DNA of 64,000 nt from the NCBI GenBank assembly GCA_946699065.1, contig CAMPDV010001209.1:62001-126000 (forward strand), read 5' to 3'. The notes beneath the pieces were generated by a model. It saw nothing but the letters and a program-made list of their open reading frames with translations, ran no database searches and had not been told where the DNA came from. A program made the translations under genes and the position numbers. Positions within the stretch are counted from its first letter, which is position 1, and each line of letters begins with the position of its first letter. Of the stretch, positions 1 to 64,000 are shown piece by piece. This DNA is from Loxodes magnus. Lineage: Eukaryota; Ciliophora; Karyorelictea; Loxodida; Loxodidae.

Positions 1-503
1 ATAATCACGCTTTATAATCAGTAGAAAAGTTAAAGATATGAAACTAAAGTAAGTGATAAAACTGCTCTTAATTTCCATTCTAAATAGCAGATTTAATTTT
101 AGTAGTAGATAAAGATGAATAAAATATTTATTCTTTTGGAGGGTTAAATTAGAAAGGATAAACTTTAAAAGATATATGAAAATATAACATATAGAATGAT
201 AGATGAATTAAATAAAATTTGAGTCTTCCTGAAGCTGTTGTTAGGCCTATAGTTTGTTTAGAGCCTTTTATCATACTTGGAGGTGGTAAAAATTATTCTA
301 CTCAAGAATATTCAAGAAGAATATATAAAAGAAACAAAGAATAGTGACAATAAAGTTAAATTTTTAAAGATGTTGCGGCTTTAACAGAGATGAAAATAAG
401 AAATAACTATGGATATGTTTTTGCTTTAGAATAGCCAAGAGTTTCAATAATGAGGATTGATTTAGAAAAATTGAGTTATAGAAGTATTAGAAGTCATAAC
501 TGA
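1..503 (+). CDS. RING-Kelch protein, copy 1 (3' part only)
   Basis: This is the C-terminal part of a Kelch protein cut by the left edge of the window. The frame runs from base 3 with no indel relative to the best copies. It shows two Kelch blades with a double-glycine turn (IYSFGG, then FIILGG) and the usual Trp-containing strand (DIWKYN). It ends RSIRSHN followed by TGA TAA at 501-506. Trp is written TGA several times and Gln mostly TAA or TAG. The missing N-terminus should carry the RING domain seen at 22145, 40108 and 59011. Kelch propellers usually bind a partner protein, and a RING domain suggests ubiquitin-ligase activity; that is family knowledge, not shown here. The visible part looks intact. 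Confidence 0.8.
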
Positions 504-1100
504 TAAACATAATAATAATATCTATATTATTAATAGTATTTATAATAAATATAATTTAATATGTAAAGAAGTAGTTTAAAGATCTATAATTAGTTAAATA
601 TGTTACTACTTATTAAAATGGTTAAAGCGTCTGAAATAAATAAAGAATTAAATTTTATCTAAACATATTTAAAAATCTATTATTCAAATATTATCATTAA
701 TCAGATACTAACATATTACTTATAACACATACCAAAGCATATTCAACATAGTCAAAAGAACTATCTTTAAATACATCCTTATATTCAAATTATGCAAGTA
801 CTACTAAGATTACTATTTATCTAATCAAATCAAAACTATAATAAAATCATAATTAAGCTATACCTATATCTAAATACTAATTAAGTCATCACTACTATCA
901 TCAAGTAAGCATCTTAAACCCTTAAATACATTAATTCCTTTAATCATTTAAACTAAAATCTATATAATAAAAAATGTCCATTGTGTGACCAACAATAAAG
1001 CTAAGCCATTATAGCACCTACACTCTCGTTTAAAACTCAATCATAAGATAAGATAATATAATAGATTATCTTGACTTCAAAATTATTAGTTTTGTCACAA
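504..1100. other. Conserved 3' flank of the RING-Kelch gene, no clear gene
   Basis: This stretch follows the Kelch stop and recurs after the other three copies (23540-24190, 41504-42110, 60406-60950). It is AT-rich and nearly G-free in the middle. A short reading frame beginning MLLLIK at 600 is present in all copies, but its frame is broken by indels between copies, so I do not call it a gene. In this copy a Cys-x2-Cys pair (KKCPLCDQ) appears near 975; it is lost in the 24.0 kb copy. Confidence 0.45.
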
Positions 1101-1840
1101 ATCAAATTTTTTGTTAAGTTTAATAAAATTCACCTTCTACTTTAAATTTGTTCCGATCTTCGTTATCATGTCTCTTGACAAATCTGAATCTTTTCTTTCT
1201 CGGTATCTCTTCCGTGTCGAATCCTAGCAAACTTCTGTTGAAATTACTAGCAGCCGCTTGAATTTAAGGGGTATTCTAAATGATTTACAATCATTTTTTC
1301 TGAATATTCTGCCATCTTGCGTGCATCACAACTTATTTAAATTATATCATTATTTTTGGCTTTTGTATTCTTGTTTTTTAATAATCACCAACATTCTTTT
1401 ATTTTGTGTCCCATATTTTACAGTATCAGCATTTTTCTTTTCCTGATAATAAATTACTATGGTATTTTTACTTCTATGTCCATCGGAATGTTTCCTTGAT
1501 TTGGCATGATCTAATAAATCCATTTTTCACAAATTTGTTGATTATATTATCGGAAAAACTCTAATTTTGCTTCGTTCGCTTAAATTCTCTAATTAATTTG
1601 TTCAGTCGAAGGAATAAAGCTAAGTTGCTATTTGATCTCACTGCTATTGATGTGAATTCCACTGATGCTTTCCTATAGGGTTATTATATTTCTCTGTAGC
1701 TCTTGAAACGAATATTATAGCTTTTGGTTCTTGCTTAAGAGAAATTCCAGATCGATTAAGTAATAATTTTGAGCTTTGCTAGATAGGTGATTACTTTTTC
1801 GGGACCATTTTTTTATATATAAATTTTCGAGATTAATATG
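1101..1840 (-). pseudogene. CCHC zinc-knuckle (gag-like) protein, copy a, frameshifted
   Basis: On the minus strand a coherent protein starts near 1835. It has a helical, Gln/Ser-rich first half (for example LIDLEFLLSKNQKLQ and QELQRNIITLQESIS), then a zinc-knuckle-like segment near 1380-1440, and a charged C-terminus ending near 1140. In the knuckle the first Cys pair (KCWYCK) and the second half (MGHKIKECWWLLK) lie in adjacent frames, so there is a one-base frameshift inside it. A relative at 26150-26945 reads RCFYCQKVGHIFRRCW. A near-identical copy lies at 42110-42860. The element is absent after the RING-Kelch copies at 22.1 and 59.0 kb, so it behaves as an insertion. CCHC knuckles are typical of retroelement nucleic-acid-binding proteins; that assignment is inferred. 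Confidence 0.5.
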
Positions 1841-3966
1841 ATAAACTAGCAAGAATTACTCAGTAACATCCAAATCAAGTTTTGAGGATGGAGAAAGAAG
1901 CAAGGAAAATATGATGAACTAATAAAATACTCTTTAGGTTTAGATAACTGATTAGCTCAAACAAAAAAATAGTTAAAAGACTTCGGAAATATAAAAAAAC
2001 AGTTTTGCTTAAAATAAAAGGAACAATAGGATTTGATTGTAGAACAACTATGTACATAGAAATATTCGGATCACTTATCCAGAAAATATTCCTACTTGAC
2101 TAGAAGAAAAAAGATTAAGTGTAAAGTTAAATTAATTGGTAATATGAGGATATGTAAACTGTCAAAAAATTAGAAACAGTACTAAGTAATATAGAAGATA
2201 AAAATAAATCAAGCTAATAATCAGTTATATTGGAATATAAAAAAAGTGGTAGAATATGTAACAAGAAATAGCACACTTAAATAAAAGATATATAAATAAA
2301 AATTAAAAAATTAAAATTAAAGAAATTATAAAGAAGAGTAGCATGCAAAAATTTGGATCCTAAAGTATAAAATTGCTTAAATAATTATACGCGAGATAGG
2401 CAACAATTGATAGAATAATAAAAGATCATTTAACTGAATAAATGCTGAGATAAAATGATTTCTGCTACTTAGATATATGGAAAAGCCAAAGTTTAACACC
2501 ATGAGAGAAAAAATGGAATTGAACCTTATGAAAAAATAAGGTTCAATAAATAACTAGCTATTTTCACAATTATTATATGCAATTACTTTGAATAATAAAC
2601 AAGAAACAATATGAGAAAAGATAGCATACATAAAACCTGAACATAAATACAAACATTAGAGTAATTTGGTTTTGAAAAAGATTAAGCTAAATTGATGATA
2701 TTAAATAGAAAGAATCAAACAATGAAGATAAAGAAAATTTGAATATTTGAAATTAATTAAACATAAGAACTGATAATATAAGAGGAATAAAGTCGAACAA
2801 AGAAGAGTTATGTAAATGAATGCTTGAAAAAGATATATTATGGTGACTCAAGAAGTGTTTATAGATTGAATTAAAGATATGCTTGAAATAAAGGAATAAT
2901 GGAACTAGACTTAGTAAAGGAGTGGCTTTATATATTAAAGAAGAATTGATATGGAGAGAGTATGAAGTAAATGGAATAAAATGAAATACTGGAAGGGTTG
3001 TAATTTGTATGAATCTTACTTAATGTATATGCGCCTACTTGAGGAATAATGAATCGGTTTCTATGAAAGCCTAATTAAAAGCAATTTAAGTTTATAAGTA
3101 TAGTATGAGATTTAATGCACATATACATAATTTGTAGCAAATAAACTAAATCCAGTAGGATAGTAGCTATTAGAATTAATTAAAACTATAATGCAATAAT
3201 TCAGCATAAGATCCAACCTAGATTACTACAAAAGAAAGTTTAAGACTATTTTTTAAGGGACTAATAGCATAATTAGCATAAGAATTGTTTAGGAAAGAAT
3301 ACTAGATGATATCTATTAATTGTTAAAATAGCAGATATAGATCATAAGTAAGAAGGTTATATTACTAAAAACTGAAAATTGGAAAAATATTGGAAAAGCT
3401 TCACAATGAGCTACATATTCTTTGAAGCTGGTTAAGGTAGATAATGATATAGGAAAAATAAGAAGTTAAATTAAGTTGTGGATATGTTGCTAATACTTAA
3501 AAGAAACGTTTAAGAAATGAATTAAAAAAGTATCAAAAATAAATTTAATGAGATAAAGAAAATATTGTATACTAACATAAGATAACAAAAAGGAGATAAT
3601 GGATTGAAAAATTTAACATTTTCATGGACTAAATAAATAAAGGTAATTTGAATAGCAAACAGATATGTTTTCACCATTAAACTGTAATTATCTTACTATT
3701 TAATATCTAATTAAAAGGTAAGAACATGAATAATTTCTTTAAACTTAAGAAAATATTTTAGCTATATTAGCCTATTTGATTAACTCTTACTTTATAAGTT
3801 ATTGAGAAAATACTTTTGAGTAAAGAAAAGTGACTTTAATTCTATAACTAATCAATTAAATATAATAATTAATTAAATCCATTATAATGATAGTATTGAA
3901 GAAATACTAGCTAATAAGCAAAATTTACAAAACTTAAAATAAACTTTAAAACTATAAGCTGATAAC
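1841..3966 (+). mobile_element. LINE family B fragment, degraded (endonuclease and start of RT)
   Basis: This is a plus-strand non-LTR retrotransposon remnant. The N-terminal region is Gln/Lys-rich (KKQFCLKQKEQQD near 2000). The start of an APE-type endonuclease is recognisable at 2745-2860 (INIRTDNIRGIK then NKEELCKWMLEKD), and 3700-3830 resembles the beginning of an RT domain (KKGKNMNNFFK, then YQPI and VIEKILLS). Frame breaks are frequent compared with the cleaner copy at 10400-12060. It matches 42861-44952 closely. The copy at 24190-24760 keeps only the last part. Homology with those copies stops at 3966, where a different element begins. It is not expected to be active. Confidence 0.6.
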
Positions 3967-4362
3967 TATCAATATGGAAACTAATTCAAAATCGCTAATT
4001 TAAACTCTTAGCGACTCTTATCTAGCAATAAAGAAGCTGTGATCTTATAAAAAAAGCATAGGCAGATGTTTACACTTTCATAAATCTAGAATTTGGAAAC
4101 GCTTCAACTGAAGTAAATAAAATGAATAGTCAATTTAATAAGATAAATACTAAAACAATGTAGCTAATAGACAATAAATACTTTTCTTAGGGTTCCACTA
4201 AGATAACTTAAATATTCCTTGGAGCGATGTCATCAGTTGAAGCGCATTTTAAAAGTTGAGAAATATACTGTTGAAAAGGAATTTTGGCGGCACAGTTGAA
4301 TAAAAGGTATAAATGTTAAATAATAGGGGGAATAATAAAGATATTTAAGATAGAAGATTTGA

Positions 4363-5830
4363 ATGAATAAAAATGAAAATAATAAGGGAATTATAGAATA
4401 TTCCATATTTACTTAAAATTTAGAGTATAATCATGTATAGTACTAAAATTAAAAATTCAATAATCTTTTAAACCAAGAGAATTAAGAAAATTAAAATCTA
4501 AAAAATATAAATAATCTTGAAATCAAAAACATATAACTTTAAGCTTAACTTATTGAAGTAAAGGATCAAATGTAATCCTAAGAGTTTGAAACTAGTAAAA
4601 AATAGTTCTTAAATTAGATTAAAGAACTTGAATAATAAATATAAAATCTATAAAATAATCAAATTATTCTTAAAAATTTCTATCAACTTAAGAAAATGAG
4701 GAAAGGATTATAAGTAAGTATGAAGCAGTAATAGAATAGTACAAAGTGTATGTAAATAAAACTTATAAGAAACTAAAGAAAATTTAAAATTAAATACTAA
4801 AATCTAAATACTAAAAGTAATAACAATAGTTTAAATATAATTAATTAATTTTTGGAAAAAAGCAAAATAATTCTAAAGAGATAGAAGTTTAAACAGATTT
4901 AATTTCTCAATATAATAATTAAACTGCATAAACTGATGAAATTAATTAAATCTATTAAATAGCCAATAGTTGATAATTTAAAATTAATTATTTATAAATA
5001 AAGACTAATAACTATAAAGCTAATAACTTTAAATAATCAGCTAAAAATATAAAATTAGTAGAATTTTAAATAAAGCATGGAGTTTCAAGAAGAATTATAA
5101 TAAAAAGATATGGAATTTCAAATATTGATATCTTAAAAGCATAATGAAATTGAAAAATTAAAAACTTCTAATATATAATAACTACTAGCCATAGAAAAAT
5201 CTAATATAGACATATAAAAACAATATTATCTCAAACTTTAATAAACAGCAGAAAATTCTACCTAAACAGAATTACTAAGCTAAAATAAATAAATTTAGAC
5301 AGATTAAAACCTTTAAATAAAATGTAATGTAGAAAATAAAATTATCTAAACAATTAATTTATAATAAGATTAGGAAATTTAAGTTTAATGATAACATTAA
5401 GAAGTTTAAGTTAACACTGAAAAATTGGAATAAAGTTAAAAATTTTGTCAAACAAACTTTATAGATATAAATCACTAAAAACTTCAATAAACATATCATT
5501 AACTTAATATGGAATTTATTTTAAATATCTAGAATAACTTAGAAAACTGGAAGAAATTAAGAAAATAAGAAATTAATAATTATTTAAGCAAGAGACTCAA
5601 CCTTGGAAAAAAGAATAGCAGATTTAGACAACTAATATTTAAATCAACATTGCAACTCAAACTACTAATAACTATTTTAATTAACTCAAGAGGAAACATG
5701 AAGAAGAAATTAATATGAAATGAAAAACATACAAGGAAGATATGTAACAATAAATAAAGAATTAACATAAGGTACAGTAGATAGTACAAAAAATAGTAAT
5801 AGACAAAAAGCTGTTAGAGGAATATACAAC
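4363..5830 (+). pseudogene. Coiled-coil N-terminal region of LINE A (or fused coiled-coil gene)
   Basis: From an ATG at 4363 the frame gives MNKNENNKGIIEYSIF, then a long heptad-rich, Gln-rich stretch (for example QLQAQLIEVKDQMQSQEFE and IKELEQQIQNLQNNQ). Most Gln codons are TAA. Near 5585 the best frame has shifted (LEKRIADLDNQYLNQ), so at least one frameshift lies between. A second frame then leads without interruption into the endonuclease. LINE first proteins often carry coiled coils. A host coiled-coil gene captured upstream of the LINE is the alternative. It occurs once in the window. Confidence 0.5.
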
Positions 5831-5959
5831 TCAGGTAATTTACATTCTAATCTAATTTTACCATTAACACCCTGAAATTAGAAAAGAATTAGTACATATT
5901 TAGGTTGATAAAAAAGGGATAAAATAAATATGTATTTATAAAGGAGGATTACCTGCAGC

Positions 5960-6660
5960 ACAAAAATAATTAAAAATAGGACATATTAATATAAATTCGA
6001 TTGGCAGTAAATAATTTGCTTTATAATCTTTTATAATTGATAATGATTTTGATATTTTCTCTATAAATGAAACATAAGACTAACATAGCCCTATAATAAT
6101 AGAATAGTATCGTACATATTTTTAAAATGCTAATATTAGAGCAAGAGGAGTATGTCTATTAGTAAAGAAGTAACTTGATTCTTGTTAAAATGAATTAGAT
6201 TTCTCTTCCTGGACATTTTATTAGTATAAGAATTGGGTATTTAACAGTTGCTTCATGCTATTTGCCTACAAATGAAAAGCCAACAAAGAACTTGCTTATG
6301 AATATCTTTCTAATATAATAATGACAATTAGAGGCCTACTATTCTTTGTGGTGATTTCAATGCTTTACTTCCTAATTTGGGCAGTAATTAATCACAAATT
6401 AACAATAATACTTAAAGACTATTAGATTTCATAAAAGCAAATGACCTAATAGTATTGAATGATTAATAATACAACACATTCACTCATAGAGTAAACAACT
6501 AAAATTACTGTAATGATTATTTCCTAGCAACTAAACACTTGAATATTGATGATTTCTCTAATTTTTGTGTGATTCAAAATTGGGGTTTTCATACTGATCA
6601 TTTCCCATTAATTATTACTCTATGATTTAACTAGAATATATCAAAATTAAGAATATCGTT
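5960..6660 (+). pseudogene. LINE A APE-type endonuclease domain
   Basis: The domain starts IGHININSI and has SINETQ (a Glu-Thr pair typical of strand 2 in this fold). It continues to the Asp-Asn catalytic motif CGDFNA and ends with TDHFPLIITL, equivalent to the S/TDH motif that holds the catalytic His. This fold nicks target DNA to start target-primed reverse transcription. Two frame changes, near 6190 and near 6280-6330, break the domain. The key residues Glu, Asp-x-Asn and Asp-His can all be seen. Confidence 0.75.
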
Positions 6661-7194
6661 TACTCTTTAAAATTTCAAAATTGTAGGATCCTAATGTAAG
6701 AAGATAATATCAAAATCTTTATTAGGGATAGTTCTCCCAATTTAAACAAATAGAATAAAATAATGTTGAAAAGTAGTACTAATTTATCTGTGATTTAATT
6801 AATATTAATGCTCAGATTGCACTTAGCAAGTGTACAAAAAACATTATTATCAACTTCCAGTTCATCTAAATAACATAATATTTAATACTCAAATTCTTTA
6901 AGCTGGGCCTCAAAATTAAGAAATTCTCAACTTATCAACAATAAAAAATACTAATTTTGGAAATTAAAAAAGACATAAGAAAAACATCAAAATCTTAATA
7001 AGAATGCATAAATAATGTTCAAATAAGCAAAAACTTTAATTAATCCAAAATACTAATTAGATTCATTTTAATTATCAGTAGCAATAGCTATTTATTTCAA
7101 ATTCACTAAATTCACTTTTTCACAAACATTCAAATTTAAATAAAGAAGAGATTCAAAATTCAAATACAAACATTAATACAATATATCAAAATTA

Positions 7195-8440
7195 ACCTCT
7201 ATTTTTATCCTTCTTTATAAGAAACGCCTCTTTTAAAGAATCTCAAATTCAATAAATAATCAATCAATTAGCAAATACCAAAGCCTCAGGTAGTGATGCT
7301 TTAAAACCAGAATTATTCAATATGGAGGATAGGAATTACATAATATAGTTACAAGCTTTAGTAACAATAAGCTAGGAACACACCAAATTAATTTAAAAGA
7401 ATTCATATTTTACCTATTTTCAAAAAAGGAAGTAAAAGTGTCTCAAGAAATTGAAGACCAATAGCCTACTGAATTGCTTACTTAAAATAAAGCATTAACT
7501 TAAAGACTATATAATTTAATATATGAAAGAAATATCATTCATCAAGCTTGATTTGGCTTTTATCGGAAAAGATCTAAATTTGAACAATTTAATAGATTAT
7601 TGACTTGCATCGTAGATGGTCATAAAAAACAGTTAATTGCCACTCTAATAGACGTAGAAAAAATGTTTGACAGTATAACAAGGAAATTGCTATTTGAACA
7701 TCTAAGAAGACTTAGATTACCTCTGGGATTGATAATAGCACTTGTATCTTTTTATGAAAATATTGATGCTAAGTTCCTTATTGATGGTAATATCACAAAA
7801 TCACTTAAGTTAAATAACGGAGTATTATAAGGATGCAGTCGAGGACCTGTACTTACAATACTTTACTATGATAAGGTAATTAGATTCTTAGAAGAAAAAT
7901 AACATAAATATATATGGCTATAATATCTGCTAGAGAAATTTTGTGGTTCGTGGCTTTTCAGACAACTTAATTGAGCTTTCTAATTCATAGTAACATGCAT
8001 AAAAATTACTTGAAGCCATTAAAAAAATGTTTTCTTGAGTAAAACTAAATATAAATGTGGAAATGTGAAGTAATTTAGTTCTTAAAAAAGAAAGAAAAAT
8101 AGAATTTAAATAAATTTAAATATTAATGGAATTCCTATTGTTTAAAAGGTCGAAATTACATATCTTGAATACAAATTGGGAAATAAATAAAATTATAAAC
8201 TACACTGTGCAAGTAAAATATCTGAATTCAGAGTAACAGTTTTGAAAGCATCACCAATTCTTTTTAAGTACGGAGTAATATCACCGTTCAATTTTAGAAC
8301 ACTTTACAGAACATTTATATTGGCCAAAATTTAGTATGGAAGTGATATAACTCCTTGAAGTATCATTTCTGGACTTAAAGGAATGAAAAATAAATAACTA
8401 AATTACAAAGACTCATTTCAAGGAAAGCATTTAAATCTCC
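7195..8440 (+). pseudogene. LINE A reverse transcriptase domain, catalytic box destroyed
   Basis: Visible RT motifs are the first catalytic Asp region (LIDVEKMFDSI, about 7650-7680), the QG motif (NNGVLQGCSRGPVLT) and, after the palm, RGFSDNLIELSNS. Between them the sequence where YADD is expected reads without the two Asp in any frame, beside a frameshift. The thumb or C-terminal part is recognisable (KASPILFKYGVISPFN, YGSDITPWSI). An RT without its YADD Asp pair cannot polymerise, so this copy is dead. Confidence 0.7.
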
Positions 8441-8730
8441 TTTATCGGCATTAAATGAATCTTACTTCATTGATCTTAATTGACTTCCGTTTACACACAT
8501 GACAATATTAAAATTCATGCGTTTTTATTTTGAGTTAGAATAAATCAGTAGAGAAAATCTGAACTCTGATATAACATTGTTGTTTTCTAAATGCAAGCAG
8601 TAAAATTTGCCATATAAGAATACATAAATAAAAGCCTTGAATAATATAAAATTGATATTGAAAGTATGACAAATCTAAAATAATTTAATTAGCATAATAT
8701 TCTAAGAGTTAAAATATTTTATAAGAATGT

Positions 8731-9300
8731 TTATAAAGGAAGGCACAAATGCCTACAGCTTAAAGATAATTGTAATCTATTTGAAATAATCAAAGTGTGT
8801 TTCCTGAAATAACTTATACTAACTTTAACAGATATAGAATATAAGACATAACTTCTATTTTCAAACTGAGGATATTCACCTATAATTTCGAATACGAACT
8901 TGGTTTGCGTCACATAAGCACATAAAATGGAATTGATTGTGCATGTGGTTTAGCTCATGCCGAACTCGATCATATATTTGAATTTACTTTATATAAAGAT
9001 GTCTTTTAGGAATTATCTAATCGAAAAATATTTAATGACAAAGATTATAAAAAACTAATTCTGTACGACTAAATCTATATTAATTCAAACTTTGCAAAAA
9101 GTAAAACCTTTAAGATTGACAAATATATTAAAAATTTTCATCAAAAATTGATTAAAAAAAGGATATAAATTTTAAAATTTGATAGCTGAAACAAAAAGAT
9201 AAACTGATAGGAGAATAGATATAATTTAAGAAAGAAACTTAAATGATGGTTGTGAATACAAATAATAAGAAAATTGAAAATAAGAAGAGAGAGAGAAAAA
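8731..9300 (+). pseudogene. LINE A C-terminal Cys/His region
   Basis: From about 8840 the frame gives a coherent tail. A Cys-Ala-Cys followed by His and an E-x-x-H segment starts at 8938, then basic helices (SKTFKIDKYIKNFHQK), then a charged end (RERKMREHNLE near 9295). Several L1- and CR1-like LINE proteins end in such a segment, presumed to bind nucleic acid. Frame breaks occur near 8900. A short TTA-type microsatellite at 9473-9491 lies just beyond and may mark the 3' tail. Confidence 0.5.
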
Positions 9301-9472
9301 TGCGAGAACACAATTTAGAACTAATATAGAAAAAAAAGAACAGGAGCAGGAAATATTAACTAGAGGTTGATAATAAACTTGCATAAACTCTTATATTAAC
9401 ATAATTCGCATGAAATATAACTATAAGTAGTGCAATTATGTCCCAATACTCAAAGTATTGAAACTTTTTTAT

Positions 9473-9491
9473 CTTATTATTATTATTATCC
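9473..9491. repeat. Trinucleotide microsatellite (TAT)n
   Basis: A short run of TAT/TTA repeats sits just after the last recognisable LINE A coding sequence. Simple-repeat tails are common at LINE 3' ends, which fits its position, but no duplicated target site is visible. Confidence 0.6.
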
Positions 9492-9539
9492 CTGAGTTAT
9501 TTAATTTATTCCTTATACTATTATAAATAATAGGTTTTT

Positions 9540-10400
9540 TATTTGATTTATTATCCTTATTACTCTAATAAGTCAATATAACTTTTATTGTTGTTTTCCA
9601 ACTAAACATCAGCAGTTTTTAACGCCTCTTACTCAATAACAAGATTCTTATCTACTCTTAGTAATCGAGATTCTCTTATTATAACTTTTTTAACTAATTT
9701 TATAATTAAGTGATTGTTGGTTAACTAACAGTAAGTTCCTATTGAAGATTTACTTATTTCTATTGAAGCTCTTAAATTTCTTAAACATATTAAATCCATT
9801 TGATTTGTAGTTAGCTATCCTTATTCAGTAACTAATGAGTAACATAGAAGATTAGAACAACGAATTACTAATACTTAGAAGATAACTTATTTGTAGCAAA
9901 TTAATAACGGAAGAATAACTCTGAACTTAATCATAATAAAATTTTAATACGACACAAAAATGGAAATAGAAAAAATACCAATAGATTAAAAACAGAATTG
10001 AATCCAGAAGGAGAAATGATTGCTACAAGTTTCATTAAAAGATTAGAAAATATAGAAAATAAATTATCATAAAAAAGAACGAAATAAAGACAATAATACA
10101 AACTTTGTTGATGTTGCAAATCAAATCAACATATTTTAAAAAACTGTTGATAATGAAAGAAAATAAACGAATAAGAGCAGAAAAGAACATGGAGACAACT
10201 CAATAAACTATGAATAACTCCAACAGGGATCTACAAATAAGAGCTTTTTGCAAGGCCACTTGAACGGTTACAGTGGTAACCTTCCACTTAATAAAAAGGT
10301 CGTGGATCACACCCACGTTAAAAAAACTGTCCGCAGGAACTGGTTGCAATTCCAGAGAATGCAAAACTCTACTAACTTTAAGTATATTATTATTATTATT
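9540..10400 (+). pseudogene. Retroelement ORF1-like protein, PEGE motif, frameshifted
   Basis: A coherent frame from about 9540 reads NASYSITRFLSTLSN, then IEALKFLKHIKSIWFVVSY, then from the ATG at 9960 MEIEKIPIDQKTELNPEGEM and ATSFIKRLENIENKL. The motif NPEGE followed by ATSF resembles DPEGE and QATFV at 27650. Near 10075, beside an A run, the best frame shifts; the new frame reads NFVDVANQINIFQKT, then SFLQGHLNGYSGNLPLNKK and VVDHTHVKKTVRRNW. It then runs through an in-frame (ATT)7 into the LINE B sequence at 10400. This suggests one long LINE B open frame with indels, or an ORF1 next to its ORF2. Function is inferred from position only. Confidence 0.45.
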
Positions 10401-10405
10401 ATTAT
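10384..10405. repeat. (ATT)7 microsatellite, in frame as poly-Ile
   Basis: Seven ATT units lie in the frame that joins the ORF1-like region to the LINE B reading frame. The homologous copy at 62050-62065 lacks it, so it is a local expansion or the remains of a LINE tail. Confidence 0.6.
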
Positions 10406-12060
10406 AAATTCTCTAAGATAAACAATGGCAACATTAATTTTTTGATATTTTTATCAAGAAGAGAAATATTAATAAATACTACAATAATAATAGCTACTTA
10501 ATTCACTACTTTTAAGTATTTTTAAAAATTTAGTGCCAGCAGAAAAACAGTTAAAAGCCTTCGAAAATACAAAAAAACAGTTTTACATTCAGTAAAGGGA
10601 GCAACATGATTTTATGTAGAACTATTACGTACCTAGAATTATCAGAAATCACTTATCAGAAAATATTCCTATTTGACTAGATGAAAAAAAATTACGTGTA
10701 AAATTAAGCCATTCGGCAACATATGATAATGAGTAAACTGTCTAAAATTGGACGCAGCACTAAATGTTGTAGAAGATAAAAAAACAATAAAATTAATAAT
10801 CAATTTTGCTGAATTATCAAAAAAGCGTTAAAATATGTAACAAGAAATAGCACACTAAAATAAAAGATACATAAATAAAAATAGAAAACCTAAAGAAATT
10901 ATAAGACGAGTAGCAAGCAAAAATTTGAATTCTAAAGTAAAATTTTTTTAATTTAATTATTTAAATGATACACTAGATAGGCAATAATTGAAAGAATAAT
11001 AAAAGATCATCCAACTGAATGAATACTGAGATAAAATGATTAAAGCTACCTAAGATCTATGGAAAAGCCAAAGTTTAACACCATGAGAGAAAAAATGGAA
11101 TTACTAGAACTTTTTGAAAAAAATAAGTTTCAATCAGTAACTAGCTCACTTCCGTATTAATAGATGAAACTATTTTAATAATAATCCAAAAAAATTTTCT
11201 CAAAAAAATAGCATACATTAAACTTAAACATACATAAACATTAGAGTAATTTTGTTTTGAAAAAGACTAAGCAAGTGACACTAATTTGATATTTGATACT
11301 AAATAGAAAGAATCAAATAATGAAGATCAAGAAAATTTGAATATTTGAAATTAATAAAGTATAAGAACTGATAGTGTAAGAGGAATCAAGTTGAACAAAG
11401 AAGAGTTAAGTAAATTTATGCTTGAAAAAATATAGATATTATGGTGACTCAAGAAATGTTTAATGATTCAATTAAAGATATGCCCTAAATAATCGGATAT
11501 CGCGTAGTTAAAAAGCCAGGAGCTAGACTTAGTAAAGGAATGATTTTATATATTAAAGAACTATTTTTATACAAAGTTAAAGGGCATGATGCAAATGGAC
11601 TAAAATAAAATGAAATACTCTAAGGCGGCAGATTAATTTGTATGAATCTTGATGATAGATTTAAATTTATCAATGTATATGTGCCTACAACACTTGAGTA
11701 GGAATAACTAATTCCTTTCTATGAAAACCTAAAATAATTCAAATACATAACAAATAGTTTAAGTTTATAAAATACTATAATATGAGATTTAATGCACATA
11801 TACATAAATTCTACCAAATTAACTAAATCCAGCAGAATAATAGCTATTAAAAATAATGAATTAATTCAAACTAGAATGGAATGATCCAGCAAAAGACCCA
11901 ACCCAGATTACTACAACAGGAAAAAAAAGTTTAAAATTGAATATTTTTTAACGGACTAATGAATTAGTTGACATAAGAATTTTTAAGGAAAGAATGTTAG
12001 ATGATTATTAATCTGAGTAATTAGTTGTTAAATTTGTAGAAAAAAGCAGATATAGATCAT
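10400..12060 (+). mobile_element. LINE family B, better-preserved endonuclease copy
   Basis: The reading frame is clean over the first 400 bases (NLVPAEKQLKAFENTKKQ, then NYYVPRIIRNHLSENIPIW with Trp as TGA). The endonuclease begins near 11390 (NKEELSKFMLEK, IDIMVTQEMFND, IIGYRVVKKPGARLSKGM). It continues at 11640-11990 with INVYVPTTLEQEQLIPFYE, DLMHIY in place of the usual GDLNAHI, and NPDYYNRKKKFKIEYFLT. The Gln-Glu of strand 2 is present, but the Asp-x-Asn motif reads DLM, so the active site is altered. RT is missing: the element ends near 12060 against the WD40 relic. The copy at 62063-63760 has the same right-hand junction. Confidence 0.65.
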
Positions 12061-12179
12061 AAAATATTATAAACTATAAAAGCTTAAAAGATTTTTATAT
12101 TTATAAATTCTTTTATAAATACTTACATGAATTTACTTAATTTTATGAATTTACTTCTTAAATTGTAAAAATTTTAAAG

Positions 12180-12850
12180 TTTTAAATATATTTGCTTGCT
12201 CAGTTAGCAATCTTCTACTTTCTAACTGTCTTGTCATTAGCTCCAGATTTTAATCACTTATTATCTCTACTCAAAGCCACAGTATTTACTTTATCTGTAT
12301 GATCTTATAAAGTACATACACATTCACCCTATGAGAAATTCCATTTCTTAATAAGTTTACCTTGATTTCCTGATGTTATGAACTTATTATCCTCAATTAT
12401 TAACACTTCACATAATGATTTTTTGGTATTGTTCTTATAAATTATCCTGTCTAGAAATTCTCTATCTTAAATGATTTATCACCAGATCCAGTTACTATAA
12501 AATTATTATCTTTTGATAGCACTATAGATTATACATAATCTGAATGGTCAATTAAAGTTCTCGTACAGTTTCCAGTCTGGAAATCCCAGATCTTTATCGT
12601 TTCATCGTCAGATGCTGAAATTGATCATTTCTGATCATTTGTTATTACTATCGATATAATGTAATCCGTATGTCCATTCAAAGTTCTCGAAAATCTTCCA
12701 GTCTGGAAATCCCAGATCTTTATCGTTTTGTTTCCACTTCCCGATATAGATCATTTCTAATCTTTTGCCATTGCTACCAAGTTAACTGCAAACGAATGTC
12801 CGGTCAAATTTTAGTCTAAAATATTAAAGAATTACTTTTAGATTAGTCGT
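12180..12850 (-). pseudogene. WD40-repeat protein fragment
   Basis: Read on the minus strand from about 12840, this shows about five WD40 repeats. The first two are textbook (LTGHSFAVN ... [10 protein letters not shown], and LNGHTDYIISIVITNDQKW with [17 protein letters not shown]). The third reads [14 protein letters not shown] ... GDKSFKIENFQTG, with Trp lost. After NHYVKC a one-base shift continues into a fourth (GKLIKKWNFSQGECVCTLQ) and a fifth (DHTDKVNTVALSRDNKW). TGA supplies several conserved Trp. A full WD40 propeller has about seven repeats, so the 5' part is missing. WD40 proteins are scaffolds; no specific role can be given. The 3' half recurs at 63870-64000. Confidence 0.7.
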
Positions 12851-13400
12851 AGATAATTTTAATTTCAACTTTTAAAAAGCTCAAGTTTGGCAGTTTTCAT
12901 ATTTAAAAAGAAGAAAAGATATTCTGCCTAGGGATATGCTTCTTTATCTTAAAATTTTTCTTAAAAAATAATTTTAACAAATTATGTTTCTTTATTTTTA
13001 AATTTTTATTTTATAAATTATTTTAATAATTTAATAATAAAATAATTCATTATATGAAAATAATTTTAATTACTTTAAATAAAACACAATTGAATATTTA
13101 AATTATTTATTAGAATCTTGGATAAAGGTATTTTAATATTAAAATATAATTTAATAAAATTATTTTTTCCTTTCAATTAGACTGATATAATTTAAAATAG
13201 TTAAGCATAAATAAGTTTTACAATTTTTATTATTTTAATTTTTTGCTTTTAGTTTATTTAATCAAAGTTATATGCAAGAATTTATATTCTTATTATAGTA
13301 ACTTTGCTTTGCTTTTATTGATTTTAGCTTATTTGAGTTTTAAATCTAGATTGTTTAATAAAAAAGGGTAGATTTCTTTTATAATTAGATTGAATAATAA
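12851..13400. other. AT-rich spacer, nothing recognised
   Basis: Long A/T runs with a few palindromic AT stretches. I see no domain, RNA or repeat shared with the rest of the window. Confidence 0.4.
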
Positions 13401-14191
13401 GTAAAATATTAGATTCTAATGTATTGAAAATAGGTGGTATTAAGAATAGTTTTTCCTTTGCATTTAATAATAAATTAGTGATATAATATTTGATTATTTT
13501 AAGAAAATTAGTTAAAATGGTAACTATAGTAAGTAAAATGTATAGTTTAAAGTATTAAATTGTTTATTTTAGAAATTATTATTTAATTATCCACTTTCTT
13601 ATTACTAATTCATTTAAACTTTTTATTTAACTAATCTCTTCTTTTATATTTACAAAAGTACTTTATTACTTATAATTCATATTTAACCTAAGCTAATTTC
13701 CTTATACTAATTTAATTAAAAAATAAAAGAAACCAAATAAATAAGAGTATCACACAGTGAAATGCTTACATTATTTCTAATTCTAGTTTATAAACTTAAA
13801 ACCTTTATTAAATAAGCTTTACTATGTTAACTACTTCTATTAAGAAGCTTCAAATTACTATTTACAAATTTATAGTCTAATTTTAGTTCTTATTAGAATT
13901 GAGAAGAAATAAATATCTTTAAAATAAATAATAAATAGATAAGTCTTTAAACAGCACTTCAATGTCGATCAGCTCTTTAATAAAGATTTTTAAAATAAAA
14001 TAGATTATTTTCTGAAGTCTTCCATAGTGCTAGCATTCATTTGCGAATCTTGTCTTCTATAGGCCTGTTACCGGAATGCTCCATAAGAGACCTTAGTATC
14101 TGGAATCTTTCATCATTAACACTACTTGATACCTCTTCAGTCTCTTCTTCTCTTGGTTCCTATCAAGATTCTTGCTCTGTTCTTCGCCCAT
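13400..14191 (-). CDS. Hypothetical protein, minus strand (candidate)
   Basis: An ATG on the minus strand at 14191 opens a frame MGEEQSKNLDRNQEKKRLKR that stays open far downstream and includes mixed hydrophobic and charged helices (KELIDIEVLFKDLS, YKLELEIMQAFHCVILL, KYKRRDQLNKKFKW). A second frame in the first 230 bases also looks real (EPREEETEEVSSSVNDER, then ILRSLMEHSGNRPIEDKIRK), so the true frame of the 5' part is uncertain and an intron or frameshift is possible. The 13990-14220 part is clearly richer in GC than its surroundings, which supports coding. It is divergent from the gene at 14232, only about 40 bases away, so the two may share a promoter. No family recognised. Confidence 0.4.
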
Positions 14192-14231
14192 GGGGTACTT
14201 CCTGATAACAGAGTTTAAATCAATTCAGTTG

Positions 14232-15215
14232 ATGGATTGTTCCTTCCTATTTAAAATGAAATTAATAATACATATAGAAGTTTTTGAACCTATTCTTCAA
14301 ATTCTGTCTTCGGTAAAAGCATTTAAAATTTACTAAGAAATAAAAATTCGTAAGATTGAATATTTCATATTTTAAGAGCTATTTAGTAATAAAGAAATAA
14401 GAGAAAAGCTATTAGCAGTATAAAAGGAATTTTAAATAAGAAAAGCAGCTTCTATAATCAAAAGAAGGTATTAAAAACTATTTAGAGCCATACTTAAGTA
14501 TAACTAAAATCAATCTTTAAGTATTTATTTATTAGTTAAGGATATTAATTATTAAGAGCCTATATATTAGCTTTTAATAATAGTATTAGAGTTTAAAAAA
14601 AAGGAGAAGATTATGTAATCTCAGTTCTAAAATTGAATAGAAAGTATAAGATTACCATTCAAGATATAATAGATAAATTTGATTAGAGATGTAATTCTTT
14701 ATTTGTTATAAGGGTAATAACAGTACTGTGATATAATTTGAGATTTATTAAAGTTCGTTTGAAAAATGAATGAAATAGATATACAATAAGTATTGTTAGA
14801 TTATAAGCCTTAAAGCTTAAATAATGATAAACTATTAGCTAGTTTGTTATTATTTATTGGTTCGTTGTTGCATCCTTATCGTTCATATCTGTAATCTGAG
14901 TCTGCATATAAATATTTAGCTCTACTATTTAATTTATAAAGGTAGTTAATAAGAATATGCAAAACAAATAGATTTGAAAACTATGATGACTTTTGCCTTG
15001 AAATAGATTTGATTTAGTTAGTTAGTTCCGAACTAGATATAAATAATTGGATTTAGTTTGATTTAAATAATTTGTATTAAGTTGCTTATTTTAAAAATGA
15101 AGAGAATGATATAGCTGCATTAAATGAATTGCTTAATTAATTAGATATATAACTCCTTTTTGTTGTTAATGAAATTGATTAGTGTTATTTTATTGTTTTT
15201 ATAGTGTAAAATTGA
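14232..15215 (+). CDS. Hypothetical protein, single copy, about 327 residues
   Basis: One uninterrupted frame runs from an ATG at 14232 (a second in-frame ATG lies at 14256) to a TGA at 15213-15215. It reads MKLIIHIEVFEPILQILSSV, then EIREKLLAVQKEFQIRKAAS and IIKRRYQKLFRAILKYN, then an even mix of helices (KLLASLLLFIGSLLHPYRSY, NDIAALNELLNQLD). The basic IRKAASIIKRRYQKLFR stretch resembles a calmodulin-binding IQ helix but lacks a clear IQ pair, so I do not assign it. TGA encodes internal Trp (QNWIES, IIWDLLKFVWKM) and TAA/TAG encode many Gln. There is no second copy in the window and no frameshift. The end is the first in-frame TGA followed by simple AT sequence. Function unknown. Confidence 0.6.
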
Positions 15216-16060
15216 ATTGGTAACTAAAATATAGGGAATCTATAAGCATTATTAGTTATTAAAATAATCATATTAATTAATTTTTTCTTTATATTTTTTA
15301 TTTTAATTTTATAATTTTTATTCCATTTTTACCTATTTCTATGTAATTTTCTAGTGAAAAATAATGGTGATATTGAATGTATTTAGAAACAAATATTCTA
15401 AATTTGTCTAAATAATTTTAAGTTCTTAATTACCTTATAATACCTTAAATTATTTTACTTTTATCTTACTAAACTTTTATTACTGCATTTTTTATGTTTC
15501 CATCATATTTTTTAAGATTAGCAGACTATTAATCTGATCATTTTGTAATTTATTAAATAAATAGTCTTTCAAATTGATGAAATTATAATTTTAATATTTT
15601 CATCATTTTTGCTGATTGACAGTTTTTTAAATTTGCAAAATAGTAATTTAATAGCTATAAGTTTCCTATAGTACGTTTTTCTATTAAATTTAGTTAAATC
15701 TTTATTTATTAATTAATAATCAATATATTGCATTTAAGATTATACCTTTAATACTTTATAAATACCTTAAACAATACTATTTTAACATAACTATCTCAAA
15801 TTCAAAACTACATTCAATTACCAAAATTACTCATCTCATATTCAAAAACTAACAATAGTACACACAAACCTACAAACACATAACCATCCAAAATTAACAT
15901 ACACAAATCTACACTCAATTCCTTAATTCATTACCTAAATTAAACATTTTTACACCAAACTTAAACAACACCCAAATCCTTAGAGAAATCGCTAAAACAT
16001 TTTAGCCCTTACCGACAAAATTTAGGATCGGAAAAATAAATATATGCTCTTGCTGGGACC
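15216..16060. other. Intergenic, with a strand-asymmetric G-depleted tract
   Basis: Apart from ordinary AT-rich sequence, 15770-15985 consists almost only of A, C and T on the plus strand. It lies directly upstream of the gene at 16061. I see no protein or RNA in it. Similar tracts lie inside the RING-Kelch linker. Confidence 0.5.
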
Positions 16061-16651
16061 ATGAAAAGTAAACAAAATTAAAAAGGATCTCATACAGCAG
16101 GAGGACGATAATGAAATCCACATAGTGGACAGATAAGCGAAGACAGGAATATTACTATAGATAGACAAATTTTCTACAGTATTAATGATAATTGAAGAAT
16201 AGTAAGACGAGAATTTTGGCTATACTAAAATTAAATTATCCATTTAGAAAATTAAGAAAAAAAATCTAAAGAATCGAATAGAAAAGCATAATAAGTTAGA
16301 CTATTCTAAGCGATGCTATATTAATAGAAATTAAACAGTCAACAATTAAAATCTAAACAAATTCGAACCATAAAAAGATTAAGAATGTAGAATTTGTAAT
16401 ACGATAGGACTCTTTTGGGGAAAATGAAGGAAAGTGAGAAAAAACTGAAAGATAAGTATTGAAATATGATGATCTCCATTTATTCAATATAATTCAGGAA
16501 CAAATATAAGAAGAAGTAAAGAAATTCTAATTTGTTCAATCAATCCTGGAAATATGAGGCCTAGAGTAGATAGAGCAACAAAGGAACAAATATTAAGGTA
16601 GGAACGAAGTGAAAATATGATATTATAAAGGATTTATTTTAAAAATATTGA
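16061..16651 (+). CDS. Hypothetical basic protein, single copy, about 196 residues or longer
   Basis: An ATG at 16061 opens MKSKQNQKGSHTAGGRQWNP, then HSGQISEDRNITIDRQIFYS and INDNWRIVRREFWLYQNQ. The rest is Lys/Arg/Gln-rich (RTIKRLRMQNLQYDRTLLG, KMKESEKKLKDKYWN). TGA encodes Trp at several places. The first plausible end is TGA at 16649-16651 after IIKDLFQKY. The frame also continues coherently (VFKLNNVSKYMDVYYIHQ) to paired TAA codons at 16877-16882, so the protein may be about 80 residues longer. Its G-poor upstream tract and sharp start favour a real gene. No family recognised and no other copy here. Confidence 0.5.
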
Positions 16652-17285
16652 TTTAAATTTCCTTTTAATTAAATACAGCCATTTTTATAAAAGCAAGGTT
16701 AATATTTGCAAAATGATGATAATTAAATTTGCCAGTTGTAAAATAATAAAAATGAATATAAATTTGTATTTAAGCTTAATAATGTTAGCAAGTATATGGA
16801 TGTTTACTATATACATTAAAGTATTAATAATAAGAAAATGTAGAATAAATTTATAATTGTAAAGCTATATTTTATTTAATAAATTATTGTATATAAATAT
16901 TTTTTTATTTAAATATAAAAAGCAATAATTTAAGTTGTTAATACTAATCAAATATTCAAATATTATCCTTAGTTTAATATCTTATTTTCAATATACAATC
17001 CTACCTGTCTCTAGTTTATTCAATCATAGCTTTTAATTTTAGTCTATCACTTTTATGCATATTATTATTTTATACATTTATAGATCAAACAATCCAATTC
17101 CTAATTTTTACCTATCATTTTCTTATAACTCATTTATTCCCCAGCAGAACCAGCTGATACAAGTATATGAACTAAAGGTGCTAGAGTAACTAAAATAACT
17201 AAAGTATCTTACTAAAAGTAAGTAAAGCAAATAAGGAGAGTAAAAGCCCTTTAGAAAGATAAAGAAGAGATAAATAGGGTGACCA
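16652..17285 (+). other. Possible 3' continuation and short coding fragment before the rRNA
   Basis: To 16880 this may be the C-terminus of the previous gene. From 17140 to 17285 a frame reads PAEPADTSIWTKGARVTKIT, then VKQIRRVKALQKDKEE, basic and coherent, up to the rRNA boundary. It has no clear start and I do not recognise it. Confidence 0.3.
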
Positions 17286-18215
17286 TGAAAAAGTCTTAGC
17301 AGATCATATGTGATTACTCTTATGTGTACAACCCCAGGTCAATATTTATTGGTCTACAAAGGATCTGTCCTTTCTGCTTGCATGTGGATTACTCGTCTAT
17401 TCTGTTAACAGAAATGAAGAGAGCTTAGGGATGCAAAAAGTATTGGCTTCATAAGTAGATATAAGGCATCGCTCCCAAATTAGATTCTGACTTAGAGACG
17501 TTCAGTCATAATCTATACAGATGGTAGCGTAACCAAATGGGCTGTTCAACCAATGGCGATACCAGTGATCTGGACCAACGGTTCCTCTCGTACTGAGTTG
17601 GATTATTATGGCGATGCAGTGGTCAATACAGTAAAATTAAACTGGTTCACTACGGTCTAAACCCAGTTCACGTTCTCTTTTGACGGATGAACAATACGAC
17701 ATTTGGTGAATTCAGCTTCACAATGATAGGAAGAACCGTCATTGAAGAATCAAAGGCATCGTCGCTATGAACGCTTGGCTGCCCCAGGCCAGTTATCCCT
17801 GTGGTAATTTTTCTGACACCTCTTGCTTAAAACTCGTAAAAGGCAAAGGATCGATAGCCCATGATTTCCCAGTTCATCCTGACACTGAGAGGTTGAATGA
17901 AGCCAAATTTTCCCCTTTTGATCTGTGAGCGGTTTCTGTCCGCTCTGAGCTGGCCTTAGGATACCTGTGTTATCTTCTAACAGATGTGCCGCCCCAGTCA
18001 AACTCCCTACCTGGCGGTTTCTCCCATCCAGTTACATTGCTAGAAAGTTTCTGTATCCGCTCTTGGTAGGGGCTTGAAGCCTGGCTGCTCATAGCGATGG
18101 AGATCCCTAGCAGCTGTGCCTGGAGCACAACAGGATATCCCCGTTATTCAATAAAAGAGAGCGTCGGGTCGTGCAATCGGAAAAAGTTTGCGGTCCAAAA
18201 ACTCTTTTAGTTGAA
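17286..18215 (-). rRNA. Large-subunit (28S) rRNA, 3' part only, diverged
   Basis: The minus strand holds about 0.93 kb of the 3' end of eukaryotic 28S rRNA. Unmistakable landmarks are the sarcin-ricin loop (AGTACGAGAGGAACC, near 17590), the block ACCACAGGGATAACTGGC (near 17800) and GACTGGGGCGGCACATCTGT (near 17985). The 5' two thirds of the molecule are missing and the sequence stops abruptly at 18215. Some normally invariant positions differ: the usual GAGACAGGTTAGT reads GAACCAGTTTAAT near 17640. The piece is therefore probably a pseudogene or insertion rather than a working rDNA unit. Its GC content is far above the surroundings. There is no second copy in the window. Confidence 0.92.
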
Positions 18216-18400
18216 ATTAATTAAATAGTTCTGCACTTACGTAATAGGAATTATCCCTTTTTATCTATCACTTTAATGATTTTAATGATAATCTTATTGA
18301 GATACTTCACATATCCCTTATCCTAAATACAATATAAAGTTAGAGACTGATAATTATCTTTACTTATACTAAATAGTTTTTAATATTCTCTGGTTATTTT
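18216..18400. other. Spacer between rRNA fragment and next gene
   Basis: AT-rich, no feature recognised. It is likely to contain the upstream region of the gene starting at 18401. Confidence 0.4.
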
Positions 18401-19102
18401 ATGAAGGAACGCTTTGCAATTATTAGGCTTTAGTGTAATGATGCTATGGTTTCTACATTTTAACTTTTATTAAAGCTTATAAATATCTTTCAAACATCTC
18501 TTACAATTGATTAGCATTCTAACTTGTTAGGCCTTTGAGCTCTTGATGAAACAGTTGTTGACATAATTAAGACTTAGCAGATTGAGATTTTATTTGAATC
18601 TAGTAAAAATAAGTTTAATATTATTCACATAGATAACTACTATTTAAACTGAAGGAAATAAAAGTAGCTTAATTAACTATAATAGGCTATTTATTAGTTA
18701 AGATATAATTAATAGTTACTTTTAAAATTATACCATTAATGCAAGAAATTTCCCTCTAATTTGTTATTTACTTATACAAACTTAGTTTGCAAACATGTAC
18801 ATAGAAACTGATAAAGAGAAGAGCAAGATTATTTAAAAATAGTACCATATGCTTAGAATTATAATAAATCCTTAAATGCTTTAACTATATCTTACAGATT
18901 TTAGAAGCTAAGTATTTAATAACCTCAACATTACAAATATCCAATTAGACTAACCTATCAAATTTATTACCAAGTACTTTATAACCTAGAATTAATGCTT
19001 CATTTTATAATGTATACTCCATATATCAAGAGGATAAGTTAGAAGAGATATTTAATTATTGTATTTTCTTATTTGAGATAGAGTAGTAAGAAAGATATTT
19101 GA
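18401..19102 (+). CDS. Hypothetical protein, single copy, at least 233 residues
   Basis: An ATG at 18401 opens a continuous frame: MKERFAIIRLQCNDAMVS, then HSNLLGLWALDETVVDIIKT and QIEILFESSKNKFNIIHIDN. Next come KFPSNLLFTYTNLVCKHVHR, EEQDYLKIVPYAQNYNKS and YQIYYQVLYNLELMLHFI. Amino-acid use is balanced (D, E, V, P, T, S all present), unlike spacer translations. TGA gives Trp several times. The last in-frame TGA (19100-19102, after KKDI) is the probable stop; the frame stays coherent to about 19260, where LINE C begins, so the end is uncertain. No domain recognised and no other copy in the window. Confidence 0.55.
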
Positions 19103-19261
19103 GAGCTTTTAGTAATTTAAAATTAAAAAAACAGATAAGAGGAAACAATGAATGGAAATAGTCTTAGAACTCAGCCTTTAAATCCTTATCTCTATTTTTC
19201 TTTATTAGTAGCATTCTATTTGAGATAATAAGAGATTTAATGCTTTTACATAGCAGATAAA

Positions 19262-22040
19262 CTTTCCTCTCTACTTTCCTTAAAATTCTTCATATTCTTT
19301 TCGTTTATTAATATCCATAGTGCAAATTTTCTCTACTTTAATTATTTTTATATTCCTTTTCAAATTTTGTTTAAGTTTCCTTAATTAATTTAATCTAGGA
19401 AAATATTTAATTTAGGTATTCTTATCTTTTTTTGATGTATTCTAAATTTTATCCTTGCTTCTTATCTCATTTTAATATAATTATCAATTTATTACCATCT
19501 TTATCTAATTAGATATTTTACTTACTTCACTTACTATTAGAAATGTTTTCTTAGTTTTATTGTTTCTGCTGTAAATAGTATTTTCTCATTTAATTTGCTA
19601 CAATCCAAATATCGCTTTAGACGCTTCTTGAATGTATTCTGATCATATTTCATAATATACTTCGCTATCTAAAGTTTCAAATTCGCTAATATCTCTTTTT
19701 CTCTAATCTTCCTTTGAATCTCTCTTCAACCTTTTATTGCTTTAATATTTGAAAGCTTATCCTTTTAATTTATGGCTTTTTTCCAAATTCTTCCGCAATT
19801 TTTAACTTTATTTTGACTGGCTAATAATCTTCTATTAGTCTCTTTTTATAGAATTTTGTGCTGATAATTTTAGGCGCTATATATTGATCTGTTAAGATTT
19901 AATCTATATTGAATTTTTCTTTCCCCTTTGTTGTGATAAGGTTGGATCTTTATACTCTAAAAAATAATCTTTCATCAAGTTAAGTAAGTACTAGACTGTA
20001 TTATTCTGTTCATTCGATAAAAATTGGGGAATATGCGCATTAAAATCCCCTAATATTAGCATTTATAATCCTCTGCTGTTTGCTTCTATTAAGTATTATT
20101 ATTGATTTTCATAAAAGGTTATTAGTTAATCAGAGTTGGATGTTATAGTGCTATATATGTTTATCAATGCTAGCCAATCATCAAGTGTTAAACCATTTAA
20201 TCTTCCTCTAAAATAATTCTGCTTGATTGAGATTCGCTATATCTAATACCTTGGTTCGGCTGGTAATTCCATCTTTTATATAAAATGATACTCCTTTGCA
20301 GTATTTTGTGCTCAATTTTATAATTGCTCTGAATCCGTATATATAAGATGTTTCAGCAGTTTTATCCACAAATATTTCTTTAATCGCCATAATTTCTATC
20401 TTCTTTTCACACATAAACTTGCTTAATTTTTCCTTGTTTTATTTTATTCCTCTGACATTTGCTATATCTATGTTTAATTCTTTCTATTTTATTATTTTAG
20501 TATTTCCTTGTACTTCCTTGTACTTCCTATTTTTCTTGCTCCTCCTACCCTGCAATTTTAGTTCCTCTTCTTTAATAGCGTGAAAACCAAATCATTTTAA
20601 TGTTTATTATTTTTCCTTTACTTATATCTTAATTTTTTAATTGATACTTTCATCCTTGCCATTATATTTTTTTAATCTTTTTTGAGACAGCATTGTGTTT
20701 ATGTATACTTCCTTCCTGTCACTGCTTTCTAGTTGTTTCAGTTTTTTTGCCATATTTCCTATTTTATTTTCTGTTTTTTGTGACATTGATAGTTTCGTCT
20801 CAGTTTTATTTATTTAATTTTGTAGTTAAATATCTATTAAAATATATCACTTTTAAAGTCGCTTTAATATTGTATAAACTTTTTGCTTTTGCTAGAAATA
20901 AAACGTGGTGATCTATTTGAAGTTTATTCTCTTCAGTTTTTTTCGCTTTCTTTTCCTTCGCTATCTGTTTCTCTTTATAATAAGGTATTTTATTCCTGTT
21001 TATTCCTGATTTCCGAATTCATCAACTTGATTTTATACTTCCTTAGCATTTCTAATTGTTTCCTTTATAGCTTTTTTTCTTAAGTATCAATTTGAGCTGA
21101 GCCATTTTTGGTTACAGTTCATACATTTTAAAATTGATGGTTGGCGATACAACGATACGTGTATGGGATTTCCACACTGACTCAAGTAAGTGCTTATATC
21201 TCCTTCGTCTAACTTATCTGGTATATTTTCTGCGTCTTTGATCTCCTTCAATTCTAAATAAGTTTTAATTTTTCCATTGGCTCCCTTTGTACCTTTTACG
21301 GTTCCGATCTCTGTATATATTATTTTCCGTACTATCGATGGGTTTTTACTTGGCTAAAACTTTATTACATGTAAAGTGTTCAATGAATCAGGTAGTTCTT
21401 AATGTTGTAGAATTTCTCTATATTTCTTTGCTCTGTTGGTATTAAAAAATTCTTCACTTCCATGTTTAATTATTTCCAATTTGTGAGAGTGTTTCTTTAT
21501 TTTTTAATCACATAATAATTATTCCTATCTGAAAGATTTTCACATTCTAAATATTTTTACCATATTCTTAATTCAAACATCTGAGAAATGCTTGAATTAT
21601 TTCATTTTCTTGCCTTTCTGCTGGACTGAGTCTTTGTTTGTAGTAATTTTCTTCTAAAAATTGATTGAAATAGGTAACTCCTACTCTTTTAGCAGTTTTT
21701 AGCTGCATATTCTCGTCATCATTTTATGGAATTTGCTCATTCTTTTATTCTTCCATTATAAGGGTTTGCACAGAGTTGTGGTTGAATTGATTTTCTAATC
21801 TACCTACTTTTTTCTAATAGGTTGCTTAGTTTTAAGATTTCTATCACTTTTTCTTGTGCATTACTTCTAGTAATTAAAGATTTTGTAACAGAGACGTTTT
21901 ACTTAAAAATAATATCAAATATATATAGTAAAGCTCTTTCATGCCTCTGTTAAATTTAATAACCAATTTCGATTCAAGTCTGGCATCATGTGGAATATGA
22001 GATTGCTACTTGATATAATAGCTTAATATTGTAGTATTTA
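19262..22040 (-). mobile_element. LINE family C, copy 1, lacking RT
   Basis: This is a minus-strand non-LTR element whose 5' end is near 22040. The N-terminal region (about 21600-21850) has short coiled-coil helices. The endonuclease lies at about 19850-20430: CEKKIEIMAIKEIFVDKT, then YIYGFRAIIKLSTKY, KGVSFYIKDGITSRTKV, LDDWLALINIYSTITSN and LGDFNAHIPQF (20029-20061). The catalytic GDFNAH motif is intact here, unlike in the other two copies. The copy stops at 19262, where its homologues continue into RT. It matches 37262-39990 and 56160-58890 and marks the left edge of tandem unit 1. Confidence 0.7.
21130..21190 (+). pseudogene. WD40-repeat fragment inside LINE C, copy 1
   Basis: On the plus strand, antisense to LINE C, a short frame reads LMVGDTTIRVWDFHTDSS, the end of a WD repeat. 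The DNA agrees with the WD40 relic at 12.6 kb over ACGATA and nearly all of TGGGATTTCCAGACTG, so common origin is likely. Copies lie at 39090-39150 and 57990-58050. Confidence 0.45.
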
Positions 22041-22144
22041 AGTAAATAAAGTAATAATGTAATAATAGATATTTATATACTAATTTTTGATGGTAACTGT
22101 TATAAATTACCTTTATAGCTTTTGTAGTCTAAATAATAATAAAA

Positions 22145-23538
22145 ATGTAAGCGTTACCAAAATGCTTAATCTGCTTAGAAGATTACAACTTAACTAATGC
22201 TCTTCCAACTGTCTTACCTTGTGGACATATTTACTGTGGTTTGTGTTTGAATACTCAGTACTGATTATAAGGCATAATGTAATGTCCTATTTGTTAAAAA
22301 GGATTCCATTTTAGATTTGATGATTTACCTTAAGAAAGTGATTTAATAAGAATGATATTTTAAAACTAATAATACATATAAAAGATTTAAGATGCTAGAT
22401 AGAAATTAAAAGAGATAAGGAGGTAAATTATGGAAAATCTAAAACCATTACAACCAAATAATCAAACATTAGTAATACTCTCATAATACCACTAACTAAT
22501 ATCATCATCAATCATTAACCAACATTTATCTACCAAAAATAACACTCAAATATTATCTAATTCTACTAATCACTAAAACCAACTATACTCTAATATAACT
22601 CATAACCACCTACAATACTAAAGTCTAAATTAACTTACAATCTAATAAGATAAAAACTATAACACAATACTAAGTAACCAAATATTATTTAGACTAATTA
22701 ACATAAACTAAGCTAGCACTTTATATAATCTAACTATATTCACTATTTTAATTGATGGATTTAAAAATTAAGTTTATTTAATATTTAAACAGAGTAATTA
22801 CGATAAGTCTAAGTTTAAATTATAATTCCTGTTGACAGCCAAAGTATAGAATATTAAAATAAGTTATATTTAATTGGAGGATATAACAGAAATTAAAATA
22901 AAGGAATAAAAGAAACTTGATAATTTGATTTTGAAGGTAATAGAATAAAACTTAATGATCTAAATGAGGGAAGAGGTGGTTTTGGAATAGCAGATGCTTA
23001 AAAATATGTTTATGTGGTTGGAGGAATATCTGATAATAATCAAGTTTTATAATCAGTAGAAAAGTTAAAGATAGAAAACTAAAGTAAATGATAAAACTGC
23101 TCTTAATTTCCATTTAAAATAGCTGAATCAACTTTAGTAGTAGATAAAGATGAATAAAATATTTATTCTTTTGGAGGGTATAATTAAAAAGGATAAATTT
23201 TAAAAGATATATGAAAATATAACATATAGAATGATAGATGAAGTAAGTAAAATTTGAATCTTCCAGAAGCTGTTCTTAGGCCTATAGTTTGTTTAGAGCC
23301 TTTTGTCATATGTGGAGGTATGAAAAATGGATTTACGAAAGAATTTTCAAGAAGAATATATAAAAGAAGCAAAGAATAGTGGCAATAAAGTTAAATTTTT
23401 AAAGATATTTCTGCTTTAACGGAGATGAAAATAAGAAATAACTATGGATATGTTTTTGCTTACGAATAGGAAAGAGTTTCAATAATGAGGATTGATTTAG
23501 AAAAATTGAGTTATAGAAGTATTAGAAGTCATAACTGA
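22145..23538 (+). CDS. RING-Kelch protein, copy 2
   Basis: The ATG at 22145 opens a C3HC4 RING: Cys7-x2-Cys10, Cys26-x-His28, Cys31-x2-Cys34, Cys47-x2-Cys50 (LPCGHIYCGLC, QCPIC). A 170-residue Asn/Gln/Ser/Thr linker from a G-poor tract follows, then at least four Kelch blades (YLIGG, YVYVVGG, IYSFGG, FVICGG) ending RSIRSHN-TGA-TAA. RING domains recruit E2 enzymes and Kelch propellers bind substrates, so an E3 ligase is likely; this is inferred. RING and Kelch are one frame apart. Either a 20-base GT..AG intron at 22794-22813 restores the frame (458 codons), or one A is missing near 22436 compared with copies 3 and 4. The Kelch part itself is intact. Five Trp in this copy are TGA. Confidence 0.85.
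22794..22813 (+). other. Candidate 20-base intron in RING-Kelch copy 2
   Basis: The segment begins GTAATTACG and ends TCTAAG. Removing it joins the RING-linker frame to the Kelch frame as KQ-IQIIIPVDSQSIEYQNK. A 14-base version ending at the inner AG works equally well. Very short introns are known in several ciliate groups. Against it, copies 3 and 4 are in frame without splicing. Confidence 0.3.
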
Positions 23539-24190
23539 TAAACATAATTTTAATATCTATATTATCAATAGTATTTATAATAAATATAATTTAATATGTA
23601 AAGAAGTAGTTTAAAGATCTATAATTAGTTAAATATGTTACTACTTATTAAAATATTTAAAGCGTCTGAAATAAATAAAGAATCAAATTTTATCTTAACA
23701 TCTTTAAAAATCTATTATTCAAATATTATCATTATTCAGATACAAATATACAGCTTATAACATACCAAAACATATTCAACATAGTTAAAAAAACTATCTT
23801 TAAATACATCCTTATATTCAAATTATACAAGTACTACTTAGATTACTCTATTACATATCTAATCAAATCAAAGCTATAATTAAATAATAATTAAGCTATA
23901 CCTATATCTAAATATTAATTACGTCATCACTACTATCATCAAGTCAACATCTTAAATCCTTAAATACATTATTCCTTTAATCATTTAAACTAAAATCTAT
24001 ATAATTAAAAATGTTCCTTGTATAATCAATAATAAATCCAAGCCATTATAACACCTATACTCTCGATAAAAGCTCAATCATAAGATAATATAATAGATTA
24101 TCTTGACTTCAACATTATTAGTTTTGTTACAAATCAAAATTTTTGTTAAGTTTAATAAAATTCACCTTCTACTTTAAATTTGTTACGATC
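23539..24190. other. Conserved 3' flank of RING-Kelch copy 2
   Basis: Homologous to 504-1158 and to the flanks of the other copies. No gene called. At its right end the sequence jumps directly to LINE B sequence equivalent to 3408, with about 2.25 kb missing compared with copies 1 and 3. Confidence 0.45.
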
Positions 24191-24760
24191 TTCGTTAGCT
24201 ACATATTCTTTGAAGCTGGTTAAGGTAGATAATGATATAGGAAAAATAAGAAGTTAAATTAAGTTGTGGATATGTTGCTAATACTTAAAAGAAACGTTTA
24301 AGAAATGAATTAAAAAAGTATCAAAAATAAATTTAATGAGATAAAGAAAATATTGTATACTAACATAAGATAACAAAAAGGAGATAATGGATTGAAAAAT
24401 TTAACATTTTCATGGACTAAATAAATAAAGGTAATTTGAATAGCAAACAGATATGTTTTCACCATTAAACTGTAATTATCTTACTATTTAATATCTAATT
24501 AAAAGGTAAGAACATGAATAATTTCTTTAAACTTAAGAAAATATTTTAGCTATATTAGCCTATTTGATTAACTCTTACTTTATAAGTTATTGAGAAAATA
24601 CTTTTGAGTAAAGAAAAGTGACTTTAATTCTATAACTAATCAATTAAATATAATAATTAATTAAATCCATTATAATGATAGTATTGAAGAAATACTAGCT
24701 AATAAGCAAAATTTACAAAACTTAAAATAAACTTTAAAACTATAAGCTGATAACTTAGTA
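24191..24760 (+). mobile_element. LINE family B 3' remnant (start of RT), unit 1
   Basis: Almost identical to 3408-3966 and 44395-44952. It retains the segment that resembles the start of an RT domain and nothing of the endonuclease. It is a relic. Confidence 0.55.
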
Positions 24761-25051
24761 AATATATTATAAATTATTAATCAAATGCATAATATTTACA
24801 TTTTTCCTTTAAATTATCTAAATTAGTCTTTATTAGTAACTAAAAACAATCAAATCATAAATACGCTATTTATTACCATAGTTGAAACAGAATATAATAG
24901 TAAATAGTATAATATGTAGCCATATCCAAAATTTAAATACTAGTTTTTATTACTATAGTCATAAATATTTTACTCCAATATAATTATATTAATATCAAAA
25001 TATCATTCATAATTCATTTCAATTTACCTATCTAATACATTTTTCAATAAA
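24761..25051. other. AT-rich spacer
   Basis: Shared with 44953-45247. No feature is recognised; it probably holds the upstream region of the following gene. Confidence 0.4.
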
Positions 25052-25799
25052 ATGGCAGACTGTCTCAAGAAGGGCTTTTTTCCAGCTCCATAGAAAAGGA
25101 AAGAAAACCAGAGACTGCTAATTCTTCTTCTACCACGTCTTCTTTAATAACATAATAATTTTCTTAGGCTCTTTAACCCCAATATTTAGAAAAATAAAGA
25201 CAATCTTAAATTGAATAAGAAATTAAATCAACAGAAACTAACTAAAGCAAGCGAGGCTTTTTACTCCCATAGTTACGATCAATCAAATACATGAAAAGTG
25301 GTAACTAAAAATAACGTAGAAATAGAAAAATGATGAATAGCTAATAATAGTGAAATCTATTCGTAACATATAAGAAGAAGTTGAAATATTAAAGAAAGAA
25401 AACCAAAAATTATTATAGATAAGTTAAAAAAATGAAGAAAGATTAGTGAAACAGGAAATCGAAATGAAAATTTTGGGAGAAAAAAAATTTAACTTTAGCT
25501 GAAAATAAAATGAAACTAGATTACATAAAACCCATAGAGATAACTCCTCCCAGAAGGATCGTCAAGCTGTACTACCTGTGCAAATTAAGATTCCACATAT
25601 ATTAGAGATGCAAGATATATTTGGATAAGCAGCGAAGAAACAGTGAAGAGATTTGGAGAGAACTGTCAATGATTTATTTAGACATTGAAGACTATTTAGA
25701 AGGAGGTTTTTTCAAGGGAGTGTCAAAACTCCAAAAAATTTAGGATTCCCGAACTTTTATTTTAAACCTAAAAGAACGAACTATGGAGGTATATATTGA
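25052..25799 (+). pseudogene. Copy of the 253-residue unknown gene, frameshifted (unit 1)
   Basis: Homologue of the intact frame at 45248-46009. It starts MADCLKKGFFPAP, loses one A near 25078, regains frame by one extra A near 25172, has a nine-base in-frame deletion near 25347, loses one base near 25472 and four near 25690. Start and end (QGSVKTPKNLGFPNFYFK ... NYGGIY-TGA) are therefore in different frames. The near-perfect C-terminus and the scattered indels indicate a decaying duplicate. Confidence 0.65.
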
Positions 25800-26149
25800 A
25801 GGGTAAAATCCTCCTTAGATAGGAAAACTTTAATTTAGTATATTATTATTATTAAAAATAGTAAATATTATAATCTTATTTTAAACTTACTTAGTCTGCT
25901 TTTAAGGCTATTTTTGGGAAATTATGTTGTAATTAATATCTTAATTTATATTCTAATTCTGTTTTGTTTAAAGATAAAATATTTTCATTTAAAAATTCAA
26001 AAATATCATTGAAAAAAGTAAAAAATCATACCGCTTCTAAATAAAATCAAACAAAAAAAATTCTCAGATACTAAAATATAAAAGAAGGAAATAAATTAAT
26101 CATGTTATAAAAATAAATTAAAAATTGACCATTCATAAACATAACATAG
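25800..26149. other. Spacer after the 253-residue gene copy
   Basis: AT-rich, shared with 46010-46345. No feature recognised. At 26150 the sequence has an insertion absent from unit 2. Confidence 0.4.
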
Positions 26150-26945
26150 CATAATTTATTAAAGTGACTTCACCTTTATTTGGTTTGCCACTAATTAGTT
26201 TATGAGTTTTAAGATGTAAATAAATCTTTCAGGTCTTCTTCTATTGCATATCGTGTTGTACAGATTTAACCTTTCTTGATCTTAAGAATTTTTCTTCAAT
26301 CTCAATTAGATCCCAACATCTTCCTCGTCCTTCTTTTTTGAGAATTTACTATATCCAATAGTAATTAATCTCCACCATATAATTTTTCATTTAAATTCTT
26401 CCTCCTGGAGAACAGTTTAATTTTGTTATATTATTTCATATCTTTCAAGTATTAGATTCTTGCTTCTTCTGAAAATACCAGCATCTTCTAAAGATGTGTC
26501 CAACCTTTTAGCAATAAAAACATCTTTTTAAGATATTTCGAGTTATGTCCTATTTTTAAGCATTTTTAGCATTTTTGGAATTTTAAAAAATTGACAATTT
26601 TTTTCCGATCCGAAAAAGAATTTAAATTTTATCCTTCTATTACCATAGGATCATTATTAAGATTAAAATTGTATGGTTTATTAATTTCTATTATTTTTTG
26701 CTCCATTTTTTCCAGTTTTTAATTTCCTTGCAACATCAAGACTTTAGGGCTTATTTCCGTTTTTAACCATTAATTTTCGTTTTATAATTATTGCACAGTA
26801 AAAGTTAGAGAATCTAATCGTTAAATCAAGTTTAGAAATGATTGTTGCGTTTTTTGTCTTCCGCTTCTAGGGAGAATATTTCGATTAAAGAGTTTTATTG
26901 TTCGATTTCCTGCTAGTTTTTGGTTGATTATTTCTTAGGAGCCAT
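26150..26945 (-). mobile_element. CCHC zinc-knuckle protein insert, copy c (present only in unit 1)
   Basis: About 0.8 kb is present here and absent at the equivalent site near 46350. On the minus strand an ATG at 26945 gives MAPKKQSTKNQQEIEQQNS and LIEIFSLEAEDKKRNNHFQ. After a frame change it reads KIIEINKPYNFNLNNDPMVI and two tandem zinc knuckles: KCQKCLKIGHNSKY (26530-26575, last Cys replaced) and RCFYCQKVGHIFRRCW (26480-26523, a perfect C-x2-C-x4-H-x4-C). A single-base shift in an A run separates them. Copies a (1101-1840) and b (42110-42860) share the start (M-A/V-PKKQS) and the knuckle. The protein resembles retroelement gag or LINE ORF1; the insertion mechanism is unknown. Confidence 0.6.
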
Positions 26946-27440
26946 TTTATTTTATAATAAAAGCAGTAACTAAAGTGCCTAAAATATATTTAATTTAATA
27001 ATTTTAAATATTCTTATTCTAAAATCTAATTAATAATTGAAAACATTGATATTTATTTTTAGTTATCTTTATTTATATTTTTTTCTAATAATTAATTTTA
27101 TGCTAATACTGTATCATTAACATTAAAAATAATAAATAATCTAGAAAAAAAACATTATAATTAAATTTAGTCTAAATTTTTGTTTATTTTATTTAAAATA
27201 GAGCTATAAAAAGAATAGTAATTAAAATATATATAATAAAAGTTGTTTATTAATAAATGATATATATTTTAATCAATATTCTATTAATAATTTTAATTTT
27301 ATTTTAATTTTCTTATATATTATAGTTTTGCTATATTTTGGTATTTATTTTTTATATACAAATTTTACTGCTAAAATTATTATTTAATTTTAAAATATAA
27401 GTACTTTATACATGTTATGCATAAAAAAATGGTAAAAAAA
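26946..27440. other. AT-rich spacer
   Basis: Shared with 46375-46830. Long A/T runs; nothing recognised. Confidence 0.4.
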
Positions 27441-27559
27441 CTTGGAAATTTAAACTTTAAATTCTTACCTAATTGATCAATCTTAAGTCTCATTTAACTA
27501 AAAATAACCAAAAATTCAAAAAGATAAATCTATTCCTGTTAAGGATTGAGAAATACTTA

Positions 27560-28065
27560 ATTTCATAACAAACTAAAAAAGCTTGAGAAATTCCATGAAC
27601 AAAACATTATTCAATTTTGTTACTTAATTGAGAAAATGAATACAGAAAAATAGATCCTGAAGGCGAAAAAATAAAATCTTAGGCAACTTTTGTAAGATAA
27701 AAAAAGGAAAATAAAGGCTTGCTAAGTTAAGTTTATTTTTAAGATGAAGCTTTAACTTCTAAATTTGTATTAGTAGTAAAAACATAGCAACAAATCCATA
27801 GAAAATTAAAGATGAATTTAAATTATCAATTAAATAACTAACCTCAAACAGATAAGATGGAAATTGAAAAAAGTTTAAATAAAATAAAAAATTTACTTCA
27901 AGCCTTAGAATTTACTTAGAGAAGTTGTATAAGTATTCATCAATTACTATCAATAAATGTATGAACAACTTAAAACTAAATTTATTGATTAAAGAAGAGT
28001 TTTGCATGGATTAAAGTAATTTAGCTACTAAAAGTATGCCTATAATAATTCAGTCAAAATATTAA
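27560..28065 (+). CDS. Hypothetical PEGE-motif protein (unit 1 copy)
   Basis: A coherent frame reads WENEYRKIDPEGEKIKSQ, then ATFVRQKKENKGLLSQVYFQ, DEALTSKFVLVVKTQQQIHR and TDKMEIEKSLNKIKNLLQAL. Compared with the copy at 46950-47440, many differences fall at third positions and are synonymous in this frame. One of them swaps TAA for CAA, which supports both the frame and TAA as Gln. The DPEGE ... ATFV motif recurs in the retroelement ORF1-like protein at 9.96-10.07 kb. The N-terminal boundary is unclear; a candidate TGA end follows SINV near 27961. Function unknown, possibly retroelement-derived. Confidence 0.45.
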
Positions 28066-28329
28066 TATGTAATTAACATTTATTATCTATTTATTATATC
28101 TAAATTGCTTTTTTTTTAAACTTTTTAATCATAAAAATGCTTAAATATTTAGTTTTCTCTCTTAATACTATTCTTATATTCTTGTAGTTCAAATTTCCTA
28201 CATCTATTCTCAACACTAAAAGGTTTGATAAATCTAGAATAAAAGAATAATCACATATATCTTTGAGTTCTAAATCCTGATAAATTATAAGAATTTTGTT
28301 TTAATTCTATTTATTATTTATTATATATT

Positions 28330-28760
28330 ATATAAAATGGATATCGGCCGCGTCAGCCGAACTAGTAGGTAATCTGGTGCAGTGTATACCGCATTGCGCG
28401 TAATCTCGCACTAGATGCCACCACGGGGAAGGGTGGATAAGCTCCGTTGAGACATACCTAACTTACCCCGAGGGTTCTCTCTAGCAGTATGAAAGTTTGA
28501 CTGACGGACCTTCTAATTACCGACTTAATAACTAATTCTTATTTGGACCTTATTCAAGAAGACTGAAGCATTCGACTCAAGATTTAAGAATAATTTTTAA
28601 TAAGAAGATTTCCCATTTGGAGAAGGTGATATAACTCATCAGACCTCTAGAATTTTAACAAGAAACATGAGAACATTTTCTTAATATTAAATATTAATAT
28701 TGAAAGAGCTGCGCGCCAATGAGGTGCTACGCGCTCTATAATCATTTTTATTTATTTATC
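28330..28760 (+). repeat. Left terminal inverted repeat
   Basis: Its inner end carries the palindromic block GAGCTGCGCGCC..GCTACGCGCTC at 28702-28739. This arm is missing from unit 2 near 47690, where flanking sequence is continuous. Confidence 0.7.
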
Positions 28761-30064
28761 ATTATTCATCCTTCTTTTATATATTTTTCTGTAATATTAT
28801 ATTTTAATTCAATTTTTTATTCCTCCTTCCATAATAAGAGGTTCTAATAACACTAACGGAAAGCAAAGAACTTCAAGAATATTTAAATAATACTAGTTTC
28901 ATGTATCATTTTATATATTATACTTTCATATATCATTTATAACTTTTTTAACTTACTCCTCTAAATGAATATATATTTTCCTCTCTTTTATCTGCTACTA
29001 ATTTCTAAATTGCTTTTCAAAAGGAAATTAGTACTTCTACTAAATTTTGGAATTAATACATTTATTTTAACTTCTTTAATTTATTCTGTTTCTATATTAA
29101 ATAATCAATCTTATAAGTGTTAACTATTAGCTAATTATTTATTATAACTAAGTTATTTTCTTTTACTGCACTTGCTAAGTTAAATGGATATAAGCAGCAT
29201 TAGCATAGTATCTTTAATCACATATTAATTATTATATTAATAAGTTATAGTTTATAAAAGTTTTAGATTATTAGCATTTAAGTAATTTAAAGTTTAAGAA
29301 TATAATTTAAATTAATTTAGTTTATAATTTAATATACATAATATTTAAATACTTATTTAGCTAATTATTAATATATTAAATTCACTTATTTAAAATTACT
29401 AAGTTATAATATTAACATCAATATAATATATTTTCAGTTATTAAAGCACTAAATTAATTAGAAGTTTATTAGATTTATTAATTAATTAAAAGTAAATAAA
29501 TTTTTAACTTCTTTAAATAATTAAAATTTGTAATTAGTTTCTATAAATGTTACATTAATTATATCTTAACTCTAGTTATCATTTTAATTCCTTTCGTTAT
29601 ATCATAGTAAATTATTTTAACAAATTAAATATTAAAATAATTTTATCTTTGAAAATTGAAAAATTTTAGATGATCTACAATACATCGAAATTATAGAAGA
29701 TTTACTTATTAGAACTAATAAATTATTTTATTTTAAATAATTAAAAGAAATATTTCTTCATAGTAAAGAGTAGTTAAAATTAAACTAGTATATTAAATAA
29801 AATTTTATTTAGAGTAACAAATATTTAAGAATAAATTAAATTGTATTTATAATTAATTAGTTTGAACAAAATAATTATAATTATAAAATTAAATACTTAG
29901 GTTAGAAAAATAAACTAATATGAAAGTAATATTTATTGTAGAGAAAATAAAATTTTTATTTTTTACATTAAGCAAGGATATTTGTTATAATAGTTTGAAA
30001 TTAAAAATTACCTCTAAAGTAAAAGTTTAGTCCATTTTAATAATTTTAAAAATATTTATAATTA

Positions 30065-30469
30065 AAATAAATAAAGATGATTTTAGAGCGCGTAGCTCTT
30101 TCAGTATTAATATTTAATATTAAAAAAAGTGTTCTCAAAAGTTTGATTTCATTCTATTCAACCAAAGAGTCACTTCAGCTTCTCCTAATGGGGAATCTTC
30201 TTATTAAAAATTATTCTTAAATCTTGAGTCAAATACTTCAGACTTCTTGAATAAGGTTCAAATAAGAATTAGTAATTAGTCATTAGCAGGCCCGTCAGCC
30301 AAGCTTTCATATTGCTAGAGAGAACCCTCAGGGTAAGTTAGGCCTGTCTCTTCTGAGCTTATTCATCCTTCCCCATGGTGGCATCTATTGCGAGATTACT
30401 CGCAATGCAGTATATACTTCACCAGATTGCCTACTAGTTTTTCTGACGCGGCCGACATTCATTTTATAT
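30065..30469 (-). repeat. Right terminal inverted repeat
   Basis: Reverse complement of the left arm with scattered substitutions. Its inner palindrome is shortened (30084-30102) compared with 49033-49069. Confidence 0.7.
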
Positions 30470-31262
30470 TTTTATTAATAAATTTTATTCTTGATTATAT
30501 TTTATATTCAATTATTAAAAATTTTACTGTAAATAAATAAAAGAAAAATATTAATAAAATCTGTAGTTTTTAATATGTTAAAATAATTTTTTTAAATAAC
30601 CTATATTAATTCTAATAAAATATTAGTTTAATATTAAAAAATTGTTAAATAATTTAAGTTCTAAAATTATATTATATTTTCATTTTTTAAAAGTGTACAA
30701 GATAGTTTTTTAATATATAAAAATATTTCTACAAATATAGCATTTTATTATTTATAGTAATTGAAAATCAATAAATATCATAATTATTTATATTAAGTTT
30801 TCATTATTTTTAGTTCATTTTTTTTAATTATAATTAGTTAATTTAGATATGAGTTGCTTGGCTTTTTAAATAAAAATTTATTTTTTTGATAATTAAACTT
30901 TAAAAACTATTTTTAACTTTTTTAATTTTTAAATTTTGTAAATAGCACATTTAATATATCTTAGGATAAATCTTAAATATTAAAATTTTAAATTTCTTTT
31001 TATTAGCTTTAAACTCAAATTTATTTTTATTAATAATTTAAAATTTAAAATTTAAGCTTATTTATTTTTTATTTTTTAATTTTTATAAATTAATAAATTA
31101 TTTATGCTTTATTTATTTAATGTTTAATTTAATAAAATATTTGTGTCTGAAAGAAATTGTTTTACTTTAATCATCTTAATTAAATCAAAGATAAATTAAA
31201 GTTTTCTATTGCAAAGGAATTGCAATCTCATACAGAAAAAAACAGTTTATACTTTATTATGC
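30470..31262. other. AT-rich spacer
   Basis: Shared with 49434-50213. Mostly A/T runs and short direct repeats; no feature recognised. Confidence 0.4.
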
Positions 31263-31263
31263 T

Positions 31264-32155
31264 TCAAAAAATGTTTAGGAGATACATTTTTTGTAAGATT
31301 GAAAACTCGGGATTCTCCAGATTTTTGATTCGCATCTACTCTCTGTTCAATTAATCTATTCACTTTTTGACGTCCCAGTTTGGTTACAGAACAATATGTT
31401 AATTTATTTTTAGTTTATCTTTCAAAATGGTCTTAATTTTTCTTTCTGACTCTTTTTCACGGTACTAATATTTTCAATAATTTCTTTATAAAACTTAAAT
31501 TTCTAACAAATCCTAAAGAGATTTGAGCAACTTATGCAGTATTAAAATTTCTTCTTGACAACTTTAAAACACCTTTTACTGATGGATAAGGATTATTTCT
31601 TTTTATATTTCTACTTTTTGCGAATATTCCTTTTGCTCTTTTTGTCACGCGTTTCAGAACTTTAAGTTATCGTGCTAATTCTTGATTCTTTCGTCAAATT
31701 AGGCGATTTATTTGCTCTAGTCCCATTAGATGATTCTAAAACATCTATTTCTCTTTCTTAAATCATCAGTCTCGATTAACTCTATATATTTTTTGCTTCC
31801 GTTTTTGAATTTTTTTTTTCTTTAAATTTAAACCTTTTTCTGAAGATTGAATTTCATTAGCACTAGTTAATTCATGTTTATTATCTTTATCCAAAGTATA
31901 ATTTACGCACTGTCTAGATTTTACATTTTCTTCAACTACTTTGGTTTCTCTGTCATATTTGAAATTCAAGCATTTATTTCCGTACCTTTTGTACCTTCCT
32001 ATCTTTATGATTTATGGATTTGAATTTTATAAGAAGATGTCTGTTTAAGAGGACGTAGATTGAAGTATTTATGCTTCTGATTTTCATTCCTGTTTTGGTA
32101 AAAGTTGCAAAAGTTCTTCTTGTAGCGTTCTACCTTTTTCTTTCTTTTATACAAT
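31264..32155 (-). pseudogene. Coiled-coil protein, unit 1 copy, frameshifted
   Basis: Homologue of the continuous frame at 50214-51103. The N-terminal part (YKKNFCNFYQNRNENQKHKY) and the middle (MNFKYDRETKVVEENVKSRQ, then YTLDKDNKHELTSANEIQSS) are in different frames here. An 8-base tandem duplication near 31990 (GGTACAAA repeated) is the cause, and unit 2 has the single version. Another indel lies near 31800. Middle-part differences from unit 2 are partly synonymous (GAT/GAC, TTA/CTA, TGC/TGT), so it decayed after duplication. Confidence 0.55.
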
Positions 32156-33030
32156 TTTAGAATATTAAACAATACTCAGTAGCATTATAAGTAATTAAAT
32201 ATATAAAAAATAATAAAAATTGCTTTTAAAAATACAGATGGTACAATAATTAAATATATTATATTATATTATATTATATTCTATTTATATAGAGATAAAC
32301 TTATTTTTTGATAATGAGATATAATCATAATTAATATAAATTCTATTAATTATAAATATTAGTAAAATTATTTAAACAATTACATTTTATTAGAATTAAT
32401 TTATTATTTATTATTCTAATATCAATTATAAAAATAATTTACTAAGTATTTTAATTTTATTTCTCTAACTTTAATTTTGTGCTATTTTATACTTTAATCC
32501 ATAAAGTATTTAACTTTTTATTTATTGTTTTAGTTAAATTATTCATTAATTAATCATAGTTTTATTTATAATTTATATACTTTATTAATTAATTAATCAT
32601 TAATATAATTCACCCTTCTGCTTATATGTAAAATTTGAATTGCTAGTATATTTATTTCTTCTTCTAACTTCTTCCTGTCTTGCATTTAATATCAAATCTC
32701 GTTTCTTTCTCAGATTTTTCTAGTTTATGAGAGATAAACTTAAGTACCTGTTTGTTTAAATTCCTATAAGTTAATTTAAATACTTAATATATATTTTAGT
32801 TTAATTTTAATTTGCTATCATCATCAAAATAAAAGATCAATAACATTAAATTGTATTACTTCAGAAAAATGTAAGCAAATAATTAAATTTAAATGTTTAA
32901 TTTTAAATTTCTCACTTTTAAAATTATTTAGATAAATAGATATAAAATAATTTGGTAATAAACATATCCATATACTAATATTAAGACTATTATATCATTT
33001 AAAATATGCATGAAGTCATAATTTTAAAAT
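32156..33030. other. AT-rich spacer with a short ATATT repeat and a small minus-strand coding-like patch
   Basis: A TATAT-type run lies at 32254-32282. On the minus strand 32600-32760 reads MQDRKKLEEEINILAIQ and stays similar in unit 2 (51520-51680), but it is too short to call. The rest is featureless. Confidence 0.35.
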
Positions 33031-33270
33031 TTGTAGGTAATCTGGAACAGTGAATAACTGCATTGCGAGTAATCTCACATTAAATGCCATCACGAATAAG
33101 AGTGGACAAGCTCAAAAGAGATATACCTAACTTGTTAGAGAGCTTTCACTGACAGTCGAAGTTTTGACTGACGATGTTTAAATTTCCCATTTTTATATGA
33201 ATTTTATTTTTAGAAAGACTGTGTATTTGCAACAAAATATTAAATAATATTTTAATAAGAAGATTCCAAA
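33031..33270 (+). repeat. Diverged relic of the left inverted-repeat arm
   Basis: This matches the left arm at 28361 onward (GTAGGTAATCTGG, then AATCTCACATTA..GCCATCACG) in the same orientation, but with many substitutions and without the inner palindrome. It is also present at 51940-52190. It is an older insertion of the same family. Confidence 0.55.
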
Positions 33271-34436
33271 TATGGAGAAGCTTAGGTGTTTCATTTGATA
33301 ATATACTAAAGACAAAAAGAATAATTAGAAAATTTAAATGAAAATAAATAGTTAATTCATGACAAAGCTATTAAAGGTAAAGTCACATTAATAATTTCTG
33401 TTTATAAAAATAGTGATTATAAACTTATAGTATAAAAACAATATAAACTTAGCTTGATAATAATATTATAGTTAGTCTAATGTCTTTCATATAAATTTTT
33501 TAATTAGTTTGATTTAATATCTTAATTACCTATAGTAGTTTATTTATAACTTTATATAAGATTATTAATTTATAATTGATATTGAGCTTAGATATATGTT
33601 GAATAATAATAGTTTTTATTTGATTTTAATGAAAATTATAATCAGAATAACTTAATAAGGGGTTAATATAAATAAAACAAGATAGTAGAAACTAAAGATT
33701 GCAAATATGCTTAAACTTTATAAATGTTTCTATAATTTCCATTAATTGTGAATATTACTAATAAATTTCATAAATTAAGTAAATCTTTTTTAATAAAATT
33801 TGTTGACTTAAAAATAAAAGTTATTAATAAAAATAAGACAATATTACAATAAATAAAATTTTAATTTGTTTTTATAATTTTATCTTTACTTTGTGTATAA
33901 CTTCTATTTATTTACCATTCATTTTTGTCAATAATTGCTTCCTATTTTTTAACTAGGTATAATTTTTATGCCTTTTAATTACAAATTTATCTTTATTTTT
34001 GTTACAATTGTTATCACTCCAACCTTTTAAAATAATTGTTTAAATCTTAAATTCGAAAATATAATTATTTTAATGTATTATACAATTAGTTAAGTTGTTT
34101 GTAAAAGATATAACTTTATTTTTTGATTATGAATGATTAAATTCTTTATAAAAATTATTTAATTCTTTTATTTTTTATCTTTAATATTCTATTTATATCT
34201 CACCTTTCATTAAGTTTATTAAAAACTTATTAACCAAACTTTTACTTCATTTAATCTTACAATTTATTACTTATTTACAACTATTTCCTTATCAAAATAG
34301 CAGCTCATCAAACTGAGATAACACTAAATTTAAGATCTACAACCTTTTAAATTATATATAACCTAGCAATAATACCTTAAATAACTTACCTTTTTCTTAA
34401 TAGTTAGAGCACATTTTTTAATCATTTCCATAAATC
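33271..34436. other. AT-rich spacer
   Basis: Shared with 52191-53339. No feature recognised. Confidence 0.4.
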
Positions 34437-35114
34437 ATGAGAGGAGTAGATTAATCTGAAAATAAAAGTATTTGAACTAATTTTTAGTAATTAATTAAGC
34501 AAATAAACAGCATTTAATTAAAAATTATGTTACTCTAAAATTATAGTAAAATCTTTAATACAGAATTTAGTTGAAAAGCTTTTAAACATCTAATTACTTA
34601 AAAAATTAAAAAAGAAGACAAAATATAAGAAATTAGGAATATTAATTAAATAAACTATGAATAAGTTATGATTAAAGCTATATAAGATCCAATGGAGGTT
34701 GAGTAGTTAAACTTAAATATTAATCAAATATAGAAAATTAGATAATCAATCAGGTAATAAAAAGAGATCAATTTATGTGCTGATTCTGGAGAAGGCTAGA
34801 AAACACAAAATAAATTGTTGGAGATACCAAAATACAAAAAAGCAAAAATAAATAATTTTTTAAAAAACCTAACTTAAATTTACTGTGCATCTGAAGGTGA
34901 CTTATATAAGAAAAAATGATTGGTGGAGAGTAATTACTCTTGCAAATAATAGACAATCAAAAAAGAAGAACAAAGCAAATGTTTGGAAATGACTGAGATT
35001 CGAATAAAATACTAACGGTAAAGAAAGGTAGATTAGTAGCCTAAGATATGTAATAAAGTATATGAATCTGGAGAAGAAATGAACAATTTCAATGAGTCTT
35101 TCAATGATTCTTGA
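34437..35114 (+). CDS. Hypothetical protein, intact in unit 1, about 225 residues
   Basis: An ATG at 34437 opens one uninterrupted frame: MRGVDQSENKSIWTNFQQL, then NYSKIFNTEFSWKAFKHLIT and NYEQVMIKAIQDPMEVEQL. It continues INLCADSGEGQKTQNKLLEI, YCASEGDLYKKKWLVESNY and KEEQSKCLEMTEIRIKYQR, then VYESGEEMNNFNESFNDS before TGA at 35112-35114. Composition is balanced and Trp is always TGA. The frame could continue 12 codons to a TAA at 35148. The copy at 53340 has a deleted A and an added G, so only this one reads through. No family recognised. A second small gene follows about 300 bases downstream on the same strand. Confidence 0.65.
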
Positions 35115-35418
35115 GACTTTTTATAAGATAATAAATAGCAAGCCAAATAAAGGCATTTTCACATTATTAAATTATTTTATGTTATTATGCTATTATTTAT
35201 CTTATATATTTACTATTTAAGTTTTTTTCCTTTATTTATAAAAATTATTTACTCACTTTACTAAAAGTTAGATTTATCATTAATATTTAAACTATGCAAT
35301 TTTTTAAATATAGTTCTCTGAAAGAATAAAGAGAATGCCTAAGTTCTAGCATAGTGTATATAATAATTTAAAAATAAGTTTATCATTAATTCATCAAACT
35401 TTAATTAATAAAACTATT
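35115..35418. other. Spacer between two small genes
   Basis: AT-rich, conserved in unit 2 (54017-54320). Nothing recognised. Confidence 0.4.
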
Positions 35419-35664
35419 ATGAAATCATATAAACATATGGCTCCAAAGAAATAAGTATCTCCTGTGAAAGCATTTAACAATACACATAACTTAATTAATT
35501 ATTTTTATATGCTATAATTGGAAGAATAGAAGCTAAAAAAAGAAGTTTAAAACACGAAATAAATAACTTATTCTCTTATGTTTACTATCAAAAAATTGAT
35601 CAATGAACTGAACCTTATAAAGAAAATTAGCTGGTTTACCCAAATTCATTCTTACACTTTTTGA
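35419..35664 (+). CDS. Hypothetical small basic protein, about 81 residues (unit 1)
   Basis: ATG at 35419, with a second in-frame ATG at 35437. It reads MKSYKHMAPKKQVSPVKAF, then NNTHNLINYFYMLQLEEQKL and a helical Lys/Leu-rich part to HSYTF, with TGA at 35662-35664. The frame could read on 12 codons to a TAA at 35698. The copy at 54321 is in frame over the same length with one Tyr-to-Gln (TAT to TAG) change. Indels appear only beyond the proposed end (T run at 35682), which supports stopping at or before it. Function unknown. Confidence 0.45.
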
Positions 35665-35759
35665 CGTAATCTTGACTGTATATTTTTTTTAAAGAAATAA
35701 TTTCTTGAAATCAGTGTCCTAATATTTATATTCCTTCACTCTTTCTATTATCATTTTAT

Positions 35760-36020
35760 TTATATATATTATTTATCAACTTTGTATTGTCTTTCCATTT
35801 CATAGCATTCACTACGTCTTATCTGCAATTTTCATATTATGATATTAAGATCACTGTTGTAATATTTCAATCATCTCTTGTAGTCTGGACTTACCATCAT
35901 TTCAATGTTATCTGCATATGCTAATGCTCCCATATATCATTCCTCTGTATATTATTCTTATTCCATGCTTGTGGTTATTCCTACTTTATTTTATCTTAAT
36001 TAGTTGAGAAGTTTATTTAT
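35760..36020 (-). mobile_element. LINE family C reverse transcriptase, catalytic part (unit 1)
   Basis: On the minus strand a frame gives GALAYADNIEMMVSPDYKR, then YYNSDLNI and LQIRRSECYEM. This is the RT catalytic box plus the following K-S-E-type motif. YADD reads YADN here (35907-35918), a single G-to-A change from unit 2, so this copy is inactive. It is the continuation of LINE C at 36590-39990, interrupted by the insert at 36021-36590. Confidence 0.65.
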
Positions 36021-36590
36021 TATATATTTTTAAAAACCGCCATAGTTGTTCGAAGGTGAACAACAAGGTCATCTTCATCAGAGGTTGGGGAAGTTAAGTA
36101 CCCATAATCGACTTTATGTCTTCCTCTGCTTTGGTTTGACCTCGAGACATAAGATTCTTAGACCTTCGACACTGGCTTGGCTTGGCTTGGCTTCGTTTAT
36201 TTTTAATTCTGGAACGAAAAAGAAATAATATTGCGAGCTTCATCAGAGGTGGGGAATTTAAGTACCCATAATTGACATATGTCGTCCTCTGCTTTGGTGA
36301 TGCAATGAGACACAATCCTGCCATGTCCCTGGACCTCCAAAAAGTATTAAAGATTATGAATATTCTAAAATTATATCAGTATTGAACATTTTTATCATTA
36401 CTGAATAATTATACCAGTATTGAACAAGGATTATCAGTATCTGATAATTTTATCAGTAACAAACATTCTCGTCAGTATGAAACATTTTTTTTTAAAGAGC
36501 TGCGCACCAACGAGAGTGCTACGCGCTCTATAATCAAATTTATTTATTTATTATTTATTATTTATTCATTATAATATTAAATAACCTTAG
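36021..36590. repeat. Insert in LINE C: GC-richer island, 20-base tandem repeats and palindrome (unit 1)
   Basis: Three parts. 36040-36330 is an island with two direct copies of a 62-base block (36068-36134 and 36238-36299; key parts CTTCATCAGAGGT, AAGTACCCATAAT and TCCTCTGCTTTGGT) separated by a (GGCTT)4 run at 36173-36193. 36375-36480 holds about six imperfect 19-21 base repeats of TATCAGTATTGAACA type. 36495-36532 is the palindromic block found at the inner ends of the inverted-repeat element, followed by ATTT-rich simple repeats. No protein or known RNA recognised. The whole insert also occurs at 54925-55475, so it predates the duplication. Confidence 0.6.
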
Positions 36591-39500
36591 TGAATATGAG
36601 CTACCTTATTTAACTCCTTTCCTCTTTTAAAACTGTTCTGATATTAAATCATTTATTTTTATCTTTTTTTCTTCTCAGTAAGGATCTTGATTATTTGCTT
36701 AGGCATTTCAATTTCATTTAGTATCTTTAATATATCTTCTCTTATTACTAAGAAAAAATAATTTTAATATCAATAAATATTCTGCTTTTTCTTAATTATT
36801 TTACTTATATTCTTGTGCAGTTCTTAGATTGAAGATTTACCATGAGCATGATTTATCTTGATTGAAGCCATATTATAATTCATCGTCATACCTGTTCAAA
36901 TACGAGTTTGTTTATCCAATAATCAGAGATCAATGATTTTTACTATATGAATTAAAAGTGAAATCGGCCTATAATTCATAGAATCTTCCACTTTACCTTT
37001 TTTATGAAGTAATATAATAAAAGTTCTTGTTATTTTGTTTGGTATAGCTCCAGATTGTATTATTTTTTATGTTAATGTTGCGGTTAGGTTAGAAAGCTTA
37101 TCTCATCCAGCTCTTATTGTTCCTATTTATATTCCATCAGGTCCTACAGCTTTTCATTAGGAGAGCGTTTTTATACAGCACACTAAATCTTCTTTTTAAA
37201 CCTAATTTTTTTATGTGTTCCTGTATGAGTCTGGTAATCTATTGCTGCCACTTTTATAGAGCTCCTCTCAGCTTTCTTTAAAATTCGGCATATTATTTTC
37301 GTTTTTTAATGTCCATTGTTCGTATTTTATCTATTTTAATTTTTTTATATTCCTTTTCAAGTGTTGTTTAAGCTTCCTTAATTAATTTCATCTTAATAAA
37401 CATTGAATTTATTTTTCCTATCTTTTTTTAGATGCAATATAAATTTCTCCTTACTTCTTATCTCATTTAATATAATTATCAATTTATTAGCATCCTTATC
37501 TAATTAGTATTTCACTTACTATTAGAAATGTTTTCTTAATTTTATTGTTTCTGCTGTATATTAGTATTTTCTAATTTAATTTGTTACAAATCCACATATC
37601 GCTTTGGTCGCTTCTTGGATTTAATTTAACCATTTTTCATAGTATGCTTCGCTATCGAAATTTCGAATTCGCTAAGATCTATTTTTTCGAATCATTCTTT
37701 GAACCTCTCTTTAACCTTTTATTGCTTTAATTGTTGAAATTTTATCCTTTTAATTTATGGACTTTTTCTAAATTCTTCCGAAATTTTTATCTTTATTTGT
37801 CTGGCTAATGATCTCCTATTGGTCTCTATTGATAGAATTTTGTGCTGATAATGCTAGGTGTAATGTATTGATTCATTAAGAATCAACTTATTTTCAATTT
37901 TCCATTCTTTTATGTTGTGATGATGGTTGGATATTGATTTGAATCTTTACATTCTAAAATATAATCTTTCTTCAATTTAATAAGCATTAGCCTGCATTAT
38001 TCTGCTCATAAGGTAAAAATTGGGGAATATGTACATTAAAATCTTCTAATATTAAAATTTATAATCCTTTGTTGTTTGCTGCTATTTTGTATTATTATAG
38101 ACTTTCATAAAAGGGTATTAGTTAATTATAGTTGGATGTTGTAGTTTTATATACGTTTATCAATTCTAGCTAATCATCAAGTGTTAAACTTATTAATCTT
38201 CCACTAAAACAGATCTGCTTGATTGAGATCCGCTATATCCAACACTTTCGTTCTGCTCGTAATTCCATCTTTTATATAAAATGATACTCTTTTGTAGTGT
38301 TTTGTGCTCAATTTTATTATTGCTCTGAATCCGTATATATAAGGCATTTAATCAGTTTGATGCTTAAATATTTCTTAAATCGCCATAATTTCTATCTTCT
38401 TTTCACACATAAACTTGTTTAATTCTTGTTTTTTTATATTACTCTGACATTTGCTGTGCCTATGTTTAATTCTGTCTATTTTATTTATTATTATTTCCTT
38501 TTACTTCCTATTTTACTACCCTGAATTTTTAGCTTCCTCTTCTTTAATAGAGTGAAAACCAAATTGTTCTAATGTTTATTATTTTTCCTGTATTTATGTC
38601 TTCGTTTTTTTACTCGATATTGTCTTCCTTTCCATTATATATTTTTTTCTATTTTTTTGAGACAGTGTTGTATTTATGCATACTTCCTTCCTGTCACTGT
38701 TTTATATATGTTTCAGTTTTTTTGGTATATTTCATATTTTACTTTCTGTTTTTTGTGCCATTGATAGTTTCGCCTCAGTTTTATTTATTTAATTTTGTAG
38801 TTAAGTATCTATTAAAATCGATCGCTTTTAAAGAAACTTTAATATGGCTTAAACTTGTAGCTTTTTCTAGAAATAAAAGTGGTATTTTATTTGAAGGTTA
38901 ATCTTCTTCAGTTTTCTTCACTTTCTTTTCTTTCGCTATCTGTTTCTCTTTATAGTAAGGCATTTTATTCCTAAGTTCTACATGCATCAACTTGGTTTTT
39001 ACTTCCTTAGCATTTCTAATTGTTTTCTTTATAGCTTTTTTATTAAGTATTAATTTTTGCTATATCCTTATTTGTTGCAGTTTAAACATTTTAAAATTGA
39101 TGGTTGGCGATACAACGATATGTGTATGGGATTTCCAGACTGACTCAAGTAAGTATTTTACCTTTCGTCTAACTTATCTAGTATACTTTCTGCGTCTTTG
39201 CTCTCCTTTAATTCTAAATAAATTCTCATTTTCCCATTGACTCACGTTATACCTTTTACATCTCTATATAGACTATTTTTCCGTACTGCTATAGATGGGT
39301 TTCTACCTGGCTAAAACTTGAATACATGTTAATTGTTCAATGAATCAGATAGCTCTTAATGTATTGAATTCCTCTATGTTTCTTTGTTCTTTAGGTATTA
39401 AAAAACTTCTAGTCTTCTATGTTTAATTATTTCCAATTTGTGAGAGTGCTTCTTTATTTTTGATTCATATAATAATTATTCCTTTTTAAGAATTTTCATA

Positions 39501-39990
39501 CTCTCAGAATTTTTACCATATTCTTAATTTAAATATCTGAGAAATGCTTGAATGATTTCATTTTCTTGCATTTCTGCTGGATTGAGCCTTTGGCTGTAGT
39601 ATTCTTCTTCTAAAAATTTATTGAAACAGGTAACTCATACGCATTTAGACGTTTTGAACTGCATATTCTCCTCCTCATTTTATGGTAATTTGCTATTTTA
39701 TTTTCTTCTTCCATTATAATGATTTGCACAGAGTTGTGGTTGAATTGATTTTCTAATCTACCTACTTTTTTTGATAGGTTACTTAGTTTTAACATTTCTG
39801 TCCTTATTTTAGTGCATTCCTTCTAGTAGTTTAAATATTTTGCGACATAGTTATTTTTCTTAAAAATAAAATCAAAAATCTTATTAAGTTGTAAAGCTCT
39901 TTCATACCTTTATTAAATTTAATAACCAATCTCGATCCAAGATTGGCGGCATGTGGAATATAGGATTGCTACTTGATATAATAGCTTAAT
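36591..39990 (-). mobile_element. LINE family C, copy 2 (endonuclease and first half of RT)
   Basis: Minus-strand element with its 5' end near 39990. N-terminal helices lie near 39610-39800 (LSNLSKKVGRLENQFNHN). The endonuclease lies at about 37850-38430 (CEKKIEIMAIQEIF, SFYIKDGITSRTKVLDIA); its catalytic motif reads LEDFNVHI, altered from GDFNAH. RT begins near 37230 with AVGPDGIQIGTIRAG (about 37105-37150), IPNKITRTFIILLHKKGK and NYRPISLL (36955-36980), and continues after the insert at 35760-36020. The element is inactivated by the insert and the motif changes. Confidence 0.7.
39090..39150 (+). pseudogene. WD40-repeat fragment inside LINE C, copy 2
   Basis: Plus-strand frame LMVGDTTICVWDFQTDSS, the same fragment as at 21130. 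The 14 bases GGGATTTCCAGACT are identical to the WD40 relic near 12.6 kb. Confidence 0.45.
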
Positions 39991-40107
39991 ATTGTAGTAT
40001 TTAAGTAAATAAAGTAATAATGTAATAATAGATATTTATATACTAATTTTTGATGGTAACTGTTATAAATTAGCTTTATAGCTTTTGTAGTCTAAATAAT
40101 AATAAAA

Positions 40108-41503
40108 ATGTAAGCGTTACCAAAATGCTTAATCTGCTTAGAAGATTACAACTTAACTAATGCTCTTCCAACTGTCTTACCTTGTGGACATATTTACTGT
40201 GGTTTGTGTTTGAATACTGAGTACTGATTATAAGGCATAATGTAATGTCCTATTTGTTAAAAAGGATTCCATTTTAGATTTGATGATTTACCTTAAGAAA
40301 GTGATTTAATAAGAATGATATTTTAAAACTAATAATACATATAAAAGATTTAAGATGCTAGATAGAAATTAAAAGAGATAAGGAGGTAAATTATGGAAAA
40401 ATCTAAAACCATTACAACCAAATAATCAAACATTAGTAATACTCTCATAATACCACTAACTAATATCATCATCAATCATTAACCAACATTTATCTACCAA
40501 AAATAACACTCAAATATTATCTAATTCTACTAATCACTAAAACCAACTATACTCTAATATAACTCATAACCACCTACAATACTAAAGTCTAAATTAACTT
40601 ACAATCTAATAAGATAAAAACTATAACACAATACTAAGTAACCAAATATTATTTAGACTAACTAACATAAACTAACCTAACACTTTATATAATCTAACTA
40701 TATTCACTTTTTTAATTGAGAAATTTAAAAATTAAGTTTATTTAATATTTAAACAGAGTAAATACGATAAGTCTAAGTTTAAATTATAATTCCAGAACTT
40801 AGTAAAAGTATAGAATATTAAAATAAGTTATATTTAATTGGAGGATATAACAGAAATTAAAAGAAAGGAATAAAAGAAACTTGATAATTTGATTATGAAG
40901 GTAATAGAATAAAACTTAGTGATCTAAATGAGGGAAGAGGTGCCTTTGGAATAGCAGCTGCTTAAAAATATGTTTATGTGGTTGGAGGGTTAACTGATAA
41001 TAATAAGGTTTTATAATCAGTAGAAAAGTTAAAGATAGGAAACTAAAGTAAATGATAAAACTGTTCCTAGTTTCCATTTTAAATAGCAGGTTAAACTTTA
41101 GTAGTAGATAAAGATGAATAAAATATTTATTCTTTTGGAGGTGTAAATTAGAAAGGATAAACTTTAAAAGATATATGAAAATATAACATATAGAATGATA
41201 GATGGAGCAAGTAAAATTTGAATATTCCTGAGGCTGTATTTTATCCTATAGTTTCTTTAGAGCCTTTTGTCATATGTGGAGGTATGAAAAATGGATTATA
41301 CGAAAGAATATTCAAGAAAAATATATAAAAGAAGCAAATAATAATGACAATAAAGTTAAATTTTTAAAGATGTCTATGCTTTAACGGAGATGAAAATAAG
41401 AAATAACTATGGATATGCTTTTGCTGTAGAAGCGCTAAGATTTTCAATAATGAGAATTGATTTAGAAAAATTGAGTTATAGAAGTATTAGAAGTCATAAC
41501 TGA
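40108..41503 (+). pseudogene. RING-Kelch protein, copy 3, frameshifted near its end
   Basis: Same layout as copy 2, with the RING intact (Gln38 replaced by Glu, GAG at 40219). RING and Kelch share one frame here without splicing, because the A run near 40400 has five A instead of four. A one-base insertion near 41297 (GGATTATACG for GGATTTACG) shifts the last 68 codons away from the conserved ending. The shifted frame has no effective stop, so a longer aberrant tail would be made. The Kelch sequence before that point is good (YLIGG, VYVVGG, IYSFGG, FVICGG). Confidence 0.75.
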
Positions 41504-42110
41504 TAAACATAATAATAATATCTATATTATTAATAGTATTTATAATAAATATAATTTAATATGTAAAGAAGTAGTTTAAAGATCTATAATTAGTTAAATA
41601 TGCTACTACTTATTAAAATATTAAAAGCGTCCGAAATAAATAAAGAATCAAATTTTATTTTAAACATCTTTAAAAATCTATTATTCAAATATTATCATTA
41701 TTCAGATGCAAACATACAGCTTATAACATACTTATATTCAACACGGTCAAAAAAACTATCTTTAAATACATCCATATATTCAAATTATACAAGTACTACT
41801 TAGATTACTCTATTATTTATCTAATCAAATCAAAACTATAATCAAATAATAATTAAGCTATACCTATATCTAAATACTAATTAAGTCATCACTACTATCA
41901 TAAAGACAACATCTTCAAGTCTAATATTATTTCCTTTAATCATTTAAACTAACTACTATATATATTTAAAAATGTCCCTTGTATTATCAATAATAAAGCC
42001 AAGCCATTATAACACCTATACTCCTGATAAAAACTCAATCATAAGATAAGATAATATAATAGATTATCTTGACTTCAACATTATTAGTTTTGTCACAAAT
42101 AAATTTTTGT
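41504..42110. other. Conserved 3' flank of RING-Kelch copy 3
   Basis: Homologous to 504-1100. A 67-codon frame starting MLLLIK at 41600 is not kept in the other copies. Confidence 0.4.
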
Positions 42111-42860
42111 TTTAGCTTAATAAAATTCACTTTCTACTTTAAATTTGTTCCGATCTTCGTTATCATGTCTCTTGACAAATCTGAATCTTTTCTTTCTCAG
42201 TATCTCTTCTATGTCGAATGTTAACCAACTTCTGTTGAAACTACTTACAGCCGCTTGAATTTAAGGGTCATTCTAAATGATTTACAATCATTTTTTCTGA
42301 ATATTCTGCCATCTTGCGTGTTTCACAACTTTTTTAAATTATACCATTATTTTTGACTTTTGTATTCTTGTTTTTTTAATAACTACCAACAGTCTCTTAT
42401 TTTGTGTCCCATATTTTACAGTATCAGCATTTTTCTTTTCCTGATAATAAATACTATGAGTCTTTCGCCTCTATGTCCATTCGGATCCTTTCCTTGATTT
42501 TGCATGATTTAAGAAATCCATTTTTCACAAATTTGCTGATTATATTATCTAAAAAAACTCTAATTTTGCTTCGGTCGCTTAAATTCTCTAATTAATTTGC
42601 TCAGTCGATGGAATAAGGTTAAGTTGCTATTTGATGTCCTTGCTATTGATGTGAATTCCAGTGATGCTTTCCTATAGGACTATTATATTTCTCTGTAGCT
42701 CTTGAAACGAATATTATAGCTTTTGGTTCTTGTTTAAGAGAAATTCCAGATCGATTAAGTAATCATTTTGAGCTTTGCTAGATAGGTGATTACTTTTTCG
42801 GGACCATTTTTTTATATAATAAATTTTCGAGATTAATATGATAAACCTGTAAGAACTACT
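42111..42860 (-). pseudogene. CCHC zinc-knuckle protein, copy b
   Basis: Near-identical to copy a at 1101-1840. On the minus strand, KCWYCK and GHKIRDCWQLLKKQEYK fall in neighbouring frames around 42370-42430, again split by a one-base shift. N-terminal helices such as LIDLEFLLNKNQKL are readable. It lies back-to-back with LINE B, which starts near 42861. Confidence 0.5.
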
Positions 42861-44952
42861 CAGTAACATCCAAATCAAGTTTTTAGAATGGAGAAAAAGC
42901 AAGGAAAATATGATGAACTAATAAAATACTCTTTAGGTTTAGATAACTGATTAGCTCAAATATAAAAATAGTTAAAAGACTTCGGAAATATAAAAAAAAC
43001 AGTTTTGCTTAAAATAAAAGGAACAATAGGACTTGATTGTAGAACAACTATGTACATAGAAATATTCGAACCACTTATCCAAAAAATATTCCTACTTGGC
43101 TAGAAGAAAAAAGATTACGTGTAAAGTTAAATTAATTGGTAATATGAGGATATGTAAACTGTCAAAAAATAAGACACAGTACTAAGTAATATAGAAGATA
43201 AAAATAAATCAAGCTAATAATCAATTATATTGGAATATCAAAAAAAATGGTAGAAAATGTAACAAGAAATAACACACTGAAATAAAAGATATATAAATAA
43301 AAATAGAAAAACTAAAGAAATTATAAAGAAGAATAGCATGCAAAAATTTGGATCCTAAAGTATAAAATTGCTTAAATTATTATACGCGAGATAGGCAACA
43401 ATTGATAGAATAATAAAAGATCATTTAACTGAATAAATGCTGAGATAAAATGTTTTCTGGTACTTAGATATATGGAAAAACCAAAGTTTAACATCATGAG
43501 AGAAAAAATGGAATTGAACCTTTTGAAAAAATAAGCTTCAATAAGTAACTAGCTATTTTCACAATTATTAGATGCAATTACTTTGAATAATAAACAAGAA
43601 ACAATATGAGAAAAGATAGCATACATAAAACCTGAACATAAATACAAACATTAGAGTAATTTGGTTTTGAAAAAGACTAAGCTAAATTGATGATACTAAA
43701 GAATCAAACAATGAAGATAAAGAAAATGTGAATATTTGAAATTAACATAAGAACTGATAATATAAGAGGAATAAAGTCGAACAAAGAAGAGTTATGTAAA
43801 TGAATGCTTGAAAAAGATATATTATGGTGACTCAAGAAGTGTTTATAGATTGAATTAAAGATATGCTTGAAATAAAGGAATAATGGAACTAGACTTAGTA
43901 AAGGAGTGGCTTTATATATTAAAGAAGAATTGATATGGAGAGAGTATGAAGTAAATGGAATAAAATGAAATACTGGAAGGGTTGTAATTTGTATGAATCT
44001 TACTTAATGTTTATGCGCCTACTTGAGGAATAATGAATCCGTTTCTATGAAAGCCTAATTAAAAGCAATTTAAGTTTATAAGTATAGTATGAGATTTAAT
44101 GCACATATACATAATTTGTAGCAAATAAACTAAATCCAGTAGGATAGTAGCTATTAGAATTAATTAAAACTATAATGCAATAATTCAGCATAAGATCCAA
44201 CCTAGATTACTACAAAAGAAAGTTTAAGACTATTTTTTAAGGGACTAATAGCATAATTAGCATAAGAATTGTTTAGGAAAGAATACTAGATGATATCTAT
44301 TAATTGTTAAAATAGCAGATATAGATCATAAGTAAGAAGGTTATATTACTAAAAACTGAAAATTGGAAAAATATTGGAAAAGCTTCACAATGAGCTACAT
44401 ATTCTTTGAAGCTGGTTAAGGTAGATAATGATATAGGAAAAATAAGAAGTTAAATTAAGTTGTGGATATGTTGCTAATACTTAAAAGAAACGTTTAAGAA
44501 ATGAATTAAAAAAGTATCAAAAATAAATTTAATGAGATAAAGAAAATATTGTATACTAACATAAGATAACAAAAAGGAGATAATGGATTGAAAAATTTAA
44601 CATTTTCATGGACTAAATAAATAAAGGTAATTTGAATAGCAAACAGATATGTTTTCACCATTAAACTGTAATTATCTTACTATTTAATATCTAATTAAAA
44701 GGTAAGAACATGAATAATTTCTTTAAACTTAAGAAAATATTTTAGCTATATTAGCCTATTTGATTAACTCTTACTTTATAAGTTATTGAGAAAATACTTT
44801 TGAGTAAAGAAAAGTGACTTTAATTCTATAACTAATCAATTAAATATAATAATTAATTAAATCCATTATAATGATAGTATTGAAGAAATACTAGCTAATA
44901 AGCAAAATTTACAAAACTTAAAATAAACTTTAAAACTATAAGCTGATAACTT
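42861..44952 (+). mobile_element. LINE family B fragment (unit 2)
   Basis: Close copy of 1841-3966. It has the degraded N-terminal region, the endonuclease start (INIRTDNIRGIK) and the beginning of RT. Unit 1 has lost the first three quarters of it. A relic. Confidence 0.6.
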
Positions 44953-45247
44953 AGTAAATATATTATAAATTATTAATCAAATGCATAATATTTACATTTT
45001 TCCTTTAAATTATCTAAATTAGTCTTTATTAGTAACTAAAAACAATCAAATCATAAATACGCTATTTATTACCATAGTTGAAACAGAATATAATAGTAAA
45101 TACTATAATATGTAGCCATATCCAAAATTTAAATACTAGTTTTTATTACTATAGTCATAAATATTTTACTCCAATATAATTATATTAATATCAAAATATC
45201 ATCCATAATTCATTTCAATTTATCTATCTAATACATTTTTCAATAAA

Positions 45248-46009
45248 ATGGCAGAATGTCTCAAGAAGGGCTTTTTTCCAGCTCCATAGAAAAAGGAAAG
45301 AAAACCAGAGACTGTTAATTCTTCTTCTACCACGTCTTCTTTAATAACATAATAATTTTCTTAGGCTCTTTAACCCCATATTTAGAAAAATAAAGACAAT
45401 CTTAAATTGAATAAGAAATTAAATCAACAGAAACTAACTAAAGCAAGCGAGGCTTTTTACTCCCATATTTACGATCAAGCAAATACATGAAAAGTGGTAA
45501 CTAAAAATAATGTAGAAATAGAAAAATGATGAATAGCTAATAATAGAATAACTTATGAAATCTATCCGTAACCTATAAGAAGAAGTTTAAATATTAAAGA
45601 GAGAAAACCAAAAATTATTATAGATAAGTTAAAAAAATGAAGAAAGATTAGTGAAACAGGAAATCGAAGTGAAAATTTTTGGAGAAAAAAGAATTTAACT
45701 TTAGCTGAAAATAAAATGAAACTAGATTACATAAAACCCATAGAGATAACTCCTCCCAGAAGGATCGTCAAGCTGTGCTACCTGTGCAAATTAAGATTCC
45801 ACATATACTAGAGATACAAGATATATTTGGATAAACAGAGAATAAATAGTGAAGAATTTTGGAGAGAACTGTCAAGAATTTATGTAGACAAGGATGGAAG
45901 AATATTTAGAAGGAGGCTTTTTCAAGGGAGTGTCAAAACTCCAAAAAATTTAGGATTCCCGAACTTTTATTTTAAACTTCAAAGAACGAACTATGGAGGT
46001 ATATATTGA
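45248..46009 (+). CDS. Hypothetical 253-residue protein, intact in unit 2
   Basis: An ATG at 45248 opens an uninterrupted frame to TGA at 46007-46009. It begins MAECLKKGFFPAPQKKERKP, followed by a Ser/Thr/Gln stretch (ETVNSSSTTSSLITQQFSQA). It continues KASEAFYSHIYDQANTWKVV, ENKMKLDYIKPIEITPPRR and KLCYLCKLRFHIYQRYKIYL, then INSEEFWRELSRIYVDKDG and LFQGSVKTPKNLGFPNFYFK, ending NYGGIY. A lone Cys-x2-Cys pair sits near residue 178. TGA codes Trp (KWW, KKWRK) and TAA/TAG code Gln. The unit 1 homologue (25052) carries several frameshifts, so this copy looks like the preserved one. No family recognised. Confidence 0.65.
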
Positions 46010-46830
46010 AGGGGTTTAAATTCCTCCGTAGATAGGAAAACTTTAATTTAGTATATTATTATTATTAAAAATAGTAGATATTATAATCTTATTTTAAACT
46101 TACTTAGTCTGCTTTTTAGGCTATTCCTAGGAGTTTAAGTTGTAATTAATATCTTAATTTATATTATAATTCTGTTTTGTTTAGAGATAAAATATTTTCA
46201 TTTAAAAATTCAAAAAGATCATTGAAAAAAGAAAAAAATTATATACGTTTCTAAATAAAATTAAACAAAAAAAATTCTCAGATACTAAAATATAAAAGAA
46301 GGAAATAAATCAGTAATACTATAAAAATAAATTAAAAATTGACCATTAATAAACATAATAAAAACAATAATTAAAGTGCCTAAAATATATTTAATTTAAT
46401 AATTTTAAATATTCTTATTCTAAAAATCTAATTAATAATTGAAAATATTGCTATTTATTTTTAGTTATCTTTATTTATATTTCTTTCTAATAATTAACTT
46501 TATGCTAATATTGTATCATTAACATTAAAAAAATTAAATAATCTAGAAAAAAGCATTATAATTAAATTTAGTCTAAATTTTTGTTTATTTTATTTAAAAT
46601 AAAACTATAAAAAGAATTGTAATTAAAAAATATAAAATAAAAGCTTTTTAATAAATAAATGATAATATTGCAAACAATATGCTATTAATAATTGTTTATT
46701 TAATTTTTATTTCTTATATATTTAATTTTTGCTATATTTTATATTTATTTTTATATACAAATATTACTGCTAAAATTATTTTTTATTTTTAAATATAAGT
46801 ACTTTATACATGTTATGCATAAAAAGAATT
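46010..46830. other. AT-rich spacer lacking the CCHC insert
   Basis: Equivalent to 25800-27440 of unit 1 without the 0.8 kb CCHC insert. The empty site is near 46350. Nothing else recognised. Confidence 0.4.
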
Positions 46831-46949
46831 GTAAACAAATCCGGAAATTTAAACCTTAAATTCTAATAGATCAATCTTAGGTCTCAATTAACTTGCAAGA
46901 ACCAAAAATTCAAAAAGATAAATCTACTCCTGTTAAGGATTGAATTTCA

Positions 46950-47440
46950 TAACAAACTAAAGAAGCTTGAGAAACTCCATGAGCAAAACATTATTCAGTT
47001 TTATTATTTAATTGAGAAAATGAATAAAGAAAAATATATCCTGAAGGCGAAAAAATAGAATCTTAGGTAACTTTTGTAAGATAAAAAAATGAAAATCAAG
47101 GTTTGTTAAGTTAAGTTTATTTTTAAGATGAAGCTTTAACTTCCAAATTTGTATTAATAGTAAAAACATAGCAACAAATCCATAGAAAATTAAAGAAAAA
47201 TTTAAATTATCAATTAAAAAACCAACCTCGAACTGATAAGATAGAAATTAAAAAAAAAGTTTAAATACAATAAAAAATTTACTTCAAGCCTTAGAATTTA
47301 TTTAGAGAAGCAGTAAAAGTATTTCTCGATTACTAATAATAAATATTTGAACAGCTAAAAACTAAATATATTGATTAAAGTAGAGTTTAGCATGGATGAA
47401 AGTAATTCAGCTTCTAAAAGTTCGCTTTAATGATTGCAGT
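46950..47440 (+). pseudogene. PEGE-motif protein, unit 2 copy, frameshifted
   Basis: Homologue of 27560-28065 (PEGEKIESQVTFVRQKNENQ, then DEALTSKFVLIVKTQQQ). The A run near 47250 has two more bases than in unit 1, shifting the C-terminal third. Before that, substitutions are largely synonymous, including TAA to CAA for Gln. Confidence 0.45.
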
Positions 47441-49009
47441 TAAAATATTATATGTAATTAGCATTTTTTATCTATTTATTATATCTAAATTGCTATTTTT
47501 TAATACTTTTTAATCATAAAGCACTTAAATATTTGGTCTTCCCTCTCCATAATATTCTTATATTCTTATAGTTCAAATTTCCTACATCTATTCTCAACAT
47601 TAAAAGGCTTGATAAATCTAGAATAAAAGAATAAGCAAATCTATCTCGAGTTCTAAATCCTGATAAATTATAAGAATTATGTTTAAGTACTTATTTATTA
47701 TCATTATTCATTCTTCTTTTATATATTTTTCTGGAATATTCTATTTTAATTCAATTTTTTATTTTTCCTACCATAATAAGAGGTTCTAATAACACTAACG
47801 TAAAACACTTCAAGAAGATTGAAATAATATTAGTTTCATGTATCATTCTATATATTATACTTTCATATATCATTTATAACTTTTTTTTATTTATTCCTTT
47901 AAATGAATATATATTTTCTTCTCTTTTATCTACTACTAATTTCTAAAGTGCTATTTCAAAAGGAAATTAACGCTTCTACTAAATTTTGGAATTAATACAT
48001 TTATTTTAACTTCTTTAATTTATTCTGTTTCTATATTAAACAATCAAATCTTTAAGTGTTAACTATTAGCTAATTATTTATTATAACTAAGTTATTTTCT
48101 TTTACTGCACTTGTTAAATTAAATAGATATAAGCAGCATTAACATAGTTTCTTCATTTACATTTTAATTATTATATTAATACGTTATAGTTTATAAAAGC
48201 TTTAGATTATTAGCATTTAAGTAATTTAAAGTTTAAGAATATAATTTTAATTAATTTAGTTTATAATTTAATATACATAATATGTAAATACTTATTTACC
48301 TAATTATTAATATATTAAATTCACTTATTTAAAATTACTAAGTTATAATACTAACATCAATATAATATATTTTCAGTTATTAAAGCACTAAATAATTGGA
48401 AGTTTATTATATTTATTAATTAATTAAAAGTAAATACATTTTTAACTTCTTTAGCTAATTTAAATTTTAATTAGGTTCTATAAATGCTACATTAATTAAA
48501 TCTTAACTCTAGTTATCATTTTAATTTCTTTCGTTATATCATAGTAAATTATTTTAACAAATCAAATATTAAAATAATTTTATCTTTGAAAATTGAAAAA
48601 TTTTAGATTATCTACAATACATCAAAATTATAGAAGATTTACTTATTAGAACTAATAAATTATTTTATTTTAAATAAGTAAAAGAAATATTTCTTCATAG
48701 TAAAGAGTAGTTAAAATTAAACTAGTATATTAAATAAAATTTTATTTAGAGTAACAAATATTTAAGAATAAATTAAATTGTATTTATAATTAATTAGTTT
48801 GAACAAAATAATTATAATTATAAAATTAAATACTTAGGCTAGAAAAATAAACTAATATGAAAGTAATATTTATTGTAGAGAAAATAAAACTTTTATTTTT
48901 TGTATCAAGAAAGGATATTTGTTGTTATTGTTTCAAATAATAAATAACCTCTAAATTAAAAGTTTAGTCCATTTTAATAATTTTAAAAATATTTATAATT
49001 AAAATAAAT

Positions 49010-49433
49010 AAATAAATAAATAAAGATTATTATAGAGCGCGTAGCACCTCGTTGATGCACAGCTCTTTCAGTATTAATATTTAATATTAAAAAAAGTGTT
49101 CTCAAAAGCTTGATTTTATTCTACTTATCCAAAGAGTCATTTCAGTTTCACCTAATGGGGAAAATTCTTATTAAAAATTATTCTTAAATCTTGAGTCAAA
49201 TACTTCAGACTTCTTGAATAAGGTCCAAATAAGATTAGTAATTAGTCATTAGCAGGCCCGTCAGCCAAGCTTTCATATTGCTAGAGAGAACCCTCGGATA
49301 AGTTAGGTTTGTCTCTTCTGAGCTTATTCACCCTTCCACGTGGTGGCATCTAGTGCGAAATTACTCGCAATGCAGTATACACTTCACCAGATTGCCTGCT
49401 AGTTTTTCTGACGCGGTCGACATTCATTTTATA
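49010..49433 (-). repeat. Right inverted-repeat arm without a partner (unit 2)
   Basis: Matches 30065-30469 and keeps the full palindrome at its inner end (49033-49069). The expected left arm is absent upstream near 47690, so this is a one-armed copy. Confidence 0.65.
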
Positions 49434-50213
49434 TTATATATTAATGAATTTTATTCTTGATTATATTTTATATTCAATTATTAAAAATTTTACTATAAAT
49501 AAATAAAAGAAAAATATTAATAAAATCTGTAGTTTTTAATATGCTAAAATAATTTTTTTAAATAACCTATATTAATTCTAATAAAATATTAGTTTAATAT
49601 TAAAAAATTGTTAAATAATTTAAGTTCTAAAATTATATTATATTTTAATTTTTAAAAGCTGTACAAGATAGTTTTTTAATATATAAAAATATTTCTACAA
49701 ATATATCATTTTATTATTTTTAGTAATTGAAAATCAATAAATATCATAATTATTTATATTAAGTTTTCATTATTTTTAGTTCATTTTTTTTAATTATAAT
49801 TATTTAATTTAGATATGAGTTGCTTGGTTTTTAAATAAAAATTTATTTTTTTTATAATTAAACTTTAAAAACTAATTTTAACTTTTTTAATTTTTAAATT
49901 TTGTAAATAGCACATTTAATATATCTTAGGATAAATCTTAAATATTAAAATTTTAAATTTCTTTTTTTATTAGCTTTAAACTCAAATTTATTTTTATTAA
50001 TAATTTAAAATTTAAGCTTATTTATTTTTTATTTTTATAAATTAATAAATTATTTATGCTTTATTTATTTAATGTTTAATTTAATAAAATATTTGTGTCT
50101 GAAAGAAATTGTTTTACTTTAATCATCTTAATTAATCAAAGATAAATTAAAGTTTTCTATTGCAAAGGAATTGCAATCTCATACAGAAAAAAACATTTTA
50201 TACTTTATTATGC
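49434..50213. other. AT-rich spacer
   Basis: Shared with 30470-31262; nothing recognised. Confidence 0.4.
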
Positions 50214-51103
50214 TTCAAAAAATGTTTAGGACATACATTTTTTGTAAGACTGAAAACTCGGGATTCTCCAGATTTTTGATTCACATCTACTCTCTCTGTT
50301 CAATTAATCTATTCACTTTTTTGACGTTCCAGTTTGGTTACAGAACAATATGTTAATTTATTTTTAGTTTATCTTTCAAAATGGTCTTAATTTTTCTTTC
50401 TGACTCTTTTTCACGGTACTAATCTTTTCAATAATTTCTTTATAAAACTTAAATTTCTAACAAATCCTAAAGAGATATGAGCAATTTACGCAGTATTAAA
50501 ATTTCTTCTTGACAACTTTAAAACACCTTTTACTGATGGATAAGGATTGTTTCTTTTTATATTTCTACTTTTTGCGAATATTCCTTTTGCTCTTTTTGTC
50601 GCGCGTTTCAGAGCTTTAAGTTATCGTGCTAATTCTTTACTTTTTCGTCAAGTTAGGCAATTTATTTGCTCTAGTCCCATTAGATAGTTCAAAAACATCT
50701 ATTTCTCTTTCTTAAATCATCAGTCTCTATTAATTCTATATTTTTTTTTTGCTTCAGTTTTTGATTGATTTTTTTATTCTTTCAATTTAGACCTTTTTCT
50801 GAAGATTGAATTTCATCAGTATTAGATAGCTAATGTTTATTGTCTTTATCCAAAGTATAATTTATACACTGTCTAGATTTTACATTTTCTTTTATTGCTT
50901 TGGTTTCTCTGTCATATTTGAAATTCAGGGATTTATTTCCGTACCTTTCCTATCTTTATGATTTATGGATTTGAACTTTATAAGAAGATGTCAGTTTAAG
51001 AGGACGTAAATTGAAGTATTTCTGCTTCTGATTTTTATTCCTGTTTTGGTAAGTGTTGCAAAAGTTCTTCTTGTAGCGTTCCACCTTTTTCTTTCTTTTA
51101 TAA
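50214..51103 (-). CDS. Coiled-coil protein, intact frame in unit 2, about 295 residues
   Basis: On the minus strand one frame runs without a break. It has a basic start (RKKKVERYKKNFCNTYQNR), then KYFNLRPLKLTSSYKVQIH, ERYGNKSLNFKYDRETKAI and YTLDKDNKHQLSNTDEIQ. A long coiled coil follows (LIETDDLRKRNRCFWTIQW, QKEQKEYSQKVEIQKETIL, QVLQRNYWKDQYREKESER), then a tail ending FSVLQKMYVLNIF with TGA at 50214-50216. The start codon is not certain: no ATG is in frame just upstream of 51103, so a short first exon is possible. The unit 1 copy is broken by an 8-base duplication. No family recognised. Confidence 0.55.
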
Positions 51104-51939
51104 AATTTTAGGATATTAAAAAATACTCAGTAACATTATAAGTAATTAAATATATAAAAAATAATAAAATTTTTTAAAAAAATACAGATGGTACAATAAT
51201 TAAATATTTTATATTGTATTTATATAGAGATAAACTTATTTTTTGATAATGAAATATAATCATAATTAATATAAAATCTATTAATTATAAATATTAGTAA
51301 AATTATTTAAACAATTACATTTTATTTATTAGAATTAATTTATTATTTATTATTTATTATTCTAATATCAATTATAAAAATAATTTACTAAGTATTTTAA
51401 TTTCTAATATGTTAACTTTAATTTTGTGCTATTTTATACTTAAATCCATAAAGTATTTAACTTTTTATTTATTGTTTTAGTTAAATTATTAATTAATTAA
51501 TCGTTAATATAATTCACCCTTCTGCTTATATGTAAAATTTGAATTTCTAGTATATTTATTTCTTCTTCTAACTTCTTCCTGTCTTGGATTTAATATAAAA
51601 CCTTGTTTCTTTCTCAGATTTTTCTAGTTCATGAGAGATAAACTTAAGTATCAGTTTCTTTAAATTCCTATAAGTTAATTTAAATACTTAATATATATTT
51701 TAGTTTAATTTTAATTTGCTATCATCATCAAAATAAAAGATTAATAACATTAAATTGTATTACTTCAGAAAAATGAAAACAGATAATTAAATTTAAATGT
51801 TTAATTTTAAATTTCTCACTTTTAAAATTATTTAGATAAATAGATATAAACATAATTTGGTAATAAACATATCCATATACTAATATTAAGACTATTATAT
51901 CATTTAAAATATGCATGAAGTCATAGTCTGAAAATTTGT
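51104..51939. other. AT-rich spacer
   Basis: Shared with 32156-33030. It keeps the same short MQDRKKLEEE-like patch on the minus strand in diverged form. Nothing else recognised. Confidence 0.35.
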
Positions 51940-52190
51940 AGGTAATCTGGAACAATTAATAACTGCATTGCAGTAATCTCACATTAGATGCCATCACGAA
52001 TAAGAGTGGACAAGTTCAAAAGTTATATGCCTAACATGTTAGAAAGCTCTCGCTAACAGTTGAAGTTTCGACTGACGATGTTTAAATTTTTTATTTTTAT
52101 ATGAATTTTATTTTTAGAAAGACTGTGTATTTGCAACAAAATATTAAATAATATTTTAATAAGAAGATTCCAAATATGGAGAAGCTTAGA
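51940..52190 (+). repeat. Diverged relic of the left inverted-repeat arm (unit 2)
   Basis: Duplicate of 33031-33270. The same shared blocks with the 28361 arm (GTAGGTAATCTGG and TTAGATGCCATCACG) are seen. Confidence 0.55.
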
Positions 52191-53339
52191 TGTTTCATTT
52201 GATAATATACTAAAGACAAAAAGAATAATTAGAAAATTTAAATGAAAATAAATAGTTAATTCATGACAAAGCTATTAAAGGTAAAGTCACATTAACAATT
52301 TCTGTTTATAAAAATAGTGATTATAAACTTATAGTATAAAAACAATATAAACTTAGCTTGATAATAATATTATAGTTAGTCTAATGTCTTTAATATAAAT
52401 TTTTTAATTAGTTTTATTTAATATCTTAATTACTTATATTAGTTTATTTATAACTTTATATATTATTATTAATTTATAATTGATATTGAGCTTAGATATA
52501 TGTTGAATAATAATAGTTTTTATTTTAGTTTAATGAAAATTATAATCAGAATAACTTAATAAGGGGTTAATATAAATAAAACAAGATAGTAGAAACTAAA
52601 GATTGCAAATATGCTTAAACTTTATAAATGTTTCTATAATTTCCATTAATTGTGAATATTACTAATAAATTTCATAAATTAATAAATCTTTTTTAATAAA
52701 ATTTGATGTCTTAAAAATAAAAGTTATTAATAAAAATAAGACAATATTACAATAAATAGAATTTTAATTTATTTTTATAATTTTATCTTTACTTTGTGTA
52801 TAACTTCTATTTATTTACCATTCATTTTTGTCAATAATTGCTTCCAATTTTTTAACTAGGTATAATTTTTATGCCTTTTAATTACAAATTTATCTATGTT
52901 CCCGTTACAATTGTTATCACTCCAACCTTTGAAAATAATTGTTTAAATCTTTAATTCGAAAATATAATTATTTTAATGTATTATACAATTAGTTAAGTTG
53001 TTTGTAAAAGATATAACTTTATTTTTTGATTATGAATGATTAAATTCTTTATAAAAATTATTTAATTTTTTTATTTTTTATCTTTACTATTCTATTTATA
53101 TCTCACCTTTCATTAAGTTTATTAAAAACTTATTAACCAAACTTTTACTTCATTTAATCTTACAATTTATTACTTATTTACAACTATTTCCTTATCAAAA
53201 TAGCAGCTCATCAAACTGAGATAATATTAAATTTAAGATCTACAACCTTTTAAATTATATATAACCTAGCAATAATACCTTAAATAACTTACCTTTTTCT
53301 TAATAGTTAGAGCACATTTTTTAATCATTTCCATAAATC
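52191..53339. other. AT-rich spacer
   Basis: Shared with 33271-34436; nothing recognised. Confidence 0.4.
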
Positions 53340-54053
53340 ATGAGAGGAGTAGATTAATCTGAAAATAAAAGTATTTGAACTAATTTTTAGTAATTAATTA
53401 AGCAAATAAACAGCATTTAATTAAAAATTATGTTACTCTAAAATTATAGTAAAATCTTTAATACAGAATTTAGTTGAAAAGCCTTTAAACATCTAATTAC
53501 TTAAAAAATTAAAAAGAAGACAAAATATAAGAAATTAGAAATATTAATTAAATAAATCATGAATAAGTTATGATTAAAGCTATATAAAATCCAATGGAGG
53601 TTGAGTAGTTAAACTTAAATATTAATCAAATATAGAAAATTAGATAATCAATCAGGTAATAAAAAGAGATCAATTTATGTGCTGATTCTGGAGAAGGCTA
53701 GAAAACACAAAATAAATTGTTGGAGATACCAAAATACAAAAAAGCAAAAATAAATAATTTTTTAAAAAACCTAACTTAAATTTACTGTGCATCTGAAGGT
53801 GACTTATATAAGAAAAAATGATTGGTGGAGAGTAATTACTCTTGCAAATAATAGACAATCAAAAAAGAAGAACAAAGCAAATGTTTGGAAATGATTGAGA
53901 TTCGAATAAAATACTAACGGTAAAGAAAGGGTAGATTAGTAGCCTAAGATATGTAATAAAGTATATGGTTCTGGAGAAGAAATGAACAATTTCAATGAGT
54001 CTTTCAATGATTCTTGAGACTTTTTATAAGATAATAAATAGCAAGCCAAATAA
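53340..54053 (+). pseudogene. Unit 2 copy of the 225-residue gene, frameshifted
   Basis: Homologue of 34437-35114. It starts identically (MRGVDQSENKSIW) but has one A fewer in the run near 53513 and one extra G near 53929 (AAAGGGTAG for AAAGGTAG). The middle is read in a wrong frame between the two; the two shifts together restore the original frame near the C-terminus. The altered stretch covers about 140 codons. Confidence 0.6.
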
Positions 54054-54320
54054 AGGCATTTTCACATTATTAAATTATTTTATGTTATTATGCTATTATT
54101 TATCTTATATATTTACTATTTAAGTCTTTTTCCTTTATTTATAAAAACTATTTACTCACTTTACTAAAAGTTAGATTTATCCTTAATATTTAAACTATGC
54201 AATTTTTTAAATATAGTTCTCTGAAAGAATAAAGAGAATGCCTAAGTTCTAGCATAGTGTATATAATAATTTAAAAATAAGTTTATCATTAATTCATCAA
54301 ACTTTAATTAATAAAACTAT

Positions 54321-54566
54321 TATGAAATCATATAAACATATGGCTCCAAAGAAATAAGTATCTCCTGTGAAAGCATTTAACAATACACATAACTTAATTA
54401 ATTAGTTTTATATGCTATAATTGGAAGAATAGAAGCTAAAAAAAGAAGTTTAAAACACGAAATAAATAACTTATTCTCTTATGTTTACTATCAAAAAATT
54501 GATCAATGAACTGAACCTTATAAAGAAAATTAGCTGGTTTACCCAAATTCATTCTTACACTTTTTG
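54321..54566 (+). CDS. Hypothetical small basic protein, unit 2 copy
   Basis: Near-identical to 35419-35664 (MAPKKQVSPVKAFNNTHNL). The only coding change seen is Tyr to Gln (TAT to TAG), and the TGA end is kept. Both copies remain open, unlike the neighbouring larger gene. Confidence 0.4.
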
Positions 54567-54659
54567 ACGTAATCTTGACTGTATATTTTTTTAAAGAAAT
54601 AATTTCTTGAAATCAGTGTCCTAATATTTATATTCCTTCACTCTTTCTATTATCATTTT

Positions 54660-54920
54660 ATTTATATATATTATTTGTCAACTTTGTATTGTCTTTCCAT
54701 TCATAGCATTCACTACATCTTATCTGCAATTTTCATATTATGATATTAAGATCACTGTTGTAATATTTCAATCATCTCTTGTAGTCTGGACTTACCATCA
54801 TTTCAATGTCATCTGCATATGCTAATGTTCCCATATATCATTCCTCTGTATATTATTCTTATTCCATGCTTGTGGTTATTCCTACTTTATTTTATCTTAA
54901 TTAGTTGAGAAGTTTATTTA
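54660..54920 (-). mobile_element. LINE family C reverse transcriptase, catalytic part (unit 2)
   Basis: The minus strand reads GTLAYADDIEMMVSPDYKR, with the catalytic YADD intact (54808-54819). It corresponds to 35760-36020, where YADN is found. It is separated from the rest of its RT by the insert at 54925-55475. Confidence 0.65.
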
Positions 54921-54924
54921 TTAT

Positions 54925-55475
54925 ATATTTTTTAAAACCGCCATAGTTGTTCGAAGGTGAACAACAAGGTCATCTTCATCAGAGGTTGGGGAAGTTAATC
55001 GACTTTATGTCTTCCTCTGCTTTGGTTTGACCTCGAGACATAAGATTCTTAGACCTTCGACACTGGCTTGGCTTGGCTTGGCTTCGTTTATTTTTAATTC
55101 TGGAACTAAAAAGAAATAATATTGCGAGCTTCATCAGAGGTGGGGAATTTAAGTACCCATAATTGACACATGTCGTCCTCTGCTTTGGTGATGCAATGAG
55201 ACACAATCCTGCCATGTCCTTGGACCTCCAAAAAGTATTAAAGATTACGAGTATTCTAAAATTATATCAGTATTGAACATTTTTATCATTACTGAATAAT
55301 TATACCAGTATTGAACAAGGTTTATCAGTATCTGATAATTTTATCAGTAACAAACATTCTTGTCAGTATGAAACATTTTTTTTAAAGAGCTGCGCACCAA
55401 CGAGAGTGCTACGCGCTCTATAATAAAATTTATTTATTTATTATTTATTATTTATTCATTATAATATTGAATAAC
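54925..55475. repeat. Insert in LINE C (unit 2): GC-richer island, tandem repeats and palindrome
   Basis: Copy of 36021-36590. The first direct repeat has lost about ten bases (GTACCCATAA). The (GGCTT)n run, the 20-base tandem repeats (about 55265-55370) and the palindrome (55385-55422) are kept. Confidence 0.6.
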
Positions 55476-58400
55476 CTTAGTGAACATGAGCTACCTTATT
55501 TAACTCATTTCCCCGTTTAAAACTGTTCTGATATTTAATAATTTATTTTTATCTTTGCTTCTTCTCAGTAAGGAGCTTGATTATTTGCTCAGGTATTTCA
55601 ATTTCATTTAGTATCTTTCATATATATTCTCTTATTACTAAGCAAAAGTTTTTTAATATCAATAAATATTCTGCTTTTTCTTGATTATTTTGCTTAAGTC
55701 ATTCTTGTGCAGTTCTTAGATTGAAGATTTGCCATAAGCATGATTTATCTTGATTGGAGTCATATTATAATTCATCGTCATACCTGCTCAAATACGAGTT
55801 TGTTTATCCAATAATCAGAGATCTATGATTTTTACTATATGAATTAAAAGTGAAATCAGCTTATAATTCATAAGGTCTTCCATTCTAACTTTTTTATGAA
55901 GTAGTATAATAAAAGATCTTTTTATTTTGCTTGGCATAGCTCCAGATTGTATTATTTTTTATGTTAATGTTGCGGTTAGGTTAGAAAACTTATCTCCTCC
56001 AGCTCTTATTGTTCCTATTTATATTCCATCAGGTCCTACGACTTTTCATTAGGAGAGCGTTTATATACAGCACACTAAATTTTCTTTTTAAACCTAAATT
56101 TTTTATGTGTTCCTGTATGAGTCTGGTAATCTATTGCTGCCACTTTTATAGAGCTCCTCTCAGCTTTCTTTAAAATTCGGCATATTATTTTCGTTTTTTA
56201 ATGTCCATTGTGCGTATTTTATCTATTTTAATTTTTTTATATTCCTTTTAAAGTGTTGTTTAAGCTTCCTTAATTAATTTCATCTTAATAAACATTGAAT
56301 TTATTTTTCCTATCATTTTTTAGATGCAATATAAATTTCTCCTTACTTCTTATCTCATTTAATATAATTATCAATTTATTAGCATCCTTATCTAATTAGA
56401 TATTTTACTTATTTCACTTACTATTAGAAATGTTTTTTTAATTTTATTGTTTCTGCTGTATATTAGTATTTTCTAATTTAATTTGTTACAAATCCATATA
56501 TCGCTTTGGTCGCTTCTTGGATTTAATTTAATCATTTTTCATAGTATGCTTCGCTATCGAAATTTTCGAATTCGCTAAGATCTATTTTTTCGAATCATTC
56601 TTTGAATCTCTCTTTAACCTTTTATTGCTTTAATTGTTGAAATTTTATCCTTTTAATTTATGGACTTTTTCTAAATTCTTCCGAAATTTTTATCTTTATT
56701 TATCTGGCTAATGATCTCCTATTTGTCTCTATTGATAGAATTTTGTGCTGATAATGCTAGGTGTAATGTATTGATTCATTAAGAATCAATTTATTTTCAA
56801 TTTTCCATTCTTTTATGTTGTGATGATGGTTGGATATTGATTTGAATCTTTACATTCTAAAATATAATCTTTCTTCAATTTAATAAGCATTAGCCTGTAT
56901 TATTCTGCTCATACGGTAAAAATTGGAGAATATGCGAGTTTAAATCCCCTAATATTAAAATTATAATCCTTTGTTGTTTGCTGCTATTTTGTATTATTAT
57001 AGACTTTCATAAAAGGGTATTAGTTAATTATAGTTGGATGTTGTAGTTTTATATACGTTTATCAATTCTAGCTAATCATCAAGTGTTAAACTTATTAATC
57101 TTCCACTAAAACAGATCTGCTTGATTGAGATCCGCTATATCCAACACTTTCGTTCTGCTCGTAATTCCATCTTTTATATAAAATGATACTCTTTTGTAGT
57201 GTTTTGTGCTCAATTTTATTATTGCTCTGAATCCGTATATATAAGGCATTTAATCAGTTTGATGCTTAAATATTTCTTAAATCGCCATAATTTCTATCTT
57301 CTTTTCACACATAAACTTGTTTAATTCTTGTTTTTTTATATTACTCTGACATTTGCTGTGCCTATGTTTAATTCTGTCTATTTTATTTATTATTATTTCC
57401 TTTTACTTCCTATTTTACTACCCTGAATTTTTAGCTTCCTCTTCTTTAATAGAGTGAAAACCAAATTGTTCTAATGTTTATTATTTTTCCTGTATTTATG
57501 TCTTCTTTTTTTTACTCGATATTGTCTTCCTTTCCATTATATATTTTTTTCTATTTTTTTGAGACAGTGTTGTATTTATGCATACTTCCTTCCTGTCACT
57601 GTTTTATATATGTTTCAGTTTTTTTGGTATATTTCATATTTTACTTTCTGTTTTTTGTGACATTGATAGTTTCGCCTCAGTTTTATTTATTTAATTTTGT
57701 AGTTAAGTATCTATTAAAATCGATCGCTTTTAAAGAAACTTTAATATGGCTTAAACTTGTAGCTTTTTCTAGAAATAAAAGTGGTATTTTATTTGAAGGT
57801 TAATCTTCTTCAGTTTTCTTCACTTTCTTTTCTTTCGCTATCTGTTTCTCTTTATAGTAAGGCATTTTATTCCTAAGTTCTACATGCATCAACCTGGTTT
57901 TTACTTCCTTAGCATTTCTAATTGCTTTCTTTATAGCTTTTTTATTAAGTATTAATTTTTGCTATATCCTTATTTGTTGCAGTTTAAACATTTTAAAATT
58001 GATGGTTGGCGATACAACGATATGTGTATGGGATTTCCAGACTGACTCAAGTAAGTATTTTACCTTTCGTCTAACTTATCTAGTATACTTTCTGCGTCTT
58101 TGCTCTCCTTTAATTCTAAATAAATTCTCATTTTCCCATTGACTCACGTTATACCTTTTACATCTCTATACAGACTATTTTTCCGTACTGCTATAGATGG
58201 GTTTCTACCTGGCTAAAACTTGAATACATGTTAATTGTTCAATGAATCAGATAGCTCTTAATGTATTGAATTCCTCTATGTTTCTTTGTTCTTTAGGTAT
58301 TAAAAAACTTCTAGTCTTCTATGTTTAATTATTTCCAATTTGTGAGAGTGCTTCTTTATTTTTGATTCACATAATAATTATTCCTTTTTAAGAATTTTCA

Positions 58401-58890
58401 TACTCTCAGAATTTTTACCATATTCTTAATTTAAATATCTGAGAAATGCTTGAATTATTTCATTTTCTTGCATTTCTGCTGGATTGAGCCTTTGGCTGTA
58501 GTATTCTTCTTCTAAAAATTTATTGAAACAGGTAACTCATACGCATTTAGCCGTTTTGAACTGCATATTCTTCTCCTCATTTTATGGTAATTTGCTATTT
58601 TATTTTCTTCTTCCATTATAATGATTTGCACAGAGCTGTGGTTTGAGTTGATGTTCTAAATTATCTACTGTTTTTGATAGGTTACTTAGTTTTAAGATTT
58701 CTGTCCTTTTTTTTCTGCATTACTTCTAGTAGTTATAATATTTTGCGACAGAGTCTTTTTTCTTAAAAATAATATCAAAAATCTTATTAAGTTGTAAAGC
58801 TCTTTCATTTCTTTATTAAATTTAATAACTAATCTCGATCCGAGATTGGCGGCATGTGGAATATAGGATTGCTACTTGATATAATAGCTT
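55476..58890 (-). mobile_element. LINE family C, copy 3
   Basis: Duplicate of 36591-39990, with RT (GPDGI, NYRP region) and endonuclease. The catalytic motif region reads GDLNSHI, closer to consensus than copy 2. Small indels break the frame in several places. It precedes RING-Kelch copy 4. Confidence 0.65.
57990..58050 (+). pseudogene. WD40-repeat fragment inside LINE C, copy 3
   Basis: Same plus-strand fragment as at 39090 (GDTTICVWDFQTD). Confidence 0.4.
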
Positions 58891-59010
58891 AATATTGTAG
58901 TATTTAAGTAAATAAAGTAATAATGTAATAGTTGATATAATTGAGTGTATTTTTGATGGTAACTGTTATAAATTACCTTTATAGCTTTTGTAGTCTAAAT
59001 AATAATAAAA

Positions 59011-60405
59011 ATGTAAGCGTTACCAAAATGCTTAATCTGCTTAGAAGATTACAACTTAACTAATGCTCTTCCAACTGTCTTACCTTGTGGACATATTTAC
59101 TGTGGTTTGTGTTTGAATACTTAGTACTGATTATAAGGCATAATGTAATGTCCTATTTGTTAAAAAGGATTCCATTTTAGATTTGATGATTTACCTTAAG
59201 AAAGTGATTTAATAAGAATGATATTTTAAAACTAATAATACATATAAAAGATTTAAGATGCTAGATAGAAATTAAAAGAGATAAGGAGGTAAATTATGGA
59301 AAAATCTAAAACCATTACAACCAAATAATCAAACATTAGTAATACTCTCATAATACCACTAACTAATATCATCATCAATCATTAACCAACATTTATCTAC
59401 CAAAAATAACACTCAAATATTATCTAATTCTACTAATCACTAAAACCAACTATACTCTAATATAACTCATAACCACCTACAATACTAAAGTCTAAATTAA
59501 CTTACAATCTAATAAGATAAAAACTATAACACAATACTAAGTAACCAAATATTATTTAGACTAACTAACATAAACTAACCTAACACTTTATATAATCTAA
59601 CTATATTCACTTTTTTAATTGATGGATTTAAAAATTAAGTTTATTTAATATTTAAACAGAGTAATTACGATAAGTCTAAGTTTAAATTATAATTCCAAAC
59701 TATAGTAAAAGTATAGAATATTAAAATAAGTTATATTTAATTGGAGGAATTAACTAAAATTAAAATAAAGGAATAAAAGAAACTTGGTAGTTCGATTATG
59801 AAGGTAATAGTATAAAACTTAGAGATCTAAATGAGGGAAGAGGTACCTTTGGAATAGCAGCAGCTTAAAAATATGTTTATGTGTTTGGAGGATTAACTGA
59901 TAATTATCAAGCTTTACAATCAGTAGAAAAGTTAAAGATAGGAAACTAAAGTAAGTGATAAAACTGCTCTTAATTTCCAATCTAAATAGCAGATTTAACT
60001 TTAGTAATAGATCAAGATGAATAAAATATTTATTCTTTTGGAGGTGTAAATTAGAAAGGATAAACTTTACAAGATATATGAAAATATAATATTTAGAATG
60101 ATAGATGGAGTAAGTTAAATTTGAATCTTCCTGAAGCTGTTGCTGGGCCTATAGTTTCTTTAAAGCCTTTTGTCATATGTGGAGGTTTAAAAAATGGATT
60201 TACGAAAGAATTTTCAAGAAGAATATATGAAAGAAGCAAAGAATAATGATAATAAAGCTAAATTTTTTAAAATGTTGTGGCTTTAACGGAGATGAAAATA
60301 AGGAATAACTATGGATATGTTTTTGCTATAGAATAAGAAAGCGTTTCAATAATGAGGATTGATTTAGAAAAATTGAGTTATAGAAGTATTAGAAGTAATA
60401 ACTGA
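59011..60405 (+). CDS. RING-Kelch protein, copy 4, in frame throughout
   Basis: The ATG at 59011 and the TGA at 60403-60405 (followed by TAA) are in one frame of 465 codons without splicing. The C3HC4 RING is intact; residue 38 is Gln written TAG, where copy 2 has CAG. Kelch blades read YLIGG, YVYVFGG, IYSFGG and FVICGG. Two Trp that are TGA in copy 2 are TGG here (59785-59787 and 60106-60108), and one Gln is CAA (59917-59919) where the others have TAA. In this copy the linker is read in a different frame from copy 2 because of the five-A run near 59300; I cannot tell which linker is ancestral. This is the best candidate for a working member. Confidence 0.85.
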
Positions 60406-60950
60406 TAAACATAATAATAATATCTATATTATTAATAGTATTTATAATAAATATAATTTAATATGTAAAGAAGTAGTTTAAAGATCTATAATTAGGTAAA
60501 TATGCTACTATTTATTAAAATATTTAAAGCGTCAAAAATAAATAAAGAATCAAATTTTATCTAAACATATTTAAAAATTTATTATTCAAATATTATCATT
60601 ATTCAGATACAAACATACAGCTTATAATATACCAAAACATATTCAACTCAGTCAAAAATTGTCATTAAATACATCCTTATATTCAAATTATACAAGTACT
60701 ACTTAGATTACTCTATTATTTATCTAATAAAATCAAAGCTATAATCAAATTATCATTAATCTATATATATATCTAAATACTAATTAAATCCTCAATACTA
60801 TCATCAAGTCAACATCTTAAACCCTTAAATACATTATTTCCTTTAATTATTTAAACTAAAATCTATATACTTAAAAATGTCCATTGTGTACCAATAATAA
60901 AGCCAAGCCATTATAACATCTTAACTCCCGATAAAAACTTAAACTTAATA
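60406..60950. other. Conserved 3' flank of RING-Kelch copy 4
   Basis: Homologous to 504-1100. It joins directly to sequence equivalent to 1818 (TTTTCGAGATTAATATGATAA), with no CCHC element between. Confidence 0.4.
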
Positions 60951-61029
60951 ACTTTTCGAGATTAATATGATAAGCCAGTATGATTTAAACAACATCCAGA
61001 TAAAGCTTTTAGGAGGGATTTTTAATGAT

Positions 61030-62060
61030 GAAAAAAAGTAAGGAAAATGGGATGAATTAATAAAATTAGCAGAAAATAAAATTTTCTAAAATGAATAATT
61101 TTTTAAAGTAAATAAAGTAGAAAACTTCATCTAAAAAATAAGAATAATCTATCTCAATTTTATATTTAAAAAAATTAAAATTATTTGTAAAAGTCTCTTC
61201 TCAAAAGGATTCATCTTAGTCAAGTTACGACTAATAAAAAATACTTTAAGAACTCCAAGTTATGCAATTAAAAAATTTAAAACTTTTAAGAACTGTACAA
61301 GAACTTGTAAGAAAAATTGAATGTCTTATGATTAATTCATAAGAAAAAAATTGAAAATAAATAGCTAGGAAATATCAGAATAGAATATCTAGAAACAAAA
61401 TTTAACAAATTCGCAGAGTTAACTGAAAGCTTATTTCTGTAAAAGATGTCGATGAACTATACAATGAATGTAGAGCAACAGCCTACAAAAAATTATATTC
61501 CCTATTGGAATATAATGAGATGTTAATACTGCAAGTGACTGGAGCACAAAGTTAGAAGCTGCTTCCAATTCTAATGAAAAAAAGAAAATAGTAGAAAACT
61601 AATGGGAAGTATTTTCAGGATCTATTGCAATCAGGAAGGTAAACTCTACAGGAAAAAAATACTTCAGCTAAACAAAGAAACTCCAAACATATAGCATGCA
61701 ATTAACGAATTTAATAAGGAATGAATGGGAATCAACCTATCGGAAACTCTCAGAAAAAAGAAATTAAAAATCCTTAGAACTTATGATAAACAAGATCCAA
61801 GCAAAAATGAAGTTTCTTTTTTTAGCATTAAACTTTTTATTTATGATTAGCCAAATAAAAGTGAAATTACGTAAATTAATTAATTAATTCATATAAGGAG
61901 ATACTTCAAAATTACAACTCAAACAAAGCAAAAATAAAATAATACCCTTATTAATGGAATTCTTCATACACATATAGAGAGATTTTGGATAAATATAGAT
62001 TAAGTACAAATAATACTAAATGGACTTATTCTAACTGTTTTCTCTGATTAAGAATGTCTT
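61030..62060 (+). pseudogene. Retroelement-like protein segment upstream of LINE B
   Basis: Two coherent stretches lie in neighbouring frames: a coiled coil at 61245-61505 (LKLLRTVQELVRKIECLM, then VKDVDELYNECRATAYKKL) and 61515-61800 (DVNTASDWSTKLEAASNSN, IAIRKVNSTGKKYFSQTKK, NEWESTYRKLSEKRNQK). The second frame runs on into the LINE B frame at 62063. It is probably the N-terminal part of that LINE or a neighbouring element, broken by one indel near 61508. It has no counterpart at 10.4 kb, where an ORF1-like protein occupies the same position. Confidence 0.4.
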
Positions 62061-62062
62061 AA

Positions 62063-63760
62063 TAAATTCTCTAAGATAAACAATGGCAACATTAATCTTT
62101 TGATATTTTTATCAAGAAGAGAAATATTAATGAATACTACAATAATAATAGCTACTTAATTCACTACTTTTAAGTATTTAAAAAATTTAGTTCCAACAGA
62201 AAAACAGTTAAAAGCCTTCAAAAATAGAAAAAATAGTTTTACATTCAATAAAGGGAGCAACATAACTTTATGTAGAACTATTACGTCCTAGAATTATCAG
62301 AAATCACTTATCCAGAAAATATTCCTATTTGACTTGATAAAAAAAAAATTACGTGTAAAATTAAGCCATTCGGCAATATATGATGATGTTTAAACTGTCT
62401 AAAATTGGGCACAGCACTAAATGTTGTAGAAGATAAAAAAGGAATAAAATTAGTAATCAATTGTGCTGAATTATCAAAAAAGCGTTAAAATATGTAACAA
62501 GAAATAATGCACTAAAATAAAAGATACATAAATAAAAATAGAAAACCTAAAGAAATGCTAAAGAAATTATAAAGACAAGTAGCAAGCAAAAATTTGAATC
62601 CTAAAGTAAAAATTTGCTTAACTAATTATTTAAATGATACACTAGATAGGCAATAATTGAAAGAATAATAAAAGATCTTCCAACTGAATGAATACTGAGA
62701 TAAAATTATTAAAGCTACCTAAGGTCTATGGAAAAGCCAAAGTTTAACACTATGAGAGAAAAAATGGAATTACTAGAACTTGTTGAAAAAAATAAGTTTC
62801 TATAAGTAACTAAATCACTTCCATAACTAATAGATGAAACTACTTTTAATAATAATCCAAAAAATTTTCACAGAAAAGATAGCATACATTAAACTTAAAC
62901 ATACATAAACATTAGAGTAATTTGGTTTTGAAAAAGACTAAGCAAGTGACACTAATTTGATATTTAATACTAAATAGAAAGAATCAAATAATGAAGATCA
63001 AGAAATTTCGAAAATTTGAAATTAACAAAGTATAAGAACGATTAGTGTAAGAGGAATCAAGTTGAACAAAGAAGAGTTAAGTAAATTTATGCTTGAAATA
63101 AATATAGATATTATGGTGACTCAAGAAATATTTATAGATTCAATTAAAGATATGCCCTAAATAATCGGATATCGCGTAGTTAAAAAGCTAGGAACTAGAC
63201 TTAGTAAAGGAATGATTTTATATATTAAAGAACTATTTTTATACAAAATTAAAAAGTACGATGCAAATGGACTAAAATAAAATGAAATACTCGAAGGCGG
63301 CAGAATAATTGTATGAATCTTGATGATAGATTTAAATTTATCAATGTATATGTGCCTACAACACTCGAGTAGGAATAACTAATCTCTTTCTATGAAAGCC
63401 TAAAAATAATTCAAATACATAACAAATAATTTAAGTTCATAAAATACTATAATATGAGATTTAATGCACATATACATAAATTCTACCAAATGAACTAAAC
63501 CCAGCAGAATAATAGCTATTAAAAATAATGAATTAATTCAAACTAGAATGGAATGATCCAGCAAAAGACCTAACCTAGATTACTACAACAGGAAAAAAAG
63601 TTTAAAATTGAATATTTTTTAACGGACTAATGAATTAGTTGAGCGTAATTAGCATAAGAATTTTTAAGGAAAGAATGTTAGATGATTATTAATCTGGGTA
63701 ATTAGTATTTAAATTGGTTAAAAAAAGCAGATATAAATCATAAAATATTATTAATTAAAA
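62063..63760 (+). mobile_element. LINE family B, right-hand copy
   Basis: Matches 10400-12060 throughout and has the same junction to WD40 sequence at its right end. Endonuclease sequence is readable (KEELSKFMLE, VTQEIFIDSIKDMPQIIGYR, GTRLSKGMILYIKEL). RT is missing. Small indels differ from the 10.4 kb copy. Confidence 0.6.
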
Positions 63761-63869
63761 AAGCTTAAAAGATTTTTATATTTATAAATTCTTTTATAAA
63801 TACTTACATGAATTTACTTAATTTTATCAATTTACTTCTTAAATTGTAAAAATTTTAAACTCTTAAATA

Positions 63870-64000
63870 TATTTGCTTGCTCAATTAGCAATCTTCTACT
63901 TTATAACTGTCTTGTCATTAGCTTTAGATTTTAACCACTTATTATTTCTACTCAAAGTCACAGTATTTACTTTATCTGTATGATCTTATAAAGTACATAC
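63870..64000 (-). pseudogene. WD40-repeat fragment, cut by the window edge
   Basis: Matches the 3' end of the WD40 relic (12190-12320), including the KVNTV region. The rest lies beyond the window. Confidence 0.5.

Follow-up and report, generated by a model that had tools for sequence, protein, structure and literature searches.

The karyorelict genetic code and a very large RING-Kelch family, probably an E3-ligase repertoire with a diversified predicted target pocket, in Loxodes magnus

Introduction

According to passages of PMC11441545, Loxodes translates TAA and TAG as Gln and uses TGA as Trp or as stop; UGA is the sole stop in the survey given there, and L. magnus shows a depletion of UAA ahead of stops. 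The same code is reported for Parduczia in parts of PMC4967479. These assignments make up the karyorelict nuclear code (NCBI table 27). Additionally, a Loxodes tRNA-Trp(CCA) with a 4-bp anticodon stem is reported in an extract of PMC13092985. The Condylostoma magnum code (table 28) is similar in that all three stops are also sense (PMC4967479, same parts), but its UAA and UAG also end genes. In the Blastocrithidia code all three stops are reassigned, with UGA as Trp (PMC12153298, in extract), whereas UAR is Glu.

Among ubiquitin-ligase systems, Keap1 and other BTB-Kelch adapters combine a Kelch propeller with BTB and are single conserved genes. The pocket of Keap1 includes Tyr334, Arg415, Ser508, Tyr525, Tyr572, and Ser602 (PMC6891428, in part). 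Nematode MATH and F-box proteins, which are separate adapters of cullin ligases, are greatly expanded, and their substrate-binding domain is under strong positive selection, as PMC5392922 reports.

A stretch of 64,000 nucleotides of the L. magnus genome, most likely the macronuclear one (contig CAMPDV010001209.1, herein referred to as the window) is compared here with these systems. The code has the same assignments as table 27, no difference being found, although the end of one gene, pelota, may deviate. The code itself is already known; the new part is a family of RING-Kelch genes.

Results

RING-Kelch Genes in and at the Window

Four RING-Kelch copies were found in or at the window (Table 1), most of copy 4 lying upstream of it. 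The concern that the copies are pseudogenes applies to copies 1 and 2, which carry one frameshift each; copies 3 and 4 are both open over 464 codons. Standard-code annotation had been expected to miss essentially every gene here, and under table 1 the window contains no ORFs of 200 aa or more.

Copy 3 matched the Pfam models zf-RING_UBOX (37.6 bits, cut-off 25.2) and Kelch_4 (62.3 bits, cut-off 21.6), as well as a KLHDC2/KLHL20 model (58.0 bits, cut-off 50). The Kelch part resembles the solved Kelch chain 2woz (E 4.4e-10). The Pfam scan covered positions 9501-24500 of the window in six frames and selected pieces. Four stretches were called by a codon-usage scan: three are Kelch parts, and the fourth (17498-18088, minus strand) is a false call located within a match to LSU rRNA.

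Table 1. Features of the window, in window positions.
Feature	Position	Strand	Remarks
RING-Kelch copy 1	22145..23538	+	1-base deletion near 22434; terminal TGA 23536-23538
RING-Kelch copy 2	40108..41503	+	1-base insertion at 41298; terminal TGA 41501-41503
RING-Kelch copy 3	59011..60405	+	464-codon open frame (code 27); stop TGA 60403-60405, then TAA
RING-Kelch copy 4, 3' part	1..503	+	frame open; TGA 501-503; 5' part is locus L073, directly upstream of the window
RING finger of copy 3, codons 6-52	59026..59166	+	
Kelch part of copy 3	59641..60400	+	
Hypervariable codon starts, Kelch part of copy 3	59698, 59701, 59755, 59845, 59893, 59908, 59911, 60046, 60058, 60142, 60145, 60196, 60277, 60328, 60337		
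Duplicated segment, first copy	28748..42044	+	94.9% identity to 47691-60948
Duplicated segment, second copy	47691..60948	+	partner of 28748..42044

Codon Exchanges between the Paralogs

A preliminary description of the window held that TAA and TAG are Gln and TGA is Trp, as proved by the RING-Kelch paralogs. All eight codons cited for this are in place and the copies align as described, with positions 22256 and 22918 of copy 1 in different frames because of its 1-base deletion. Both codons of the exchange between CAG (22256) and TAG (59122) are present, but GAG occupies that site in two of the four copies. Between copies 1 and 3, 9 of the 13 codon differences involving TAA, TAG, or TGA in the Kelch part are synonymous under code 27, versus 60 of 266 such triplet differences elsewhere in the 13-kb duplication, which were counted in all frames on both strands and are non-independent. 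For TGA differences alone, these numbers are 3 of 3 and 5 of 71. Across the four copies, variable TAA, TAG, and TGA codons are synonymous in 10 of 20 cases in frame, and in 2 of 12 and 1 of 22 cases in the other frames. The exchanges between paralogs are real and go beyond chance.

Codons 259, 366, and 413 are exclusively TGA or TGG in 29 distinct copies, and codons 316 and 357 are TGA in all 29. For TGA in the Kelch part, Trp scored highest among 10 residues in all eight Pfam families listed. Judged from these alignments, the window paralogs make TGA = Trp very likely. Two further regions had been named as evidence. The WD40 gene has TGG for the Trp of its 'IWD' motif; its TGA is located in 'DxKw', where Trp outscores Cys and Arg under the WD40 and WDR5 models but is outscored under WDR3_1st and THOC3. 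With such mixed scores this gene is a weak argument and was set aside. The endonuclease region rests on a weak match below the cut-off (E 4e-4, 20.6 bits, cut-off 27.4).

At variable sites in the four copies, the partners of TAA and TAG are CAR (4), AAA (3), TTA (3), GAR (2), and others (3). When TAA and TAG in the Kelch part are read as Glu instead of Gln, the Kelch_4 score rises from 65.2 to 66.8 bits and those of Kelch_1 and ATRN rise slightly, while the KLHDC2, Kelch_6, and NANM scores fall. Neither partners nor Pfam scores separate Gln from Glu, and the paralogs by themselves were therefore rejected as proof of TAA/TAG = Gln. The proof claimed from them holds, as a strong likelihood, for TGA; between Gln and Glu or Lys they do not distinguish.

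Genetic Code of Conserved Genes outside the Window

Since the paralogs cannot separate Gln from Glu or Lys, TAA/TAG = Gln was settled by eRF1 and actin. The genome's own eRF1 scored 532 bits against the solved eRF1 4d5n, and the Gln codon of its GGQ motif is TAA. Nine of its 19 aligned TAA/TAG codons are located at a reference Gln, versus 2 of 8 CAA/CAG codons. By summed Pfam bits for TAA/TAG, Gln is the top of 10 residues (306.0), followed by Lys (300.6); in domain 1 alone, Lys and His outscore Gln. In the actins, 5 of 8 internal TGA codons are located at Trp columns, in four loci picked for having TGA. The eRF1 and actin columns correspond to Gln, in contrast to the Glu of Blastocrithidia. 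Thus, the assignments of the preliminary description agree with genes outside the window. The first eRF1-family match (C2) proved to be pelota. No PDB match to the main actin was obtained at E ≤ 1e-150, and the tRNA loci scanned (20 of 30) were Lys and Ala only.

Whether table 27 or 28 applies had been left open. Actin genes end in KCF/KCY-TGA in 34 of 34 loci (9 distinct ends), and TGA also ends eRF1 (2 of 2) and the RING-Kelch genes (4 of 4). In total, TAA or TAG terminates none of these 40 gene ends, which represent few independent genes. A possible exception is pelota, which apparently ends in ...EAFMI-TAA and lacks an in-frame TGA over more than 65 codons. One T less in the four-T run before this end would give a TGA end, and an assembly error is possible. 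A table 28 code, with TAA and TAG as additional gene ends, would agree with pelota and with the depletion of UAA before stops (PMC11441545); set against the TGA ends of the other genes and the possible error in pelota, it is very improbable. The gene ends favor table 27, and the readings agree with those published for karyorelicts: TAA and TAG are Gln, and TGA is Trp within genes and stop at their ends. Ribosomal discrimination between sense and stop TGA is the subject of published work.

Size and Sampling of the RING-Kelch Family

The assembly contains 1,099 exact matches (603 + 496) to a 38-base RING stretch that begins at 59068; the reversed control has none (0 + 0). The family is very large, both dispersed and tandem, with the RING at the N-terminus and the Kelch propeller at the C-terminus. 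Two protein-collection searches that need shared 5-residue words gave no homologs (4148 candidates at E ≤ 0.001; 401 candidates at E ≤ 1), and no relevant report of diversified RING-Kelch families was found among the open-access papers listed.

Variation was analyzed in 34 Kelch sequences, 29 of them distinct; 30 of the 34 came from the top 40 matches to copy 3 and are thus close relatives. The frame is kept in 33 of the 34 analyzed Kelch parts, a sample whose nine omitted matches include all four with a span of 1391 instead of 1390 bases, and, by span, in 36 of the 40 best matches.

Variation across the Kelch Part

In the 29 distinct sequences, 137 of 256 Kelch residues are invariant, while up to 13 amino acids occur at single codons. 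The variable codons directly follow the GG of each blade or lie in adjacent loops. Entropy directly after GG is 1.82, versus 0.36 overall, a value reached by none of 255 circular shifts; the loop positions were defined with knowledge of the entropy profile. Sites picked from 25 copies outside the window are variable in the window's four copies in 14 of 15 cases, versus 47 of 241 other sites.

Replacement changes are in excess at these places: pN/pS, a statistic that ignores recombination, is 1.63 in 50 loop codons versus 0.35 in the 206 others (1.67 versus 0.48 in a split-half comparison). The copies could be decaying pseudogenes or passengers of a selfish repeat, with meaningless stops and variability, as the frameshifts in two of the four copies, the repeat-like number of RING matches, and an overall dN/dS of only 0.64 in 14 copies might indicate. 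However, nearly all analyzed Kelch parts are in frame, pN/pS is low outside the loops, and TGA is swapped solely with TGG at three codons in 29 copies, which makes such decay unlikely.

Selection on amino acids does not explain everything, since the variable codons also show a higher pS (0.27 versus 0.10) and more fourfold third-base differences (0.192 versus 0.065). Multi-base differences amount to 0.44 per variable codon versus 0.012 elsewhere, so that changes of two to three bases stand amid near-invariant neighbors. Loci L081 and L083 differ at four variable codons, three of them by more than one base, and by six bases elsewhere. These patterns, including the raised third-base differences, would suit a mutation process targeted to the variable codons, as in diversity-generating retroelements, instead of selection on random mutations. 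Against it, third bases are often fixed (T at codon 378 in 28 of 29 sequences, A at codon 443 in 29 of 29), all bases change and not A alone, and exchange of short segments between copies yields an identical pattern. A targeted process is improbable.

Discussion

The RING-Kelch genes, read with the karyorelict code, probably encode a repertoire of E3 ligases in which the RING is constant and the predicted target pocket is under positive selection. The near-identical RING end would recruit the ubiquitin machinery, and the Kelch end would bind the target. Residues lining the likely pocket of each blade may have been driven apart by diversifying selection, while exchange between copies would keep the remaining sequence alike. 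The family would thereby form a repertoire of ligases for many targets. The pocket residues of Keap1 presumably follow GG directly or belong to the d-a loop, matching the positions of the variable codons. The blade-relative places of the variable residues agree with a pocket, in which they would lie on one face; the single-sequence structure model reached a pLDDT of just 31.6.

The Kelch propeller is common to this family and to Keap1 and other BTB-Kelch adapters, but here RING takes the place of BTB, and a candidate repertoire that of single genes. With the nematode MATH and F-box adapters the family shares large expansion and positive selection in the substrate-binding part. Those adapters have other folds, whereas here RING and Kelch are joined in one protein, with almost no DNA variation at the RING end.

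Although the code brings nothing new, it can be read from raw DNA with conserved genes as the yardstick. The genome of the ciliate group of Loxodes is not extensively edited and is rich in retrotransposons, according to passages of PMC11441545. Tentatively, the approximately one thousand Loxodes RING-Kelch genes might be a germline-encoded recognition repertoire in which the ligase end stays constant while the target pocket diversifies codon by codon. Its targets might be rapidly changing non-self elements inside the cell, such as viruses, intracellular bacteria, or the retroelements that abound in this genome and are not edited out of it. The arrangement, a constant effector with a pocket variable at only a few known positions, lends itself to direct tests, since the pocket of each copy can be read off and its targets sought. 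For a ciliate of such a group, the RING-Kelch family is a candidate system of innate recognition.

Gene content and genomic context

The window covers positions 62001-126000 of contig C1209, in an assembly of 7,843 contigs with a total length of 705,730,643 bases. The macronuclear assembly of Loxodes magnus was published as 706 Mbp, with abundant retrotransposon domains, according to a passage in PMC11441545. In the window, G+C content is 20-29% per 4-kb block, and no ORFs of at least 200 aa were found under the standard code. The RING finger and the Kelch repeats of RING-Kelch copy 3 were recognized by zf-RING_UBOX (37.6 bits, cut-off 25.2) and Kelch_4 (62.3 bits, cut-off 21.6), respectively. 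All four copies are closed by TGA-TAA at the same place.

Features found in the window
Feature	Position (strand)	Remarks
RING-Kelch copy 1	22145-23538	1-base deletion near 22434
RING end and adjoining G-poor stretch, copy 1	22145-22770	
RING-Kelch copy 2	40108-41503	1-base insertion at 41298
RING-Kelch copy 3	59011-60405	open frame
RING-Kelch copy 4	1-503 (3' end)	5' part upstream of the window; open frame
WD40 repeats	12203-12813 (-)	contain 126-base tandem repeat; shift to another frame near 12420 (frameshift or short intron)
LSU rRNA gene (eukaryotic), isolated 3' part	17272-18150 (-)	506 bits, model 2391-3399 of 3401; G+C reaches 45%
Endonuclease-reverse transcriptase, weak match	19931-20116 (-)	probably a LINE fragment

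Genetic code

All eight interchanging codons listed for the RING-Kelch copies in the preliminary description stand at the stated positions. It claimed that such paralogs prove the sense reading of all three stop codons. For TGA as Trp, they make this reading very likely. Codons 259, 366, and 413 are only TGA or TGG across 29 distinct copies, codons 316 and 357 are TGA in all 29, and of 10 residues tried for TGA, Trp scored highest in each of the eight Kelch-related Pfam families listed. When copy 1 is compared with copy 3, TGA differences are synonymous in 3 of 3 cases in the Kelch part vs. 5 of 71 over the remainder of the duplicated segment. For all differences involving TAA, TAG, or TGA, the fraction synonymous under code 27 is 9/13 in the Kelch part, with 60/266 elsewhere in the segment, the latter being a rate over overlapping triplets rather than a test. 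TGA at Trp positions of the WD40 and endonuclease regions lends weak support. For TAA and TAG as Gln, the paralogs alone are not decisive: partner codons include CAR and also Lys, Leu, and Glu codons, and Glu scored higher than Gln in three and lower in three of the six Pfam families compared.

Conserved genes elsewhere in the genome were also analyzed. Two eRF1 copies, each open across 436 codons, were found on contig C196 (532 bits against the solved eRF1 4d5n). The Gln codon of their GGQ motif is TAA, and reference Gln is aligned with 9 of 19 TAA/TAG codons and 2 of 8 CAA/CAG codons. By summed Pfam bits, Gln (306.0) exceeds nine other residues, with Lys as the runner-up (300.6); for domain 1 by itself, the scores of Lys and His are slightly above that of Gln. 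Both copies carry RAQNIKS in place of the TASNIKS of the aligned solved eRF1, and several in-frame TGA codons lie downstream of the stop.

The assembly contains 96 actin-family matches; near-identical actin genes occur by the dozen on C266, C437, C524, C707, C711, and other contigs. In four loci picked for internal TGA, 5 of 8 such codons align with Trp in the main actin and 3 do not. With 30 further loci added for 3' ends, KCF/KCY-TGA was found in 34/34 (9 distinct 3' ends). Therefore, TGA encodes Trp inside and terminates the same genes. These data confirm table 27, already known and stated for Loxodes in part of PMC11441545 and for Parduczia in part of PMC4967479; a Loxodes tRNA-Trp(CCA) with a 4-bp stem is mentioned in an excerpt of PMC13092985. 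The pelota gene (C2:1760500-1764500, minus strand) reads ANPEAFMI-TAA, with more than 65 codons lacking in-frame TGA. This is possibly a TAA stop, an exception to table 27, or a one-base error in a T run, which would explain the apparent end.

Size of the RING-Kelch family

The top 40 genomic matches to the 1,390-base query all cover its full length with at least 95% identity; the span is exactly 1,390 bases in 36 cases and 1,391 in four. A 38-base RING stretch has 1,099 exact matches in the assembly (603 + 496), each of which need not mean a whole gene; its reversed control has no exact match there. Contig C132 holds 33 of the first 100 places listed, spaced by 6.9 to 65.6 kb. With a k-mer size of about 261 Mb, both haplotypes may be present in the assembly, and genes per haploid genome may then be fewer.

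Variability of the RING-Kelch copies

The four window copies are 99.7-100% identical in the first 380 bases and 90-92% in the Kelch part. The RING end and its adjoining stretch are near-identical, silent sites included, which is not so for the Kelch part; this suggests gene conversion or recent spread of this end. The Kelch sample included these copies and 30 of the 39 other matches listed, the nine omitted including all four with the 1,391-base span. Among these 34 sequences there are 29 distinct ones, and the frame is intact in 33. Among 256 codons, 137 have a single residue throughout, while entropy exceeds 1.8 bits at nine; the 29 sequences show 13 residues at codon 231.

Blades were aligned by the GG pair of five blades (FA in the last). 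For site sets defined post hoc, with the entropy profile already seen, mean entropy was 1.82 directly after GG vs. 0.36 overall (0/255 circular shifts as high) and 1.08 in the loop 13-15 residues before GG (1/255). Sites chosen on 25 outside copies were variable in the window copies in 14/15 cases vs. 47/241 for other sites. The pN/pS ratio was 1.63 for 50 loop codons vs. 0.35 for the other 206, and 1.67 vs. 0.48 in 20 random split halves. Pocket residues of Keap1 presumably sit likewise after GG and in the loop before it. These residues are listed in a section of PMC6891428.

Multi-base changes are concentrated in variable codons (0.44 vs. 0.012 per codon), and fourfold third-base differences are raised there (0.192 vs. 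0.065). Both observations count against pure selection. The same figures would agree with targeted mutation at variable codons, a less likely reading; exchange of segments between copies is the preferred explanation for both.

A constant RING, a conserved propeller frame, and a diversified pocket would provide many ligases for many targets. The closest parallel is offered by the MATH and F-box adapters of nematodes described in PMC5392922. We infer only that the family might serve in defence. Most likely, this family represents many ligases with a diversified predicted pocket, and it deserves proper study.
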